The translations under genes and the position numbers were made by a program. From assembly GCF_007655135.1 (NCBI RefSeq), contig NC_045134.1:18934568-18998567 (forward strand): a stretch of 64,000 nt of DNA, read 5' to 3'. Of the stretch, positions 1 to 64,000 are shown piece by piece; within the stretch, counting starts at the first letter, position 1; each line of letters starts with the position of its first letter. Origin of the DNA: Punica granatum (Eukaryota; Streptophyta; Magnoliopsida; Myrtales; Lythraceae). The notes beneath the pieces are model-generated. The model was given only the letters and a program-made list of their open reading frames with translations, was not told where the DNA came from and ran no database searches.

Positions 1-440
1 GTCCTCACTCAATCGTGATCGCCTCCGGTGGGAGGTCTTAAGTTTTGTGCGAGATCGCTTAATACTGTCTTGGCTTGATCGTGATCACCTCTTTTGTGAG
101 GTCTTTGCTTTCTTTGCCTTCACTAGGAGATTCGGCTCTACCTCCACTGGAAAGTCTTTTCTTCTTCTTTCTTTTTTATTTTTTTTATCGCCTCCCATGG
201 GAGGTCTTTGTTATGCCACGAATGGGAGGTCGCTTGATTGAGCTCACCTCCAATGGGAGGTCTTTATTTTGACTTAAATGGGAGGTTGCTTTATTGATAT
301 CGCCCCCAATGGGAGGTCATTGATTGAGGTCGCCTCCAATGGGAAATCTTTGCTATACTTCCAATGGGAGGCCTATGATTGAGGTCTCATCCAATGGGAG
401 GTCTTTGATTGAGGTCGCCTCCAATGAGAGGTCTTAAGCA
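1..440. repeat. Degenerate hairpin-rich tandem repeat
   Basis: A unit of about 30 bp, roughly GAGGTCGCCTCCAATGGGAGG plus a short TTTGATT-like spacer, recurs with heavy decay, most clearly from about 185 to 435. Each unit contains the imperfect palindrome CCTCCAATGGGAGG, so the tract could fold into a series of small hairpins. Short ORFs in it are incidental. I do not recognise the family. Confidence 0.6.
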
Positions 441-838
441 TTTTTGCTTTGCGAGGTCTACGCGTTAGATCGCTTGCTCGGGGTTGCTCTCCTGCGCAAT
501 CTTGTTTTTCACAACTTGTTTGTCGCAATTGCTTCCCTTTTGGAAGTCTTGTTTCTCCACGACAGGTTTGTGGCACGGCTTGTCGCCATGCGACTTGCTT
601 TTCATTGATCTGCGAGATTCACCAAACTTGCTAGAATTTGATAAAATATTCTACGCTACAAATGTGAGTATAACTTTCATAATGCATGCATGAATAAAGC
701 TTAATAACTGTACATAATTATAAGCAATGAGCATCTAACAAGGTTGGTTTAACCCACAGCGTATTATATCTACATGGAATATTTACTACAATTTATGCCC
801 TTGATCTACAAAATATGATATAATATATATGTGTGCAT
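441..838. other. Intergenic, nothing recognised
   Basis: No coding signal or known element is visible. The GC-richer left half gives way to AT-rich sequence, and the last bases (833-838, GTGCAT) form the left target-site duplication of the adjacent Copia element. Confidence 0.5.
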
Positions 839-1036
839 ATTACGGGATATGTTGCCGAGATTAGCGGAACTATTTTGTATCATATAATCTTAGCTAGCCT
901 TCTTAGTTTCATGTATAATAGGCAATTAGCTATCTTAGAAATCTTTCCTTTCTTTTCTTCTTTGTATTGAGATATATGTACATTACCAGAGTATAATCAA
1001 ATCAAGCTTTGGAGCTTCTCATTCAATAGTTTATCA
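839..1036 (+). repeat. Copia 5' LTR
   Basis: This 198-bp LTR matches 6267-6480 almost throughout, including the shared stretch AGATTAGCGGAACTATTTTG, and ends TTTATCA. It lacks an extra copy of the ATTACGGGATAT-like start that the 3' LTR carries. Confidence 0.88.
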
Positions 1037-1048
1037 TGGTATCAAAGC
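1037..1048 (+). other. Copia primer binding site (tRNA-iMet type)
   Basis: TGGTATCAAAGC abuts the 5' LTR. It matches the usual plant initiator-tRNA-Met primer site TGGTATCAGAGC with one change. Confidence 0.85.
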
Positions 1049-1113
1049 AAACTGGAACCATATCACCTAATTTGCTCTAGGGTTGTTTTGGTTACTCATG
1101 AAAGACAACAAGA

Positions 1114-1997
1114 ATGGGGAAGGGTGAAGAAACATCAGGAAAGGTTATTGAGGGAGTTGAAGTTGATTCGTTGTCGGTTTATATTGTCAACCCATCAGAT
1201 TACACTGGTGCGAGTTTGATCAATTACAAGCTGAATGGATCGAATTATCTTACCTAGTAGAGAGCTATGCTGACTGCATTGACAACAAAGAATAAAGTTG
1301 GAATGGTTGATGGTATGGTGCCAAAGCCACCAGAGGATGATCCAAACCGGGCACGATGGGATATGCGCAACGCCTTGGTGATTTCCTGGATATTCAATAC
1401 ACTGGACCCGAAGTTTCAATCCAATGTGGCCTATGCAACGATGGCTCAGACGCTATGGGAAGAACTGCGGAAAAAAAATTCGCAGGGGAAACGAAACAAG
1501 AATTTATTAACTGAAGGCGAAAATCGGTAGTTTGAAGCAATAAGGGATGTCCGTGACAAAATACTACTCACGGCTCAAGACACTTTGGGACGAATTGGAT
1601 AATTACTTGGAGATACCGACATGCACATGTTCCGAAGCCAAATTGTACGCAACACAAAGAGAAAGGGAGAAGGCCCACTAATTTCTGATGGGTCTAGGTT
1701 CGAATTCGGGACAGTAAGGTCCAACATCCTCAGTCACGAGTCGGCTCATCCACTGAACAAGGTCTATGCCATGATTTTACACGAGGAAAGGCATAATATT
1801 GTGGCTCTATCTCATGAAAACACTGCACCAGATGGAGCAGTGTTCTTGAGCAAACTGTCGGGGCTCAAGCAGGAGAAACAAGGGAACAATGGCGGCCAAG
1901 CTCATGGTGGATAGGGAGGCGAAAGGGGTTAAGGAGTAACGAGCAAAACTTGTTTTCATTGTGGTCGTGTGGGTCACATCAAAAGCTCGTGTTGGTT
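1114..1997 (+). pseudogene. Copia gag remnant with zinc knuckle
   Basis: This is the nucleocapsid-type gag of the Copia element. The reading begins at ATG 1114 and has the N-terminal pattern of Copia gag (an N-Y-K-L-N-G-S-N-Y-L segment) before two consecutive stops at about 1255-1260, where a tryptophan is usual. Readable gag continues at 1267-1530 with the conserved A-R-W-D and W-E-E-L type residues, then shifts frame near 1510-1620. A CCHC zinc knuckle, C-F-H-C-G-R-V-G-H-I-K-S-S-C, lies at 1951-1992. No uninterrupted gag remains. Confidence 0.85.
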
Positions 1998-2363
1998 ACT
2001 TCACGGGTATCCGGCGAATTTGGAATCGAAGCCAGTGAATGAAAGAGGGCAGCATTTGCTTTTGGGAAGAAGAGGAGGAGGAACAAGGATGACAGGAAGG
2101 CAACGTGGATTGGGCCAGAATTCGAGTCAGTTTAATGGGTTGCAGGCCCATCAGGCCCGACTAGGACAACCCAGTAATGGCCAAAATAGGCTTGGCTGCT
2201 TACAGGCCCATCAAGCCCAAATAGGACAGCCCAGCAGCGGGCTGAACATGCTATCTAGCCTTTCGGAGTCGGCATTTCCGAAATTGCTTGATTTCCTCAG
2301 TCTAGATGATGATAACGTGCCTCCTAATATAGGTAAAAATTTTATTTCGGTAAATCTTGGGCA

Positions 2364-5300
2364 GGATTGGATAATTGATAGTGGAGCCTCTGGGCATATG
2401 ATTGGACGTACGGATTTTCTTGTTGAGACGCAAGTGCTTGCCAAGAAGCCGAAGATCCATACACCGAATGGGGGAGCTTTTGACGCTTGCAAAAGTGGAT
2501 AGCTCTTATTCTCTCATATGTTTTATTAGTCTCGGAGTTCAATTGCAATCTTATCTCTGCATCCCAATTATCTAAGGACTTGGATTGTTGTGTAATATTT
2601 TACGTGGATTTTTGCTTGATACATAACTGCACCACGAGGAAGACAATTGGAGTGGGTGAGTCCAAGGAAGTGTGTATTATCTTCGACGTGTGGCTATTCG
2701 AGAGCAGGCTAATAGAGTCATCAACGCCGAGACAGATGATTTGTGGTACATGCGACTCGGACATCCATCACGACGAATTAAATTCAATGGTATTGGTTTG
2801 GAATCAAATGTAGCTATGAATAAAGAGTGTGATATTTGCATCCATTTCAATTGATTCACTGTGATTTGTGGGTGCCTTATAAGGTGAAGTCTATTTCTAG
2901 GGCTCGTTATTTTTTGACAATTGTTGATGATTATAGTCGAGCCATATGGTTATATTTGATGCGGGAAAAATCGAAGACACATTGCCATCTCACAAACTTT
3001 TGCAAATTGGTGAGGAGTCAGTTTAATCGCATTCCTCAGTTTAATCGCACTGTGAAAATAGTGCGAAGTGACAATGGGAAGGACTTTATTTATCGGGATT
3101 TATAGAATTATTTTTCCACCGAAGGAATCACTCACCAAGTGTCTTGCATAGACACGCCTCAACAAAATGGACGTGTCGAGCGGAAGCACAGGCACATATT
3201 AAATGTCGCGTGGACTTTAATGTTTCAAGCAGGGCTTCCAACTGAATTTTGGTGAGAATGTGTTACCACAACGACCCATCTGATTAACATAACTCCCACA
3301 TCGTTTTTGGGAGGTAAAAGTCCATATGAAGTATTGTTTGACAGGCCGCCGAATTATTCAAATTTGAGGGTGTTTGGGTGCTTATGCTATGCTCATGATA
3401 GGCCGAGGGATAAAGACTAATTCAAGCCTTGATCATGTCGATGTATATTTGTCAGTTATCCATACGGTAAAAAGGCTTGGAGAGTTTACGATCTCGAGAA
3501 AAATGAAATATTTGTGACTCAAGATGTACGGTTTTGCGAGATGGAGTTTCCATTCTCTGACTAGATGGATGATTCGGGCAAGAGGGAAACCGGTCACATT
3601 CAATTTTTTGATACTGAGAGGCCTATTTATCGAGCAAGTAGTCAGGGGGAGTTGAGATTTGGCAACTTGGTTGGTAGTCAGAAGGAAATGGGCAGTGGGC
3701 TGAACCACGCAGAATTTAACAATGAACTGAGAGAGGATTTTCTTGATGAATAGGATACAATGGACATGTGATGCGAACCTCGACGAATCTACCACGAGAC
3801 CCAACAACAATAGAATGAGATCAAACTCGGGATTGTCCAATGAAGGTTTCAAGGATAGAGAATATTGACCCGCTGAATATAAAGAGCCAGAAACCAATAT
3901 TATAATATGAAATATTGACCCGCTAGCTATAAGGAGCTAGAAACCAATATTATAAATGTCGGGAATCACAAGTCATCACACTTGCAATATCGTCAAAGTT
4001 GCTGCAAAACAGCTCAGAGAAAACCTCTCTCACAAAGTTGAATGAAAACTGATCTGTTTTCTCTAGGGAGGCCACATGCCTATTTATAGAGAGAAGCTGA
4101 TAACCTAATTGGGCTAATGAACTGGGCTAAAATAAATCCTAAATGTAATGAGCCTAAAAATGAAATAGGCCCAAGTTATTGAAAAATAACTAAATTCAGC
4201 CTTTTGAACTGGGATCATCTTCTAAATAAATTTCTAAGATATGAACGGTCGTGGCTTCTTGTTCCACATGCTGCCCACCCAAGAGCTTGACTACTCCTCC
4301 ATGGACATGCAATAACATCCTTTGCATGGCTAGTTCGATTCGCTTGGCTCGTGCTCTTTTTCTTAGTCCAGCTAGCACGTGCATGTCCCAATGCTCGACT
4401 TCATGCCATGCCCCGTCATCCTAGAATGCTTCCACATGCCCGTGTGAAGGGTCCTCTAGCTGGATCATATCAACATGGATGAGCTTGACACATCTCATAT
4501 TGAAATGGAGAGTACTGAACCAGTGTTACGACGTTTTGATTGACATAAGTTTGCACGGAAGTATTTGAAAGATTTTGAAGTCCATATTCACACCGCTTTA
4601 CACACCCTCCAGCTCATCTGCTTCATTGAAATCCTTAGGTACGGGTCATTCTATTGAGCGATATTTGTCCGATTCTGGTGCATCTGACAAATATCTTGTG
4701 TATGTAAGTGCTTTGGATTCGGAGATGGAGCCTTCATCTTATCAAGATGTAGCAACCAATTCACGATGGAGGCAAGCTATGGCGGAAGAGATTAAAGCAC
4801 TAGAATCCAATGGGATGTGGACCATTGAGCATATGCCTCCGGGAAAATGACCAATTGATTGCAAGTGGGTGTACAAGATTAAACGTTGAATAGATGGGAG
4901 CATAAAGATTTACAAGGCGCGACTTGTTGCGAAGAGATTCACTCGGGTTGAGGGAGTGGACTTTAATGAGAAATTCGCATCGGTAGCTAAATTAGTCACG
5001 GTAAGACATCTTCTTGCTATGGTTGTGACAAAGGGATGAGAGATACATCAAATGGACGTCAATAATGTATTTTTGCACGGAGATCTTGAGGATGAAGTTT
5101 ACATGTGCCTACTACCTGGTTATTCTTCTAAAAAACTGGGAGTGGTTTGTCGTATCAGGAAGTCACTTTACGGGTTGATGCAAGCTTCACGAAACTGGTA
5201 TGCCAAACTTGCAGAATCCATACTACACTATGGGTTTCGACAGTCTAGAGTGGATCATTCACTCTTCATATTTAATCGTGACAACGTTTTCCTTGCGGCC

Positions 5301-6256
5301 TTAGTATATGTTGATGATATTCTCGCGGTTGGCAATAATCATGAGCAATCCACATGTTTCAAGCGATATCTAGATCAATGTTTTCGCATCAAAGATCTGG
5401 GACCAGTACGATATTTCCTTGGGATTGAGGTGACCAGAATGGAGTCCAGGTCATTCCTTAATCAGAGGAAGTATGTACTTGACATGCTTACGGAATGCGG
5501 GATGCTTGGTGCGCGACCATCTCTATTTCTGATGGAGCAACATCATTGGTTGACAGCAGAATCAGGGGCTCCTCTTAATGACCTAGCAGGTATAGGCGAC
5601 TAGTTGGTCATTTGATTTATCTAAAAATTACATGATCGGAACTTTGTTACCTGGTGCATATCTTATCTCAGTTCATGTAGGACCCACGTCAAGGTCATTG
5701 GGATGCTGCGATGTGGGTGCTTCATTATTTGAAACAATCACCAGGACAATGAATTTTTCTACGGCCGAACTCATTGGAATTCGAAGTATATTGTGACTTG
5801 GACTGGGCCAGTTGTCCCATGACACATCGTTCAATCACGGGATATTTTGTAATATTAAGAGGGTGTCCCATCTCTTGGAAGACAAAGAAGCAATCGACGG
5901 TGTCTCGCTCTTCGGCTAAAGCGAAGTATCGAGCTATGGCAGGGCAGTTAGTGAAGTCTTATGGCTCCGGAGCTTAATTAATTCTCTTAGGATCAATTAT
6001 ACTGCGCCTACTTGATTATTTTGTGATAATCAGGCTTCTTTACATATCGCAGCTAACCTAATGTTTCACGAGCGAAAGAAGCATATAAAAATAGATTGCC
6101 ACTTTGTTCGTGAACATATTCGGTCTTGCGTGACCAAAACTTCACACATTTCGACAAGACTGCACATTGCAGATATTTTTACGAAAGCTTTAGGACGAGA
6201 TCGATTCCACTTTGTCTTGGGCAAGTTAGGCATTCGAGATCCTCATACTCCAACTT
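2364..6256 (+). pseudogene. Copia pol remnant (PR-INT-RT-RH)
   Basis: The retrotransposon polyprotein can be followed in pieces. The aspartic protease motif D-S-G-A is at about 2370-2385. The GAG-pre-integrase segment (L-W-Y-M-R-L-G-H-P) is near 2740-2770. Integrase runs about 2850-3250 with H-C-D-L-W, R-S-D-N-G and V-E-R-K-H supplying the D, D and E positions. Reverse transcriptase runs about 4735-5600 with Y-V-D-D at about 5308. RNase H runs 5774-5977, where the usual S-S-A-E-A-E-Y-R-A motif reads S-S-A-K-A-K-Y-R-A. Coding similarity resumes on the far side of the solo LTR at 3769-4472. Several stops and shifts make it a pseudogene. Confidence 0.9.
3769..4472. mobile_element. Solo LTR nested in the Copia element
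   Basis: A 704-bp insertion starts TGATG and ends ATATCA, and is flanked by the 5-bp direct repeat ACATG at 3764-3768 and 4473-4477. This is the signature of an LTR left after LTR-LTR recombination. It encodes nothing. It contains a tandem duplication of about 49 bp (about 3860-3907 and 3908-3957) and a TATA-like CTATTTATAGAG near 4079-4091, compatible with a promoter on the plus strand. No other copy lies in this window, so its family is unknown. Confidence 0.88.
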
Positions 6257-6266
6257 GAGGGGGAGA
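6255..6266 (+). other. Copia polypurine tract
   Basis: TTGAGGGGGAGA lies directly before the 3' LTR, the usual plus-strand primer position. Confidence 0.85.
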
Positions 6267-6480
6267 ATTACGGGATATATTATGGGATATGTTGCAGAGA
6301 TTAGCGGAACTATTTTGTATCATATAATCTTAGCTAGCCTTATTAGTTTAATGTATAATAGGCAATTAGATATCTTAGAAATCTTTCCTTTTTTTTTTCC
6401 TTCCTTGTACTCAGATATATGTACATTACCAGAGTATAATCAAATCAAGCTTTTGGAGCTTCTCATTCAGTAGTTTATCA
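6267..6480 (+). repeat. Copia 3' LTR
   Basis: This 214-bp LTR pairs with 839-1036. Its start is duplicated: ATTACGGGATAT is followed by ATTATGGGATAT, whereas the 5' LTR has only one such block. It ends TTTATCA next to the target duplication GTGCAT. Confidence 0.88.
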
Positions 6481-6486
6481 GTGCAT

Positions 6487-8035
6487 AAACACTAAACACC
6501 CTTATGCATGTAAAATTGAAGGGATCTACTTTCCCTTTTTCCTCAACTCCCCGTAGGCAACAAGTACCTTCTTATATGCACGTAGACACACACATATATG
6601 TATATATTGCAAACAGGAAAATGTGGAAGCTATTGATATAATGATTCAAAAGTAGAGAAAGAAGATATCTCCCCTTTTCACATGCTGAAGGATCCTTATG
6701 CATTCTCTGTAAGAATTCAGGATACTACTGCTTGGTCGCATATGATGCGAGACCCTCTTGTTGTCGATTGGTCTTGTTTACTGCTTATGGCAGCGGCTGG
6801 CATCATGGGAGGCCAATAATATCACCTCTGAACAAGCATTTTGTTACGGCCAGTGACCAGTGTACTTCAAAGAGAGGATGTAATAGATTCATGGGAAAAT
6901 AGTAACATCTCATAGATGAAAATGAGATTGAGAATCTCGATTCTTTTGGCGCAGGAGAAGGCAGAAGGATTGATGGCTTGACAGGTCTCGGATGGCATGA
7001 ATGAAACCGGCGTGAGACAAGGTTGCTGCGCCATTGAGTTGGCTTCTATGCATCGTTGTCTTTACTTTGGTGTATAGAGGCAGAGATGTTCCATACACCT
7101 TTTCCATGTCTTGCCTTTAAATATCTTTAACTTCCTGTCCTCCCTTTATCATCACCTATTCACAAGTCAAACCCTCGTCATCGGAGGCACAATTAGAGCA
7201 GGAGATAGCAAGGGCCGCTTGCACCAGGAGAATCCCTGTGACTAGCTGGCAAGGCTATTGTTGATGAGCGTCACTGTGGCCAGATTGGTTTAAATTGGGA
7301 GATTGATTGGAATAAATGAGGGGACTACCGTGGCTATTGATCAATTCGAACCATTGAGTGCGAGCTTGTTGATTGTCACGATGGAGAGGCCACTTCTCCT
7401 TTTGTTTGTTCTATGCTGATGAGCTTGTCTTCCACGTTCTTGAGTGATTACTCCGTTGAAACTCGAAAAAGCTGTTGCCTTTCTAACCAGAAACGTGTAT
7501 CATCATCATCATCATCCTTGGCCTTAGACCAGGCTAGCGGGTAGTTAAAATTTCTCAGACTAATGTTTTGTTAAGAATCATTTAAGTAACAATACATTAA
7601 AAAATAACATAAGAAATTGATTTTAAAAATTTAACTAGTAATTTTACATCTAAAAATTGGAGGGAACAAGCTCCAAAATAAAATATTAATATTAATTTTA
7701 TCAAATAAAAATTAATCAAGGCCTCTTATTAAAATTTGGCTTTAGGCCAACAACTTCCTCAGGTCGCCCCTGCCCCAGCTCTAACATTGGGAGATACCGT
7801 CCCAACATTAAAAGATTCCAATTTTGGGGGTAGGGGCCGTGTCGGCGGGGCCCTCCATCCCAGCAAAGAAACCAACCCAACCACAAGAGTTTTTAATTTT
7901 CTGTTTCTAAAATTTTCCATGTTATTTTTATTAATTTTCATTGATGTGTCATTGTCATGCCAGGGCCACCACTCGATCTCTTTGATGGCCAAACTCTACC
8001 TCAGTAGCCTTGTGAGAGGACTCTGCCTCCTTCAC
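6487..8035. other. Intergenic, no gene recognised
   Basis: Several short ORFs occur on both strands but none shows a family I can name. There is an (ATC)n run at about 7499-7516 and AT-rich DNA at about 7540-7735. The stretch 7736-8035 may still belong to the adjacent Tat-like element fragment, but I see no boundary. Confidence 0.5.
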
Positions 8036-9741
8036 TAGGCGATCTTTATTCTCGTTGGCCTTTTTGATCTTGGCCATGTTGCGAGGTAGGCCGTTCATGC
8101 CCTCGTAGCGACCATGGAGGGCCTGCACACATGAGGCGTCTAGTGTTAGTTAAAGATCAAGTATGGACATCTAATTAAGGACCAAAGAGGAATACTTACA
8201 CGCATCTCCTCCCTCAAGAGAGTATCAACTACCTCCGTGCGAGACACCTCTGTGAAGTCCCTCGTTTGCTGCTTATCCTATGGGGGATAGATATATTTCA
8301 ACGGTAGCGAGGGAACTCCAAAATCCTCGACCAAAGAGTCCTCCATCACCGTTCAATAAGGTGGAGGCATGAATAGGCTGTGAGGACGGGGTACCTCTTC
8401 GCGTTGTTGCTCCGTAGCAACAGCCGCCGCACCCCGTGAGATGGAGCTTGTCTTTCAGCCCTCTAACGGAGGATCTGAATCCTCCGAGACATCCTCGACT
8501 TGGTCAGTAGATGTGGCCCCTACCCTCGCTTTCTTCTTCCTCTGTCCTGCGGCGGAAGACTCGAATTCCTCGCGTTGGCGCGAGGACTTTTTAACAGGTG
8601 AACTGTGGAAGTTGGGAGAACAGTTATGGACGCGTCAAATCACGCCGGAATGTTGATCCCGTGGATGATTCGAGGCGAGCAGGAGCAAGTGACACCGAGC
8701 CTGTAAAGGTTGCAGTTAGTGGGCGATGTTTGACAAGCGACATATCAATCAAAGGAAAAAGACAACAATTATTATATACCTAATTAATCTGAATCGGTTT
8801 GTTAGGAATCAACAACGCGTCTTCGAGGCCATCCTCGCTTAGGGTATGCCGAATGGAAGTAGGCTTAATGGGACCTCCCTCATTTGGCTAAACCATCTCT
8901 TTCTAGGTCTCCATAGTGCATCATTCTTCAGTCGTGAGCTTTGGGTTAGAATCGAGGGTAGCTTCGCGCTAAACTGATTGTTGCTCAGTGTTCCAAGGCT
9001 TCGCTTGGCTTATGAAAAACCACTTCTTCCCCTATTCTGACTTGGTACTAGGGTAGTCGTAGAGGATCTTTGTTTTGCTATAAAGGGCGTGAAGAAGTAC
9101 TCGTGGGTTAGCCCACAAGGGTCTTCTTTGAGACGGTAAAAGTGGAGGAAGGCATTGAGGCAATAAATAACACTATGACGCTTGCATCACATGCGAAACG
9201 TGAACCACAATGTCCATGAATTTAGGAGCAGCTACGAAGGCACTATCGTGAACCGCTTGCATAGCTTTTCAATGTCCTTGTGAAGGGGCCAGTGAAGCCC
9301 TGTCTCGATTAATGCAGGGCACATGGGCATTTGCCCATTCTTAGGGTTATTTGCCCTGTGGTTTGGGTGCGTGAAATAAGGATTCTTCTCATCAGTGAAG
9401 CCGCTGCGAATCTCCTCATTAGTGAAGCGGCTGCGAAGGCGCTATCGTGGACTGCTTGCACAGCTCCTCAATGTCCTTGTGAAGAGGCCAGTGAAGCCTT
9501 GCCTCGATTAACGTAGGACACATGGGCATCTGCCAATTCTTAGGGTTATTCGGCCTATGGTTTGGGTATGGGAAATGAGGGTTCTCCTCATTAGTGAGGT
9601 GGCCTGGCTTCATTGCCTCCTAAAATTCATCGATGGTAATCTGACTCCAAGTGAAAACCTCACGATCCTCGCTTGATCTACTTGTGGAAGGTCTAACCCT
9701 ATTACCTGAGTGGCCCTATCGTTGTTTTTTTGTGAAGCCAT
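8036..9741 (-). pseudogene. Antisense ORF of the Tat-like element, broken
   Basis: Read on the minus strand, an ATG at 9741-9739 begins M-A-S-Q-K-N-N-D. Coding-like text then continues in pieces: a segment around P-H-F-P-Y-P-N-H-R-P-N-N-P-K-N-W (about 9590-9540), a duplicate of it at about 9370-9330, a G-K-K-W-F-F-I motif near 9030, and a charged tail near 8130-8040 that could form a coiled coil. Stops and frameshifts are frequent. The W-F-F-I type motif and the position beside a 3' LTR resemble proteins annotated as putative plant transposon or gypsy-type N-terminal domain, but I could not check this. The molecular role of this family is not established. Confidence 0.5.
9231..9602. repeat. 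Tandem duplication, period 199 bp
   Basis: The block at about 9231-9402 is repeated at about 9430-9602 with roughly 15-20% difference by eye. It lies inside the antisense ORF and duplicates the segment containing the P-N-H-R motif. Confidence 0.75.
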
Positions 9742-10179
9742 TGCACTAACATTAAAATGGTGGTTGGAGGAGATAATCTGAAGACACTGAGAGAGAGAGA
9801 CGGAAAATGGGCAGAGTTTAAGAGCAAAGGAGATGAGAATGAGAGAAATCTCTCTAATGATGCCCTTTTATAGATGCTGGAATCCCATTAGAATACCAAA
9901 GGTCACGGGATGTGATAGCTTTCTGCCATCATTTCCTCTAACACGCAGCGAAGATGAAACAACGCCAGATCCAAAGGCTAGGGGTCCGTTATACGATCTT
10001 GATTTGACGGCAAGGGGGGCATGGAGAGGATTGATGCGGATTGAGCTCATATTAACCGTTGGATTAAGTCAAATCCAACGGCTTCAAAATGCCTGAAGTA
10101 TGCTTCTCGTGGGGCATGCTTCGAGCCATGGGACGACATGTGTTAGTAACTTCCTTGACCACGCGAGTTGCACGTGCCC

Positions 10180-10193
10180 GAATAGGGGGGCAA
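10180..10193 (+). other. Polypurine tract of the Tat-like element
   Basis: GAATAGGGGGGCAA directly precedes the LTR start TGTTGGGG, as expected for plus-strand priming. Confidence 0.75.
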
Positions 10194-10573
10194 TGTTGGG
10201 GACTGGATTTTGGGTACCCGACTCGGTAAGTCCCATAGGGCTTGATGAGTAAAGCGAAGCCCAATCCGTTAGTGTGCGACGCGGGCTAAGATCTCCAAAT
10301 CTAAGCAAGCCCAACGGTATCTATCCATGGTGGTGACGTAATTTATTTCTAAACTCCTTATAAATACATACTTGTTGCATACTTTGAGGGCTAATCGACT
10401 ACTTGCACTTTTTCCCTCGCATATAAGACTAAATCTACCTTGAGCATCTGAAAGGGAAATCGGGACACCACCCCCGAGTTCCCCTTGGTGCAGGTGTTCG
10501 TGGCTCGTGACTAGATCAACGATTGCAGATTCTTCATCAGCAACTTACACGTGGATTTTGTGTGGTCCCAACA
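10194..10573 (+). repeat. 3' LTR of the Tat-like element
   Basis: This 380-bp LTR begins TGTTGGGGAC and ends GGTCCCAACA, so its ends are near-perfect inverted repeats. A TATA-like box (TATAAATAC) lies at about 10360. At 10574 the sequence switches immediately to GLR coding sequence. The flanking bases GAAAC would be the right target duplication, but the left partner was not found. Confidence 0.8.
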
Positions 10574-11350
10574 GAAACCAAACCCATCGGTCTTATAGGT
10601 CGGTCCAACCACAGTGTACATGTTACAGTACTTGGCGAGGTATAGCTTGAGGTAGGGGATCTCATTGAAGATCGCATCGACCCCTCCATTTCCAGTTCCC
10701 TTTGTTAGCGCATCTTGGAACTCCTCTATGGAACTGTAAGGAATCAGCCTTTCATCTCCCATCTCAGAAGCTCCCTAATGAACGAGTTCTTTCGGTACCC
10801 CACATAGTAACGGTTCCTCACAAGGGTACTTGCGCATCCATGAACTTGGGCTGGAGTTGCTGTATGGTCAAGAATGATGCCAAGCTTTCTGTGTAACTCT
10901 GTGTTATGATCAGCACGACGAACACCCCTATGATCAACACCAATCTTGTCCACTTGTTTCGTACACTCTCTCTTGTTAATACGTATAACATCGATCACAG
11001 ATACACTTTATGTGATTTGTGCAACTTATATGCATACCTAGCTAGGTTTTCATACGATATCATGAAAGGAGAGCGAGAGAACATCATGCATGTGCTCTTG
11101 GCAAAAACGATAGTTGAGAAGGAAAACCAGAGGCTGAGGCTGAGTCGGTCACTCCAGGAGCCCTTGACGTTTCGTTGTTGTGGCATTCAAGGACCCAGAC
11201 AATGCAGCCAGTGAATACAAAGGCCAGACCGGTGGTTAGCTAGAGGTCCCACTCCAGTGGCTTAAGGAATATCTACAAGTTCCTTCTCCCATCATCTTTA
11301 ATTACCACCAGCATTGACACGCCCGACTCCGAGTGGGGCAGTGAGTGCCT
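10574..11350 (-). pseudogene. Glutamate-receptor-like channel (GLR) fragment
   Basis: Plant GLRs are ligand-gated cation channels of the plasma and endomembranes. Read from 11350 downward, the ligand-binding part ends E-S-G-V-S-M-L-V and is followed by I-F-L-K-P-L-E-W before M1. M1 follows as L-A-F-V-F-T-G-C-I-V-W, the pore segment W-F-S-F-S-T-I-V-F-A lies near 11120, M3 ends S-Y-T-E-S-L-A-S near 10890, and the second ligand-binding lobe ends G-P-T-Y-K-T-D-G-F-G-F near 10580. These pieces lie in different frames and include stops, so it is a pseudogene. At 10574 the coding sequence is cut by the LTR, and M4 and the tail are missing. The 11350 side looks like an exon end. Confidence 0.88.
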
Positions 11351-11647
11351 GGCCTAGTGGTTTCTAATTTACTCTGTTCAGGCACTGAATATATATAGTG
11401 GAGAATAGGTGTATCTGATATGATAATTGGTGACTATAAGCAGAAAATTCAGCCATAGATGCATTTATTGCCGGCCATAATTTCAATTGGACAACATAAG
11501 TGAATTAAACTTTTTTTTCTCATTGAGAATCCCTTGGCTGGCTAAATAATTTTGAGGAATATGCATATGCAAGACAATATATTCAATAGAGATACAGCAG
11601 TTTGAGCTAACTCGATCCATATGCATCTCTTCCATTTTTAGAGCTAG
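11351..11647. other. Intergenic between GLR remnant and VPE
   Basis: AT-rich, without coding signal. It may hold a GLR intron remnant and the VPE 3' flank. Confidence 0.45.
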
Positions 11648-12285
11648 CTAGGAACAAGCTTTAGTCGAGGCCCATGTTAATTGATCTTGGTTTATTCCTG
11701 CATTGCACATGTTGGCCATCACTCGACTGTACTTCCTCCCGTAATGAGTCAACGCTCCACAACGCTCTTCGTAGGTCCTCAACTGCAGGCATGCATGAAT
11801 GCGTATGAATTAGCTATACATACATAAATACATACAACCATATTAATTAACTAGATGGCTGGCTGTAGTGTGAATATCGCCTCATGATTTCTCAGAATAT
11901 AGTATATACACGTAAGCAAATAATTCTTGTAACATATGTTAATCATCTCTTAATATATAAATTACTGACTTACCATCGACTTGAAGCACTCCCAATCATC
12001 GACGAGAGGCTCCCCCTCACGTTCAGGTAGGACGACGCTTGACAGTCCAGCTGCTACATCCTTTTCACTGAGCAATAGCTTTGCAATCTTGCCTATCTTG
12101 CGATCCACTTCCTCCCGGTAGAGCAATTCATCCCGCAGCCTCTTTTCTGCTTCCAACTGCTCCAGAGAGCCATCCGGCACTTTTTGAACCTGGAAAATTA
12201 TCATATAATAACTAACGTTTATATATATAAACCGACCAGTGATCGGTTAGCTTGATCATAGAATTTTTTAACTAACGTAAGCATG

Positions 12286-12322
<37 letters not shown>

Positions 12323-13146
12323 CGTACGTGGTTAAATTATAAACCTTGTTCCTGAGGTAAGCGAGTTTGGCATCTCGTTGGTCGATGACCAGTCCTCCGG
12401 ATGAAGAAGAGTAGGGCTTCGTCTGAGTGGACGCGCTGAGATTATGATCCGGATAGTTTGGACCCATGAATAGTGACCGAAATAGATTGTTGAGACTTAT
12501 ATCACCGTATTGCATGACATGCGATGTATTTGTCCTCTTCTTCACCTGTAGTGCCCCATACAAACACACACACATATATATAATTATTATATTATAACAT
12601 AGGAGATAATTAATATATTTTGATCATCATTTAATGAGTATATGTAGAATGATATCAATATATAGTACGTACCCTCTCATACTGTTGCCTCAAAGTCTCC
12701 TTGCGTGGGTCGTGCACATCGCTGCCCATATGTATATATACATACAGATCAGTGCATGATCAATAATAATATCTCCATATGTATGTATATATGTATGTAT
12801 ATATATTATATAAAGATGTACCTGTCCTCGAGCCAAGCGACGCTGTAAAAGTCACCCAAGCAAGTGGCGTAATAGTCAGGGGAGCCGGGGGGAGCAGATT
12901 GATGAGATTGGTCATCATCATCACTATCATCCTCGCCTGGGCAATAACAAGCCCAGCTAAGCTCGTCAGGCTTCGACGCGGTGGTCGTGTACACACTCAC
13001 ATCATCAGGGAGCAACCCATTGACAATGCTCCCGGACTCGCATGCCGCTATATACATCACCATCCTTTTGTACCCTTTCATCCCGTGCTTCTTCTTCAGC
13101 ACCTCTATCAGGTCGATCGCGTACACGACATCCCCGACTGGCATTG
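11648..13146 (-). CDS. Vacuolar processing enzyme (legumain), 3' exons only
   Basis: VPEs are asparaginyl cysteine proteases (family C13) of the vacuole that mature storage and defence proteins. Five exons are readable in one open frame with GT-AG junctions: 13146-12822, 12721-12673, 12545-12345, 12189-11974 and 11782-11648, about 307 residues ending in TAG. The first exon holds the catalytic cysteine in A-C-E-S-G-S-I and then Y-C-P-G-E. Later exons carry [14 protein letters not shown] and the C-terminal prodomain cysteines. The upstream exons, including the catalytic histidine and signal peptide, are not found before the viral DNA at 13888. It is therefore 5'-truncated, or its 5' exons lie beyond the inserted block. 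Introns carry AT microsatellites. Confidence 0.9.
12286..12318. repeat. (AT)n microsatellite in a VPE intron
   Basis: About 15 uninterrupted AT dinucleotides lie between two VPE exons. Confidence 0.9.
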
Positions 13147-13887
13147 CTGCACGTATGTATATATACATTCTAATTATTAATTATCAAATTCGTATCAATT
13201 ATTGAGATGTTTATTAATTTGATGATCTTATCGTATTAATTGAATTGTTGTGCCTGTAATATCTATATCTTAGATAAAGTTGACCGCAGTGTAATAGATA
13301 GTAGCATAAGAGTAAATATATATATACACATAGGATTAAATAAAATAAAATTAATAAATGCACATAATTAATAGTTTATAGATAAAATTAATAATAATTT
13401 CAGTATAAAGACATAATTATATTTGGACGCGTGAAATATTTTAATTTTAATATAGCCTCAAAACTTATAGTAATTACGAATTATCTTCAAAACATGCAAC
13501 ATACGAACTTTTGACCGAATTGGAGAAATAATAATTTTGAAAAGATGCATCACTACTCCTTCTCAATTATAGTAGTAATTTATGAATAAATCGTAATTTC
13601 ATAAAATATTTGGATATAATTATTAGATATTATATGCTATAGAAAAATTATTTATTAAAATTTTAAAATTTAACTATAAATAATAATTAGACTTTGAATT
13701 AGGTAAATATAATTATATTTGTACTAAAAATTTTGTCCAATGCACGAGTCAAAAAACCTAGTATGGATATATATGTTTATATCTGAAGATTTTTCCACTA
13801 CCGACAAAGTGTGTACCTCGTACACATCCATTAATTAATTATTGTATGATATATACTGCAAAAAGCATATATATATATATATGTATA
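13147..13887. other. AT-rich DNA, probable VPE intron, ending in (TA)n
   Basis: No exon of the missing VPE N-terminus is readable here. A splice acceptor (TGCAG) borders the exon at 13146, so this is probably intron. It ends in the tract 13867-13887, mostly (TA)n, directly against the viral sequence. Confidence 0.6.
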
Positions 13888-14766
13888 GGTGTTAATGGTA
13901 TCAGAGCCAAGTGTAGGTGGGGAAGGGATGTATATTCCGTTAAGATGTTCGTGTCCGGTAGAACTCGTAGGTCATAACATCTAGGACCGCCTTCATGGCT
14001 GGTAGAAATTCATGTAGCGTTCTCCCAATAGTGTATTCTTGCATATCCTATACAATGAACTGAAGCTGGTAAGCAGGATAGGAAGGAGGCATAGATCACC
14101 GTCTCTTTAGGTTTCTGGATCCAACCACAATGAACAGATGCTCACAAAAGAAGTAGTGCAATAGGCTCTAATGTCCATCCAGTCGCTCTAATGGACCCTA
14201 CACATTCACCGTTCGTAGGAACCCGGGGGGAAGTCCTAAGGTGTCCCCGTCTTGTAAGTCCCGACGGTTAGGGCAGTTTTCAGGGGAAAAATTGGAACGA
14301 ATCCCGGTAGTGTTATGAACACCGTCTAAGTAGATGGAGGTTATCGACTGGAGTAGAGTTATCCTTTGCATTACCGTTCGTAGAGGTACAGCAGTTGGGG
14401 TATGAATCTATATAGATCTCTCAAAGAGTAAGTGAGTTTTCCGAATTTGTCTTACTACTATTATTGTTAAAACCAGGAACAGCAGTTGGTTAGGGATATG
14501 CTAGAATCTGCAGGGAAACACTGTGTGAGGAATCTGCCGCTCATCCAGGTAAGTCTTAGATCTTGATCTTGAGAGAAGCCGGGTAGGAGTATCTGATACG
14601 GTATAGCATCTCTGAACTACCTCCTAGGCTAATGGTTCTATTTATATCCGTAGAGCTTTCGTCTAGGATGAATATGGAATACCGCAAGGATAGGGAACTG
14701 ATATGCAAAAGTATAGAAAGTCTTGATAAATGTCTGATAGACTGGAAGGTTTATTGCTTTTAAAAT
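13888..14766 (+). promoter_or_regulatory. Pararetroviral leader of component A
   Basis: About 870 bp without a long ORF, nearly identical to 43774-44645 upstream of component B; by eye only about half a dozen differences are visible. It contains several short upstream ORFs, as caulimovirid leaders do. It begins with the primer site and ends at the polyprotein ATG 14767. No promoter lies upstream of it in this copy. Confidence 0.85.
13896..13908 (+). other. Primer binding site, component A
   Basis: TGGTATCAGAGCC is complementary to the 3' end of plant initiator tRNA-Met and marks the start of minus-strand synthesis. The bases to its left match the first primer site of the right-hand copy (43554), and those to its right match the second (43776). 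Confidence 0.9.
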
Positions 14767-17724
14767 ATGGGTCTTTTTAAAAATCTTCCTCCATATGCAT
14801 GCGTAGGTTCTCATCACACAATCGATAATCATTCTATCCACAGAAGAAATACTTTTAAGGATAGAATAAACCAAAAATTAGCTAAATGTAGATCTCAGAT
14901 AGCACTGTCTGTGTCGGGTGTCCCTAGGGAAGACACAGTAGTCAAGAAATTTGAGATAGATAACGATAAGCTTAGGAGTGATTTCCTAGCACCCCATAAT
15001 AACCATAAGAGGAGATGGCTCCATGAGACATTCTCCGAAGAATATACCAAATCTCATATCAGGGTAGAATGGACAGCATTCGTGCTAAAAAACTCCAACA
15101 ATATCCTATTTTGGGATTGGTTTGAAAATCATTTTGCACCTAAAAGAATGGTATGTGTAACTCAGAAAACCATAAAGTGGGATCTTGCAAATGCAGACCC
15201 GGTTGAGTCGACACATCCACCTTTAGGAACCATAAAAATAACCCATCAAAAAGCAGAGGTCAAGGCCTCTCCCTTCAAAGTAAAAGTGGACGATTCACTG
15301 GAACCCAAAGATATTAAAAACATCTTTGAACAAAATAATTTCACAAACCAGTGTCTCCACACCATAGGTTTACAATTGGATAGGATAGAACAAGAAGTCA
15401 CTAAGCCTGTTGTTAACCAGGTAGGGACCTCTAGTCGTTCGAGCCAATTAAAACCTGTACCCATAGAGTCTCTCAAAAAACCTCCTTTTAAACCTCATGA
15501 AATTCCTATCTCTAGGAAACAAGAGTTTAGGCAGGAAATAGAGAGAAGATTGAAATCCATAAATCTCCAGGAAAATTCCCCATCCATAAGCTTGCAAAAA
15601 ATGGTCATCCCGGAAACTCCTCTTTCAGAAAAAGAGCCAGGAACCCCATTAAGAGCAACGAAAATCAAGACACAAGAGTCTGTGGGCTCGAATGTCGTCA
15701 ACGCCATCCATAATTCCGGAGATTTAGAAGCCTTAGTGTGGAAGGAACCCCAAAAACCCTACTACACTACCATAAGTGCACCAGACCTAGTTTTGGAAGA
15801 AAAACCAAACATTGTCCAGAATAGGTATAGTGCCAATGCCATCTATGAGTGGAACATAGACGGGCAGTCTGAATATAACATTCTGAGTGTCTTACAGCAA
15901 ATGACGATGGTGTGAAATGCTTACAAGACCCAGACCCGATTGTCGGACCCATCCATAGCACACATGCTCATAGCAGGGTTCACAGGCCAATTAAAGGGAT
16001 GGTGGGACAACTACCTTTCTCCCTTTCAACAAAATGAAATCCTGACCAGCGTCAAGACAGATGAATCTGGTGAGATCATCTGGGATGCTAACAACGAAGA
16101 CATCCCTGACGCCGTAGCAACTCTAGTCTTTGCCATCTCCCAACATTTCGTAGGAGACCCCTCTCACCTCAAAGATAAAAACCTAGAGCTGCTGTCAAAC
16201 CTAAAATGCAAAAGGCTGTCTGATTTCAGACAGTACAAAGATACCTTTCTCACTAGGGTCATGTCTAGGGAGGATTGTAACCAGCCGTTTTGGAAAGAAA
16301 AATTCTTAGCAGGTCTGCCAACCTTGTTAGGAGAACAAGTCCGAAACGAAATCAAAACCATAAATCATGGCCAGATACCTTACAAAGAACTGAGTTATGG
16401 AGAGCTCATCAGCTTCATCCATAAGGAAGGTATCCAAATGTGTACTCAGCACAGACTCCAAAAACAATTGAAAATAGAGAAGGCCCAGACCAAGAAAGAG
16501 CTTGGCAGCTTCTGCCAACAATTCGATCCCTCTTTCCAGGTCGAGAAAAAGGTCGATAAAACCATAACCTGCAGTGGGGACTGCAGCAGAAAACATAAGC
16601 CCAAACATTTCCATAAAAAATCTAGGATTCCCTCAAAACCACATGTCACTGATAAGGAAAAGAGAAAATCCATCTCCCCCTTTAAGTGTTTCAGGTGCGG
16701 GAAAACTGGCCATACCCAGAGGTATTGTTACCTCAACAAAAAGATTCATCAACTGGCAATTGATGATGACATAAAAGACCAAATCTGCAATCTGTTAACA
16801 GAGTTATCCGACTCTGAAACGGACTTCTCGACTGCCAGCGAGGAGAGTTTGCAGATGGATGAACTTGACTGGTCGACTGATGAACAGTCGTCAGAGTCAA
16901 AATCGATAAATGTCTTAACTAGGGACCAAGAATTCCTGCTTGAGATAGCGGGAGAAATCCAAAACCCTTTGTTAAGAACACAATATCTTGATAAGTTAAA
17001 TCAGGGCACTCTCGAAGGCGAGATCAAAACCCCTAATTATAACTTATCAGAGATCCTCAAAAGGCATGGCAAAAAACGAGCTCACATAACCTCGTTTGAT
17101 GCCCAGAAAGAAATCGATAATCTCAGGAGTGAGCTTGCTTGTATCAAGTTTGAACAGCAGCAGCACTCCACCATAATCGGACGTCTGGAAGAGTTTTTTG
17201 CAGAGGCAGGAAGCTCTAGACAAGTCCTTATGACCCAGGACAAAAACCCAGAGGACACTCTGGCCCTGGACCAACCCAAAAATGACCAGCAGAACGCCTT
17301 AACCATGATAGGAGAACCTTCTCCTAACAGGTGGTTGATCAAAATTAAGCTTGTCATAAACCATAATTTGTTTATTAATGCAACTGCTCTGTTTGACAAA
17401 GGTGCAGACGAAAATTGCATTCGCGAACAACTCATTCCTATCAGATTCTATGAAAAAACAACTGAATCACTTTCTTCGGTCAGTGGTACTAAGCTCGACA
17501 TCCAGCATAAGTTGAGCGAGGTAGAAGTTGAACAAAATAGAGTCCGATACAAAACATCATTCCTCCTAGTAAAAAACCTTCATCATGAGGTCATCCTAGG
17601 AACCCCATTCATCCAGCTTTTAAAACCGTTTCTTGTCACAGCATCTGGCATTGAAACGCACAGGCTTGGAAACAAAATAAAATTCTGTTTTGTCTCTGAC
17701 AAATGCATTTACAAGATAGACTGA
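14767..17724 (+). pseudogene. Component A coat protein/protease polyprotein
   Basis: One reading frame of about 985 codons is split by an in-frame TGA at 15913-15915. The first part (382 codons) contains a segment around N-I-L-F-W-D-W-F near 15097-15122 that is also present in the component B polyprotein. After the stop comes a caulimovirid coat-protein region with G-W-W-D-N-Y-L near 16000, then a basic stretch, a CCHC zinc knuckle at 16687-16728 and an acidic Ser/Glu-rich tail. A retropepsin-like domain covers about 17320-17690. Its active-site triplet reads D-K-G at 17395-17403, whereas component B has D-T-G, so the protease is probably inactive. No movement protein or polymerase domain is present. 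Confidence 0.85.
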
Positions 17725-18092
17725 TGTATTTGGCGCAGGAAATGGCCGTGGAATCTGCTCAAGAGTGGTTACACCATTGGCTGTTAGAACTGTGGCAAGA
17801 CGAAAGTCTTGAGAAAATCCAAAAGGACATACAGGACGGGGAAACAGACTCTATGGATCGTATATTCACTACATACATCCACAAAATCTGTGCCCTCATC
17901 GATCATCCTGTATCCCATGTGTTGTGTGCATATTTTAACAAGCATTGCAAAGAGATCCCTCGATGCAATACAAAACCTTGTTTTCAGCACATCAACTCCA
18001 CTTTAAAAACCCGGGAAGACTATGAGCTATTCATAGGACACCTGGCTTTACAGGCTCCTGTAAGAGTCCATTTAAATATTAATCTGCCATGA
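17703..18092 (+). CDS. Component A small ORF, unknown function
   Basis: An open frame of 129 codons overlaps the end of the polyprotein by 22 bases. An internal ATG near 17742 could also start it. The product is rich in Trp, His and Cys but shows no motif that I recognise. It is followed 10 bases later by the next ORF, an arrangement typical of compact viral genomes. The A' copy keeps only its last 26 bases or so. Confidence 0.5.
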   Translation: MHLQDRLMYLAQEMAVESAQEWLHHWLLELWQDESLEKIQKDIQDGETDSMDRIFTTYIHKICALIDHPVSHVLCAYFNKHCKEIPRCNTKPCFQHINSTLKTREDYELFIGHLALQAPVRVHLNINLP

Positions 18093-18102
18093 CCATTGTT
18101 TC

Positions 18103-19693
18103 ATGTTGTCTACATACAGGAACATGGATCTCCCCTGGTTTGACCAGCACGATAAAAGTTCCTCCTCGAGGAACAAAACCCATAAACATCAGGATCTGCC
18201 TCCAAAAAAGCGATTCTGCATAAAGACCAGCCTCACGGCTTGGCGGCCTGATCACAGGCAACAACTCATCTTGGATGATTTATGGTCTTCCGTAAAAAAT
18301 CCTCAAAAGGGTGAGGAATCCATAAACGCATTGGTTCTCCACATGGAGGAACAAAGCAACAGCAAAGCGTCCTTGCAGCAGGAACTTTGCCTGAAAATCG
18401 ATTCGCTGCAACAAGAGCTATCCCTCCAAAAAGCTCAGACTCAAGCTTTCCTCCAAGACAGGTTAGTAGAGTTCGATAATTTCACAGAGCACTTTGCAGA
18501 AATGCAAAGAGAAAATCATGCTCTATCGAAAAATTGAAAAAGAGCGAAAAAAGGAGAGGTATTCTGGAAAAAGAAAATGAAGGCTTCAAAAAAGAAATAG
18601 ATAGCCTCTGTGCGGAAAGAATAGAAGTCTTAGAGTTTTCTGAGTCCTGCCTCAGAGAAAAAGACGCTCTTGATGATGAAAATAAAAAATTAAAGCAGGA
18701 ATTGGAGTCCATATCAACTCCATCAATGAATCAGTCTGTGGTTCCCCCCATCGGAAACCGGACTGAAAAACTGTTTTGGGAAAAGCCCATTGAAGTAACT
18801 CTCAGTGGCGTCTTCCCCCGAGCAGGAGAAATCCTGTTCCTTTCAAAACTTCCTGAGGATATCGTCTTAAAAATTTCTGAGACAAGTCTCCAGGATTTTA
18901 CTACAACCACCATTTCCTTTTTCAAAAAACTCCTTCATTTCTGTGCATGTTCACAAAAAGGAATTGACGGATGGTTTTGGAATTGGGAAAGAAAAAACCA
19001 TTTTCAAAATGATTTTCCAAAACCCTGTGACCAACACGAGGAAGATGATGATTTTGAAAGAACTGACATCCTACTCATGAACGGTTGCAGGCATATCCTG
19101 GAATTCTCTATCCCCAGGATAAGTTTTTATGTTTTCCCATTAAAAGATAAATTTTATAAACACCATTTCGATTTTTGTGATCTCCTAAAATATGGAGTTC
19201 TCAAATCCATAATTCTGAGACCAGAGGATGAACATCGACCAGAGGACCAGTCTCTTTTTGGAGATAATGCTTGGGGATTAATCAAAAAGTCCCTACATCG
19301 ATCGTCCAGCCTCTTCATCAGCATCGAATCCACTCCACCGGAATGGATCTCCCCCATAAAAGTTCAACTTGCTATCCATTACATTTTTATCTCTCCGGTA
19401 AGTTCGAGGAGCATTCTCACTCCGGAGGTAAAGTTCTGGCCAGCAGATGGACCGATAACCAACCAGATCAGCGACTGGCGAGCCTGGTTCAGGTAAACGA
19501 ATGGCACTGGCGTAAATACCCAGAGCATGTTCTCCAGTTCTCAGGTAACTGCCAAAGAGTTTTCCTGCATATCTCTCTCATCGACTTACCAGCACAACCA
19601 GGGTTCAGCACAAGACATGCTTTCCTGATTGACAGGTTCGAAGAGGAGTTCTTGCTAGAAGCTCAGCGTGATCATCGCCAATACGGCATCTGA
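18103..19693 (+). pseudogene. Component A downstream ORF, coiled coil, broken
   Basis: The first 144 codons (18103-18537) are basic, then strongly coiled-coil (L-Q-Q-E-L repeats); the frame then breaks near 18530. The coiled coil and a globular region rich in Phe and Trp continue at 18534-19496, and the end is read in another frame to 19693. Against the second copy at 41276-42867 the breaks lie at different places. The TGA stop at 19691-19693 is created by the junction with the LTR. The product matches no family I recognise; florendoviruses are reported to carry a second ORF of unknown function. Confidence 0.65.
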
Positions 19694-22600
19694 CTGTTTG
19701 TGCAGTTTTCTTGCAGATCGGGTCGATCCGGGACTCTTTTCGGAAAACGACCACCACAGCCACCTCCAGAGGTGAGTTAGCAGTCGGGAGCCGTTGGCCT
19801 TGCTCAAAAATTCCATCGGGAACCTCCGTGGCAACGTCCGACCCGACTGGTGCCAGACGGGTCCGAATTTCCAGACGTACTCTGTTTTCCGTGAATTTGC
19901 AGGGCTGTACGGGTCGACCCGATAACTCTGGGACCAAACGACCACCACAGTCACCTCCGGGGGTCAGTTAGGAGTCAGGAGCCACTGACCTTGCCTCAAA
20001 ATTCCATCGGGAGCCTCCGTGGCGACGTCCGACCCGACTTGTGCCAGTCGGGTCTGTCCAATATTTCAGCCGGGTCTGTTTGATGCCATTCGGGTCTGTT
20101 CAACGGAAAACAGCTCAAAACCGACCCATCAACGGTCCAACCCGACTCTTGAAGGTCCCATCCCGCATCTCGGGACTAGTTGGAGCTCTCGGGTGACCAG
20201 CGTCCGTCACCGAGCGTCACCGAGCGTAGCCAGTGCTCGTCATCCAGCGCCACCAGCGCCCATCACCAGCACACCCGCGCCCGTCACCGCGCCCACGCAC
20301 CCCGTGCTCGTCATCCAGCGCCACCCGCGCCCGTCACCCTCGCACGCCCGTCTCGTCATCCAGCGCCACCCGCGCCCATCACCAGCACACCCGCGCCCGT
20401 CACCCGCGCACGGCCCGTGCTCGTCATCCAGCGCCACCCGCGCCCTTCACCAGCACACCCGTGCCCGCCACCCGCGCGCACTCCGTGCTCCTCATCCAGC
20501 GCCACCCGCGCCCTTCACCAGCACACCCGTGCCCGTCACCCGCGCACTCCCGTGCTCATCATCCAGCGCCACCCGCGCCCGTCACCCGCGCATCCCTGTG
20601 CTCGTCATCCAGCGCCACCCGCGCCCATCACCAGCACACCCGTGCCGGTCACCCGCGCACGCCCGTGCTCGTCATCCAGCGACACCCGCGCCCATCACCG
20701 CGCCACCCGCGCCCTTCACACAGCACACCCGTGCCCGTCACCCGCGCACGCCCGTGCTCGTCATCCAGCGCCACCCGCGCCCATCACCAGCACACCCGCG
20801 CCCGTCACCCGCACGCCCGTGCTCGTCATCCAGCGCCCACCCGCGCCTCACCAGCACACCCGTGCCCGCCACCCGCCACCGCACCCCCGCTCCCGTGCTC
20901 CTCATCCAGCGCCACCCGCGCCCTTCACCAGCACACCCGTGCCCGTCACCCGCGCACTCCCGTGCTCATCATCCACGCCACCCGCGCCCGTCACCCCCCG
21001 CGCATCCTGTGCTCGTCATCCAGCGCCACCCGCGCCCATCACCAGCACACCCGTGCCGGTCACCCGCGCACGCCCGTGCTCGTCATCCAGCGCCACCCGC
21101 GCCCATCACCAGCACACCCGCGCCGGTCACCCGCGCACGCCCGTGCTCGTCATCCAGCGCCACCCGCGCCCATCACCAGCACACCCGCGCCCGTCACCCG
21201 CGCACGCCCGTGCTCGTCATCCAGCGCCACCCGCCCCTTCACCAGCACACCCACCCGTGCCCGTCACCCGCGCACCCCTGTGCTCGTCATCCAGCGCCAC
21301 CCTCGCCCATCACCAGCACACCCTTGCCGGTCACCCGCGCACGCCCGTGCTCGGCACCAGCGCCACCCGCGCCCCTTCACCAGCCACCCTGCTCATCATC
21401 CAGCGCCACCCGCGGCCCGTCACCCGCGCATCCCTGTGCTCGTCATCCAGCGCCACCACCCGCGCCCATCACCAGCACACCCCGCGCCCGTCACCCGCGC
21501 ACGCCCGTGCTCGTCATCCAGCGCCACCCGCGCCCTTCACCAGCACACCCGTGCCCGCCACCCGCGCACTCCCGTGCTCCTCATCCACACCCGCGCCCTT
21601 CACCAGCACACCCGTGCCCGTCACCCGCGCACTCCGTGCTCATCATCCAGCGCCACCCGCGCCCGTCACCCGCGCATCCCTGTGCTCGTCATCCCGCGCC
21701 ACCCGCGCCCATCACCAGCACACCCGTGCCGGTCACCCGCGCACGCCCGTGCTCGTCATCCAGCGACACCCGCGCCATCACCAGCGCCACCCGCGCCCTT
21801 CACCAGCACACCCGTGCCCGTCACCCCGCACGCCCGTGCTCGTCATCCAGCGCCACCCGCGCGCATCACCAGCACACCCGCGCCCCGTCACCCGCGCCAC
21901 GCCCGTGCTCGTCATCCAGCGCCACCCGCGCCCTTCACCAGCACACCCGTGCCCGCCACCCGCGCACGCCCGTGCTCCTCATCCCGCCACCCCACCCGCG
22001 CTTCACCAGCACACCCTTGCCCGTCACCGCGCCTCCCGTGCTCATCATCCAGCGCCACCCGCGCCCGTCACCCGCGCATCCCTGTGCTCGTCATCCAGCG
22101 CCACCCGCGCCCATCACCAGCACACCCGTGCCGGTCACCCGCGCACGCCCGTGCTGCTCGTCATCCAGCGCCACCCGCGCCCATCACCAGCACACCCGCG
22201 CCGGTCACCCGCTCACGCCCGCCCTTGCTCGTCATCCAGCGCCACCCGCGCCCATCACCCTCACCAGCACACCCGCGCCCGTCACCCGCGCACGCCCGTG
22301 CTCGTCATCCAGCGCCACCCGCGCCCTTCACCAGCACACCCGTGCCCGTCACCGCCCGCACCCCTGTGCTCGTCATCCAGCGCCACCCTCGCCCCTCACC
22401 ACCCTCACACCCTTGCCGTTCACCCGCGCACGCCCGTGCTCGGCACCAGCGCCACCCGCGCCCTCACCAGCACAACCGTGCTCATCATCCAGCGCCACCC
22501 GCGCCCGTCACCCGCGCATCCCTGTGCTCGTCATCCAGCGCCACCCGCGCCCATCACCAGCACACCCGCGCCCGTCACCCGCGCACGCCCCGTGCTCGTC

Positions 22601-25600
22601 ATCCATCCAGCGCCACCCGCGCCCTTCACCAGCACAACACCCGTGCCCCCTCCACCCTTCACTCCCGTCTCCTCATCCAGCGCCACACCCGCGCCCTTCA
22701 CCAGCACACCCGTGCCCGTCACCCCGCACTCCCGTGCTCATCATCCAGCCCGCGCCACCACACACGCCCCGTCACCCGCGCATCCCCTGTGCTCGTCATC
22801 CAGCGCCACCCGCGCCCATCACCAGCACCCCGTGCCGGTCACCCGCGCACGCCCGTGCTCGTCATCCAGCGACCCCGCGCCCATCACCACGCCACCGCCA
22901 CCCTCGCCCTTCACCAGCACACCCTGCCCGTCACCCGCGCACGCCCTGCTCGTCATCCAGCGCCACCCCCGCCCCATCACCAGCACACCCCGCCCGTCAC
23001 CGCTCGCACGCCCGTGCTCGTCATCCAGCGCCACCCGCGCCCTTCACCAGCACACCCGTGCCCGCCACCCCGCGCACTCCCGTGCTCCTCATCCAGCGCC
23101 ACCCCGCCCTTCACCACACCCCGTGCCCTTCACCCGCTCACTCCTTCACCGCTAGCTCCCCTGCTCATCATCCACGCCACCCGCGCCCGTCACCCGCGCA
23201 TCCCTGTGCTCGTCATCCAGCGCCACCCGCGCCCATCACCAGCACACCCGTGCCGTCACCCCGCACGCCCGTGCTCGTCATCCAGCGCCACCCGCGCCCA
23301 TCACCAGCACACCCTCGCCGGTCACCCGCGCACGCCCGTGCTCGTCATCCAGCGCCACCCGCGCCCATCACCAGCACACCCGCGCCCTCACCCGCGCACG
23401 CCCGTGCTCGTCATCCAGCGCCACCCGCGCCCTTCACCAGCACACCCCTGCCCGTCACCCGCGCCACCCTGTGCTCGTCATCCAGCGCCACCCTCGCCCA
23501 TCACCAGCACACCCCTGCCGGTCACCCGCGCACGCCCCGTGCTCGGCACAGCGCCACCCGCCCCTTCACCAGCACACCCCCTGCTCATCATCCAGCGCCA
23601 CCCGCGCCCGTCACCCCGCATCCCTGTGCTCGTCATCCAGCGCCACCCGCGCCCCACCAGCACACACCTGCCGGTCACCCACGCACGCCCGTGCTCGTCA
23701 TCCAGCGCCACCCGCGCCCATCACCAGCACACCCGTGCCGGTCACCCACGCACGCCCGTGCTCGTCATCCAGCGCCACCCCGCGCCCCATCACCAGCACA
23801 CCCGCGCCCGTCACCCGCGCACGCACCGCCCGTGCTCGTCATCCAGCGCCACCCGCGCCCTTCACACCAGCACACCACCCGTTCCCGTCACCCGCGCACC
23901 CTGTCTCGTTCCATCCCCTCCCCCGCGCCCATCACCCCCACACACCCTTGCCGGTCACCCGCGCACGCCCGTGCTCGCACCCAGCGCCACCCGCGCCCTT
24001 CACCAGCACACCCGTGCCCGCCACCCGCGCACGCCACCCCGTGCTCATCATCCAGCGCCACCCGCGCCCTCACACTCACCCAGCACACACCCTGCCCGTC
24101 ACCCTCGCACTCCCGGCTCATCATCCAGCGCCACCCGCGCCCCGTCACCAGCGCACGCCCGCGCCCGTCACCAGCGCACGCCCGCCCGTCACCAGCGCAC
24201 GCCCTCCGCCCGTCATCCGCGCACAGCCCGCGCCTTCCGTGCCCCGCCTCCGCGCCACGTCCCGCGCCCGTCCCCCTCACCCGCACGTCCTTGCCCAACA
24301 CCAGCGCTTGTCAGTGCCCACCAACGCCCGTGCACGTCCACCCTTGCGCCCGAATACCCTTTTAAGGGTTCCACCGAGTCACCCGACTCTCAAACACTTC
24401 CCCGACTCTTTCCTCGTATTCCGAGGCTAGGTAAAACACTTCTGACTTAGAGGAGTTAGGACTTTTTATATTTTGCATGGCTATGGAGTATTATGGTGTT
24501 TCATGCATGTTTCATTTGCAAGATTTAATTTTTATGCAATTTTATGTTATATTATGCATGTACACTATCTTATGACTTGCTACCATGTCGGAAAGAGCTT
24601 GGATCATCATAAAGAAGACTATCCCAACCCGATTATGGCACATTAATTCTCGGCCAACTCTCTAAAGGAGAGGGTTGAGACTTAAATTGCTCTTTTCGGG
24701 TTAAGATCGGTCTCCTTAGCCTATTCAAGTTAATTTCCGAGTTTGTTTTATCATTATTGCATGCATGAAGCCGGTGTTATTTATCCTTTTCCTTATTAAC
24801 ACGTTTGTGAATGTTTGTATGTTTAAATGAGCTAAACAAATCGTGATAACGCCGGCTTTTGTTAAAAAGGAGTGCTATTTATCACGGTTGATGTTTGAGC
24901 ATGCGAGAAATAATTAAACCACGATTAGGAAATCATTCGTGACTCGGATAGAGCCATGAGAACCTTCGGCCACCCTTCACAAGATGAAGCCGAGGGCTTC
25001 TTGGCCTTCCTTGGGTCAAGAATGAGTTCCTTATCTCAAGTTTAATTTGTTGATCGGATGATGTGAAGTTTTACTTCAATGTCTTTACGATTCCCATAAA
25101 ATATCATGTAAAGACTCTTTCAAACGAAGCATGCATGGATTCGAGTATCGATGACTCATTCGGGTCCATTTGGTTATGAGGATAGTTTCGGTCATTAGAC
25201 CAAATTATCCTCGATCCTTATGGAATCGTCTTGGTCGTCGAGTCGCGAATCGTTTTCACAATTAATGCATTCGGCACAACCCTTAAGCATTAATGCCACA
25301 AACTGGTTAATCGGGACGCTCACACGATTAAACTCACTTCACACTAATAAAGTTTACCCGAATTGGACATTAATTGATAACTCGCGTCGACGAGTCGTCA
25401 AAGGACGTTGGTGCCCTTTTCAAACTTATCAATTTCAAAACCCGAAACGCGCGGTCCGATGTAGCATGGACGTCTGGAAAGGGCTTCTGTGTCTCAACTT
25501 GAGTTTTTACCTGATTCTAGGTAACTCAGGTCAAGATACAGAAGATCTTTCTAGATCACTTCCGGGCAGATCGACCGGTTCTTTGGCTTTTTTGGGTTCT

Positions 25601-27133
25601 TGCACAACCCTGGATGATCCAGGGAATCGGTCGACACCGGCTACAGGCCGAGGTGGCCCGCACTGCGATCTTTCCCCTTTTCTGAAAACAATTTTCAAAT
25701 AGAGGGCAAAATTGTCTTTTCACAATCCAGCGACATCCTTAGGGTTAGCATAACAGAAACACTACAGTACGGGATAAGAACGGGCTACCTGTTCAGGTGC
25801 AGGTTCATCTGCATAGCCTTTTCTTATCTAACTGATGAGTTTCTGTTATCCTAACATAGACTCGGGTAACTAGAACAGTTGATCCCTGTGAGAAAACCTG
25901 TGAAATGCTGATTAACCTTTCACTCGACCTAACCAAACACTAGATAATGGTTAGGAGGAATTCTAGATTCCAAATCTAGAGTCAAAACACGAGTTTGGTT
26001 AATTCAGTGGTATTCAGTGTCAGACAATACAAACAACTGTAAAGCGATTCACACACCTGAGATTTGACTCTCTTTGTCAAGTTCTCAAAACAAAGCCGAA
26101 TGCTGAAACGTTGGCATATGTTTGATTGTTTAGCATATGGCATTTGCTTGCAAAAACACCCCTGGGTTAATAATCTGTTAATTCACGTAAACACGACAAT
26201 AACAAACACTTTGTCTGTTATTAACATGTTGCTTGTTATCTTTCTGCACCTGTTTGCCATGCGGGTCGAGCCTGACCCCTAGGCCGAATAATATTAGGGT
26301 TCAACGCCCTAATCATCGAGCACAGGGTCCAACACCCTAATCAACACTCACAGGGTCCAACGCCCTATTCAGTGAGAGCGTTCATTGAATTTCAGTTCTT
26401 CGGTCTTTTCCCTAAACTCACGGTGAGTTAGAGTGGAATAATAACCGAACGCGAAACGACTGGAATTCGACCCTTTTGCAATTTGTATTTATTGTTTTTG
26501 AGAGCATTGTAAGGATTCTATTTGGTGCATTTATTCTGTAAGAATTCCAGTCGGTGAGCGAACGGTCCGAGAGTCGAATTAATCGAATCGGTCTAATGCT
26601 TGCCCAGACACAAGTGAATCCAAGATATCGCGGTTCTGGTTCACGCAGGGATTCAACCTCCATGGTTCGATGAACTGTAACGCAAGATTGTGAACCAATT
26701 CCCCGACATATAGATTTACTTCTCTCGGGCTTCTCAACCGACATCGTTTGGTTCATCGAATATCCGGTGTCAAAACGTGCGAGCCGAGTGCAGCTTAATT
26801 CACGCGGTAAATAATAAAACATGCAAGCCTAGCAAACCAGAGTACCGAAAGGGCGTGCGGGATATAGGCCCGCACGTAACATGAACCCCCGAACACGGAT
26901 TTTCCGGTTCCGCACAGATCAATGCCTTAACAACAAACTAGGTGTTCCATACCCCTAGACCTGGGTAACTTATCCGCCCTCGACCTCCGGGTCGTAAAAT
27001 GATAAGTGGCGACTCCTTCTCTCACGCGTGTCCGACGCGCGCCCCCGCGGGAAGGTGGACGTTCCGACCAAGCCGCGCGATCCAAAAGCGCGCGATGCGG
27101 GCCCCGACGAGAGTCAACATTCGGGTCCGTACA
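19689..27133 (+). repeat. 5' LTR of the Ogre-like element, left-truncated
   Basis: It aligns with 36510-41237 of the right LTR but lacks the equivalent of 34392-36509 (about 2.1 kb), including the putative promoter near 36015. Its minisatellite array is about 4.0 kb against about 1.3 kb on the right. The left edge is joined to viral sequence at 19689-19691 through the shared bases TCT. Confidence 0.88.
20231..24235. repeat. 67-bp GC-rich minisatellite, expanded array
   Basis: The unit reads CGTGCTCGTCATCCAGCGCC followed by ACCCGCGCCCATCACCAGCA and a 27-base remainder. Shorter variants of about 46 bp with GCATCCCTGTG are interspersed. Because the unit lacks stop codons and is not a multiple of three, all three plus frames stay open for very long distances; these are not genes. 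This copy has many single-base C indels relative to the clean array at 37051-38386. Confidence 0.95.
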
Positions 27134-27156
27134 GCTTGGCGACTCCGCTGGGGACA
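27134..27156 (+). other. Ogre-like primer binding site (tRNA-Arg type)
   Basis: TTGGCGACTCCGCTGGGGAC follows the left LTR after two bases. As I recall, this matches the tRNA-Arg primer used by Ogre/Tat elements; it should be compared with plant tRNA 3' ends. Confidence 0.7.
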
Positions 27157-27711
27157 TACTTAGTGGGTTAGGCTCGACCCGTTTGCTTGCTTGCATGTTC
27201 ATTTACCGCTTTCTGCAACTTTCTCGCTTATCTACTTTACGCATATTTATTTAAAAGCACTTGCATTGCATCATTCTAGTGGATTAGGTACCACGCTTGA
27301 AATCCCACGACGGCATTTAGGAAGCTAGGTTAGATAGGGGTTCGAAGTAGGGGTACGGCGCGCGGTTCGACTGTCGCTTAGGCCTTGAAAAGAATCCCGC
27401 CCGATTTCAAGGAATTGACACCCTTGAGTCGGGGGCCCCCATCCCTAGGTAGCACGGTCCCTGTAGCACTGAACCATGCATCGTGCTATGCTTCCATGCA
27501 AGCCTTCTACCCGACTCCGGCAACAGTCTATCGAGTCGGCCTGTGAGCCACTTGAGTCTTTTCCATTTCAAGAGCGGTGTACATGTACCTTGTAATTTTA
27601 TTAAGCCGTGGGCATTTATTTTTCGCACTCACGCATCATACAGTTTTCAAAATTAGGGTGTCATTCGCATTGATGAGTCTTAAGCTGATCTTCTTTACAT
27701 CTTGGTAAGGG

Positions 27712-29203
27712 ATGTCGCATTCGGCTTCCTTTCTGTGCCTCGACAGAATCACGCCACCGCTTGAGCAGATTAGTCACATATGGACCAGCCCGCGTCAAAT
27801 TAACCGAAACTATATCACTTCCTTCGTCGGAGATGTGCCCATGCTCTCCACACGCCGAGTAGATTGGAATTTCCTAGGAGCAGCTGTGACGTTCTGGGAT
27901 CCAACCCATGCGGTCTTCAACATTCAGGGTACAGAGCTTACGCCTATCATTGAGGAGTATCGGACCCTCATTGGTAGGACTGCTATTTCCCACGACATTG
28001 TGGAGCCTAACCTCCGTACTACTCGATTGGTCTTAGTCTCGCGCCCTACTCAGGGTGCACAGATCTCAACTGCATGCCGAACTTGCATACTCCGGAGGCA
28101 CTGAGATAGTAACCACGAAACTTCTCTGCTTTATCAAATCACAAGCACGCGAGGTTCGAGGGGACATTTTTCAAGCAAACTTATGTCATGCAGTTTTGCT
28201 CCTTATTTTTGGAACCCTTTTATTCCCTAGCGCAGTCGATCGCATCGACGCAGCTTTGGCTAGCGTCATCCTCCAAGTGGTCGGAGGCCGCGGGTACGAG
28301 GTAGCCCTAGTGGCTGAGACCATTCGGTCGCTCGACCGCGTTACGCGAACAGCTGATCGAAGGTTGAGGGGGTCCCCAATCCTTTTGCAAATTTGGCTAC
28401 AGAGCCACGCAAGCCCCTTTGGCCTCGTGCCCCCAGTTCTGTTTTTCAACCACTCGGAGTCGATCATTTCCCGGTTACTACCTTTAGTGCACGTGGAAGA
28501 ACGCAAGGTTTCCGAGTGGATCAAAATTTTTCGTGAAATATCACCCAAGGGCTTTAAGTGGCGTGCCGCGTGGATGCCACCCGGACCCATGGCCCTTAGA
28601 TGCCATGATTTTAACGGAATCCCACTTTTGAGCCATGCGGGGTCCACCACTTACTTCCCGTTGCGAGTAATGAGGCAGTTTGGTAGCCTACAGACAGTCC
28701 CCGAGGACATGGCACGGACTAGGTTCGAACACACTTGGCGGGAGGATCAGACGTCCGTAGATTGCCAAAGTGATATCCAACAGGTCCTATCCGCATGGCG
28801 CACTGCGGTCACAGAGCTACCTTACTTTCCCGAACACCCTACTCAGGATGAACGGGATTTTCGGGCTACGGAAGAGTACATCCTCCGTTTCTACCGACGG
28901 AGTTCGTTAGTACACGAAGATTCCACCGACTCTCCACAACTTGAGGATAGCACACCATATGGGGCACCCTCAACTTCGAGCATCGCCGTCCAAGCGGAAC
29001 TCACTAGCCTCAGGTCTGAGAGGGACCGCCTTCGTTGGGAGGTCGCTGAGAAAGATGAGCAACTCATCGATCAGCGCCAGCTTCAAAGGGAGCTCGCCCA
29101 AGCACGCGCCGAGTTACAGAGACGTGATCAGGAGTTGGCACGTGCGAACGCTACCTTGGAGAGGTCCAAGAAGAGGACCCATGGAGGTCCCCACCCATCT
29201 TAG
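27712..29203 (+). pseudogene. Ogre-like ORF1, DUF7745-like protein, frameshifted
   Basis: About 490 codons are readable in two frames with a single shift between about 28040 and 28075. The N-terminal part has W-T-S-P-R, a W-D-P-T motif and L-T-P-I-I-E-E-Y. The second part has L-F-G-T-L-L-F-P, then I-L-L-Q-I-W-L-Q, then a C-terminal coiled coil from about 28980 to 29170 rich in Arg, Glu and Gln. This order resembles the plant family annotated DUF7745, which as I recall corresponds to ORF1 of Ogre-type elements; its function is unknown. It starts 556 bases after the primer site, where Ogre ORF1 should be. No gag follows. Confidence 0.7.
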
Positions 29204-30030
29204 GATAGATATCTCCACTAGGCTTTCGCCTGGAATTGGTGTTTTCCGTGGCAATGTTCACTTGTGCCCCGAGCGGGATGGAAGATCGACTTAAGGATTT
29301 ATTTTCCAAACTGCATTGTATTTTAAACTCTTTGAATCAATGCGAACGACAGCATTAGCTAACTTTCAAAACCCACGCATTTGCATACATTTGATATATT
29401 TATTGTCTTGCGGCCACCCACCCCGCACGATAGGCGAGTGGTGCCCACTTTCGCGGGCAGGCCACTCGCGGCCTTCACCCTTCCTCCACAGCAAGACGAA
29501 CTGTGGCCCGAGGGCCGATCAACCTTCCCAGGCGAAGTTAACCAACACTAACTTCTTCCTAACAAAGAGTGTCACTGCGTGATCGGACGCACGTCCCTCC
29601 GCGTGACCCAGCGCATCTACCAGCGATCGAGCGCGCCTCACACATGTCCAAGCATGTTCACACCAACTCATACATGCCTGCTCAACGTATCAATGCATGT
29701 CTCTCGATGTGCTTGCACGAGACCTACCAGGCCAGTTCGCTTCCCTACACTCTTGCATTGAAATGCTGAACGGTTCATGCTCCTTCATTGTTTTCTTTTC
29801 CCATTGCAGGAAATTCTCAACAAGAAGACAGCCTGAATACTAAGCGACCACAATTGAGACAACAAACGTCTCCCATCCATCCAGCTCCTTGGGATTTCAA
29901 CACTAAGTCCCCATCCCTGCTCCATAGAGCAATACCGCAAGCAAATCGGCGTCACTGCATTGCAGCGCCTTGCGCTATTCCTCAGCATTGACCTTTGCTC
30001 TTACATCTCTTGCATTTTCCTATCGAGCAT
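29204..30030. other. Element interior without coding capacity
   Basis: No gag, pol or other domain is readable. Short ORFs are incidental. Confidence 0.6.
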
Positions 30031-30169
30031 GCATTTACTGCATCGGACCTCAGTTCTGCATTTACTGCTTTCGGGCCTCGGCCAGCATTTACTGCTTTTG
30101 GGCTTCGGCCCCTGCATTTACTGCTTTCAGGTTTTGACGCCTCGCATTTACTGCTTTCAGGCTCATCTG
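30031..30169. repeat. Minisatellite, units of 26-30 bp, five copies
   Basis: Each unit begins GCATTTACTGC and continues with variable TTTCGGGCCTCGG-like sequence, starting at about 30031, 30058, 30085, 30113 and 30143. Confidence 0.85.
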
Positions 30170-31117
30170 AAATCCAAAATCGACTTGGATACAAATTCAT
30201 CCAAGCGATACTTCAAGGAGCAAGTCTAATCTTTCCACTGCAAAGACAGAAAGTGACAACTCCACAAACAGAGCATGACCCAACTCTCCATCGCAGACCA
30301 GCACGGTCATACCTCCGATCAAAGAATGGATCTCATCCACCTCCGTTGTGATCACCGACTAAACACTGGGGCAACACGCGCAGTTTTCTTTAAACTCTCT
30401 GTTGCTTTCATTCAAATGCATTCCCACAAATAGGCTCCCGACATGAACAAATCCTTCAATGGAGCATTAGGACAGTCTCGAAGACGCCCTATCGGTTCTG
30501 TTGGACCTGTTCGACTTACCTGTCCTCGTGGGACTCGGCTTCTCGAGCCTTCCCTAGGACGGCTGCGCATGCCTACTCGCAATTAGGGAAAACATGCTTA
30601 TGTGACTTCAGTCATGGTCTAACCACTCCAGAGTGATGATGACTACATTCCCGGAAACAAATGTCATCCACACGCGACACCCCATGGGTCGTGTGCGAGA
30701 CAAAAGGGATTTTCCCATGGGTCCACCCCATATTTCTTACCGCATACTCCACCGCACAATCGCCTAACACACTATCTTCTTTGTCATCTTTTACAGGGAC
30801 ACGTCGGTCACAGGCGAAGAATGATGCACAGGCTCACGCCTTTCTGAGAACTCCTCTCGAGCCTTCTCCCTTATACTTTGACAGGGAAGGGGCTCGGCAC
30901 GGAGATACCCCCTACAAAGCTAAAGACAAAAACAACTGAGCGAGCCTTATGCCATCAACGCAACGATTTCAGTTGACATTGACGACATGAGACGGCCAGG
31001 GGCGACAGTTGCAGAAACCGCCCACCACGAGTCACATCGATGACAAAAGACCGGGGCATTCGCGTTCAACGCTTGCACCGAGACCACCTCGGACATCATC
31101 CACCCACGAAAAGCATT
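30170..31117. other. Element interior, nothing recognised
   Basis: No long ORF or repeat stands out. Confidence 0.5.
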
Positions 31118-31270
31118 TCCAAGTGACGTACACTGGGGCATCCCCGGTTGAAGTTCGCACTAGCACAACTTTTCCAAGCGACGTACACTGGGGCATCCCC
31201 GGTTGAAGTTCGCGCCAACACAACCTCGGCAAGCGACGTACACTGGGCCTCCCTGGTTGAAGTTCGCCCC
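31118..31270. repeat. Minisatellite, about 55-58 bp, three copies
   Basis: The core GACGTACACTGGGGCATCCC followed by CGGTTGAAGTTCGC recurs three times, with decay in the last unit. Confidence 0.85.
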
Positions 31271-33429
31271 GAGGTCGCCATCCTGGGTCACTCCAGCAAG
31301 TGACGTTGGAACGCTCCTGGTCATTTGCGTTAAGTCCAGGCCTCCTCCGCAACAAGCATCAAGACAACTCCGACCACTGGTTCCCTAGGGCAAATTGTAT
31401 TTTCCTTCTAGACAATAGGGGAATTCACTTGAAGAGATTGCAAGGGAAAATGACACGAAGTTCAACTTTCGAGTGCACGGGAGTCAAACTTCCAAGAAAG
31501 CCGGTCCTCACAAAATAGGGCTAGCAACACACAACAAGTCTCCACGAGGCGAAGCACACCAAAGTGGCCTCGGCGATACAAAGTCGAGGAGTTTCAAACA
31601 AAGACACGGGGCACAAAACAAACCCCAGCTGCAAGAAAAAAAAACAAAGCAAAAAGAAGCGGGAAAAACCCGCCAATGAAGAGAGAGAGAAAAGATGCAG
31701 GAAAAACCTGCCAATGAACATAACAAGGCACCGCCGAGATTTAAAACTCCGACGCCGCCAATTCTGAGAAATCAACAAACCCCGACAAAAGGGGAGCAGC
31801 AGACACAACTCCTCGACGGAGACAGAAAACAATGCATTTGGAGGTTGAATCCTTCGAACCCTTCGCCCTTGCAAACTCGAGAGATAAAAGAATCGAGCCC
31901 GCTAGGTCGAAAACCCCTTTTTGGGGCGACCTAGGCAAAAGCTAGGGTAAAAGAGAGGCACGACCGAAAACCCTTTGGGGCGGTCGTGGCAAAAGGAGAG
32001 CTCTTCCCCTTTAGGTTGAGAGGTGCGGCCCGAGGTGGGTGATCGTAGCAAAAGGAGAGCAAAACGAGAGATAAATAAAATTGCCCCTAGTCTCTCACAC
32101 ATCGTGTGGACAAGAGATCCCCAAGGGAAGTGGCCAGTTTATCTATTCCAACACGATCCCCGATCGGCTCTCCAATACCACTCAACCGTCCAAGAGGGAA
32201 CCTTCCTCAAGCACAGTGGGTAACTGAATATGCCGTCCAAGCAGTTCAGTACAACCTACACAACAGAAGGACGAAGAAAAATGGGGGTACATCTCATTGC
32301 AGGCGTGAACCCGTGTATCCTTTTAGCCTGCGGGCAACATGCTTCCCAAGCTTTCTCTTTTCACTTTGTCTTTGCATAACTCCGAATGGGTCACAGCCAC
32401 CCTTCAACAGGCTATCACAGAGCCAAAATCCCAGACATTCCTCTCCAAGAGTCTAGTCACAACGCTTTGGAAATGGTCAGACCGAGTCTGACCAAATCTG
32501 AATAGAAATCCCCAAGCGGGTTGCAAATGCAGCGCCCTACTGTACCCTATTGAGAAGGGTTCAAAGCCGACGGGCGCGTCGAACAAACGATAGAATTGCT
32601 AGGGCATCGTCGGGGAAGTCTCGATATGCCCAATACATAGCTAACGGGAGCCCCTGGAGGCCTCGCATCTAGGCCTCCGAGAACGGGACCTACTTATACT
32701 GTCAAAGCAAAAATCTTCATGGGTTGTTTAGGTGACCCAAAATGAAGATCTGCGTGTCGCAACAACATTTTCATGCTTACCTGTGTCCATTACTTGTTAG
32801 TATTTCTAACATGATTTACTAGTAATGTCAGGATCACAGGTACTGCAAACAGCATGAACTACGACAGACTCTGATTCCTAGTTCCACGGGATACGTAGGC
32901 GCTCTGTCTTAGAGCTCGAGTCTCGCAATACAAGACGCCGACTTTTGGCGAACTTCTTGCAGGTCAAAGCATGACCGCCCAAGCAGCAGAGCTGGCCTCC
33001 GACAAAGCACAATCATTCCTCAGCAGCAAAGTCGGTTTCCGGCAGCCCAATAGGTAACCGCCTAGCGGCGAGCCCGGCTTTCGGCAGATCAAACACATCA
33101 CTGCCACAGAGGTAAGGCTTCAGTGAAATGACTTCGTCCCAGCATCAACGCTTGCCTCCGACAAATCAACGCTCCTTGGAAGATATCTCCCCAAGATCGA
33201 TTCATCTCTACTTCATGTGACGGATGACAATCTCAACCCAAGAGGAGAATCTTCAGAGCAGCACTCCAGGCACTCAGTTGCATCGCAATCAGTTGGCAAA
33301 TAACGAAGCATTTTGCCACCACATCGATTGCAACATGGACGAAATCAACGAGGGAAGGAACACAATGATTCCTTCCACACCTCACACCACTCCCCAGTGT
33401 TTGCATTTACTTCTCACACATTTATTTCT
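31271..33429. other. Element interior, nothing coding recognised
   Basis: A purine-rich stretch occurs near 31620-31700. The conspicuous repeated word AAAACCCCTTTTTGGGGCG near 31910, with a variant near 31966, suggests further local duplication. No protein domain was found. Confidence 0.5.
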
Positions 33430-33649
33430 GCAATGCACTTCATTAGCGTGCACCCTCTCAGGACCGCAGTGCACATTATTTCCGCAATGCACTTTCATTA
33501 GCGTGCACCCTCTCAGGACCGCAGTGCACATTTATTTCTGCAATGCATTTTCATTAGCGTGCACCCTCTCAGGACCGCAGTGCACATTTATTTCTGCAAT
33601 GCACTTTCATTAGCGTGCACCCTCTCAGGATTGCAGTGCACATCGCAAG
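33430..33649. repeat. Minisatellite, about 56 bp, four copies
   Basis: The unit GCAATGCACTTTCATTAGCG, then TGCACCCTCTCAGGACCGCA and GTGCACATTTATTTCT, is repeated four times. Confidence 0.92.
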
Positions 33650-33812
33650 TCCACCGGGTAGGCGCCTTTGAACTATGCAGTTCATTCGGTATGCGCCCCG
33701 TGCATATTGCAAACCAGCCGAGCAAGCGCTCGTGCACATCGCAAGTCCACCGGGTAGGCGCCTTTGAACCATGCAGTTCATTCGGTATGCGCCCCGTGCA
33801 TATTGCAAACCC
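33643..33812. repeat. Direct duplication, period 96 bp
   Basis: TCGCAAGTCCACCGGGTAGG starts at 33643 and again at 33739, followed in each by the same ATGCAGTTCATTCGGTATGC segment. Confidence 0.92.
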
Positions 33813-34175
33813 CTTCGGGTCAGTCCCGACTACCTTTCTTGCATTGGGGTCAGTCCCCTTCGGGTCAGTCCCGATTACTTTCCATGCATTGGGGTCAGTC
33901 CCCTTCGGGTCAATCCCGATTACTTTTCCTGCATTGGGGTCAGTCCCCTTCGGGTCAGTCCCGATTACTTTTCCTGCATTCGGGTCAGTCCCGATTACTT
34001 TTCTCGCATTGGGGTCAGTCCCCTTCGGGTCAATCCCGATTACTTTTCCTGCATTGGGGTCAGTCCCCTTCGGGTCAGTCCCGATTACTTTTCCTGCATT
34101 GGGGTCAGTCCCCTTCGGGTCAGTCCCGATTACTTTTCTTGCATTGGGGTCAGTCCCCGTCGGGTCAGTCCCGAC
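33810..34175. repeat. Minisatellite, 45 bp, about eight copies
   Basis: The unit is CCCCTTCGGGTCAGTCCCGA, then TTACTTTTCCTGCATTGGGG and TCAGT. One unit is shortened near 33980. Because 45 is a multiple of three, repetitive ORFs appear on both strands; these are not genes. Confidence 0.95.
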
Positions 34176-34377
34176 TTTAATTGCCCGTTTCAGCTTTGTT
34201 CCGAACTCTACATGTTTATTGTGCACATCTCACCATATTCCCTCTTATTAGGTACAACATCCTACATATCCAAAACAAAAAGGAGAGGGTCATATAGGAA
34301 ATTCCATTTTGATCATTGCTATCAAACTGGGGTGCTTTTGAAATCTTTGATTGCATCCTCTATTCGAGCAAGCAGTC

Positions 34378-34390
34378 AAAGAGGGGCAAG
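34378..34390 (+). other. Ogre-like polypurine tract
   Basis: AAAGAGGGGCAAG lies one base before the LTR start TGTTAGCACC. Confidence 0.8.
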
Positions 34391-34391
34391 C

Positions 34392-37300
34392 TGTTAGCAC
34401 CCCGTTTTGGCTCACCATTCCAAACAATGATATTAGCAATGACCCAAGCCACGACTTGAGCAGAATACAAAAACGGCTCGGCAGAGCAAGAAATCACTAT
34501 TCATCCTCAAGTTGGCAAAATTGAGCAAATGGCCCATGGACATGACAGAAGGACTCTAGGGGTCACCAAAGGGGAACAGAGCGACCAAAGAACTCAACAA
34601 TGTCCAAAACCGGCGTTTTCAGTGTACTACACGGACGGCACTATTTTCCGATAGTTCGCTCGGCCGTCGGAAGATAGTGAATATTGGACTCCAAAAATCC
34701 ACACCAGTGCCAAAAAGATGAAAAGTGTCCCCAAAGGCATTTTTCAAATCATCTGCTCTATACAGAACAATTTTCTGTATACAGACAACTTTTCAGTGGA
34801 AGTCCAAAAATGCCGGTTTCCTGGAGAAAAGTTAATTCCAAATATCAGACGCGGCCATGCCCCATCAACACACAGAGTATGAACAACGCTTCAGATTGTC
34901 TTTTGGAAGTCACACAGACACTTCAAATGACTTCCGAACGACAAAACAAGCATACCCCTCTTCAGAAGAGCATAGCCGGAGAAGGGTCTGATGAAATTAC
35001 GGCAAACGAAGTTCGTACCGCATTGCCCAGAAAACTCTAGCAGACATTCACAATTGGGCAAAACAAACAGCAAAACCCCTCGCGGTTTCCCGAGTAACCT
35101 CCGAAGAGCGGAAATGACCATTTTTAGTGGAAATCCATATCCGGAGGTCTTCTTTGGGGAAACTTAACTCCGAATGCTTACGTTACACAATGCTAGCCTT
35201 CTCAAGGCTCAATGTGGAATCGTCGGAATAAATCACACGACTCACCTAGACCTCCCGAGCAGTGCTTTAGAGGTCTCAGATACACTTTTCAAGTCCTTGG
35301 AGGTTTGATCTCGACAAACAGAGATTACAGTAATCTCCGGAGTGCCCAAGCAACTCAGAAATCATCCTGAGAAATCCAGTTTCGACCTCCTAGGACGTCT
35401 CCGGCCCCACGTTAGCATTACCGGCTTAAGGGATAATTGTTCACGTTGTCTGACAATTTATGTCAAAATGACCAACGTGAGATGCGGACACAAGATATGC
35501 TGTCAGAAGCGGACAACTTCGCCCTGGTCACTTGCAATGAGCAAAACCGGATTCCGAGCCTCGCACACATCCGGGACATTTCTCCATGAAAAATGTCAAT
35601 CTCTGGCTCATTAACTCCGTTTTCTCGCGTATATCGACAATTCGACGTTCAATTCGAACCACGAACTTCGAATGCGCGACCAATCGAGACCCGAACTTTG
35701 GCCCGAACTTACCTCGCGACCCGTGGGACCCACGGCCAACTCATTGCCGCCTCACCCATGCCCATTGCCCTCCATGTCTCTTGTCATCTTCTTCTTCAAG
35801 CCAAGAAGACAACTTGCATTTGTCTTCCTTTTGCAAAATATCTAAGTGTTTCAATTCAACACTCCAACTTCCCATCCAAGCCATCAATGCTCTTATCTCT
35901 TCTCCATTAATGCAATGGATGAGGATTGAGCTTGATATTTCCTTAAGAAATTCGGATTCCACTAATCCATGGCCCTAATTGCACTTTTCTTCACTAATCT
36001 TGCATTTAAGCTTTTCTATATATTGTCCAAATGTCATTAACTTAAGGAGACACCTTAAAACACTCTCTCTCTAGCATTTCTCACTCTTCAAATGCTCTCA
36101 AACTCCATAGCAAACCGCAGCAAGCTTCAGCCATTTCCAGCAAGTAAAACCAAGCAAAACCGGGCAAAGTCTTAAGTCGGAATCCATCCCGGCTTGAATC
36201 CAAACTTTACCAAACTTCATATCCCACATGTTTTCGAGCCCCTCTATCCATTTCTGAACTTAGATTTCAAGTTTGAAGCCTCTAAGCCATAGAACCAGCC
36301 TTGAACAAAATCTGGACAGATTTGGTCCTTCTCGGGTAAAAAATGTCAAACCGGGTTTCAAGCCTTTCCAAGTTGGTTTGAGCTACCAAAACCCATCAAA
36401 CACCTCCCCACACAACCCTAGGGTGTCAAGAAGTCAAGAAATCCAAGAAAACCCGTCGGTTTAACCCCAGGAAGAAGAAACAGCCCGACTGCCCAGTCGG
36501 GTCGAAATTTCTGACTGTTTGTGCAGTTTTCTTGCAGATCGGGTCGATCCGGGACTCTTTTCGGAAAACGACCACCACAGCCACCTCCAGAGGTGAGTTA
36601 GCAGTCGGGAGCCGTTGGCCTTGCTCAAAAATTCCATCGGGAACCTCCGTAGCAACGTCCGACCCGACTGGTGCCAGACGGGTCCGAATTTCCAGACGTA
36701 CTCTGTTTTCCGTGAACTTTGCAGGGCTGTACGGGTCGACCCGATAACTCTGGGACCAAACGACCACCACAGTCACCTCCGGGGGTCAGTTAGGAGTCAG
36801 GAGCCACTGACCTTGCCTCAAAATTCCATCGGGAGCCTCCGTGGCGACGTCCGACCCGACTTGTGCCAGTCGGGTCTGTCCAATATTTCAGCCGGGTCTG
36901 TTTGATGCCATTCGGGTCTGTTCAACGGAAAACAGCTCAAAACCGACCCATCAACGGTCCAACCCGACTCTTGAAGGTCCCATCCCGCATCTCGGGACTA
37001 GTTGGAGCTCTCGGGTGACCAGCGTCCGTCACCGAGCGTCACCGAGCGCAGCCAGCGCCCGTCACCCGCGCACGCCCGTGCTCGTCATCCAGCGCCACCC
37101 GCGCCCATCACCAGCACACCCGCGCCCGTCACCCGCGCACGCCCGTGCACGTCATCCAGCGCCACCCGCGCCCATCACCAGCACACCCGCGCCCGTCACC
37201 CGCGCACGCCCGTGCTCGTCATCCAGCGCCACCCGCGCCCTTCACCAGCACACCCGTGCCCGCCACCCGCGCACTCCCGTGCTCCTCATCCAGCGCCACC

Positions 37301-40300
37301 CGCGCCCTTCACCAGCACACCCGTGCCCGTCACCCGCGCACTCCCGTGCTCATCATCCAGCGCCACCCGCGCCCGTCACCCGCGCATCCCTGTGCTCGTC
37401 ATCCAGCGCCACCCGCGCCCATCACCAGCACACCCGTGCCGGTCACCCGCGCACGCCCGTGCTCGTCATCCAGCGACACCCGCGCCCATCACCAGCGCCA
37501 CCCGCGCCCTTCACCAGCACACCCGTGCCCGTCACCCGCGCACGCCCGTGCTCGTCATCCAGCGCCACCCGCGCCCATCACCAGCACACCCGCGCCCGTC
37601 ACCCGCGCACGCCCGTGCTCGTCATCCAGCGCCACCCGCGCCCTTCACCAGCACACCCGTGCCCGCCACCCGCGCACTCCCGTGCTCCTCATCCAGCGCC
37701 ACCCGCGCCCTTCACCAGCACACCCGTGCCCGTCACCCGCGCACTCCCGTGCTCATCATCCAGCGCCACCCGCGCCCGTCACCCGCGCATCCCTGTGCTC
37801 GTCATCCAGCGCCACCCGCGCCCATCACCAGCACACCCGTGCCGGTCACCCGCGCACGCCCGTGCTCGTCATCCAGCGCCACCCGCGCCCATCACCAGCA
37901 CACCCGCGCCCGTCACCCGCGCACGCCCGTGCTCGTCATCCAGCGCCACCCGCGCCTTCACCAGCACACCCGTGCCCGTCACCCGCGCACCCCTGTGCTC
38001 GTCATCCAGCGCCACCTGCGCCCATCACCAGCACACCCTTGCCGGTCACCCGCGCACGCCCGTGCTCGGCACCAGCGCCACCCGCGCCCTTCACCAGCAC
38101 ACCCGTGCCCGCCACCCGCGCACTCCCGTGCTCATCATCCAGCGCCACCCGCGCCCTTCACCAGCACACCCGTGCCCGTCACCCGCGCACTCCCGGGCTC
38201 ATCATCCAGCGCCACCCGCGCCCGTCACCAGCGCACGCCCGCGCCCGTCACCAGCGCACGCCCGCGCCCGTCACCAGCGCACGCCCGCGCCCGTCATCCG
38301 CGCACGCCCGCGCCCGTCATCCGCGCAAGCCCGCGCCCGTCCGTGCCCGCCATCCGCGCACGCCCGCGCCCGTCACCCGCGCACGTCCTTGCCCAACACC
38401 AGCGCTTGTCAGTGCCCACCAACGCCCGTGCACGTCCACCCTTGCGCCCGAATACCCTTTTAAGGGTTCCACCGAGTCACCCGACTCTCAAACACTTCTC
38501 CGACTCTTTCCTCGTATTCCGAGGCTAGGTAAAACACTTCTGACTTAGAGGAGTTAGGACTTTTTATATTTTGCATGGCTATGGAGTATTATGGTGTTTC
38601 ATGCATGTTTCATTTGCAAGATTTAATTTTTATGCAATTTTATGTTATATTATGCATGTACACTATCTTATGACTTGCTACCATGTCGGAAAAGAGCTTG
38701 GATCATCATAAAGAAGACTATCCCAACCCGATTATGGCACATTAATTCTCGGCCAACTCTCTAAAGGAGAGGGTTGAGACTTAAATTGCTCTTTTCGGGT
38801 TAAGATCGGTCTCCTTAGCCTATTCAAGTTAATTTCCGAGTTTTGTTTTATCATTATTGCATGCATGAAGCCGGTGTTATTTTATCCTTTTCCTTAGTTA
38901 ACACGTTTGTGAATGTTTGTATGTTTAAATGAGCTAAACAAATCGTGATAACGCCGGCTTTTGTTAAAAAGGAGTGCTATTTATCACGGTTGATGTTTGA
39001 GCATGCGAGAAATAATTAAACCACGATTAGGAAATCATTCGTGACTCGGATAGAGCCATGAGAACCTTCGGCCACCCTTCACAAGATGAAGCCGAGGGCT
39101 TCTTGGCCTTCCTTGGGTCAAGAATGAGTTCCTTATCTCAAGTTTAATTTGTTGATCGGATGATGTGAAGTTTTACTTCAATGTCTTTACGATTCCCATT
39201 AAATATCATGTAAAGACTCTTTCAAACGAAGCATGCATGGATTCGAGTATCGATGACTCATTCGGGTCCATTTGGTTATGAGGATAGTTTCGGTCATTAG
39301 ACCAAATTATCCTCGATCCTTATGGATCGTCTTGGTCGTCGAGTCGCGAATCGTTTTCACAATTAATGCATTCGGCACAACCCTTAAGCATTAATGCCAC
39401 AAACTGGTTAATCGGGACGCTCACACGATTAAACTCACTTCACACTGATAAAGTTTACCCGAATTGGACATTAATTGATAACTCGCGTCGACGAGTCGTC
39501 AAAGGACGTTGGTGCCCTTTTCAAACTTATCAATTTCAAAACCCGAAACGCGCGGTCCGATGTAGCATGGACGTCTGGAAAGGGCTTCTGTGTCTCAACT
39601 TGAGTTTTTACCTGATTCTAGGTAACTCAGGTCAAGATACAGAAGATCTTTCTAGATCACTTCCGGGCAGATCGACCGGTTCTTTGGCTTTTTTGGGGTT
39701 CTTGCACAACCCTGGATGATCCAGGGAATCGGTCGACACCGGCTACAGGCCGAGGTGGCCCGCACTGCGATCTTTCCCCTTTTCTGAAAATAATTTTCAA
39801 ATAGAGGGCAAAATTGTCTTTTCACAATCCAGCGACATCCTTAGGGTTAGCATAACAGAAACACTACAGTACGGGATAAGAACGGGCTACCTGTTCAGGT
39901 GCAGGTTCATCTGTATAGCCTTTTCTTATCTAACTGATGAGTTTCTGTTATCCTAACATAGACTCGGGTAACTAGAACAGTTGATCCCTGTGAGAAAACC
40001 TGTGAAATGCTGATTAACCTTTCACTCGACCTAACCAAACACTAGATAATGGTTAGGAGGAATTCTAGATTCCAAATCTAGAGTCAAAACACGAGTTTGG
40101 TTAATTCAGTGGTAATTCAGTGTCACAATACAGAACAACTGTAAAAGCGATTCACACACCTGAGATTTGACTCTCTTTGTCAAGTTCTCAAAACAAAGCC
40201 GAATGCTGAAACATTGGCATATGTTTGATTGTTTAGCATATGGCATTTGCTTGCAAAAACACCCCTGGGTTAATAATCTGTTAATTCACGTAAACAAGAC

Positions 40301-41237
40301 AATAACAAACACTTTGTCTGTTATTAACCTGTTGCTTGTTATCTTTCTGCACCTGTTTGCCATGCGGGTCGGGCCTGACCCCTAGGCCGAATAATATTAG
40401 GGTTCAACGCCCTAATCATCGAGCACAGGGTCCAACACCCTAATCAACACTCACAGGGTCCAACGCCCTATTCAGTGAGAGCGTTCATTGAATTTCAGTT
40501 CTTCGGTCTTTTCCCTAAACTCACGGTGAGTTAGAGTGGAATAATAACCGAACGCGAAACGACTGGAATTCGACCCTTTTGCAATTTGTATTTATTGTTT
40601 TTGAGAGCATTGTAAGGATTCTATTTGGTGCATTTATTCTGTAAGAATTCCAGTCGGTGAGCGAACGGTCCGAGAGTCGAATTAATCGAATCGGTCTAAT
40701 GCTTGCCCAGACACAAGTGAATCCAAGATATCGCAGTTCTGGTTCACGCAGGGATTCAACCTCCATGGTTCGATGAACTGTAATGCAAGATTGTGAACCA
40801 ATTCCCCGACATATAGATTTACTTCTCTCCCGGCTTCTCAACCGACATCGTTTGGTTCATCGAATATCCGGTGTCAAAACGTGCGAGCCGAGTGCAGCTT
40901 AATTCACGCGGTAAATAATAAAACATGCAAGCCTAGCAAACCAGAGTATCGAAAGGGCGTGCGGGATATAGGCCCGCACGTAACATGAACCCCCGAACAC
41001 GGATTTTCCGGTTCCGCACAGATCAATGCCTTAACAACAAACTAGGTGTTCCATACCCCTAGACCTGGGTAACTTATCCGCCCTCGACCTCCGGGTCGTA
41101 AAATGATAAGTGGCGACTCCTTCTCTCACGCGTGTCCGACGCGCGCCCCCGCGGGAAGATGGACGTTCCGACCAAGCCGCGCGATCCAAAAGCGCGCGAT
41201 GCGGGCCCCGACGAGAGTCAACATTCGGGTCCGTACA
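34392..41237 (+). repeat. 3' LTR of the Ogre-like element, complete
   Basis: It is 6,846 bp long and bounded by TGTTAGCACC and GTCCGTACA. A TATA-like TCTATATATTG lies near 36015, about 1.6 kb into the LTR, followed by a CT-rich stretch, a plausible U3/R border. The minisatellite array is at 37051-38386. The right edge cuts directly into viral component A' at 41238. ORFs across it are not conserved as proteins. Confidence 0.85.
37051..38386. repeat. 67-bp GC-rich minisatellite, short array
   Basis: The same unit as at 20231-24235, here about 1.3 kb and very regular. Its last 150 bases are a higher-frequency sub-repeat of CGCACGCCCGCGCCCGTCA type. Confidence 0.95.
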
Positions 41238-41275
41238 AGTCCATTTAAATATTAATCTGCCATGACCATTGTTTC

Positions 41276-42867
41276 ATGTTGTCTACATACAGGAACATGG
41301 ATCTCCCCTGGTTTGACCAGCACGATAAAAGTTCCTCCTCGAGGAACAAAACCCATAAACATCAGGATCTGCCTCCAAAAAAGCGATTCTGCATAAAGAC
41401 CAGCCTCACGGCTTGGCGGCCTGATCACAGGCAACAACTCATCTTGGATGATTTATGGTCTTCCGTAAAAAATCCTCAAAAGGGTGAGGAATCCATAAAC
41501 GCATTGGTTCTCCACATGGAGGAACAAAGCAACAGCAAAGCGTCCTTGCAGCAGGAACTTTGCCTGAAAATCGATTCGCTGCAACGAGAGCTATCCCTCC
41601 AAAAAGCTCAGACTCAAGCTTTCCTCCAAGACAGGTTAGTAGAGTTCGATAATTTCACAGAGCACTTTGCAGAAATGCAAAGAGAAAATCATGCTCTATC
41701 GAAAAAATTGAAAAAGAGCGAAAAAAGGAGAGGTATTCTGGAAAAAGAAAATGAAGGCTTCAAAAAAGAAATAGATAGCCTCTGTGCGAAAAGAATAGAA
41801 GTCTTAGAGTTTTCTGAGTCCTGCCTCAGAGAAAAAGACGCTCTTGATGATGAAAATAAAAAATTAAAGCAGGAATTGGAGTCCATATCAACTCCATCAA
41901 TGAATCAGTCTGTGGTTCCCCCCATCGGAAACCGGACTGAAAAACTGTTTTGGGAAAAGCCCATTGAAGTAACTCTCAGTGGCGTCTTCCCCGAGCAGGA
42001 GAAATCCTGTTCCTTTCAAAACTTCCTGAGGATATCGTCTTAAAAATTTTTGAGACAAGTCTCCAGGATTTTACTACAACCACCATTTCCTTTTTCAAAA
42101 AACTCCTTCATTTCTGTGCATGTTCACAAAAAGGAATTGACGGATGGTTTTGGAATTGGGAAAGAAAAAACCATTTTCAAAATGATTTTCCAAAACCCTG
42201 TGACCAACACGAGGAAGATGATGATTTTGAAAGAACTGACATCCTACTCATGAACGGTTGCAGGCATATCCTGGAATTCTCTATCCCCAGGATAAGTTTT
42301 TATGTTTTCCCATTAAAAGATAAATTTTATAAACACCATTTCGATTTTTGTGATCTCCTAAAATATGGAGTTCTCAAATCCATAATTCTGAGACCAGAGG
42401 ATGAACATCGACCAGAGTACCAGTCTCTTTTTGGAGATAATGCTTGGGGATTAATCAAAAAGTCCCTACATCGATCGTCCAGCCTCTTCATCAGCATCGA
42501 ATCCACTCCACCGGAATGGATCTCCCCCATAAAAGTTCAACCTGCTATCCATTACATTTTTATCTCTCCGGTAAGTTCGAGGAGCATTCTCACTCCGGAG
42601 GTAAAGTTCTGGCCAGCAGATGGACCGATAACCAACCAGATCAGCGACTGGCGAGCCTGGGTTCAGGTAAACGAATGGCACTGGCGTAAATACCCAGAGC
42701 ATGTTCTCCAGTTCTCAGGTAACTGCCAAAGAGTTTTCCTGCATATCTCTCTCATCGACTTACCAGCACAACCAGGGTTCAGCACAAGACATGCTTTCCT
42801 GATTGACAAGTTCGAAGAGGAGTTCTTGCTAGAAGCTCAGCGTGATCATCGCCAATACGGCATCTAG
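41276..42867 (+). pseudogene. Component A' downstream ORF, coiled coil, broken
   Basis: This is the second copy of the ORF at 18103-19693. It stays open for 255 codons through the basic N-terminus and the whole coiled coil, then shifts frame near 41990 by one base relative to copy 1 and stops at 42043. The Phe/Trp-rich C-terminal part is open again at 42250-42867, ending in TAG. The two copies are broken at different positions, so each decayed separately after integration. Function unknown. Confidence 0.7.
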
Positions 42868-43553
42868 CCACTAACAACCGAGAGCGTCCGCCCACTGTTT
42901 CAGACACGTGGATCATTACCGGACAAAAAACCTTTCGGCTCTACAGGCTATGCCCCGACATAATCAGCGCAATCTCCGGAAGCGTCCTACCACTACTCAC
43001 AGTGGTAGCATAACGGACAAAAAACCTTTCGGCGAGCGTGCCCGACATAAAGCAGCCTCCTGACACCTTTTGCGACAAAAAAGGCACTGTAGCTACAGTT
43101 CTTCCACTGAGCTCGACAGTACCCCGCATGTGAGTGCACAGTGTAAAGCTGCACAGCGACAAGGCATCCACCACTGCCTATAAGTGTGCTCTTCCTCCAG
43201 CATCGAAGGGACACACACCCGCAACACATAATTCACTCTTCCTCTCTTCTTCTCTTCTCTCTTCCCATATGTAAACATCCGGCTCCCATAACCCGGATCC
43301 TCCAACCCCATTTCTGTGTGTAAGTTCCAGTGTAAGCATGGATTGAGTCCTTACAGACTCTTTCCTTTTATTTTAATGTCTTTTCTTTTTGTTTGTTTTA
43401 AACTCATGTACTCCCTTCAGCCCATCATGGGCTAAGTGTTTGAATAAATCTTCCATGTCGATCTCATATTTATCTTGACAGTCTATGCATATCAGATCCA
43501 TGTTCTTCCTGTATTCCATGATTATCTCTTACGTCTAGGTCTCTGGGTGTTAA
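42868..43553 (+). promoter_or_regulatory. Pararetroviral intergenic promoter region (A')
   Basis: No ORF is present here. A TATA-like CTATAAG lies at 43178-43184, so transcription would begin near 43208-43215. AATAAA lies at 43443-43448, downstream of that start, as in caulimovirids that read past their poly(A) site on the first pass. The first 500 bases are nearly identical to 49670-50200 behind component B. The word GGACAAAAAACCTTTCGGC occurs twice (near 42924 and 43016). Confidence 0.75.
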
Positions 43554-43566
43554 TGGTATCAGAGCC
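43554..43566 (+). other. First primer binding site before component B
   Basis: TGGTATCAGAGCC, identical to 43776-43788 and 13896-13908. It is followed by CTATAAAGAG rather than the leader sequence proper. Confidence 0.85.
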
Positions 43567-43775
43567 TATAAAGAGTCCCGATCCTCTCACTCGTGACTCA
43601 ATCACGAAGCGAGGCTCTCCGCAGGGAACGCCCTAGCGGGGTGGCAAACTGATAGGTACCACACGACGTGATACCAGCAATAGTCTGGCAAGAGGTCGTG
43701 CTCTCGAAAAGTTGTAGTGGCTTGAGAGTCCCCGGGTATGCAAAGGCCTTGGGGTTGCAAAGGTGCGTAAATTAA

Positions 43776-43788
43776 TGGTATCAGAGCC
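43776..43788 (+). other. Second primer binding site, component B leader
   Basis: TGGTATCAGAGCC followed by AAGTGTAGG as in copy 1 of component A. It lies 222 bp after the first primer site. Confidence 0.88.
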
Positions 43789-44645
43789 AAGTGTAGGTGG
43801 GGAAGGGATGTATATTCCGTTAAGATGTTCGTGTCCGGTAGAACTCGTAGGTCATAACATCTAGGACCGCCTTCATGGCTGGTAGAAATTCATGTAGCGT
43901 TCTCCCAATAGTGTATTCTTGCATATCCTATACAATGAACTGAAGCTGGTAAGCAGGATAGGAAGGAGGCATAGATCACCGTCTCTTTAGGTTTCTGGAT
44001 CCAACCACAATGAACTGATGCTCACAAAAGAAGTAGTGCAATAGGCTCTAATGTCCATCCAGTCGCTCTAATGGACCCTACACATTCACCGTTCGTAGGA
44101 ACCCGGGGGGAAGTCCTAAGGTGTCCCCGTCTTGTAAGTCCCGACGGTTAGGGCAGTTTTCAGGGGAAAAATTGGAACGAATCCCGGAAGTGTTATGAAC
44201 ACCGTCTAAGTAGATGGAGGTTATCGACTGGAGTAGAGTTATCCTTTGCATTACCGTTCGTAGAGGTACAGCAGTTGGGGTATGAATCTATATAGATCTC
44301 TCAAAGAGTAAGTGAGTTTTCCGAATTTGTCTTACTACTATTATTGTTAAAACCAGGAACAGCAGTTGGTTAGGGATGTGCTAGAATCTGCAGGGAAACA
44401 CTGTGTGAGGAATCTGCCGCTCATCCAGGTAAGTCTTAGATCTTGATCTTGAGAGAAGCCGGGTAGGAGTATCTGATACGGTATAGCATCTCTGAACTAC
44501 CTCCTAGGCTAATGGTTCTATTTATATCCATAGAGCTTTCGTCTAGGATGAATATGGAATACCGCAAGGATAGGGAACTGATATGCAAAAGTATAGAAAG
44601 TCTTGATAAATGTCTGATAGACTGGAAGGTTTATTGTTTTAAAAT
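43789..44645 (+). promoter_or_regulatory. Pararetroviral leader of component B
   Basis: Nearly identical to 13909-14766 of component A up to the start codon, after which the two sequences are unrelated. It carries short upstream ORFs but no long one. Confidence 0.85.
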
Positions 44646-47600
44646 ATGGATTGGTTTAAAGCAAGTTCTTCGAGTACATGTCCTTCTGAAAATAATTTCG
44701 ATAATGATTCTGTTCTCAACAGAGAAGAGGTCAATTTGGAATGTTTTGATAAATCTATCGATGATTGGGAGATCCCAAGAATCGCTTCAAAACAGATTTA
44801 TAAAAACTCAAAATTCCAACAAATTTTCTCAAAAACCGATTACACCATAACAACTGAAGAGCGGGACATCCCCCTAAAAAACTCTTCACAAACCATAAAA
44901 CTCTTGAACCAAGAGTCCCTGAAAAAACATAACGATAAGTACAATTTCATCCATATAGGGCTTGTCCAAGTGGGCATAAAACCCCTGACCAGAGAAGGTT
45001 TAGATACCTCAGTGCTCCTAGTGCTTAGGGATGCTAGGCTTCTAAACTACCATGAATCCATCCTTGGGACGGTAGAGACTAGTCTGTGTGACGGGCCAGT
45101 CCATTTCAACTGTTTCCCAAATTTCACCATGTCCCTAAAAGACCAAAACATAGCTCATGGCTTGACCCTGCAAATCAAAACGCACAATTACAAGATTGCT
45201 TTAGGCTCAATCCCTTTAGCCCTTGTGTACAGAGTCCATTACAAAACGATGGTCTCAGCGTTTGCAACCAAAGCCTTCAACCATAGTCCCAAAGGAGAAA
45301 CCCTCCTTTTCCAAACTGATATTGCTAGGTCAAACACTGTAGTCCCTAGACCAATTAGGTGGAACGAGGTAACTCTTCCTGAAGAATGGGTCTTAGAAGA
45401 CGCAGTTGCCCCTGAAAAAATTCAAAATGAGGAACTTAGTCGAGTGAGCCAGTTCCAAGATGGGAGAGTTTCCATAAGCTTTCACCATAGGAGATCAGTC
45501 GACATACAGTCAACCTCAACCCCTTCGATAAATTCTTCCTTTAGAAGCCCTGAGCTTAGAAGGAGATCATTTAGTGTTGCCCCATCGGCAAACACTTTCC
45601 AAACAGCTACTGAAAACTCTCCTAGGACTGCCAACCTTAGAGGAATAAGTAGTGTCGCCACCGATATCCCTAGACCAGTGTACTCTGCCCCCATCACAGA
45701 TGAAACTGAGTCTTCGCCACCTTCACCCACATTCTCATCCATAACCGATGCAACCAGAATCAATCCTAACCCTGAGATTTATGTTATTGAGAAATCATTT
45801 TCAATAGCCTCAGCCATCCTTAGGAATGACTTCTGCTCCAAAGAAAATGAAAAAAGAAAAAACTGGTTGTATGATGTCTTTACAAAAAAATACGTAGAGA
45901 TCATAATGCAAAACAGTTGGATCCACTGGATGAATGAAAATGGGAAAAACATCCTTTTCTGGGATTGGTTCTACCAATTCTTCATGGAAGAAAAGGCTCT
46001 CAAATTCACTGAAAATACCATAACATGGAAACTACCTTTTAACAAAACCGTAGTCTCCTCAAAACCACCTCCAAAATATGTTGAGCCAAAAGAACCTGAG
46101 CAAACCAAAAACCTTAGGTTACTCAACATGATGATCAGGAATACCCGCGCCTTAGAGCATGAAAACTGGGAAAAAGAAAGACTACAAGCAGAGTTAAAAC
46201 TTCGCCAAAAACTCAATGAGCTCCATAAAGAAGTAATAACTCTGAAAACCGATGAAAAGCTGGTTCAGGCAATGGACAGTGCTGAACCCAAACCTGAGTG
46301 TAAAAGCCAGGAATTCACCCATCAGAAATACCTCCTAAAACCTACAATCAAGGTGAACGACTTTCAAGTGGAAGTAACTGCCCTGTTGGATACAGGTGCA
46401 GACGCCAATTGTGTGAGGGAGGGAATAATCCCTAAAAAATACTGCAAATTGACCAATGAATCTTTACGTTCTGCTAGCAACAATAAATTGAAAATCACTC
46501 ATAAAATTGCAGAAGCAGAAGTTAAAAATGAAGATTCAACATACAAAACTGGTTTCCTAGTCGTCCAAGACTTAAAAAATGAAGTCATACTAGGAACCCC
46601 ATTCATTCAGCTCATTAAACCCTTCCTTTTCACCAATTCAGGCATAAAAACGGTGTATTTAGGAAGCAAAACCCTTTTCCCTTTCATAACAAAACCTGTA
46701 ACCAGGAATCTGGACATGATACAGGCTGCTGAGAGGCAAATAGGCTGGGTAAAAGATGAGATATCTCACCATAATGTTGAAAATCTGCTCCAAAAACCAA
46801 ATTGGAAACAAAAAATCGATAATCTCGACAGACTGATTCAGGAGTCAGTTTGCGGAGAAACCCCAAACGCTTTCTGGGATAGGAAGCAACATGTCATCGA
46901 CTTACCTTATGAAAAGGATTTCGATGAGAAAAATATCCCAACAAAAGCCAGACCCATTCAGATGAATCAAGAGTTAGAAAGACACTGCAAATTAGAAATC
47001 CAAGACCTCTTGAACAAAAAATTGATTAGGCCTAGTAAGTCTCCCTGGAGTTGTTCAGCCCTCTACGTGAACAAAAACGCTGAGCTTGAAAGATGAGTCC
47101 CCAGGTTAGTAATCAATTACAAGCCCTTGAACCAAGCCTTACGGTGGATTAGGTACCCGATACCTAACAAAAAAGATTTGCTCCAAAGACTTCATGATTC
47201 AAAAATATTTTCAAAATTCGACATGAAGTCAGGCTTTTGGCAAATTCAAATCGCCGAAAAGGACAAATACAAAACTGCATTCACAGTTCCGTTTGGCCAG
47301 TACGAATGGAATGTAATGCCATTTGGGCTCAAAAATGCCCCATCTGAATTTCAGAAAATCATGAATGACATCTTTGGTGAATACTCCGATTTCATAATTG
47401 TATACATCGATGATGTTCTCATATTTTCCAAAACCCCTGATTCTCATTTCAGACATCTGAAGCATTTTATGAGAGTCACCGCGATAAATGGTTGGACTGT
47501 GTCTCCGACTAAAGTCTGCCTCTTTCAAACCAAAATCCGATTCCTAGGGCACAACATCAGCAGGGGCACCATAATCCCCATTAACCGGTCCATCCAGTTT

Positions 47601-48227
47601 GCTGATAGGTTCCCTGATCAAATCCATGATAAAAAACAGCTACAAAGGTTCTTAGGGAGTCTAAACTACGTTGTAGATTTCTTCCCTGGCCTAAGTAAGC
47701 TTTGCAAACCCCTCCATAACAGGTTAAAGAATTCTCCTCCACCATGGACGGATGAACAAACCAAAATTGTGAAGCAAATCAAGCTTCAAATCAAAACTCT
47801 GCCTTGTTTGCACCTGGCAGACCCATCTGCAAAAAAGATTGTTGAAACAGACGCCTCTGAAGAAGGATACGGAGGAATCTTGAAACAATCCAAAAATGGA
47901 CATGAACAAGTTGTTCAGTTCACATCAAAACACTGGAACCCTAACCAGAAGAATTACTCAACAATAAAAAAGGAAATTCTTTCTGTGGTCCTTTGCATTT
48001 CTAAATTTCAATCTGATCTTTTAAACCAAAGGTTTTTACTTCGGATTGATTGCAAATCTGCAAAAGAGGTTCTTCAAAAAGATGTTCAAAACATTGCATC
48101 AAAACAGATTTTTGCCCGTTGGCAAGCTATCTTGAGTGTATTTGATTTTGACATCGAATTCATAAAAGGTGAGACTAATAGTCTCCCTGACTTCCTGACA
48201 AGAGAATTCCTGCAGGTACCAACATGA
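44646..48227 (+). pseudogene. Component B polyprotein (MP-PR-RT-RH)
   Basis: One frame of about 1,190 codons is interrupted by a single in-frame TGA at 47094-47096, within the N-terminal part of the reverse transcriptase. A 30K-type movement protein covers roughly residues 95-260 (P-L-T-R-E-G-L-D near 44985). The F-W-D-W-F segment shared with component A is near residue 435. The aspartic protease has D-T-G-A at 46389-46400 and a second motif V-I-L-G-T-P-F. Reverse transcriptase has Y-I-D-D near 47403-47414, and RNase H has T-D-A-S-E near 47848. No zinc knuckle or coat-protein region is seen. Because of the stop it is scored as a pseudogene, although the rest is well preserved. Confidence 0.9.
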
Positions 48228-49660
48228 GCATGAGGACTCGTTCCTCGAAAAAAGAGGCTGCGGCCTCAAAACAGCTGGCTCCCAGCCAGTCGATAAAAAA
48301 TGAGGAGCAATCCTCGCACCATAAGGCCTCTGGCCAACCCTCCATTGGACAGATCACCGTTGATAGCCAGATAAAAACCTATCGACAGACTCTCCAACAG
48401 GAGATCGATAAGCAGAGCTGCATGCAGACTCTGCCAGGTAATCCTAAACCCAAAAAGGAGAAACAAACTCTTGCAAAACAGAGTTCTTCTTCCCTCGATA
48501 ACGATGATGTAGTCCAGCAATGGATTACTGTGTTGAAAGATAAACCAGAAATAGCACAAGTGCTATCTGGGATATCTCCTCCCCAGCTGGAGACTAGCAA
48601 GGGAGAGAGCTCTAGGCAAGTCGCCAATAGAGCAGAAAAAAGTCTCACCACATTTTCCGATAAGGAAACCAGCTCTTCAAAAACAGCACCATGGTTTCCA
48701 AAATCATTATTTCAAACTGTTTTGATTATGGAAGAAGGTTTTTACCATGAAAACCCCTTCTTCGCGGCATCAAAATTGTTTCCCGAAAACTGGTATTTCC
48801 GGCCGTTTGACATTTCAAAAACCCGGGGATATTATGAGAAAATTTTGAGTGATACAGGTTCAGTTGAGTTCAAACACCACCTCGTCCCTGGCTCCTCAAA
48901 CACCATATCCCACTCTACAGCCAAAATACTCAGAGTGATCCACCCGAGAGAATGGAATGAGGGAAAACCATACCAAATCCATAAATTCCAAGCCCGGTTC
49001 TCGTCTGATCTCCCCCATAATGCCATGTATTCCTACTGGGATTACCAGCAAGCTTGGTATAATGCATTTTTGTACCAAAACCATGAGTTCAGACACACTT
49101 GGCTGATCTTTTTCCATTCCAAAGATATAGCCATATTTCCCTTTTGGTTCGCCCACTGGTGGTCTATCTGGGGTCCTATTCCAGACATACTGCCTCCCAT
49201 AATCCATGAAGCCTACACCATGTTCGCTTCCCGATTCAAACCTCAAGGGAATCAAAACATTTTCCCCGTGCTTTTCCATTTCTACCATATTTTTGGATTA
49301 TCATGGGTTCATAATTGGTCTTTCGGATACAAGCCTGATCAACAGACAGGCCTGCAGACACTGGCCAGAATCTTCAAATGCAAATGGTGGGTTAAGCTGA
49401 AGGTAGATCATCTTGACTCCCAATTTGTTCTCAGTTGGTTCCGTAAAAATGCTCTTGTCTCAGACAAAGCACAAGTGGACCACCAAAGCTTTCTCCAGGT
49501 CAAAGCCCGCGCTTCGTCCTTCCTCTCAGCAGCAAAAACTGATGAGGATTACATAGGGCGACTCAGTCAGGTCCTCCTGGAGCTCAAAGAATTGAACACT
49601 GCTTCGTCTGCATCAGAGTCCCACAGGGATCACGGCGACAGTGATTTCTCATCAGAATGA
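48224..49660 (+). CDS. Component B ORF2, intact, unknown function
   Basis: An uninterrupted ORF of 478 codons starts in the overlap ATGA with the polyprotein stop, which suggests coupled termination and re-initiation. The first 140 residues are polar and basic with S-S-K-K, probably disordered. The central part is very rich in aromatic residues (W-Y-F-R-P-F, F-W-F-A-H-W-W). The tail is Ser/Asp-rich. I recognise no domain and no signal peptide. It lies where florendoviruses are described to have a second ORF of unknown function. It occupies the same relative position as the coiled-coil ORF of component A, but I see no clear similarity between them. Confidence 0.75.
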   Translation: MSMRTRSSKKEAAASKQLAPSQSIKNEEQSSHHKASGQPSIGQITVDSQIKTYRQTLQQEIDKQSCMQTLPGNPKPKKEKQTLAKQSSSSLDNDDVVQQWITVLKDKPEIAQVLSGISPPQLETSKGESSRQVANRAEKSLTTFSDKETSSSKTAPWFPKSLFQTVLIMEEGFYHENPFFAASKLFPENWYFRPFDISKTRGYYEKILSDTGSVEFKHHLVPGSSNTISHSTAKILRVIHPREWNEGKPYQIHKFQARFSSDLPHNAMYSYWDYQQAWYNAFLYQNHEFRHTWLIFFHSKDIAIFPFWFAHWWSIWGPIPDILPPIIHEAYTMFASRFKPQGNQNIFPVLFHFYHIFGLSWVHNWSFGYKPDQQTGLQTLARIFKCKWWVKLKVDHLDSQFVLSWFRKNALVSDKAQVDHQSFLQVKARASSFLSAAKTDEDYIGRLSQVLLELKELNTASSASESHRDHGDSDFSSE

Positions 49661-50207
49661 TTGCTAGCCCCAGCAACCGAGAGCGTCCGCCCACTGTTTC
49701 AGACACGTGGATCATTACCGGACAAAAAACCTTTCGGCTCAAAAGGCTATGCCCCGACATAACCAGCGCAATCTCCGGAAGCGTCCCACCACTACTCACA
49801 GTGGTACCATAACGGACAAAAAACCTTTCGGCGAGCGTGCCCGACATAAAGCAGCCTCCTGTCACCTTTTGCGACAAAAAAGGCACTGTAGCTACAGTTC
49901 TTCCACTGAGCTCGACAGTACCCCGCATGTGAGTGCACAGTGTAAAGCTGCACAGCGACAAGGCATCCACCACTGCCTATAAGAGTGCTCTTCCTCCAGC
50001 ATCGGGGGGGGGGGGGGGGGGGGGGGACACACACCCGCAACACATAATTCACTCTTCCTCTCTTCTTCTCTTCTCTCTTCCCATATGTAAACATCCGGCT
50101 CCCATAACCCGGATCCTCCAACCCCATTTCTGTGTGTAAGTTCCAGTGTAAGCATGGATTGAGTCCTTACAGACTCTTTCCTTTTATTTTAATGTCTTTT
50201 CTTTTAT
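49661..50207 (+). promoter_or_regulatory. Pararetroviral intergenic promoter region (B)
   Basis: A close copy of 42868-43390 with TATA-like CTATAAG at 49977-49983. A run of 23 G lies at 50004-50026, where A' has a short CGAAGGG. It ends where host sequence begins, upstream of the region matching the poly(A) signal and primer sites. Confidence 0.8.
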
Positions 50208-52054
50208 TTTTAATAGGATTCAAAACATCCACATAAGATTTTTCTATCTATATATGATTTCGCAAAGAGACAAAATATTTCCTAGGAAATTATAAGTGAT
50301 CATAAAATCTTAAAACCTTAAAACCGTGAAACCCTAAAATTCTAAAACCCTGAAACCCTAAAATTGCTAGAGTATGTGGTAAAAGAAAATTAGAATTAAT
50401 TAGGTAAGATGGAATAAGAGTAAATTAGGCACAAAAAATAAAGAACCTTGGCATTTATGATTTGGAGTTTAAAATTGGTAATTTGAGTTTGCTTATCCTA
50501 TGCCCTAGGGCATAACAGAGGAAAACCCATATATTAAAACTCACTTGAATTCACTAAATTCTCATAGTAAATGCAATAATTATTTTTCAATTTATGACTA
50601 CAAATAATATATTAATATAATAAATAAGTATGCAAATGAATTTTAAATTAATTTATACTTTTTGAGTATATGTACCAATTATCACAATCCTATATTAGAA
50701 AATAATCTGAATAACATTATTTCAAGATATGCAAAAATAAAAATTGTTTTTTGAACTTAATTATATAATCTATTACTATATATATTGGAGATCCGGGTAG
50801 TTTAGGAAAGATATTGACAAGACCAATAATATATGTTAACATTTTCAGTTAAATAAATATACAATCCCTTTTCATTAAAACTATTGGTTGCATAATGTTT
50901 ATATTATAATTATATATAGTAAAACTCCCTTGAATTCAATAAATGCTCATAATAAATGCAATACTTATTTTTCAATTTATTAATACAAATAATATATTAA
51001 TATAATAAATAAGTATGTAAATGAATTTTAAATGAATTTTCACTTTTTGAGTATATGTATCAATTATCACAATCCTATATTAGAAAATAATTTGAATAAG
51101 ATTATTTCAAGATATGCAAAAAAAAATTGTTTTTTTGAACTTAATTATATATTCTATTACTATATATGTCAACATTGACAGTTAAATAAATATACAATCC
51201 ATTTTCATTAAAACTATTAGTTGCATAATTGTTTATAAAAAATACTTTTCACTAAGAACAATTAATTTAGCCATACAAAGGATTTTAAAAAACTATATTG
51301 TATAAAACTATTGTCGCATAAAAATAAATATTTAACATTTCAAAGTAAGAATACCATACAATATTATTTAAAAAATATAAAAAATCAAAATAGTGTACTT
51401 AAAATTAATATCTGTAATGAATTTACACAATGTATTAATGATTATATAAATATGCAATGCATGCTAGCTAAGATGTCACAAACATAAATAAGAAAAGATA
51501 TTAACTCTATGGAAGGTCATGAAAAAAGAAAACCACAAAACATCAATAAAAAAATTTGCAAAATCAAGTTTTTATACTTGCGGTTAGTATTTTTAGTGAA
51601 TATGCAAGATGCTAACAATAAATTAATAAATAAGACAATTGATAGCAAAATTATTACTAAACTATTTAAAATTAGTCTACTATATTATGATTATTATTCA
51701 AAATTTCAATCACTGAGAAAATTTTTATTATTCTTAAAAAAGTAAAAGATAATAAATGCATAATAAATAAGACAGTTAGTTAAAAAATATTAGAAAACGA
51801 TATAAAATTACTTTTGCTTCAAATTAGTATTATTGTTTTGAATTTTCAAATTAATCACTGAAAAAATTATTTGTCTGAAGCACTAATTTATCTCCTATTA
51901 AAAATTACAGATAATTATTATAAAAGATGTAATAGGCGTATGAAATTAAAATCCATACAATGCACAAGTAGGATGCTAGATTAACTACACATATAATTAA
52001 TGACCTTAATAAATGTTATTATTATTATTTGACAAACTAACTGCACATATAATT
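50208..52054. other. AT-rich intergenic DNA
   Basis: Strongly AT-rich, without convincing genes. Telomere-like CCCTAAAA words near 50325-50365 are degenerate and short. A 385-bp-period duplication is listed separately. Confidence 0.6.
50536..51234. repeat. Direct duplication, period about 385 bp
   Basis: The block 50536-50903 (AAAACTCACTTGAATTC onward) is repeated at 50921-51234 with about 10% difference and small deletions. It shares words such as CAATTATCACAATCCTATAT. Confidence 0.85.
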
Positions 52055-52069
52055 AATGCCTCTAATAAA

Positions 52070-52271
52070 CCCTAAGAATTAGCGCAAGTGGTTAGGACGT
52101 GCATACGCGTTGTGAGTAGTTTACAAGGTCGTAGGTTTGAATCCATTCTTGTGCGTGTAGCCCTTAGTGAGGTCACACATACATGTGCTTGATTTACTTG
52201 TATCCACGGACTTGTAGGGTGTTCATGGATCCGGGGAGAATAAACTCTTTATTATAAAAAAAAGAAAAGAA
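52070..52271 (+). mobile_element. tRNA-derived SINE
   Basis: About 200 bp with an A-box-like TTAGCGCAAGTGG and a B-box-like AGGTTTGAATCC spaced as in tRNA genes, ending in an A-rich tail. It is flanked by 15-bp direct repeats with one mismatch at 52055-52069 and 52272-52286 (AATGCCTCTAATAAA and AATGCCCCTAATAAA). This is a complete, recognisable SINE insertion. Confidence 0.9.
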
Positions 52272-52286
52272 AATGCCCCTAATAAA

Positions 52287-53120
52287 TATTATCAGTATTT
52301 TAAAAATAATCATAATCGATCACATGTTGTCACTAATGGAAGTCTTTTCATTGACTAGTTTAATATTATTTGTCACTAAAAGGTAGACTTGTAGTGGCCC
52401 CCATATAAGGTTGCTGCCAATAGATGGAAGACTGTTATGGTCCACGTCATGGGGACTAGACTTGATCTCATTGCGGCTTCTATGGCCCGAAGGCGTATGG
52501 GCAGAGTCGGAATTCTGTAAGATCATGTCTTAGTCCCTACCCTCTCCTAGTAGCTTGATCCAAGAAACCCATGCTGCTCACGGGGTAAGACAGCCTGGGA
52601 GCGTTGCTCGGAGAAGATTATAGAAATCTTAAACTGGTTTCCAATCTCACGAATGTACGACCCTGCGTGGAGAAGGGAAGATAGCGACTTTAGTAGAAAA
52701 GGCATGAACTGCTAGCTAGAGGAGGTGTGACAATTTAGTGGGGAGTGCAGAGCAATGGGTGGAGAAGGTTAGTGTCACTAAAATTATCATATCAGTAAAC
52801 AATAACTTAATTAGAGAAATTATCTTGGACAAATTCCAACTACAAAAAAAAAGGGGGGAAGAATCTTAAGGTTCAATGATTCAATATCTCCTTGTCTTAT
52901 CTGAAAAGAGCTATTGTACAATGTGTTTTATTTGTCCACTAACTCATTTCAATTTTATATGAAGACGAAGGCATGGTGGATGTCAACTTTGAGAGAAATA
53001 GCAATTCTTAGGAAACGTACCTCTTGACGACAGGGGCGCAGCAGCAAGACAACAGTGTCGGCGCTGGACAGTAGCCTCAGCGGGATGCGGTTGATGCCAT
53101 GAGATGGAGCCGCAATAGAC
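52287..53120. other. Intergenic, no gene recognised
   Basis: Short ORFs only. The stretch 52400-52760 has a more balanced base composition but gives no readable protein. Confidence 0.5.
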
Positions 53121-53328
53121 CAGGGGCGGAGCCAAAAATAAAGTTCGGGGGGGGGGGAATTAAAAGTTTTGGGGCAAAAGTCAAATAATAAAATAATTCA
53201 GGGGGGGCATTGATGGTTTTTTAGGGGCAAAAGTTGAAATTTTTACAAATTTATATGTGAAATTTTTAAGAAATGGAAAAGTCAGGTGGGCAATTGCCCC
53301 CCCTGGAGCCTTAATGGCTCCGCCCCTG
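53121..53328. mobile_element. hAT-type MITE
   Basis: 208 bp bounded by the inverted repeats CAGGGGCGGAGCC and GGCTCCGCCCCTG and flanked by the 8-bp duplication CAATAGAC (53113-53120) and CAATAGAT (53329-53336). The 8-bp length and C-A-G-G-G-G start fit hAT-superfamily non-autonomous elements. It has internal G-runs and no coding capacity. Confidence 0.88.
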
Positions 53329-53336
53329 CAATAGAT

Positions 53337-54124
53337 GGTTGCCGTGATTAGCAGTGTCAGAAGTAGAGGGTGCACGGGATGAGGTTGACGCAGCACGAAA
53401 AAGGAAAAAGGCATGCAAAAATGTATTTTTTTTTCTGGTTACAAAGGAATGCTCATGTACTTAATACAACGAAATAGAAATCATAATAGTTAATAAATAG
53501 ATACGACTAATCCCACCATGAGAAATGAACCTGCAACTCCTTTCTCAAAATGTATTCTTAGAGAGATAGACGTGTAACTGAAAAGATACGATGGATGTTG
53601 TCTTCACGTGCGGAATGCAGTTCAAATTTTTTTCGGAAAGACCTAATTGTTATACTCTTTGATTAATTTATCTTTTGAAGCTTCTATTGAAAGTTTTGAT
53701 ATCATAAATCATAATCTTCACATATTTGTTTATAACTCATACACGTATATATGTGATATAGATTATAACGGGGCATGCTAGGAATAGAGAAAGGAACTGA
53801 TCCTGGGCGTAAATGCTTAAACTGGAGCCCATAGTTGTTTGTGCATAAGCGAGGAGACACCAAATATAAGGTTGGAAAGAGAATTGATATGCGTCTTTCG
53901 TCACATGTAAGGCAAGGGTGTGTATGTAACTTTATGTGAAATTGAAAGGTACTTTTAGAACTTAATTGTGGAGAAATAATAGATGTATAGATTATTATAA
54001 TCACCCCCTAAATATAAAGCTTAACTAATTAACTGATTATCTGCTTGAGAAAAGTGATGAGACTAACCGGGATTGTTTGCTTTGAATCTTACGGTAAGTC
54101 ATCCTAACTTTGGAGTTCTGACTG
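53337..54124. other. Intergenic, nothing recognised
   Basis: AT-rich with no coding signal that I can identify. Part may be laccase intron or 3' flank. Confidence 0.45.
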
Positions 54125-54435
54125 TATTCAACTACACCGAATCAACGAAACTATAAGTTAACGGGTTCGTCACGTTGTTGAAGTTTCGAATGCCTGACCC
54201 TACCACATAGAAGCTGTACTCATGCAGGTGTATCGGGTGGTCCTCAGATGCGTTTAATGTTTCAGTCCCTTGAAATGTAATCTCCACTTCTTTATTGTAG
54301 TTCAACATTTTCAACATTGTCCCCTAGATCGGCACCGTAACATTGAATGGCGGATCATCCTCCGTGAAGTCGAACATAGTTGGCAGCCAACTCGGAAAGT
54401 CGGGCGTGTAGATTCCGCTCAAGTTGCTCCAACAT
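54125..54435 (-). pseudogene. Laccase fragment
   Basis: Laccases are secreted multicopper oxidases that polymerise monolignols in the cell wall. Read on the minus strand from about 54435, the segment has S-G-I-Y-T-P-D-F-P then, after a stop at about 54327, V-E-I-T-F-Q-G-T and the copper-ligand motif H-P-I-H-L-H followed by Y-V-V-G-S-G. The usual motif is H-P-M/L-H-L-H-G; here glutamate follows the last histidine. Only part of one exon of a protein of more than 500 residues is present, and it carries an in-frame stop, so it is a gene scrap. Confidence 0.85.
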
Positions 54436-54529
54436 ATATGAAAAAAAAAAAAATTATGACACTCGTCAATTGGGCAGATCTTTCAAAAATTCATTCCATA
54501 GACTTTGATGTCCTAATTTGCGTGGTTTC

Positions 54530-54766
54530 AATGACCCCGGTTTCTTCATCTCTTTCTCCTGCATCCCAATTTCAAAAGAAAGAGAATGAACGGACGAGTT
54601 CTACTGGTGGATATATGAGTTCTACTAGTGATCTTAAAACTGATTCAACATCTTCAGCTTTAGGAGTATTAAATATGTCAAAACTGCCCATGCATGCACG
54701 TCCTCATGAGTACTTATTTGCACGACATTCTGGTTCACTACGCAGCAAGTCTGGATGAATGAAGGA
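54530..54766 (+). other. Open Ser/Thr-rich segment, unidentified
   Basis: An open stretch of about 75 codons ends at TGA 54756-54758 with S-L-R-S-K-S-G. It has codon-like balance and could be an exon scrap. I do not recognise it and it may be chance. Confidence 0.2.
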
Positions 54767-54798
54767 AGTTTGATACATTTCAGGAGCAGAATATAGTG

Positions 54799-55079
54799 TG
54801 TTTGGTTTTAGAGTTGAGTAGAGTTAAGTTTTGATTTTAATTAATTTGTAATGATTGTGTTATTGAATTATGAGAATAAGTATGAAAATGTAATGAATAG
54901 TTGAGAGAAAATAATGATTGCATTGTTGAATTATGAAAAAAAATAATAAATAGTTTAGAAAATTTAATATTAAAAATTGAATTGAATGGTTAAAAAAAAT
55001 TGAATAAAAGTGAAAAAGTAATAATTGTATTATTGAATTAAAGGCATAGTTGATTTAAAAAATTTTTCAAAACCAAACA
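54799..55079. mobile_element. MITE-like insertion
   Basis: 281 bp of AT-rich sequence is bounded by the inverted repeats TGTTTGGTTTT and AAAACCAAACA, a terminal word common in plant MITEs. No convincing target duplication was seen, so the superfamily is open. Confidence 0.55.
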
Positions 55080-55114
55080 TCCCGGATTCCTGAGATTCCA
55101 ATTAGCTGGTGTCG

Positions 55115-57114
55115 TCAATGCCTCTGAAATTCTCGCAAAAGAACATTCCGATACTTTCTAGCTTTTTCAACTTCTACAGGTTCTCCAATCTCTCCAAGCG
55201 ATGACAACTCCCAATATATAACGATTGCAAGGATTCTAACTCCCCCAGCTCCCGGATCTCGACCAGCTCTGTTGCCCAAGAAATTGACAAAATTTCCAAG
55301 TTGTTTAGATGTGATAGGGCGGATACAGTCAGGAGAGATTGACATGAATTTATATCCAGTTACGTAGAAATTTTGGCAGGCAAATCTCGTTCATATTCCT
55401 AAATTTGCAAGACTCGAAAGAGATGTGACTCAAGGAGTCCAACTCTCGGATTCTAAGATATATAACAGTGTCATCTTCCACGGAGCAATCGCGAAATTCT
55501 AACCTAGAAACGATTTTTCAAATTAGAAAGTCGTGGCAGTTTGGTCCTTTTCTTGAGGCTTTCTAGAATCAACTTTGACAAGCTAGATGGAAGAGGTGGG
55601 CGAGACTGCAAATTTGGGCACTCCAAAGTAAGACTCTGTAGCTGAGAAAGGGAGCTGAACTCTTCAGAAATGGAAGTGATGTTAAGCTTCAGTTTCAACT
55701 CCTCCAGACCGCATAGATTCCCAATCCCCTGCAACTTCGAAGGTCGTAGTTGGCCTGATTCACCAAAACAATTTCCATTTGATAGAACCAATCCAACTAA
55801 ATTATGCAACATCGGGAGTTTTGGAACTATTTGCAGTGAAGTTGATGAGACATATAGCTCAGTCAAACTGGTCGGAAGCTTTGGTGGCGATTGAGAGACG
55901 CAAGTTCCTTCTAAATTCAAGACCCTCAAGCAGGTAAGCCACTTGATTGTTGATGGAATCTCTGCGAGTAATTCACACCCCTCAGCATTCAGCTCTTCAA
56001 GCCTCTTCAGCATCCCGATGGAGGTTGGCAACTCCTTAATCTTACTTTGTGGCATCCAGATGCTTCTCAGCATCTTTGGATTAGTTCAGTAATTCCTGAA
56101 AACGTTAGATTCAACTCAGCCAGTGATCTCAAATCCCCAATTGATTATGGAAGCTTCTTCAGCTCTCGACAGCCCTCTAAAGACGGGTACGCAAGTTTCG
56201 CTAGTCCTCCAATTGTTCGGGGTAATTCGACAATGTCTAACGATAAAAGATCGAACTTGATCAATGATTTCATATCAGCAAGTGATTCTGGAAGTCTCTT
56301 CCTTCCAGAACAGCCGATCAATGATAGGCACCGAAGTCTCACAAGCATACCAATGGACTTCGGTATCTTGCTGGTTTCTGCACAAGATATCTCAAGAAGC
56401 ATCTAAGATTTGAGATTACCAATTAATTCTGGGATCTTGAAATTAGTGCCAGACCATGTTGAAACAAAGCAGAGACATTCGAGTCTGTCTAAACAACATA
56501 ACTCTTCTGGCAAGCCTTTCAGAGAATGACAACACATGAGACCCTAGTGTTTTAGGACTCTTAACTCACCGATTGATGGATCTATTTCAACCAAGTTCGT
56601 GCATTTTGCAAGAATCAACCTCTCTAGACCGCGGTACCTAGAGAACTTGGGTGTTTTTCTCAAGTTCTTGCATCCTGTAAGGTCGAGAGCTTTCAATTTG
56701 TTCCCCGTCTGCAAAACAAGTGAAAATCGTAAGGACAGGTCAGATGGGCAACGTTCATTGTAGGAGACGAAATGAGTGGATGCACTGACTATTATATGAG
56801 TTACTTTACCCAATCTGGCTCCATACACCCCACGTTTCTCTTATGGAACTCCACGGGAGGCCAAGAATGACGAGATTCCTCAAATATAAATCAGTTCCTG
56901 TGAATTCCCCGGCACAATTTCGCCAACAAAGCCACATTAACTTTGGCAGGAAATGCTTCAGGTGTCCCGAAAAGTTTGCACCAGAGCATTCAAGATATCT
57001 CAATTTTCGAAGACTTGAAAGTTCTTTCTGCGTGAAGGTGTATCCGTCCGCAGGTTCATGTCCATCTTCTGAAACATCGTAGCGAATACCACCGGACTTG
57101 GAATTCGGGTGCAA
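55115..57114 (-). pseudogene. LRR segment of the TNL
   Basis: Leucine-rich repeats are readable in at least five frame-shifted pieces (57114-56806, 56828-56544, 56402-56145, 56073-55504, 55345-55115). They include the TNL-typical L-D-L-T-G-C-K-N-L and S-I-G-x-L repeats. Confidence 0.88.
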
Positions 57115-57389
57115 GGGTAAGGCAGCCAGAAGCGATCAGCAGTTGCCGCGATAGCCTGAGCAAATACACAGGATCTCGATTTTTTCTTTGTCCTGTGAAG
57201 AATATCAAAATCAGTGAGGAGAGAACATATAAGAAATCCAAATCAACTGCAAAAATATATTAGAGGAGCTGTTACTCCATTATGTCATAAAACATGTAGC
57301 CATTTCAAAAAACCAATATTGCATAGGCAAAGCACGGATTTTATTCAGAAATTGCATCGAAGGTTATTTCCCTTTCCCCGATCTCTTTT

Positions 57390-58517
57390 TACCTCATCTT
57401 GCTGGAGCACTTCTGAAGCATCCTCGGGCATCCACAGTCTGCTGCACTCATAACGTCCTGGAAATTCTCATCAGTGATGACCTTCCTTCCAAGGTCCCGC
57501 AGCTGATGGTGCATCCATAATTTTTTCCGCAATACAGACATATCCTCTTCTATAATGATTTTTATCAGGTACAGTTGGACGAGCACTTCCAGTCCCATAT
57601 TTGGATTGAAGCCTCTAGCTTCCCACATGTAAGTTGGATATATTTCGTCATAATTGATGAAAAAACATGCGATGTCGAGAAAAATCTCTTTTGTCCTAGC
57701 ATCCAAATTAACATTAGCTTTTCTTGGACATCTGGATGAGGTACTTTCTTCAACCTTTTGATTATGTCAATCCAATCTTTACGGCTCTTCTCCCAAAGAA
57801 GCGAACCTATGACTTCCAAAGCCAAAGGAAGTTGCTGCGTGCTTGCAACAGCCTCCTCTGAGAGACTGAGGTAGTCATAAGGAGGGGAGTCCTTATAAAA
57901 GGCATGCCTGCTGAAAAGTCGAAGAGCTTCTTCAGTTTTCATTTCCTCCACTTCCAAATTGGAGAACTCTTTGTTGTTTGATCACTAGAACATGCGGGTC
58001 ACGGGCAGTGATAATAATTCTGTTTCCAGAACCGAACCAACTAGCATCCCCTGCTAGATTCTGGATCTGCTTCCTGTGATCTACATCATCAAGAACAATT
58101 AAAACTTTCTTCCGTGGTGGAGTTTCTCTCATCCTCATGATCCCATCATCCACATCCGTGATTTCCCCTGATCCGAGACCAAGACTGCCCAACAACTGTT
58201 TCTGCAAATGTTCAATACCCTTATGCTGCCAGCTTGATTCTCGAACATCAGCAAGGAAGCCACGACAATCAAACTGATCACTAAGCTTAATAAAAACATC
58301 CTTGACGAGAGTAGTTTTGCCAATCCCACCCATCCCAGGGCCCCCGGGCCCAAACAAAGCGTACATTAGATGATTCAATGTCTAACAGCTTCATGAGAGC
58401 CTCCATTACATTTTCCCTTTGAATTAAATAGTCAGTCACAATTCTGTGTTTCACCTTCAACTTCATGGAAACCTCTCTAGCAAATGACTTGGCAAATTCT
58501 CCATGGCTTCCAAACAT
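57390..58517 (-). pseudogene. NB-ARC domain segment
   Basis: Motifs in order are the P-loop G-M-G-G-I-G-K-T-T, kinase 2 K-V-L-I-V-L-D-D-V-D, RNBS-B G-S-G-N-R-I-I-I-T-A-R-D, the GLPLA-like Q-L-P-L-A-L, RNBS-D-like F-L-D-I-A-C-F-F, and M-H-H-Q-L-R-D-L-G-R at the MHD position. Frameshifts lie near 58350-58378, 57940-57960 and 57690. Confidence 0.9.
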
Positions 58518-58670
58518 GTAAATTTGTAAGTATATAAACCTGATTTGCTTTGTTCACTAGAATATTAGAGAGCTAAAATTGAATGGGTAAGAGCTTAACA
58601 TCTTCATTGTGATGTTCTGCGAATCTCAGAAGCAGAAGAGGAACAACTGTGTACAGATGATGGCAAAAAC

Positions 58671-58974
58671 TTTAAATCGGCAGAGAAAAAGAAAAGTATG
58701 AGTTAACAAGTTCTCTAATAAGACTTTTACCCTCTATCCTTCAGTTCCCATCCCTTGATTTTTCCAGCTTCTCGAAGAGCCATTTGCCACTGCTTCACGA
58801 CTTCAGGAGCAAATGGCTCCTCGAGATGAAGTTTGCTCCTGAAGTCGTGAAGCAGTGGCAAATGGCTCTTCGAGAAGCTGGAAAAATCAAGGGATGGGAA
58901 CTGAAGGATAGAGGGTAAAAGTCTTATTAGAGAACTTGTTAACTCATACTTTCCTTTTTCCCTGCCGATTTAAA
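58671..58974. repeat. Near-perfect 143-bp inverted repeat in the TNL
   Basis: Arms 58671-58813 and 58832-58974 are reverse complements with about two mismatches, separated by an 18-bp loop. The left arm carries the normal minus-strand TIR/NB-ARC linker (K-Q-W-Q-M-A-L-R-E-A-G); the right arm is its inverted copy. Confidence 0.95.
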
Positions 58975-58975
58975 A

Positions 58976-59275
58976 ATCTTCTTGGACTGCTGCATCATGG
59001 CTCATTTCCATCAGGCACCACTTACTTGAAGCATAGGTTATGAAGAAGATCAGCACGAAGACCCCGGATTCCTGGATAGCTCTTAGTTTTTCCTCACCAA
59101 TATCCTCGCCTTTGCAGATCTCCTCATCGAATCTGAAGACGCGAACTCCTGCATCTACGAGGGCATGGTACAGGACATCCGTGAACCCCTGACGGGTGTC
59201 GGGTCCTTTGAAGCTCGGGAAAACCTGGTTGATTGTTTCTAATGGTGCTCTCTCCCTCTTTGGAGCCATCACCAA
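58976..59275 (-). pseudogene. TIR domain segment, truncated
   Basis: Starting at ATG 59275 it reads V-F-P-S-F-K-G-P-D-T-R (usual F-L-S-F-R-G), then G-E-D-I-G and A-I-Q-E-S-G, ending A-S-S-K-W-C-L. It includes the TIR catalytic-loop region but lacks the last third of the domain. Confidence 0.88.
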
Positions 59276-61060
59276 GATCCGTGTGTTCAGTTTTCACTCA
59301 AGAGATACTGAGAAGAAGACTTTTGGCTGGCCGGAGGAGTTCAGAGTCAAGATGAAAGCATGATTACTACAGAGACATAGACACAGAGAGAGAGGAAAAT
59401 TTGATAAGGAAACGCGTCTTTTTCAAAGTGTTTCAAGATAGCAAATAAAGTCCTTTATTCTTCATCTGCTGTTCGTTCTAGGAGAAAGGAAAACGTGTAG
59501 CCTACTTTTGACAAATTGTGGCATTTTGGCCGAAACCATTTCCTAGAAATTGCTGGTTGTGAGATGATGCAGCAGCTGAGCAATTTCTTGGAAATCACGA
59601 CAATGTCAGAGCTAGTCCTAGAAGATTAGTCAGCTGTTATGTTATGATGAATGAAACAATAGGCAATTCAAGTTGGCCAATATATCGACCGTGGATAAAG
59701 TGCCTATTTGGCTGGTGCTAGATCTTGGTATTAGGCAATTTCGCTCGATTATGTTTTTTTACATGTCATTATTGGTCATCCAACACAAGGATCCAAATTA
59801 GTTAATTTGTAGCTTAACTGTCTGCCTAAAACTAATCTTGTGTTTGTTTAGACTTAAAAATTTTAGTATTTAATGTAAGTGATGAAATTTTAAGTACTTA
59901 CTAGAATAAGTGCTTAAAAGATTAAGTAGAAATTGTTTGGTGTAGTAAGTAGACAAGAATTATCCAGCATAAAAGTAAGTACACAAGAATTAAAATTCTT
60001 TGATAACATATTTTTGTGTTAGCCCAATATTGTGCTTAACTCTATTTTCATCCAGCACTTTTTATTTTTATTTTATTTTTTGTATAAATTTCTAAAAATA
60101 TTTTTTTTTAAAAAGGGGTAGATTGAGATTGATCTGAGCAGAGGGAGGGAGGAGGGAGATCGATCTCTTTGATTAGAGAGAAGGGAGATTGGGAGTGGTG
60201 GAGGCTCTGATCCCAGTCATCGCTGGCCCAGACGAGGTCATCAATAGCTTATGTGCTCGTCTGTGACCTCAATGCTCCCCTATAGCTTCCTCTGCGGCGG
60301 TGGTAGTCCGGATTGGAGCCACCATTGCTAGATTCACTCCTCCCAATCTCCCATTTTTCTCTTTAATGGGAAATTCCAGCGATATAAGGTAGAGTTGTGG
60401 TGGGCTTGACCAAATGCCTTATGAACGCACGGTTGCTTAATAAAGTTTTAGTGGGTTTTTGAGTTGTTTTGAAAATAAATTTTTTATATTTTAAAATATG
60501 TAGAAACTAGTTGAAAAGACCGTGCATTGTACGAGATAGAACATAATGTCTTTTTTTTTTCCTTTTATTAATTTTATTATATATCATATATGCTTGTTTT
60601 AAACTATTATAAATCATAATTTACAATCAATATATTATATAGATATATATATATATATGACTATATTAAAAGAATTTCAGATAAGAAGTAAAAAAAAATA
60701 TATGTAGACCGCTAAAAATTTCAGCCAATGACGAATTAACACCTTGACTCTTTTTAACAATCAATAAAGGATTAAATTATTATTACTAGAAATTAATTAT
60801 TCTAGTAGTAATAAATAGAAGATTTGCCAAAAAAAAAGGGGATAATATTCTGTGCATACAAAATATGTCTAGATCTATGTATACATGGAAATCAAATAAG
60901 TTAAAAAGTCTTGTATGGTACTCTGGAGTAATTGGGAGAACATTTTTTTCACAAAAATTGGAAATGTCTTCCGAGAAGAAATACACTGATGGTCCAAATT
61001 AGACAAGAAACTTTGGATCAACCAATGGGATGTAAGCAGAAGGATTGATGGCTCCCTCCT
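59276..61060. other. Intergenic, AT-rich
   Basis: Contains a MITE-like beginning near 59830 (TGTGTTTGTTTAGACTTAAA) without a visible partner terminus, GA-rich sequence near 60130-60180, and a (TA)n stretch near 60640-60658. No gene was recognised. Confidence 0.5.
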
Positions 61061-61281
61061 CCACACCTATAAATAGGAGCTCTCGTTCTTCACACAAGGT
61101 CCCTTCTGGAGAGCTGAGTGCTCTTCAAATTAAAGGAATGCTAGAAGATCAAAGGTCGCAAGATTGCTTTGCATTCAAAAGAAGAACACGAAGTATAAGA
61201 AGAATGGAGGATAGAGTTGCAAAGACCTTGGCAAGCTTCACAATTGATCATATCATGCACACATGGCCTGACGATTTTTAA
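61061..61281 (+). promoter_or_regulatory. TATA-box core promoter-like segment
   Basis: CCTATAAATAGGAGCTC near 61064-61080 is a strong plant TATA context, followed about 30 bases later by CTTCACACAAGG. A 78-codon ORF (61045-61281) starts upstream of the TATA box and has no recognisable domain. The segment could be part of an unrecognised LTR or viral promoter. Confidence 0.35.
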
Positions 61282-61759
61282 AGGTGTCCGTGTTTGAAGA
61301 AAAGTCTCCAAACAAGCACATAGCCCGGAGATCCACTAACACGAAGACATCAAACGAAGACTAATCACAAAGTTTCGACATCAAGTCCTAGGGACTCTCT
61401 TAACAATGTTTAGGATAAGCGAAGACAACTAGAGGATTTTCCTTGTGTTTATTGGATTAAATTTGAGGTTGTAACTGATTAAACTTAAATCAAACTATTA
61501 ATTTGTCATGTCGAACTTGAAATTCGTTATGCAGAAAAAAGTTATATCATACGTATAAAAATTTATTTATCTTAATATTACTATTGATCAGATTAGATTT
61601 TAATTTAAATAAAAAATTCAGATGATCAAATATTATGTAAATAAAATCTTCTTTAAATTTTCAAAAAACATTCTATGATATCAATATCTATTTAAAAAAT
61701 ACTCATCTATTGAGTAGAAAATATTATAAAAGTTTAAAAGTTTAAAAACTTTTCTAAGC

Positions 61760-61839
61760 GAGGCGTGAGTGCCAACATCAGCAACCCCAAGAAATTTGGT
61801 CTAGTGGTTAGAAAGAAACTCATGTATCAACCGGATCCC
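61760..61839 (+). mobile_element. Short SINE-like insertion
   Basis: An 80-bp segment is flanked by the 13-bp perfect direct repeat AACTTTTCTAAGC (61747-61759 and 61840-61852). It contains TGGTCTAGTGGTTAG, which resembles a tRNA/SINE A box, and lacks a clear B box and tail. It is probably a truncated SINE. Confidence 0.45.
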
Positions 61840-61852
61840 AACTTTTCTAAGC

Positions 61853-62390
61853 ATCCACAAATCAGAACGGGGGAATTTTTGTATTGACAGCCCCTCCATC
61901 AGGGCCAAGGAAAATCTCTCCTATTATAGCACATCACTCGATTTTACAAAGAGAGAGAAGAAAATCTTATCTTTGATAGATCGATGTGGTGACTGGACAA
62001 TCAACCGAACAACCTTATCATTGGTTGATTCATTTATAGCAGCGGATTAATCTAATATATTTTCTCTAACTAATTGATATGAAGATGCCTTTCAAATTCT
62101 TTTCTTTTCTTTATTCTCACAAGTGGACTACACCTGTTTTCCTCCTTATTTCTCTCACTTTATGCCATGATATATTCTTAAACTTTAGGGAGAAGCAAAA
62201 TCCTCAAAAGCTATATCATCTAGAAAAAAGATAGTGATCTCCATCATTGATAAATTAAAGTAAAATTGAAACATTCGATGGTTGCTTTCGTCATTATCCT
62301 TCTCTTCCACAATAAGGCTCCTTCTGGGTCGATCAGTTCCTTTTGAGAAGTAACTGACCGGTACATTCGGGAAGTGTGTTCACTCACAGA
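61853..62390. other. Intergenic, nothing recognised
   Basis: No coding signal or repeat family is visible. Confidence 0.45.
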
Positions 62391-62409
62391 GAGAGAGAGA
62401 GAGAGAGAT
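62391..62409. repeat. (GA)n microsatellite
   Basis: About nine GA units. Confidence 0.9.
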
Positions 62410-62488
62410 CAGTACATTAGGGCAATGCAACCATGACTGTTGGAGAAGGTTCAAGACAGGCTTAAGATAAGCTATGACGCTTTAAACT

Positions 62489-62598
62489 GGCCGGTTCAGA
62501 AAACAGAAACTTGAACGGGAATAATGGCCGGTTTAGAAAACAGAAACTTCAACGGGAATAATGCCCGGTTCAGAAAACAGAGCCTTGAACGGCAAGCC
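62489..62598. repeat. 37-bp tandem repeat, three copies
   Basis: The unit GGCCGGTTCAGAAAACAGAA plus ACTTGAACGGGAATAAT begins at 62489, 62526 and 62563; the last unit is diverged. Confidence 0.92.
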
Positions 62599-63219
62599 GA
62601 GAATTGGCAATAAAGATTAGGCCGCAAGAACTCCTCATGGTTACAATTCTGGATATAACAATGCTCCTTACGGAACTCAAAATATCAATCCTAAAAGAAC
62701 TTCGATCGAGCTACAGTAGTTGGAAACCCGTTATTGAAGACGGCAAAGAAATGTGCGCATGGCTCTGACATTGGAAATATCTATACTCAACCACAGGGAG
62801 AGAGCAGAATCACAACATAAAAAGTGCGAGCATGGTCTCCGATCTCTGCACTGGGTTTTGAAATTTTTAGCGGAGCATGATTCTTGAGTTAGGATTCATA
62901 GAACTGATGATCAGCAAAAATGAAGCAGGACTCATTCGAATATGCAGACTTCTGCGATGTATAAAGGCCATTAATGGGCAAACTTATGATCTTGCATTCT
63001 CATCTGCTGCAATTTAAGGAGATCAGATCATTGTACGTGAAAGCCTAGACGAAATGTTCGAGGTGTCTCGCATCATATTGTCACATAATGAACACGAGGC
63101 ATGTCCAGTATTAATATAGTATGATACGAAATATAACGAGATACGAAGCCAAACCATGAAATAAGCTTAAGATAATAAGCTCTTATTAAGGTCTACGCCC
63201 ATTTCCATACAAAGGTGTC
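62599..63219. other. Intergenic, nothing recognised
   Basis: No coding signal is visible. Confidence 0.45.
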
Positions 63220-63459
63220 ATGCATAACCTTTCCAAGCAACAATTGACTGAGATACCAACATCAAGCAGAATCCATGATTGGAAAGGGACCAATGGAAGC
63301 AGGACGATAAGAGATAGGAATTACCAACCTGTCTATGTTCATGACATGCCTATCCCGGCTCATGGGTGGATCAGTAGACCAGTGTGGCATCATGCTATGC
63401 TACGACGTTGTGGAGGGGGTCTATGCTTGTTGTCTGCAGCCTACCTTCTGACCAACTGA
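63220..63459 (+). other. Unidentified ORF, 79 codons
   Basis: Open from ATG 63220 to TGA 63459, with a Trp/His-rich middle. I recognise no domain and it may be an exon scrap or chance. Confidence 0.2.
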
Positions 63460-63633
63460 TCACGAGATTATGCGAGAATAACAGATCAATTTGTCGCTCA
63501 ATAAGTTGAAGGTCGAGGCAGCATTGCAAAAGGACAATGATTTTCCGGAGTTCGGACTATCCTGTTTGCAATTCTGCTTAATTATATTTTGTTTCCATTG
63601 TTCGGGATGCAATGTGACCGTACAGGTTGGTGT

Positions 63634-63951
63634 TCAGGGACATCGGTGATGCCAAAACAAAATTCTTCTGTAATATATGCCACAGTTATCTGATTGCTGC
63701 CTATATAACGAAGAAAATGAAATCACATAGTTCCCCCCCTTTTGATTTCTCTGTTTGATCTTCAACTTCATTTTGATGCCATTCTCAGTGATAGCCCGTA
63801 GCACGACCCAAGATTCGCCTCCAACACCTCCCCTTTTCTTGTTGAGGTCAGATCGAATTTCATGTCCTAAGAGATCGAGCTCGACAACCTTGCTCGTCAC
63901 CCTGTGGACAATGCACTCATGCACCGAGGCCTTTGAAATGAAAATATCCAA
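63634..63951 (-). other. Unidentified minus-strand ORF, 105 codons
   Basis: The first two thirds (63951-63740) look protein-like (V-V-E-L-D-L-L-G-H-E, a Gly-rich turn, then W-V-V-L-R-A-I-T-E-N-G-I-K-M-K-L) and could be an exon running into intron at its end. I do not recognise the family. Confidence 0.35.
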
Positions 63952-64000
63952 GCAAAATGGTCCTTAGTAAGGACGTTTATGGCTAGAGATTGGTAAGGAC

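What the first reader, a model, noticed from the sequence alone, without database searches (positions are those of the whole stretch)
13888..50207. Both components of a bipartite endogenous pararetrovirus in one locus
Two viral genome types share a nearly identical leader (13909-14766 and 43789-44645) and 3' promoter region (42868-43390 and 49670-50200) but have complementary coding content. A has the coat-protein and zinc-knuckle region and no polymerase; B has movement protein, RT and RNase H and no coat protein. Shared non-coding ends with different coding regions are the hallmark of multipartite genomes, which is exceptional among reverse-transcribing viruses; bipartite florendoviruses have been proposed. 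Here A' and B are physically joined head to tail.
Basis: partly seen in the sequence, partly recalled or inferred. Interest (0 to 1): 0.9.

Follow-up and report, generated by a model that had tools for sequence, protein, structure and literature searches.

The report
Two-part fossil plant virus, one locus
A plant chromosome carries, side by side, decayed copies of two different DNA molecules of an ancient reverse-transcribing plant virus, one with the coat-protein domain and one with the movement and copying enzymes, sharing nearly identical control regions: a known but rare kind of divided virus, split here in a way not seen in the papers read.

Summary
Two caulimovirid elements share a near-identical non-coding region (leader 868/874 aligned bases, 3' region 510/523) that stops at the coding borders. 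A has coat-protein, zinc-knuckle and protease domains, no detected MP, RT or RNase H; B has MP, protease, RT and RNase H, no detected coat domain. Their overlapping coding parts are only anciently related: protease 57% nt, dN 0.51, dS 1.56; DUF7588 32% aa. That argues strongly against recent deletion of one genome and fits two co-replicating components whose control region recombination keeps alike. Bipartite florendoviruses and compound A+B loci were published in 2014 (PMC4241990). New here: MP only on the RT component, and a deeply split shared protease under a near-identical control region.

The parts
13868..13881 (.). TA tract just left of element A
   Evidence: junction sequence
13888..14766 (+). 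Element A: tRNA-Met-type primer-binding site (13896) and leader with many short upstream ORFs
14767..15915 (+). Element A ORF1, first piece (ends at an in-frame stop): DUF7588 (14965-15141), start of DUF7746
15916..17724 (+). Element A ORF1, second piece: rest of DUF7746, caulimovirus coat-protein domain (16168-16476), CCHC zinc knuckle (about 16684-16728), retropepsin (17335-17625) with an altered catalytic motif
17700..19690 (+). Element A downstream ORF(s) in three pieces and two frames (17700-18092, 18076-18537, 18480-19496); no Pfam family reaches its cut-off
19691..41237 (+). Nested LTR element that splits A: LTRs 19691-27133 and 36512-41237, GC-rich tandem repeats, internal DUF7745/PMD ORF; flanks GCATC | AGTCC, no target-site duplication
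41238..42867 (+). A': second copy of A positions 18065-19690, its downstream ORF broken elsewhere than in A
42868..43568 (+). A' 3' non-coding region: B-like to about 43390, AATAAA at 43443, left arm of the leader pairing 43442-43551, primer-binding site 43554
43569..43771 (.). 203 bp of unknown origin between A' and B
43772..44645 (+). Element B: primer-binding site (43776) and leader
44646..47096 (+). Element B ORF1, first piece (ends at an in-frame stop): MP (44772-45257), DUF7588 (45816-45977), retropepsin (46347-46619)
47097..48227 (+). Element B ORF1, second piece: RT with YIDD (47103-47558), RNase H (47745-48038)
48224..49660 (+). Element B ORF2, 478 aa, 55.3 kDa, start overlaps the stop of ORF1; no Pfam match at E up to 1
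49661..50207 (+). Element B 3' non-coding region, ends before the AATAAA and pairing arm seen in A'

Best explanation
The locus is a compound insertion of both genome components of a two-component plant pararetrovirus (Caulimoviridae, florendovirus-like), later split by an LTR element. Element B (MP-DUF7588-PR-RT-RH plus ORF2) supplied movement and reverse transcription. Element A (DUF7588-DUF7746-CP-zinc knuckle-PR plus a further ORF) supplied the coat protein. Both RNAs carried the same primer site and leader, so B's enzyme could copy both and A's coat could package both (inferred). Recombination in the shared non-coding region kept it nearly identical while the coding parts drifted far apart (divergence shown, cause inferred). 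A's left end, the right end of A' and B's left end lie at primer-binding sites, as expected for linear DNA opened at the minus-strand gap (positions shown, mechanism recalled and inferred); A's left flank is TA-rich.
For: Near-identical leader and 3' region with codon-sharp borders. Complementary domains: no MP, RT or RNase H family in the A pieces and no coat family in the B pieces at E up to 1; tblastx between the coding spans links only DUF7588 and protease beyond weak matches (best 25 rows). Shared coding stretches only anciently related, with fewer replacement than silent changes (protease dN 0.51, dS 1.56, 130 codons; DUF7588 dN 0.77, silent sites saturated, 107 codons). Long open frames: 602, 816 and 478 codons against maxima of 166, 180 and 265 in 100 dinucleotide shuffles each. 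Sequence upstream of the A' primer site pairs with the leader ends of both A and B (87 bp, -97.0 and -97.7 kcal/mol; z -7.3 and -7.5 against 200 dinucleotide shuffles each; two control stretches z 1.2 and 0.9). Three of four ends (A left, A' right, B left; not B right) lie at primer-binding sites. RT piece matches PDB chain 8r0s 'Enzymatic polyprotein' (1.3e-85) ahead of Ty3 (7q5b, 1.3e-60).
Against: One locus only: no second B copy and only part of a second A copy, so neither deletion in these particular copies nor a helper relation is excluded. Each ORF1 holds an in-frame stop, A's protease motif is altered, and the downstream ORFs of A and B show no detectable kinship, whereas the published components share ORF2 homologues. 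In the published cases the coat-protein component carries MP; here it does not. The RT tree was not possible. A pairwise dN/dS cannot show that both lines were constrained. No (TA)5 tract lies near B's right end.
Confidence: 0.68

Rival explanations
1. A and B descend from two different monopartite viruses in one plant. One took over the other's control region, and A and B are deletion derivatives or a helper-dependent satellite rather than obligate partners.
For: Protease and DUF7588 are as far apart as those of different species might be. A recent exchange of one contiguous control region (leader and 3' region adjoin in a circle) would give the same picture. Geering et al. say that helper dependence cannot be discounted for their viruses.
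Against: Needs two independent deletions that happen to be complementary plus control-region exchange; the homology borders coincide with the coding borders, and in both elements ORF1 is followed by a further ORF.
Confidence: 0.22
2. A and B are recent internal-deletion products of one monopartite virus.
For: Together they hold the usual florendovirus domain set (PMC4241990).
Against: The shared protease is 57% identical in nucleotides (its best blastn stretch 72% over 112 bases) while the non-coding region is above 97%; simple deletion would leave both equally alike.
Confidence: 0.03
3. The likeness of leaders and 3' regions arose after integration, by gene conversion or unequal exchange within the locus, between unrelated insertions.
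For: The locus has recombined (LTR element without target-site duplication, 1.63-kb repeat).
Against: Conversion needs prior likeness; leader and 3' region differ by unequal amounts (6 of 874; 13 of 523 plus 24 gap columns); the leader tract starts at the primer site and both tracts stop at coding borders.
Confidence: 0.05
4. The arrangement is partly an assembly error across the LTR element (can hold together with any of the above).
For: No target-site duplication and a 1.63-kb overlap at the LTR element.
Against: It would affect only the link between A and A'; the A'-B stretch does not involve the LTR element, and A and A' differ by 6 substitutions and 3 gaps.
Confidence: 0.1

Closest known systems
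Bipartite endogenous florendoviruses (Vitis vinifera B and D viruses, Oryza sativa B virus, Sorghum bicolor virus; Geering et al. 2014, PMC4241990)
   Same: Two components sharing a near-identical intergenic region; RT component without coat protein and with an ORF2 after ORF1; coat-protein component with protease and no RT; components of 5.5-6.9 kb (here A about 6.5 kb by adding 5795 and 689, B at least 6.4 kb); compound A+B loci; TA repeats at the integration site.
   Different: There the coat-protein component carries MP (MPs of the two components more than 87% nt identical); here MP is only on the RT component. Here the shared protease is 57% nt identical. The downstream ORFs of A and B are not recognisably related.
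Monopartite florendoviruses (e.g. Lotus japonicus A virus)
   Same: The same domain set over the two elements together, and an ORF2 of 45-58 kDa in another frame (B ORF2 55.3 kDa).
   Different: Neither element here carries the whole set.
Petuvirus (Petunia vein clearing virus)
   Same: One large polyprotein with MP and RT.
   Different: No ORF2 and MP, CP, AP, RT and RH1 in one polyprotein, according to Geering et al..

Membership tests
Caulimoviridae | RT-RNase H of caulimovirid type, without integrase | tested here: met
   RT and RNase H by Pfam; best PDB match 8r0s 'Enzymatic polyprotein', 1.3e-85; no integrase family listed for the B pieces at E up to 1
Caulimoviridae | 30K movement protein and caulimovirid coat domain | tested here: met
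   MP PF01107 in B, PF22909 in A; on different elements
Caulimoviridae | tRNA-Met primer-binding site | tested here: met
   TGGTATCAGAGC at 13896, 43554 and 43776, the only three in the window, both strands searched; that these letters are the tRNA-Met site is recalled
Florendovirus (proposed genus) | Monophyletic in AP-RT-RH1 trees | not testable with these tools
   No reference RT sequences reachable: not run; searches gave no relatives
Florendovirus (proposed genus) | ORF2 of 45-58 kDa after ORF1 in another frame, specific to the genus | tested here: inconclusive
   B ORF2 fits in place, frame and size; homology to known ORF2s could not be tested
Florendovirus (proposed genus) | Integration beside TA repeats (a tendency, not a rule) | tested here: met
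   TA tract 13868-13881 six bases from A's left end; none near B's right end
Bipartite florendovirus | Components share a near-identical intergenic region | tested here: met
Bipartite florendovirus | RT component lacks coat protein; coat component lacks RT | tested here: met
   in the single copies available
Bipartite florendovirus | Coat-protein component carries MP | tested here: not met
   No MP family in the A pieces, only weak tblastx matches to B's MP stretch (E 3.0, opposite strand); only 67 residues precede DUF7588 in A's first ORF1 piece
Bipartite florendovirus | ORF2 homologue on both components | tested here: inconclusive
   A and B both have a downstream ORF, but BLASTP and phmmer find no kinship
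Bipartite florendovirus | Many independent copies of each component in the host | not tested
   The genome search did not complete

The most novel reading that the evidence does not exclude
This is a long-established, obligately two-component reverse-transcribing virus: two molecules that parted so long ago that their shared coding stretches are near or at saturation at silent sites, yet whose control region was continually homogenised, with movement/replication on one and capsid on the other, a partition not reported for bipartite florendoviruses in the papers read.
Probability: 0.45. Interest if true: 0.75.

Novelty: new variant of a known kind. Interest (0 to 1): 0.55.

Why it matters
Divided genomes are common among plant RNA viruses but, in the papers read, are claimed among reverse-transcribing viruses only for fossil florendoviruses, where dependence on a helper could not be discounted. 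A pair whose coding parts are anciently separated under a near-identical control region is the pattern expected of a stable two-part virus, and it makes the question testable by counting A, B and intact monopartite copies in the host genome.

Tried and rejected
Single-sequence AlphaFold models of B ORF2 and of the larger A' downstream ORF piece (mean pLDDT 37.9 and 38.1) are too poor to use; no fold search was made. Relatives in IMG/VR: RT piece, coat piece, B ORF2, MP-protease piece and one degenerate RT pattern, no relatives. Prokaryote genome contigs with the RT piece: none. Rfam: nothing at gathering score. NCBIfam: one protease match below its cut-off. PDB search with the coat piece: seven weak zinc-knuckle matches, E 0.17 or worse. 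A simple insertion of the LTR element into one A copy was considered and rejected for want of a target-site duplication. A-A' divergence (6 of 1625) against LTR divergence (26 of 3046, two stretches chosen outside the tandem repeats) is suggestive but not significant (p 0.063). Papers: PMC4241990 abstract, sections 6, 12 (part 1 of 2) and 24, and passages; PMC5766536, PMC10377300, PMC9719215 and PMC10747563 passages; PMC13308828 abstract and passages; all others as search listings only.
Full report
WHAT IS THERE. The window is plant nuclear DNA: a Copia-type reverse transcriptase lies at 5040-5600 and an NB-ARC domain at 57932-58381 on the minus strand, among TIR- and LRR-like frames at 55504-59293 read by eye. 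The TIR type points to a eudicot (recalled); the species was not determined. With gap columns set aside these are 868 of 874 and 510 of 523 identical, with 1 and 24 gap columns. The 5' homology runs to within five codons of the start codons at 14767 and 44646; the 3' homology starts at or just after the stops at 42865-42867 and 49658-49660. The likeness is therefore essentially confined to the non-coding region.

DOMAINS. Pfam on pieces split at stops: A has DUF7588, DUF7746, the caulimovirus coat domain (E 5.2e-18), a zinc knuckle below Pfam's cut-off (E 0.031) but with a CCHC motif, and a retropepsin (6.6e-8). B has MP (3.8e-23), a DUF7588 match just under its cut-off (25.6 of 27 bits), a retropepsin (3.5e-7), RT (3.2e-34) and RNase H (2.5e-26). 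The RT piece is closest in the PDB to 8r0s, 'Enzymatic polyprotein' (1.3e-85), then 4ol8 (8.4e-61) and Ty3 7q5b (1.3e-60). tblastx between the two coding spans (the best 25 rows were printed) finds DUF7588 (107 aa, 32%) and protease (116 aa, 52%), echoes of these in other frames, and otherwise weak matches of 6-46 residues; the unlinked ones have E 0.23 or worse. Some of these weak ones touch B's MP, RT or RNase H stretch, none A's coat domain. I read this as: A has no recognisable relative of B's MP, RT or RNase H, and B none of A's coat domain. B's ORF2 (478 aa, 55.3 kDa) starts inside the stop of ORF1. A's downstream ORF lies in three pieces in A and two in A', broken at different places in the two copies; A with A' and B show no kinship there.

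THE TEST BETWEEN DELETION AND OLD PARTNERSHIP. If A and B were recent deletion products of one genome, their shared coding parts would be as alike as their ends. They are not: protease 48% identical over 131 aa, 56.7% in nucleotides, pS 0.656, pN 0.370, dS 1.56, dN 0.51 over 130 codons (best blastn stretch there 72% over 112 bases); DUF7588 32% over 107 aa, 45.8% in nucleotides, silent sites saturated, dN 0.77 over 107 codons. Fewer replacement than silent changes means that the path between them was mostly under constraint; a single pair cannot show this for each line apart. Beside this the control region is 97.5-99.3% identical, not far from two copies of the same element (A against A': 6 substitutions in 1625). 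Recombination in the control region, recent or continual, is the simplest cause. This contradicts simple deletion; it does not by itself tell an obligate partnership from two viruses, one of which took over the other's control region.

CONTROL REGION. A tRNA-Met-type primer site occurs three times in the window: 13896, 43554 and 43776. The leader holds 19 AUGs in each element. The stretch left of the A' primer site (43442-43551) pairs with the leader end just before ORF1 of both A (14643-14756) and B (44523-44636): 87 bp, -97.0 and -97.7 kcal/mol, against -56.4 (sd 5.6) and -55.1 (sd 5.6) in 200 dinucleotide shuffles each; two other 167-base stretches give -46.1 each, z 1.2 and 0.9. A long leader hairpin, as used by known plant pararetroviruses for ribosome shunting (recalled), is the likely role; here it would enclose the primer site. 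An AATAAA lies at 43443; no TATA[AT]A was found in either 3' region. B's copy ends before this part.

JUNCTIONS. A begins a few bases left of its primer site, six bases from a TA tract (13868-13881). A' ends at its primer site, B begins at its own; B's right end does not lie at one. Ends at the primer site fit linear DNA opened at the minus-strand gap of caulimovirid DNA (recalled and inferred). Between A' and B lie 203 bp (43569-43771, GC 0.55) without notable similarity elsewhere in the window and without an Rfam match; they remain unexplained.

THE NESTED ELEMENT. A is cut at 19690 by an LTR element (LTRs 19691-27133 and 36512-41237, TG...CA, GC-rich tandem repeats of about 67 bases, one internal ORF with DUF7745 and plant mobile domain; 6 of the 13 internal ORFs of at least 120 aa were scanned). 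Left and right flanks (GCATC, AGTCC) do not form a target-site duplication, and the right flank starts at the equivalent of A position 18065, so 1.63 kb of A stands on both sides. Exchange between two LTR insertions, either in two tandem A copies or in two haplotypes of one A copy, would explain this; misassembly is not excluded.

KNOWN OR NEW. Geering et al. 2014 (PMC4241990; abstract, named sections and passages) described bipartite florendoviruses in grape, rice and sorghum: an RT component without coat protein, and a component with MP, coat protein and protease without RT; intergenic regions more than 90% and MP more than 87% alike; compound A+B loci; helper dependence not discounted. PMC10377300 adds sugar beet (passage). 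PMC13308828 (2026) holds neither 'bipartite' nor 'multipartite' in its main text. The locus is thus of a known kind. It differs in that MP lies only on the RT component, the shared coding stretches are anciently diverged, and the downstream ORFs are not recognisably related. The paper searches made showed no report of this partition in what was read; most listed papers were seen only as listings, and subscription journals are largely not held.

LIMITS. One copy of B, one and a part of A. Host genome search unreachable in seven tries, protein database off, no relatives in the collections scanned. Hence no copy census and no RT tree; the genus stays 'florendovirus-like'.

Noticed in passing
19691-41237: Large LTR element with very long LTRs of unequal length (about 7.4 and 4.7 kb) filled with GC-rich 67-base tandem repeats and an internal DUF7745/plant-mobile-domain ORF; no RT in the 6 of 13 internal ORFs scanned; no target-site duplication and a 1.63-kb repeat of A on both sides.
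   Followed up: partly
43569-43771: 203 bp of unknown origin between two primer-binding sites.
   Followed up: partly
17335-17625: Element A's protease has an altered catalytic motif where B's is canonical: decay, or a protease that relied on B's.
   Followed up: no
41249-42040: Downstream ORF of A and A' contains a long coiled-coil-like stretch (read by eye).
   Followed up: no
55504-59293: Frames of a TIR-NB-ARC-LRR resistance-type gene on the minus strand (NB-ARC by Pfam, TIR and LRR by eye), with a 304-bp inverted self-match at 95% identity at 58671-58974.
   Followed up: no
837-6480: Copia-type retrotransposon (RVT_2 at 5040-5600) with a 0.2-kb direct repeat at 837-1036 and 6277-6480 (93%), perhaps its LTRs.
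   Followed up: no
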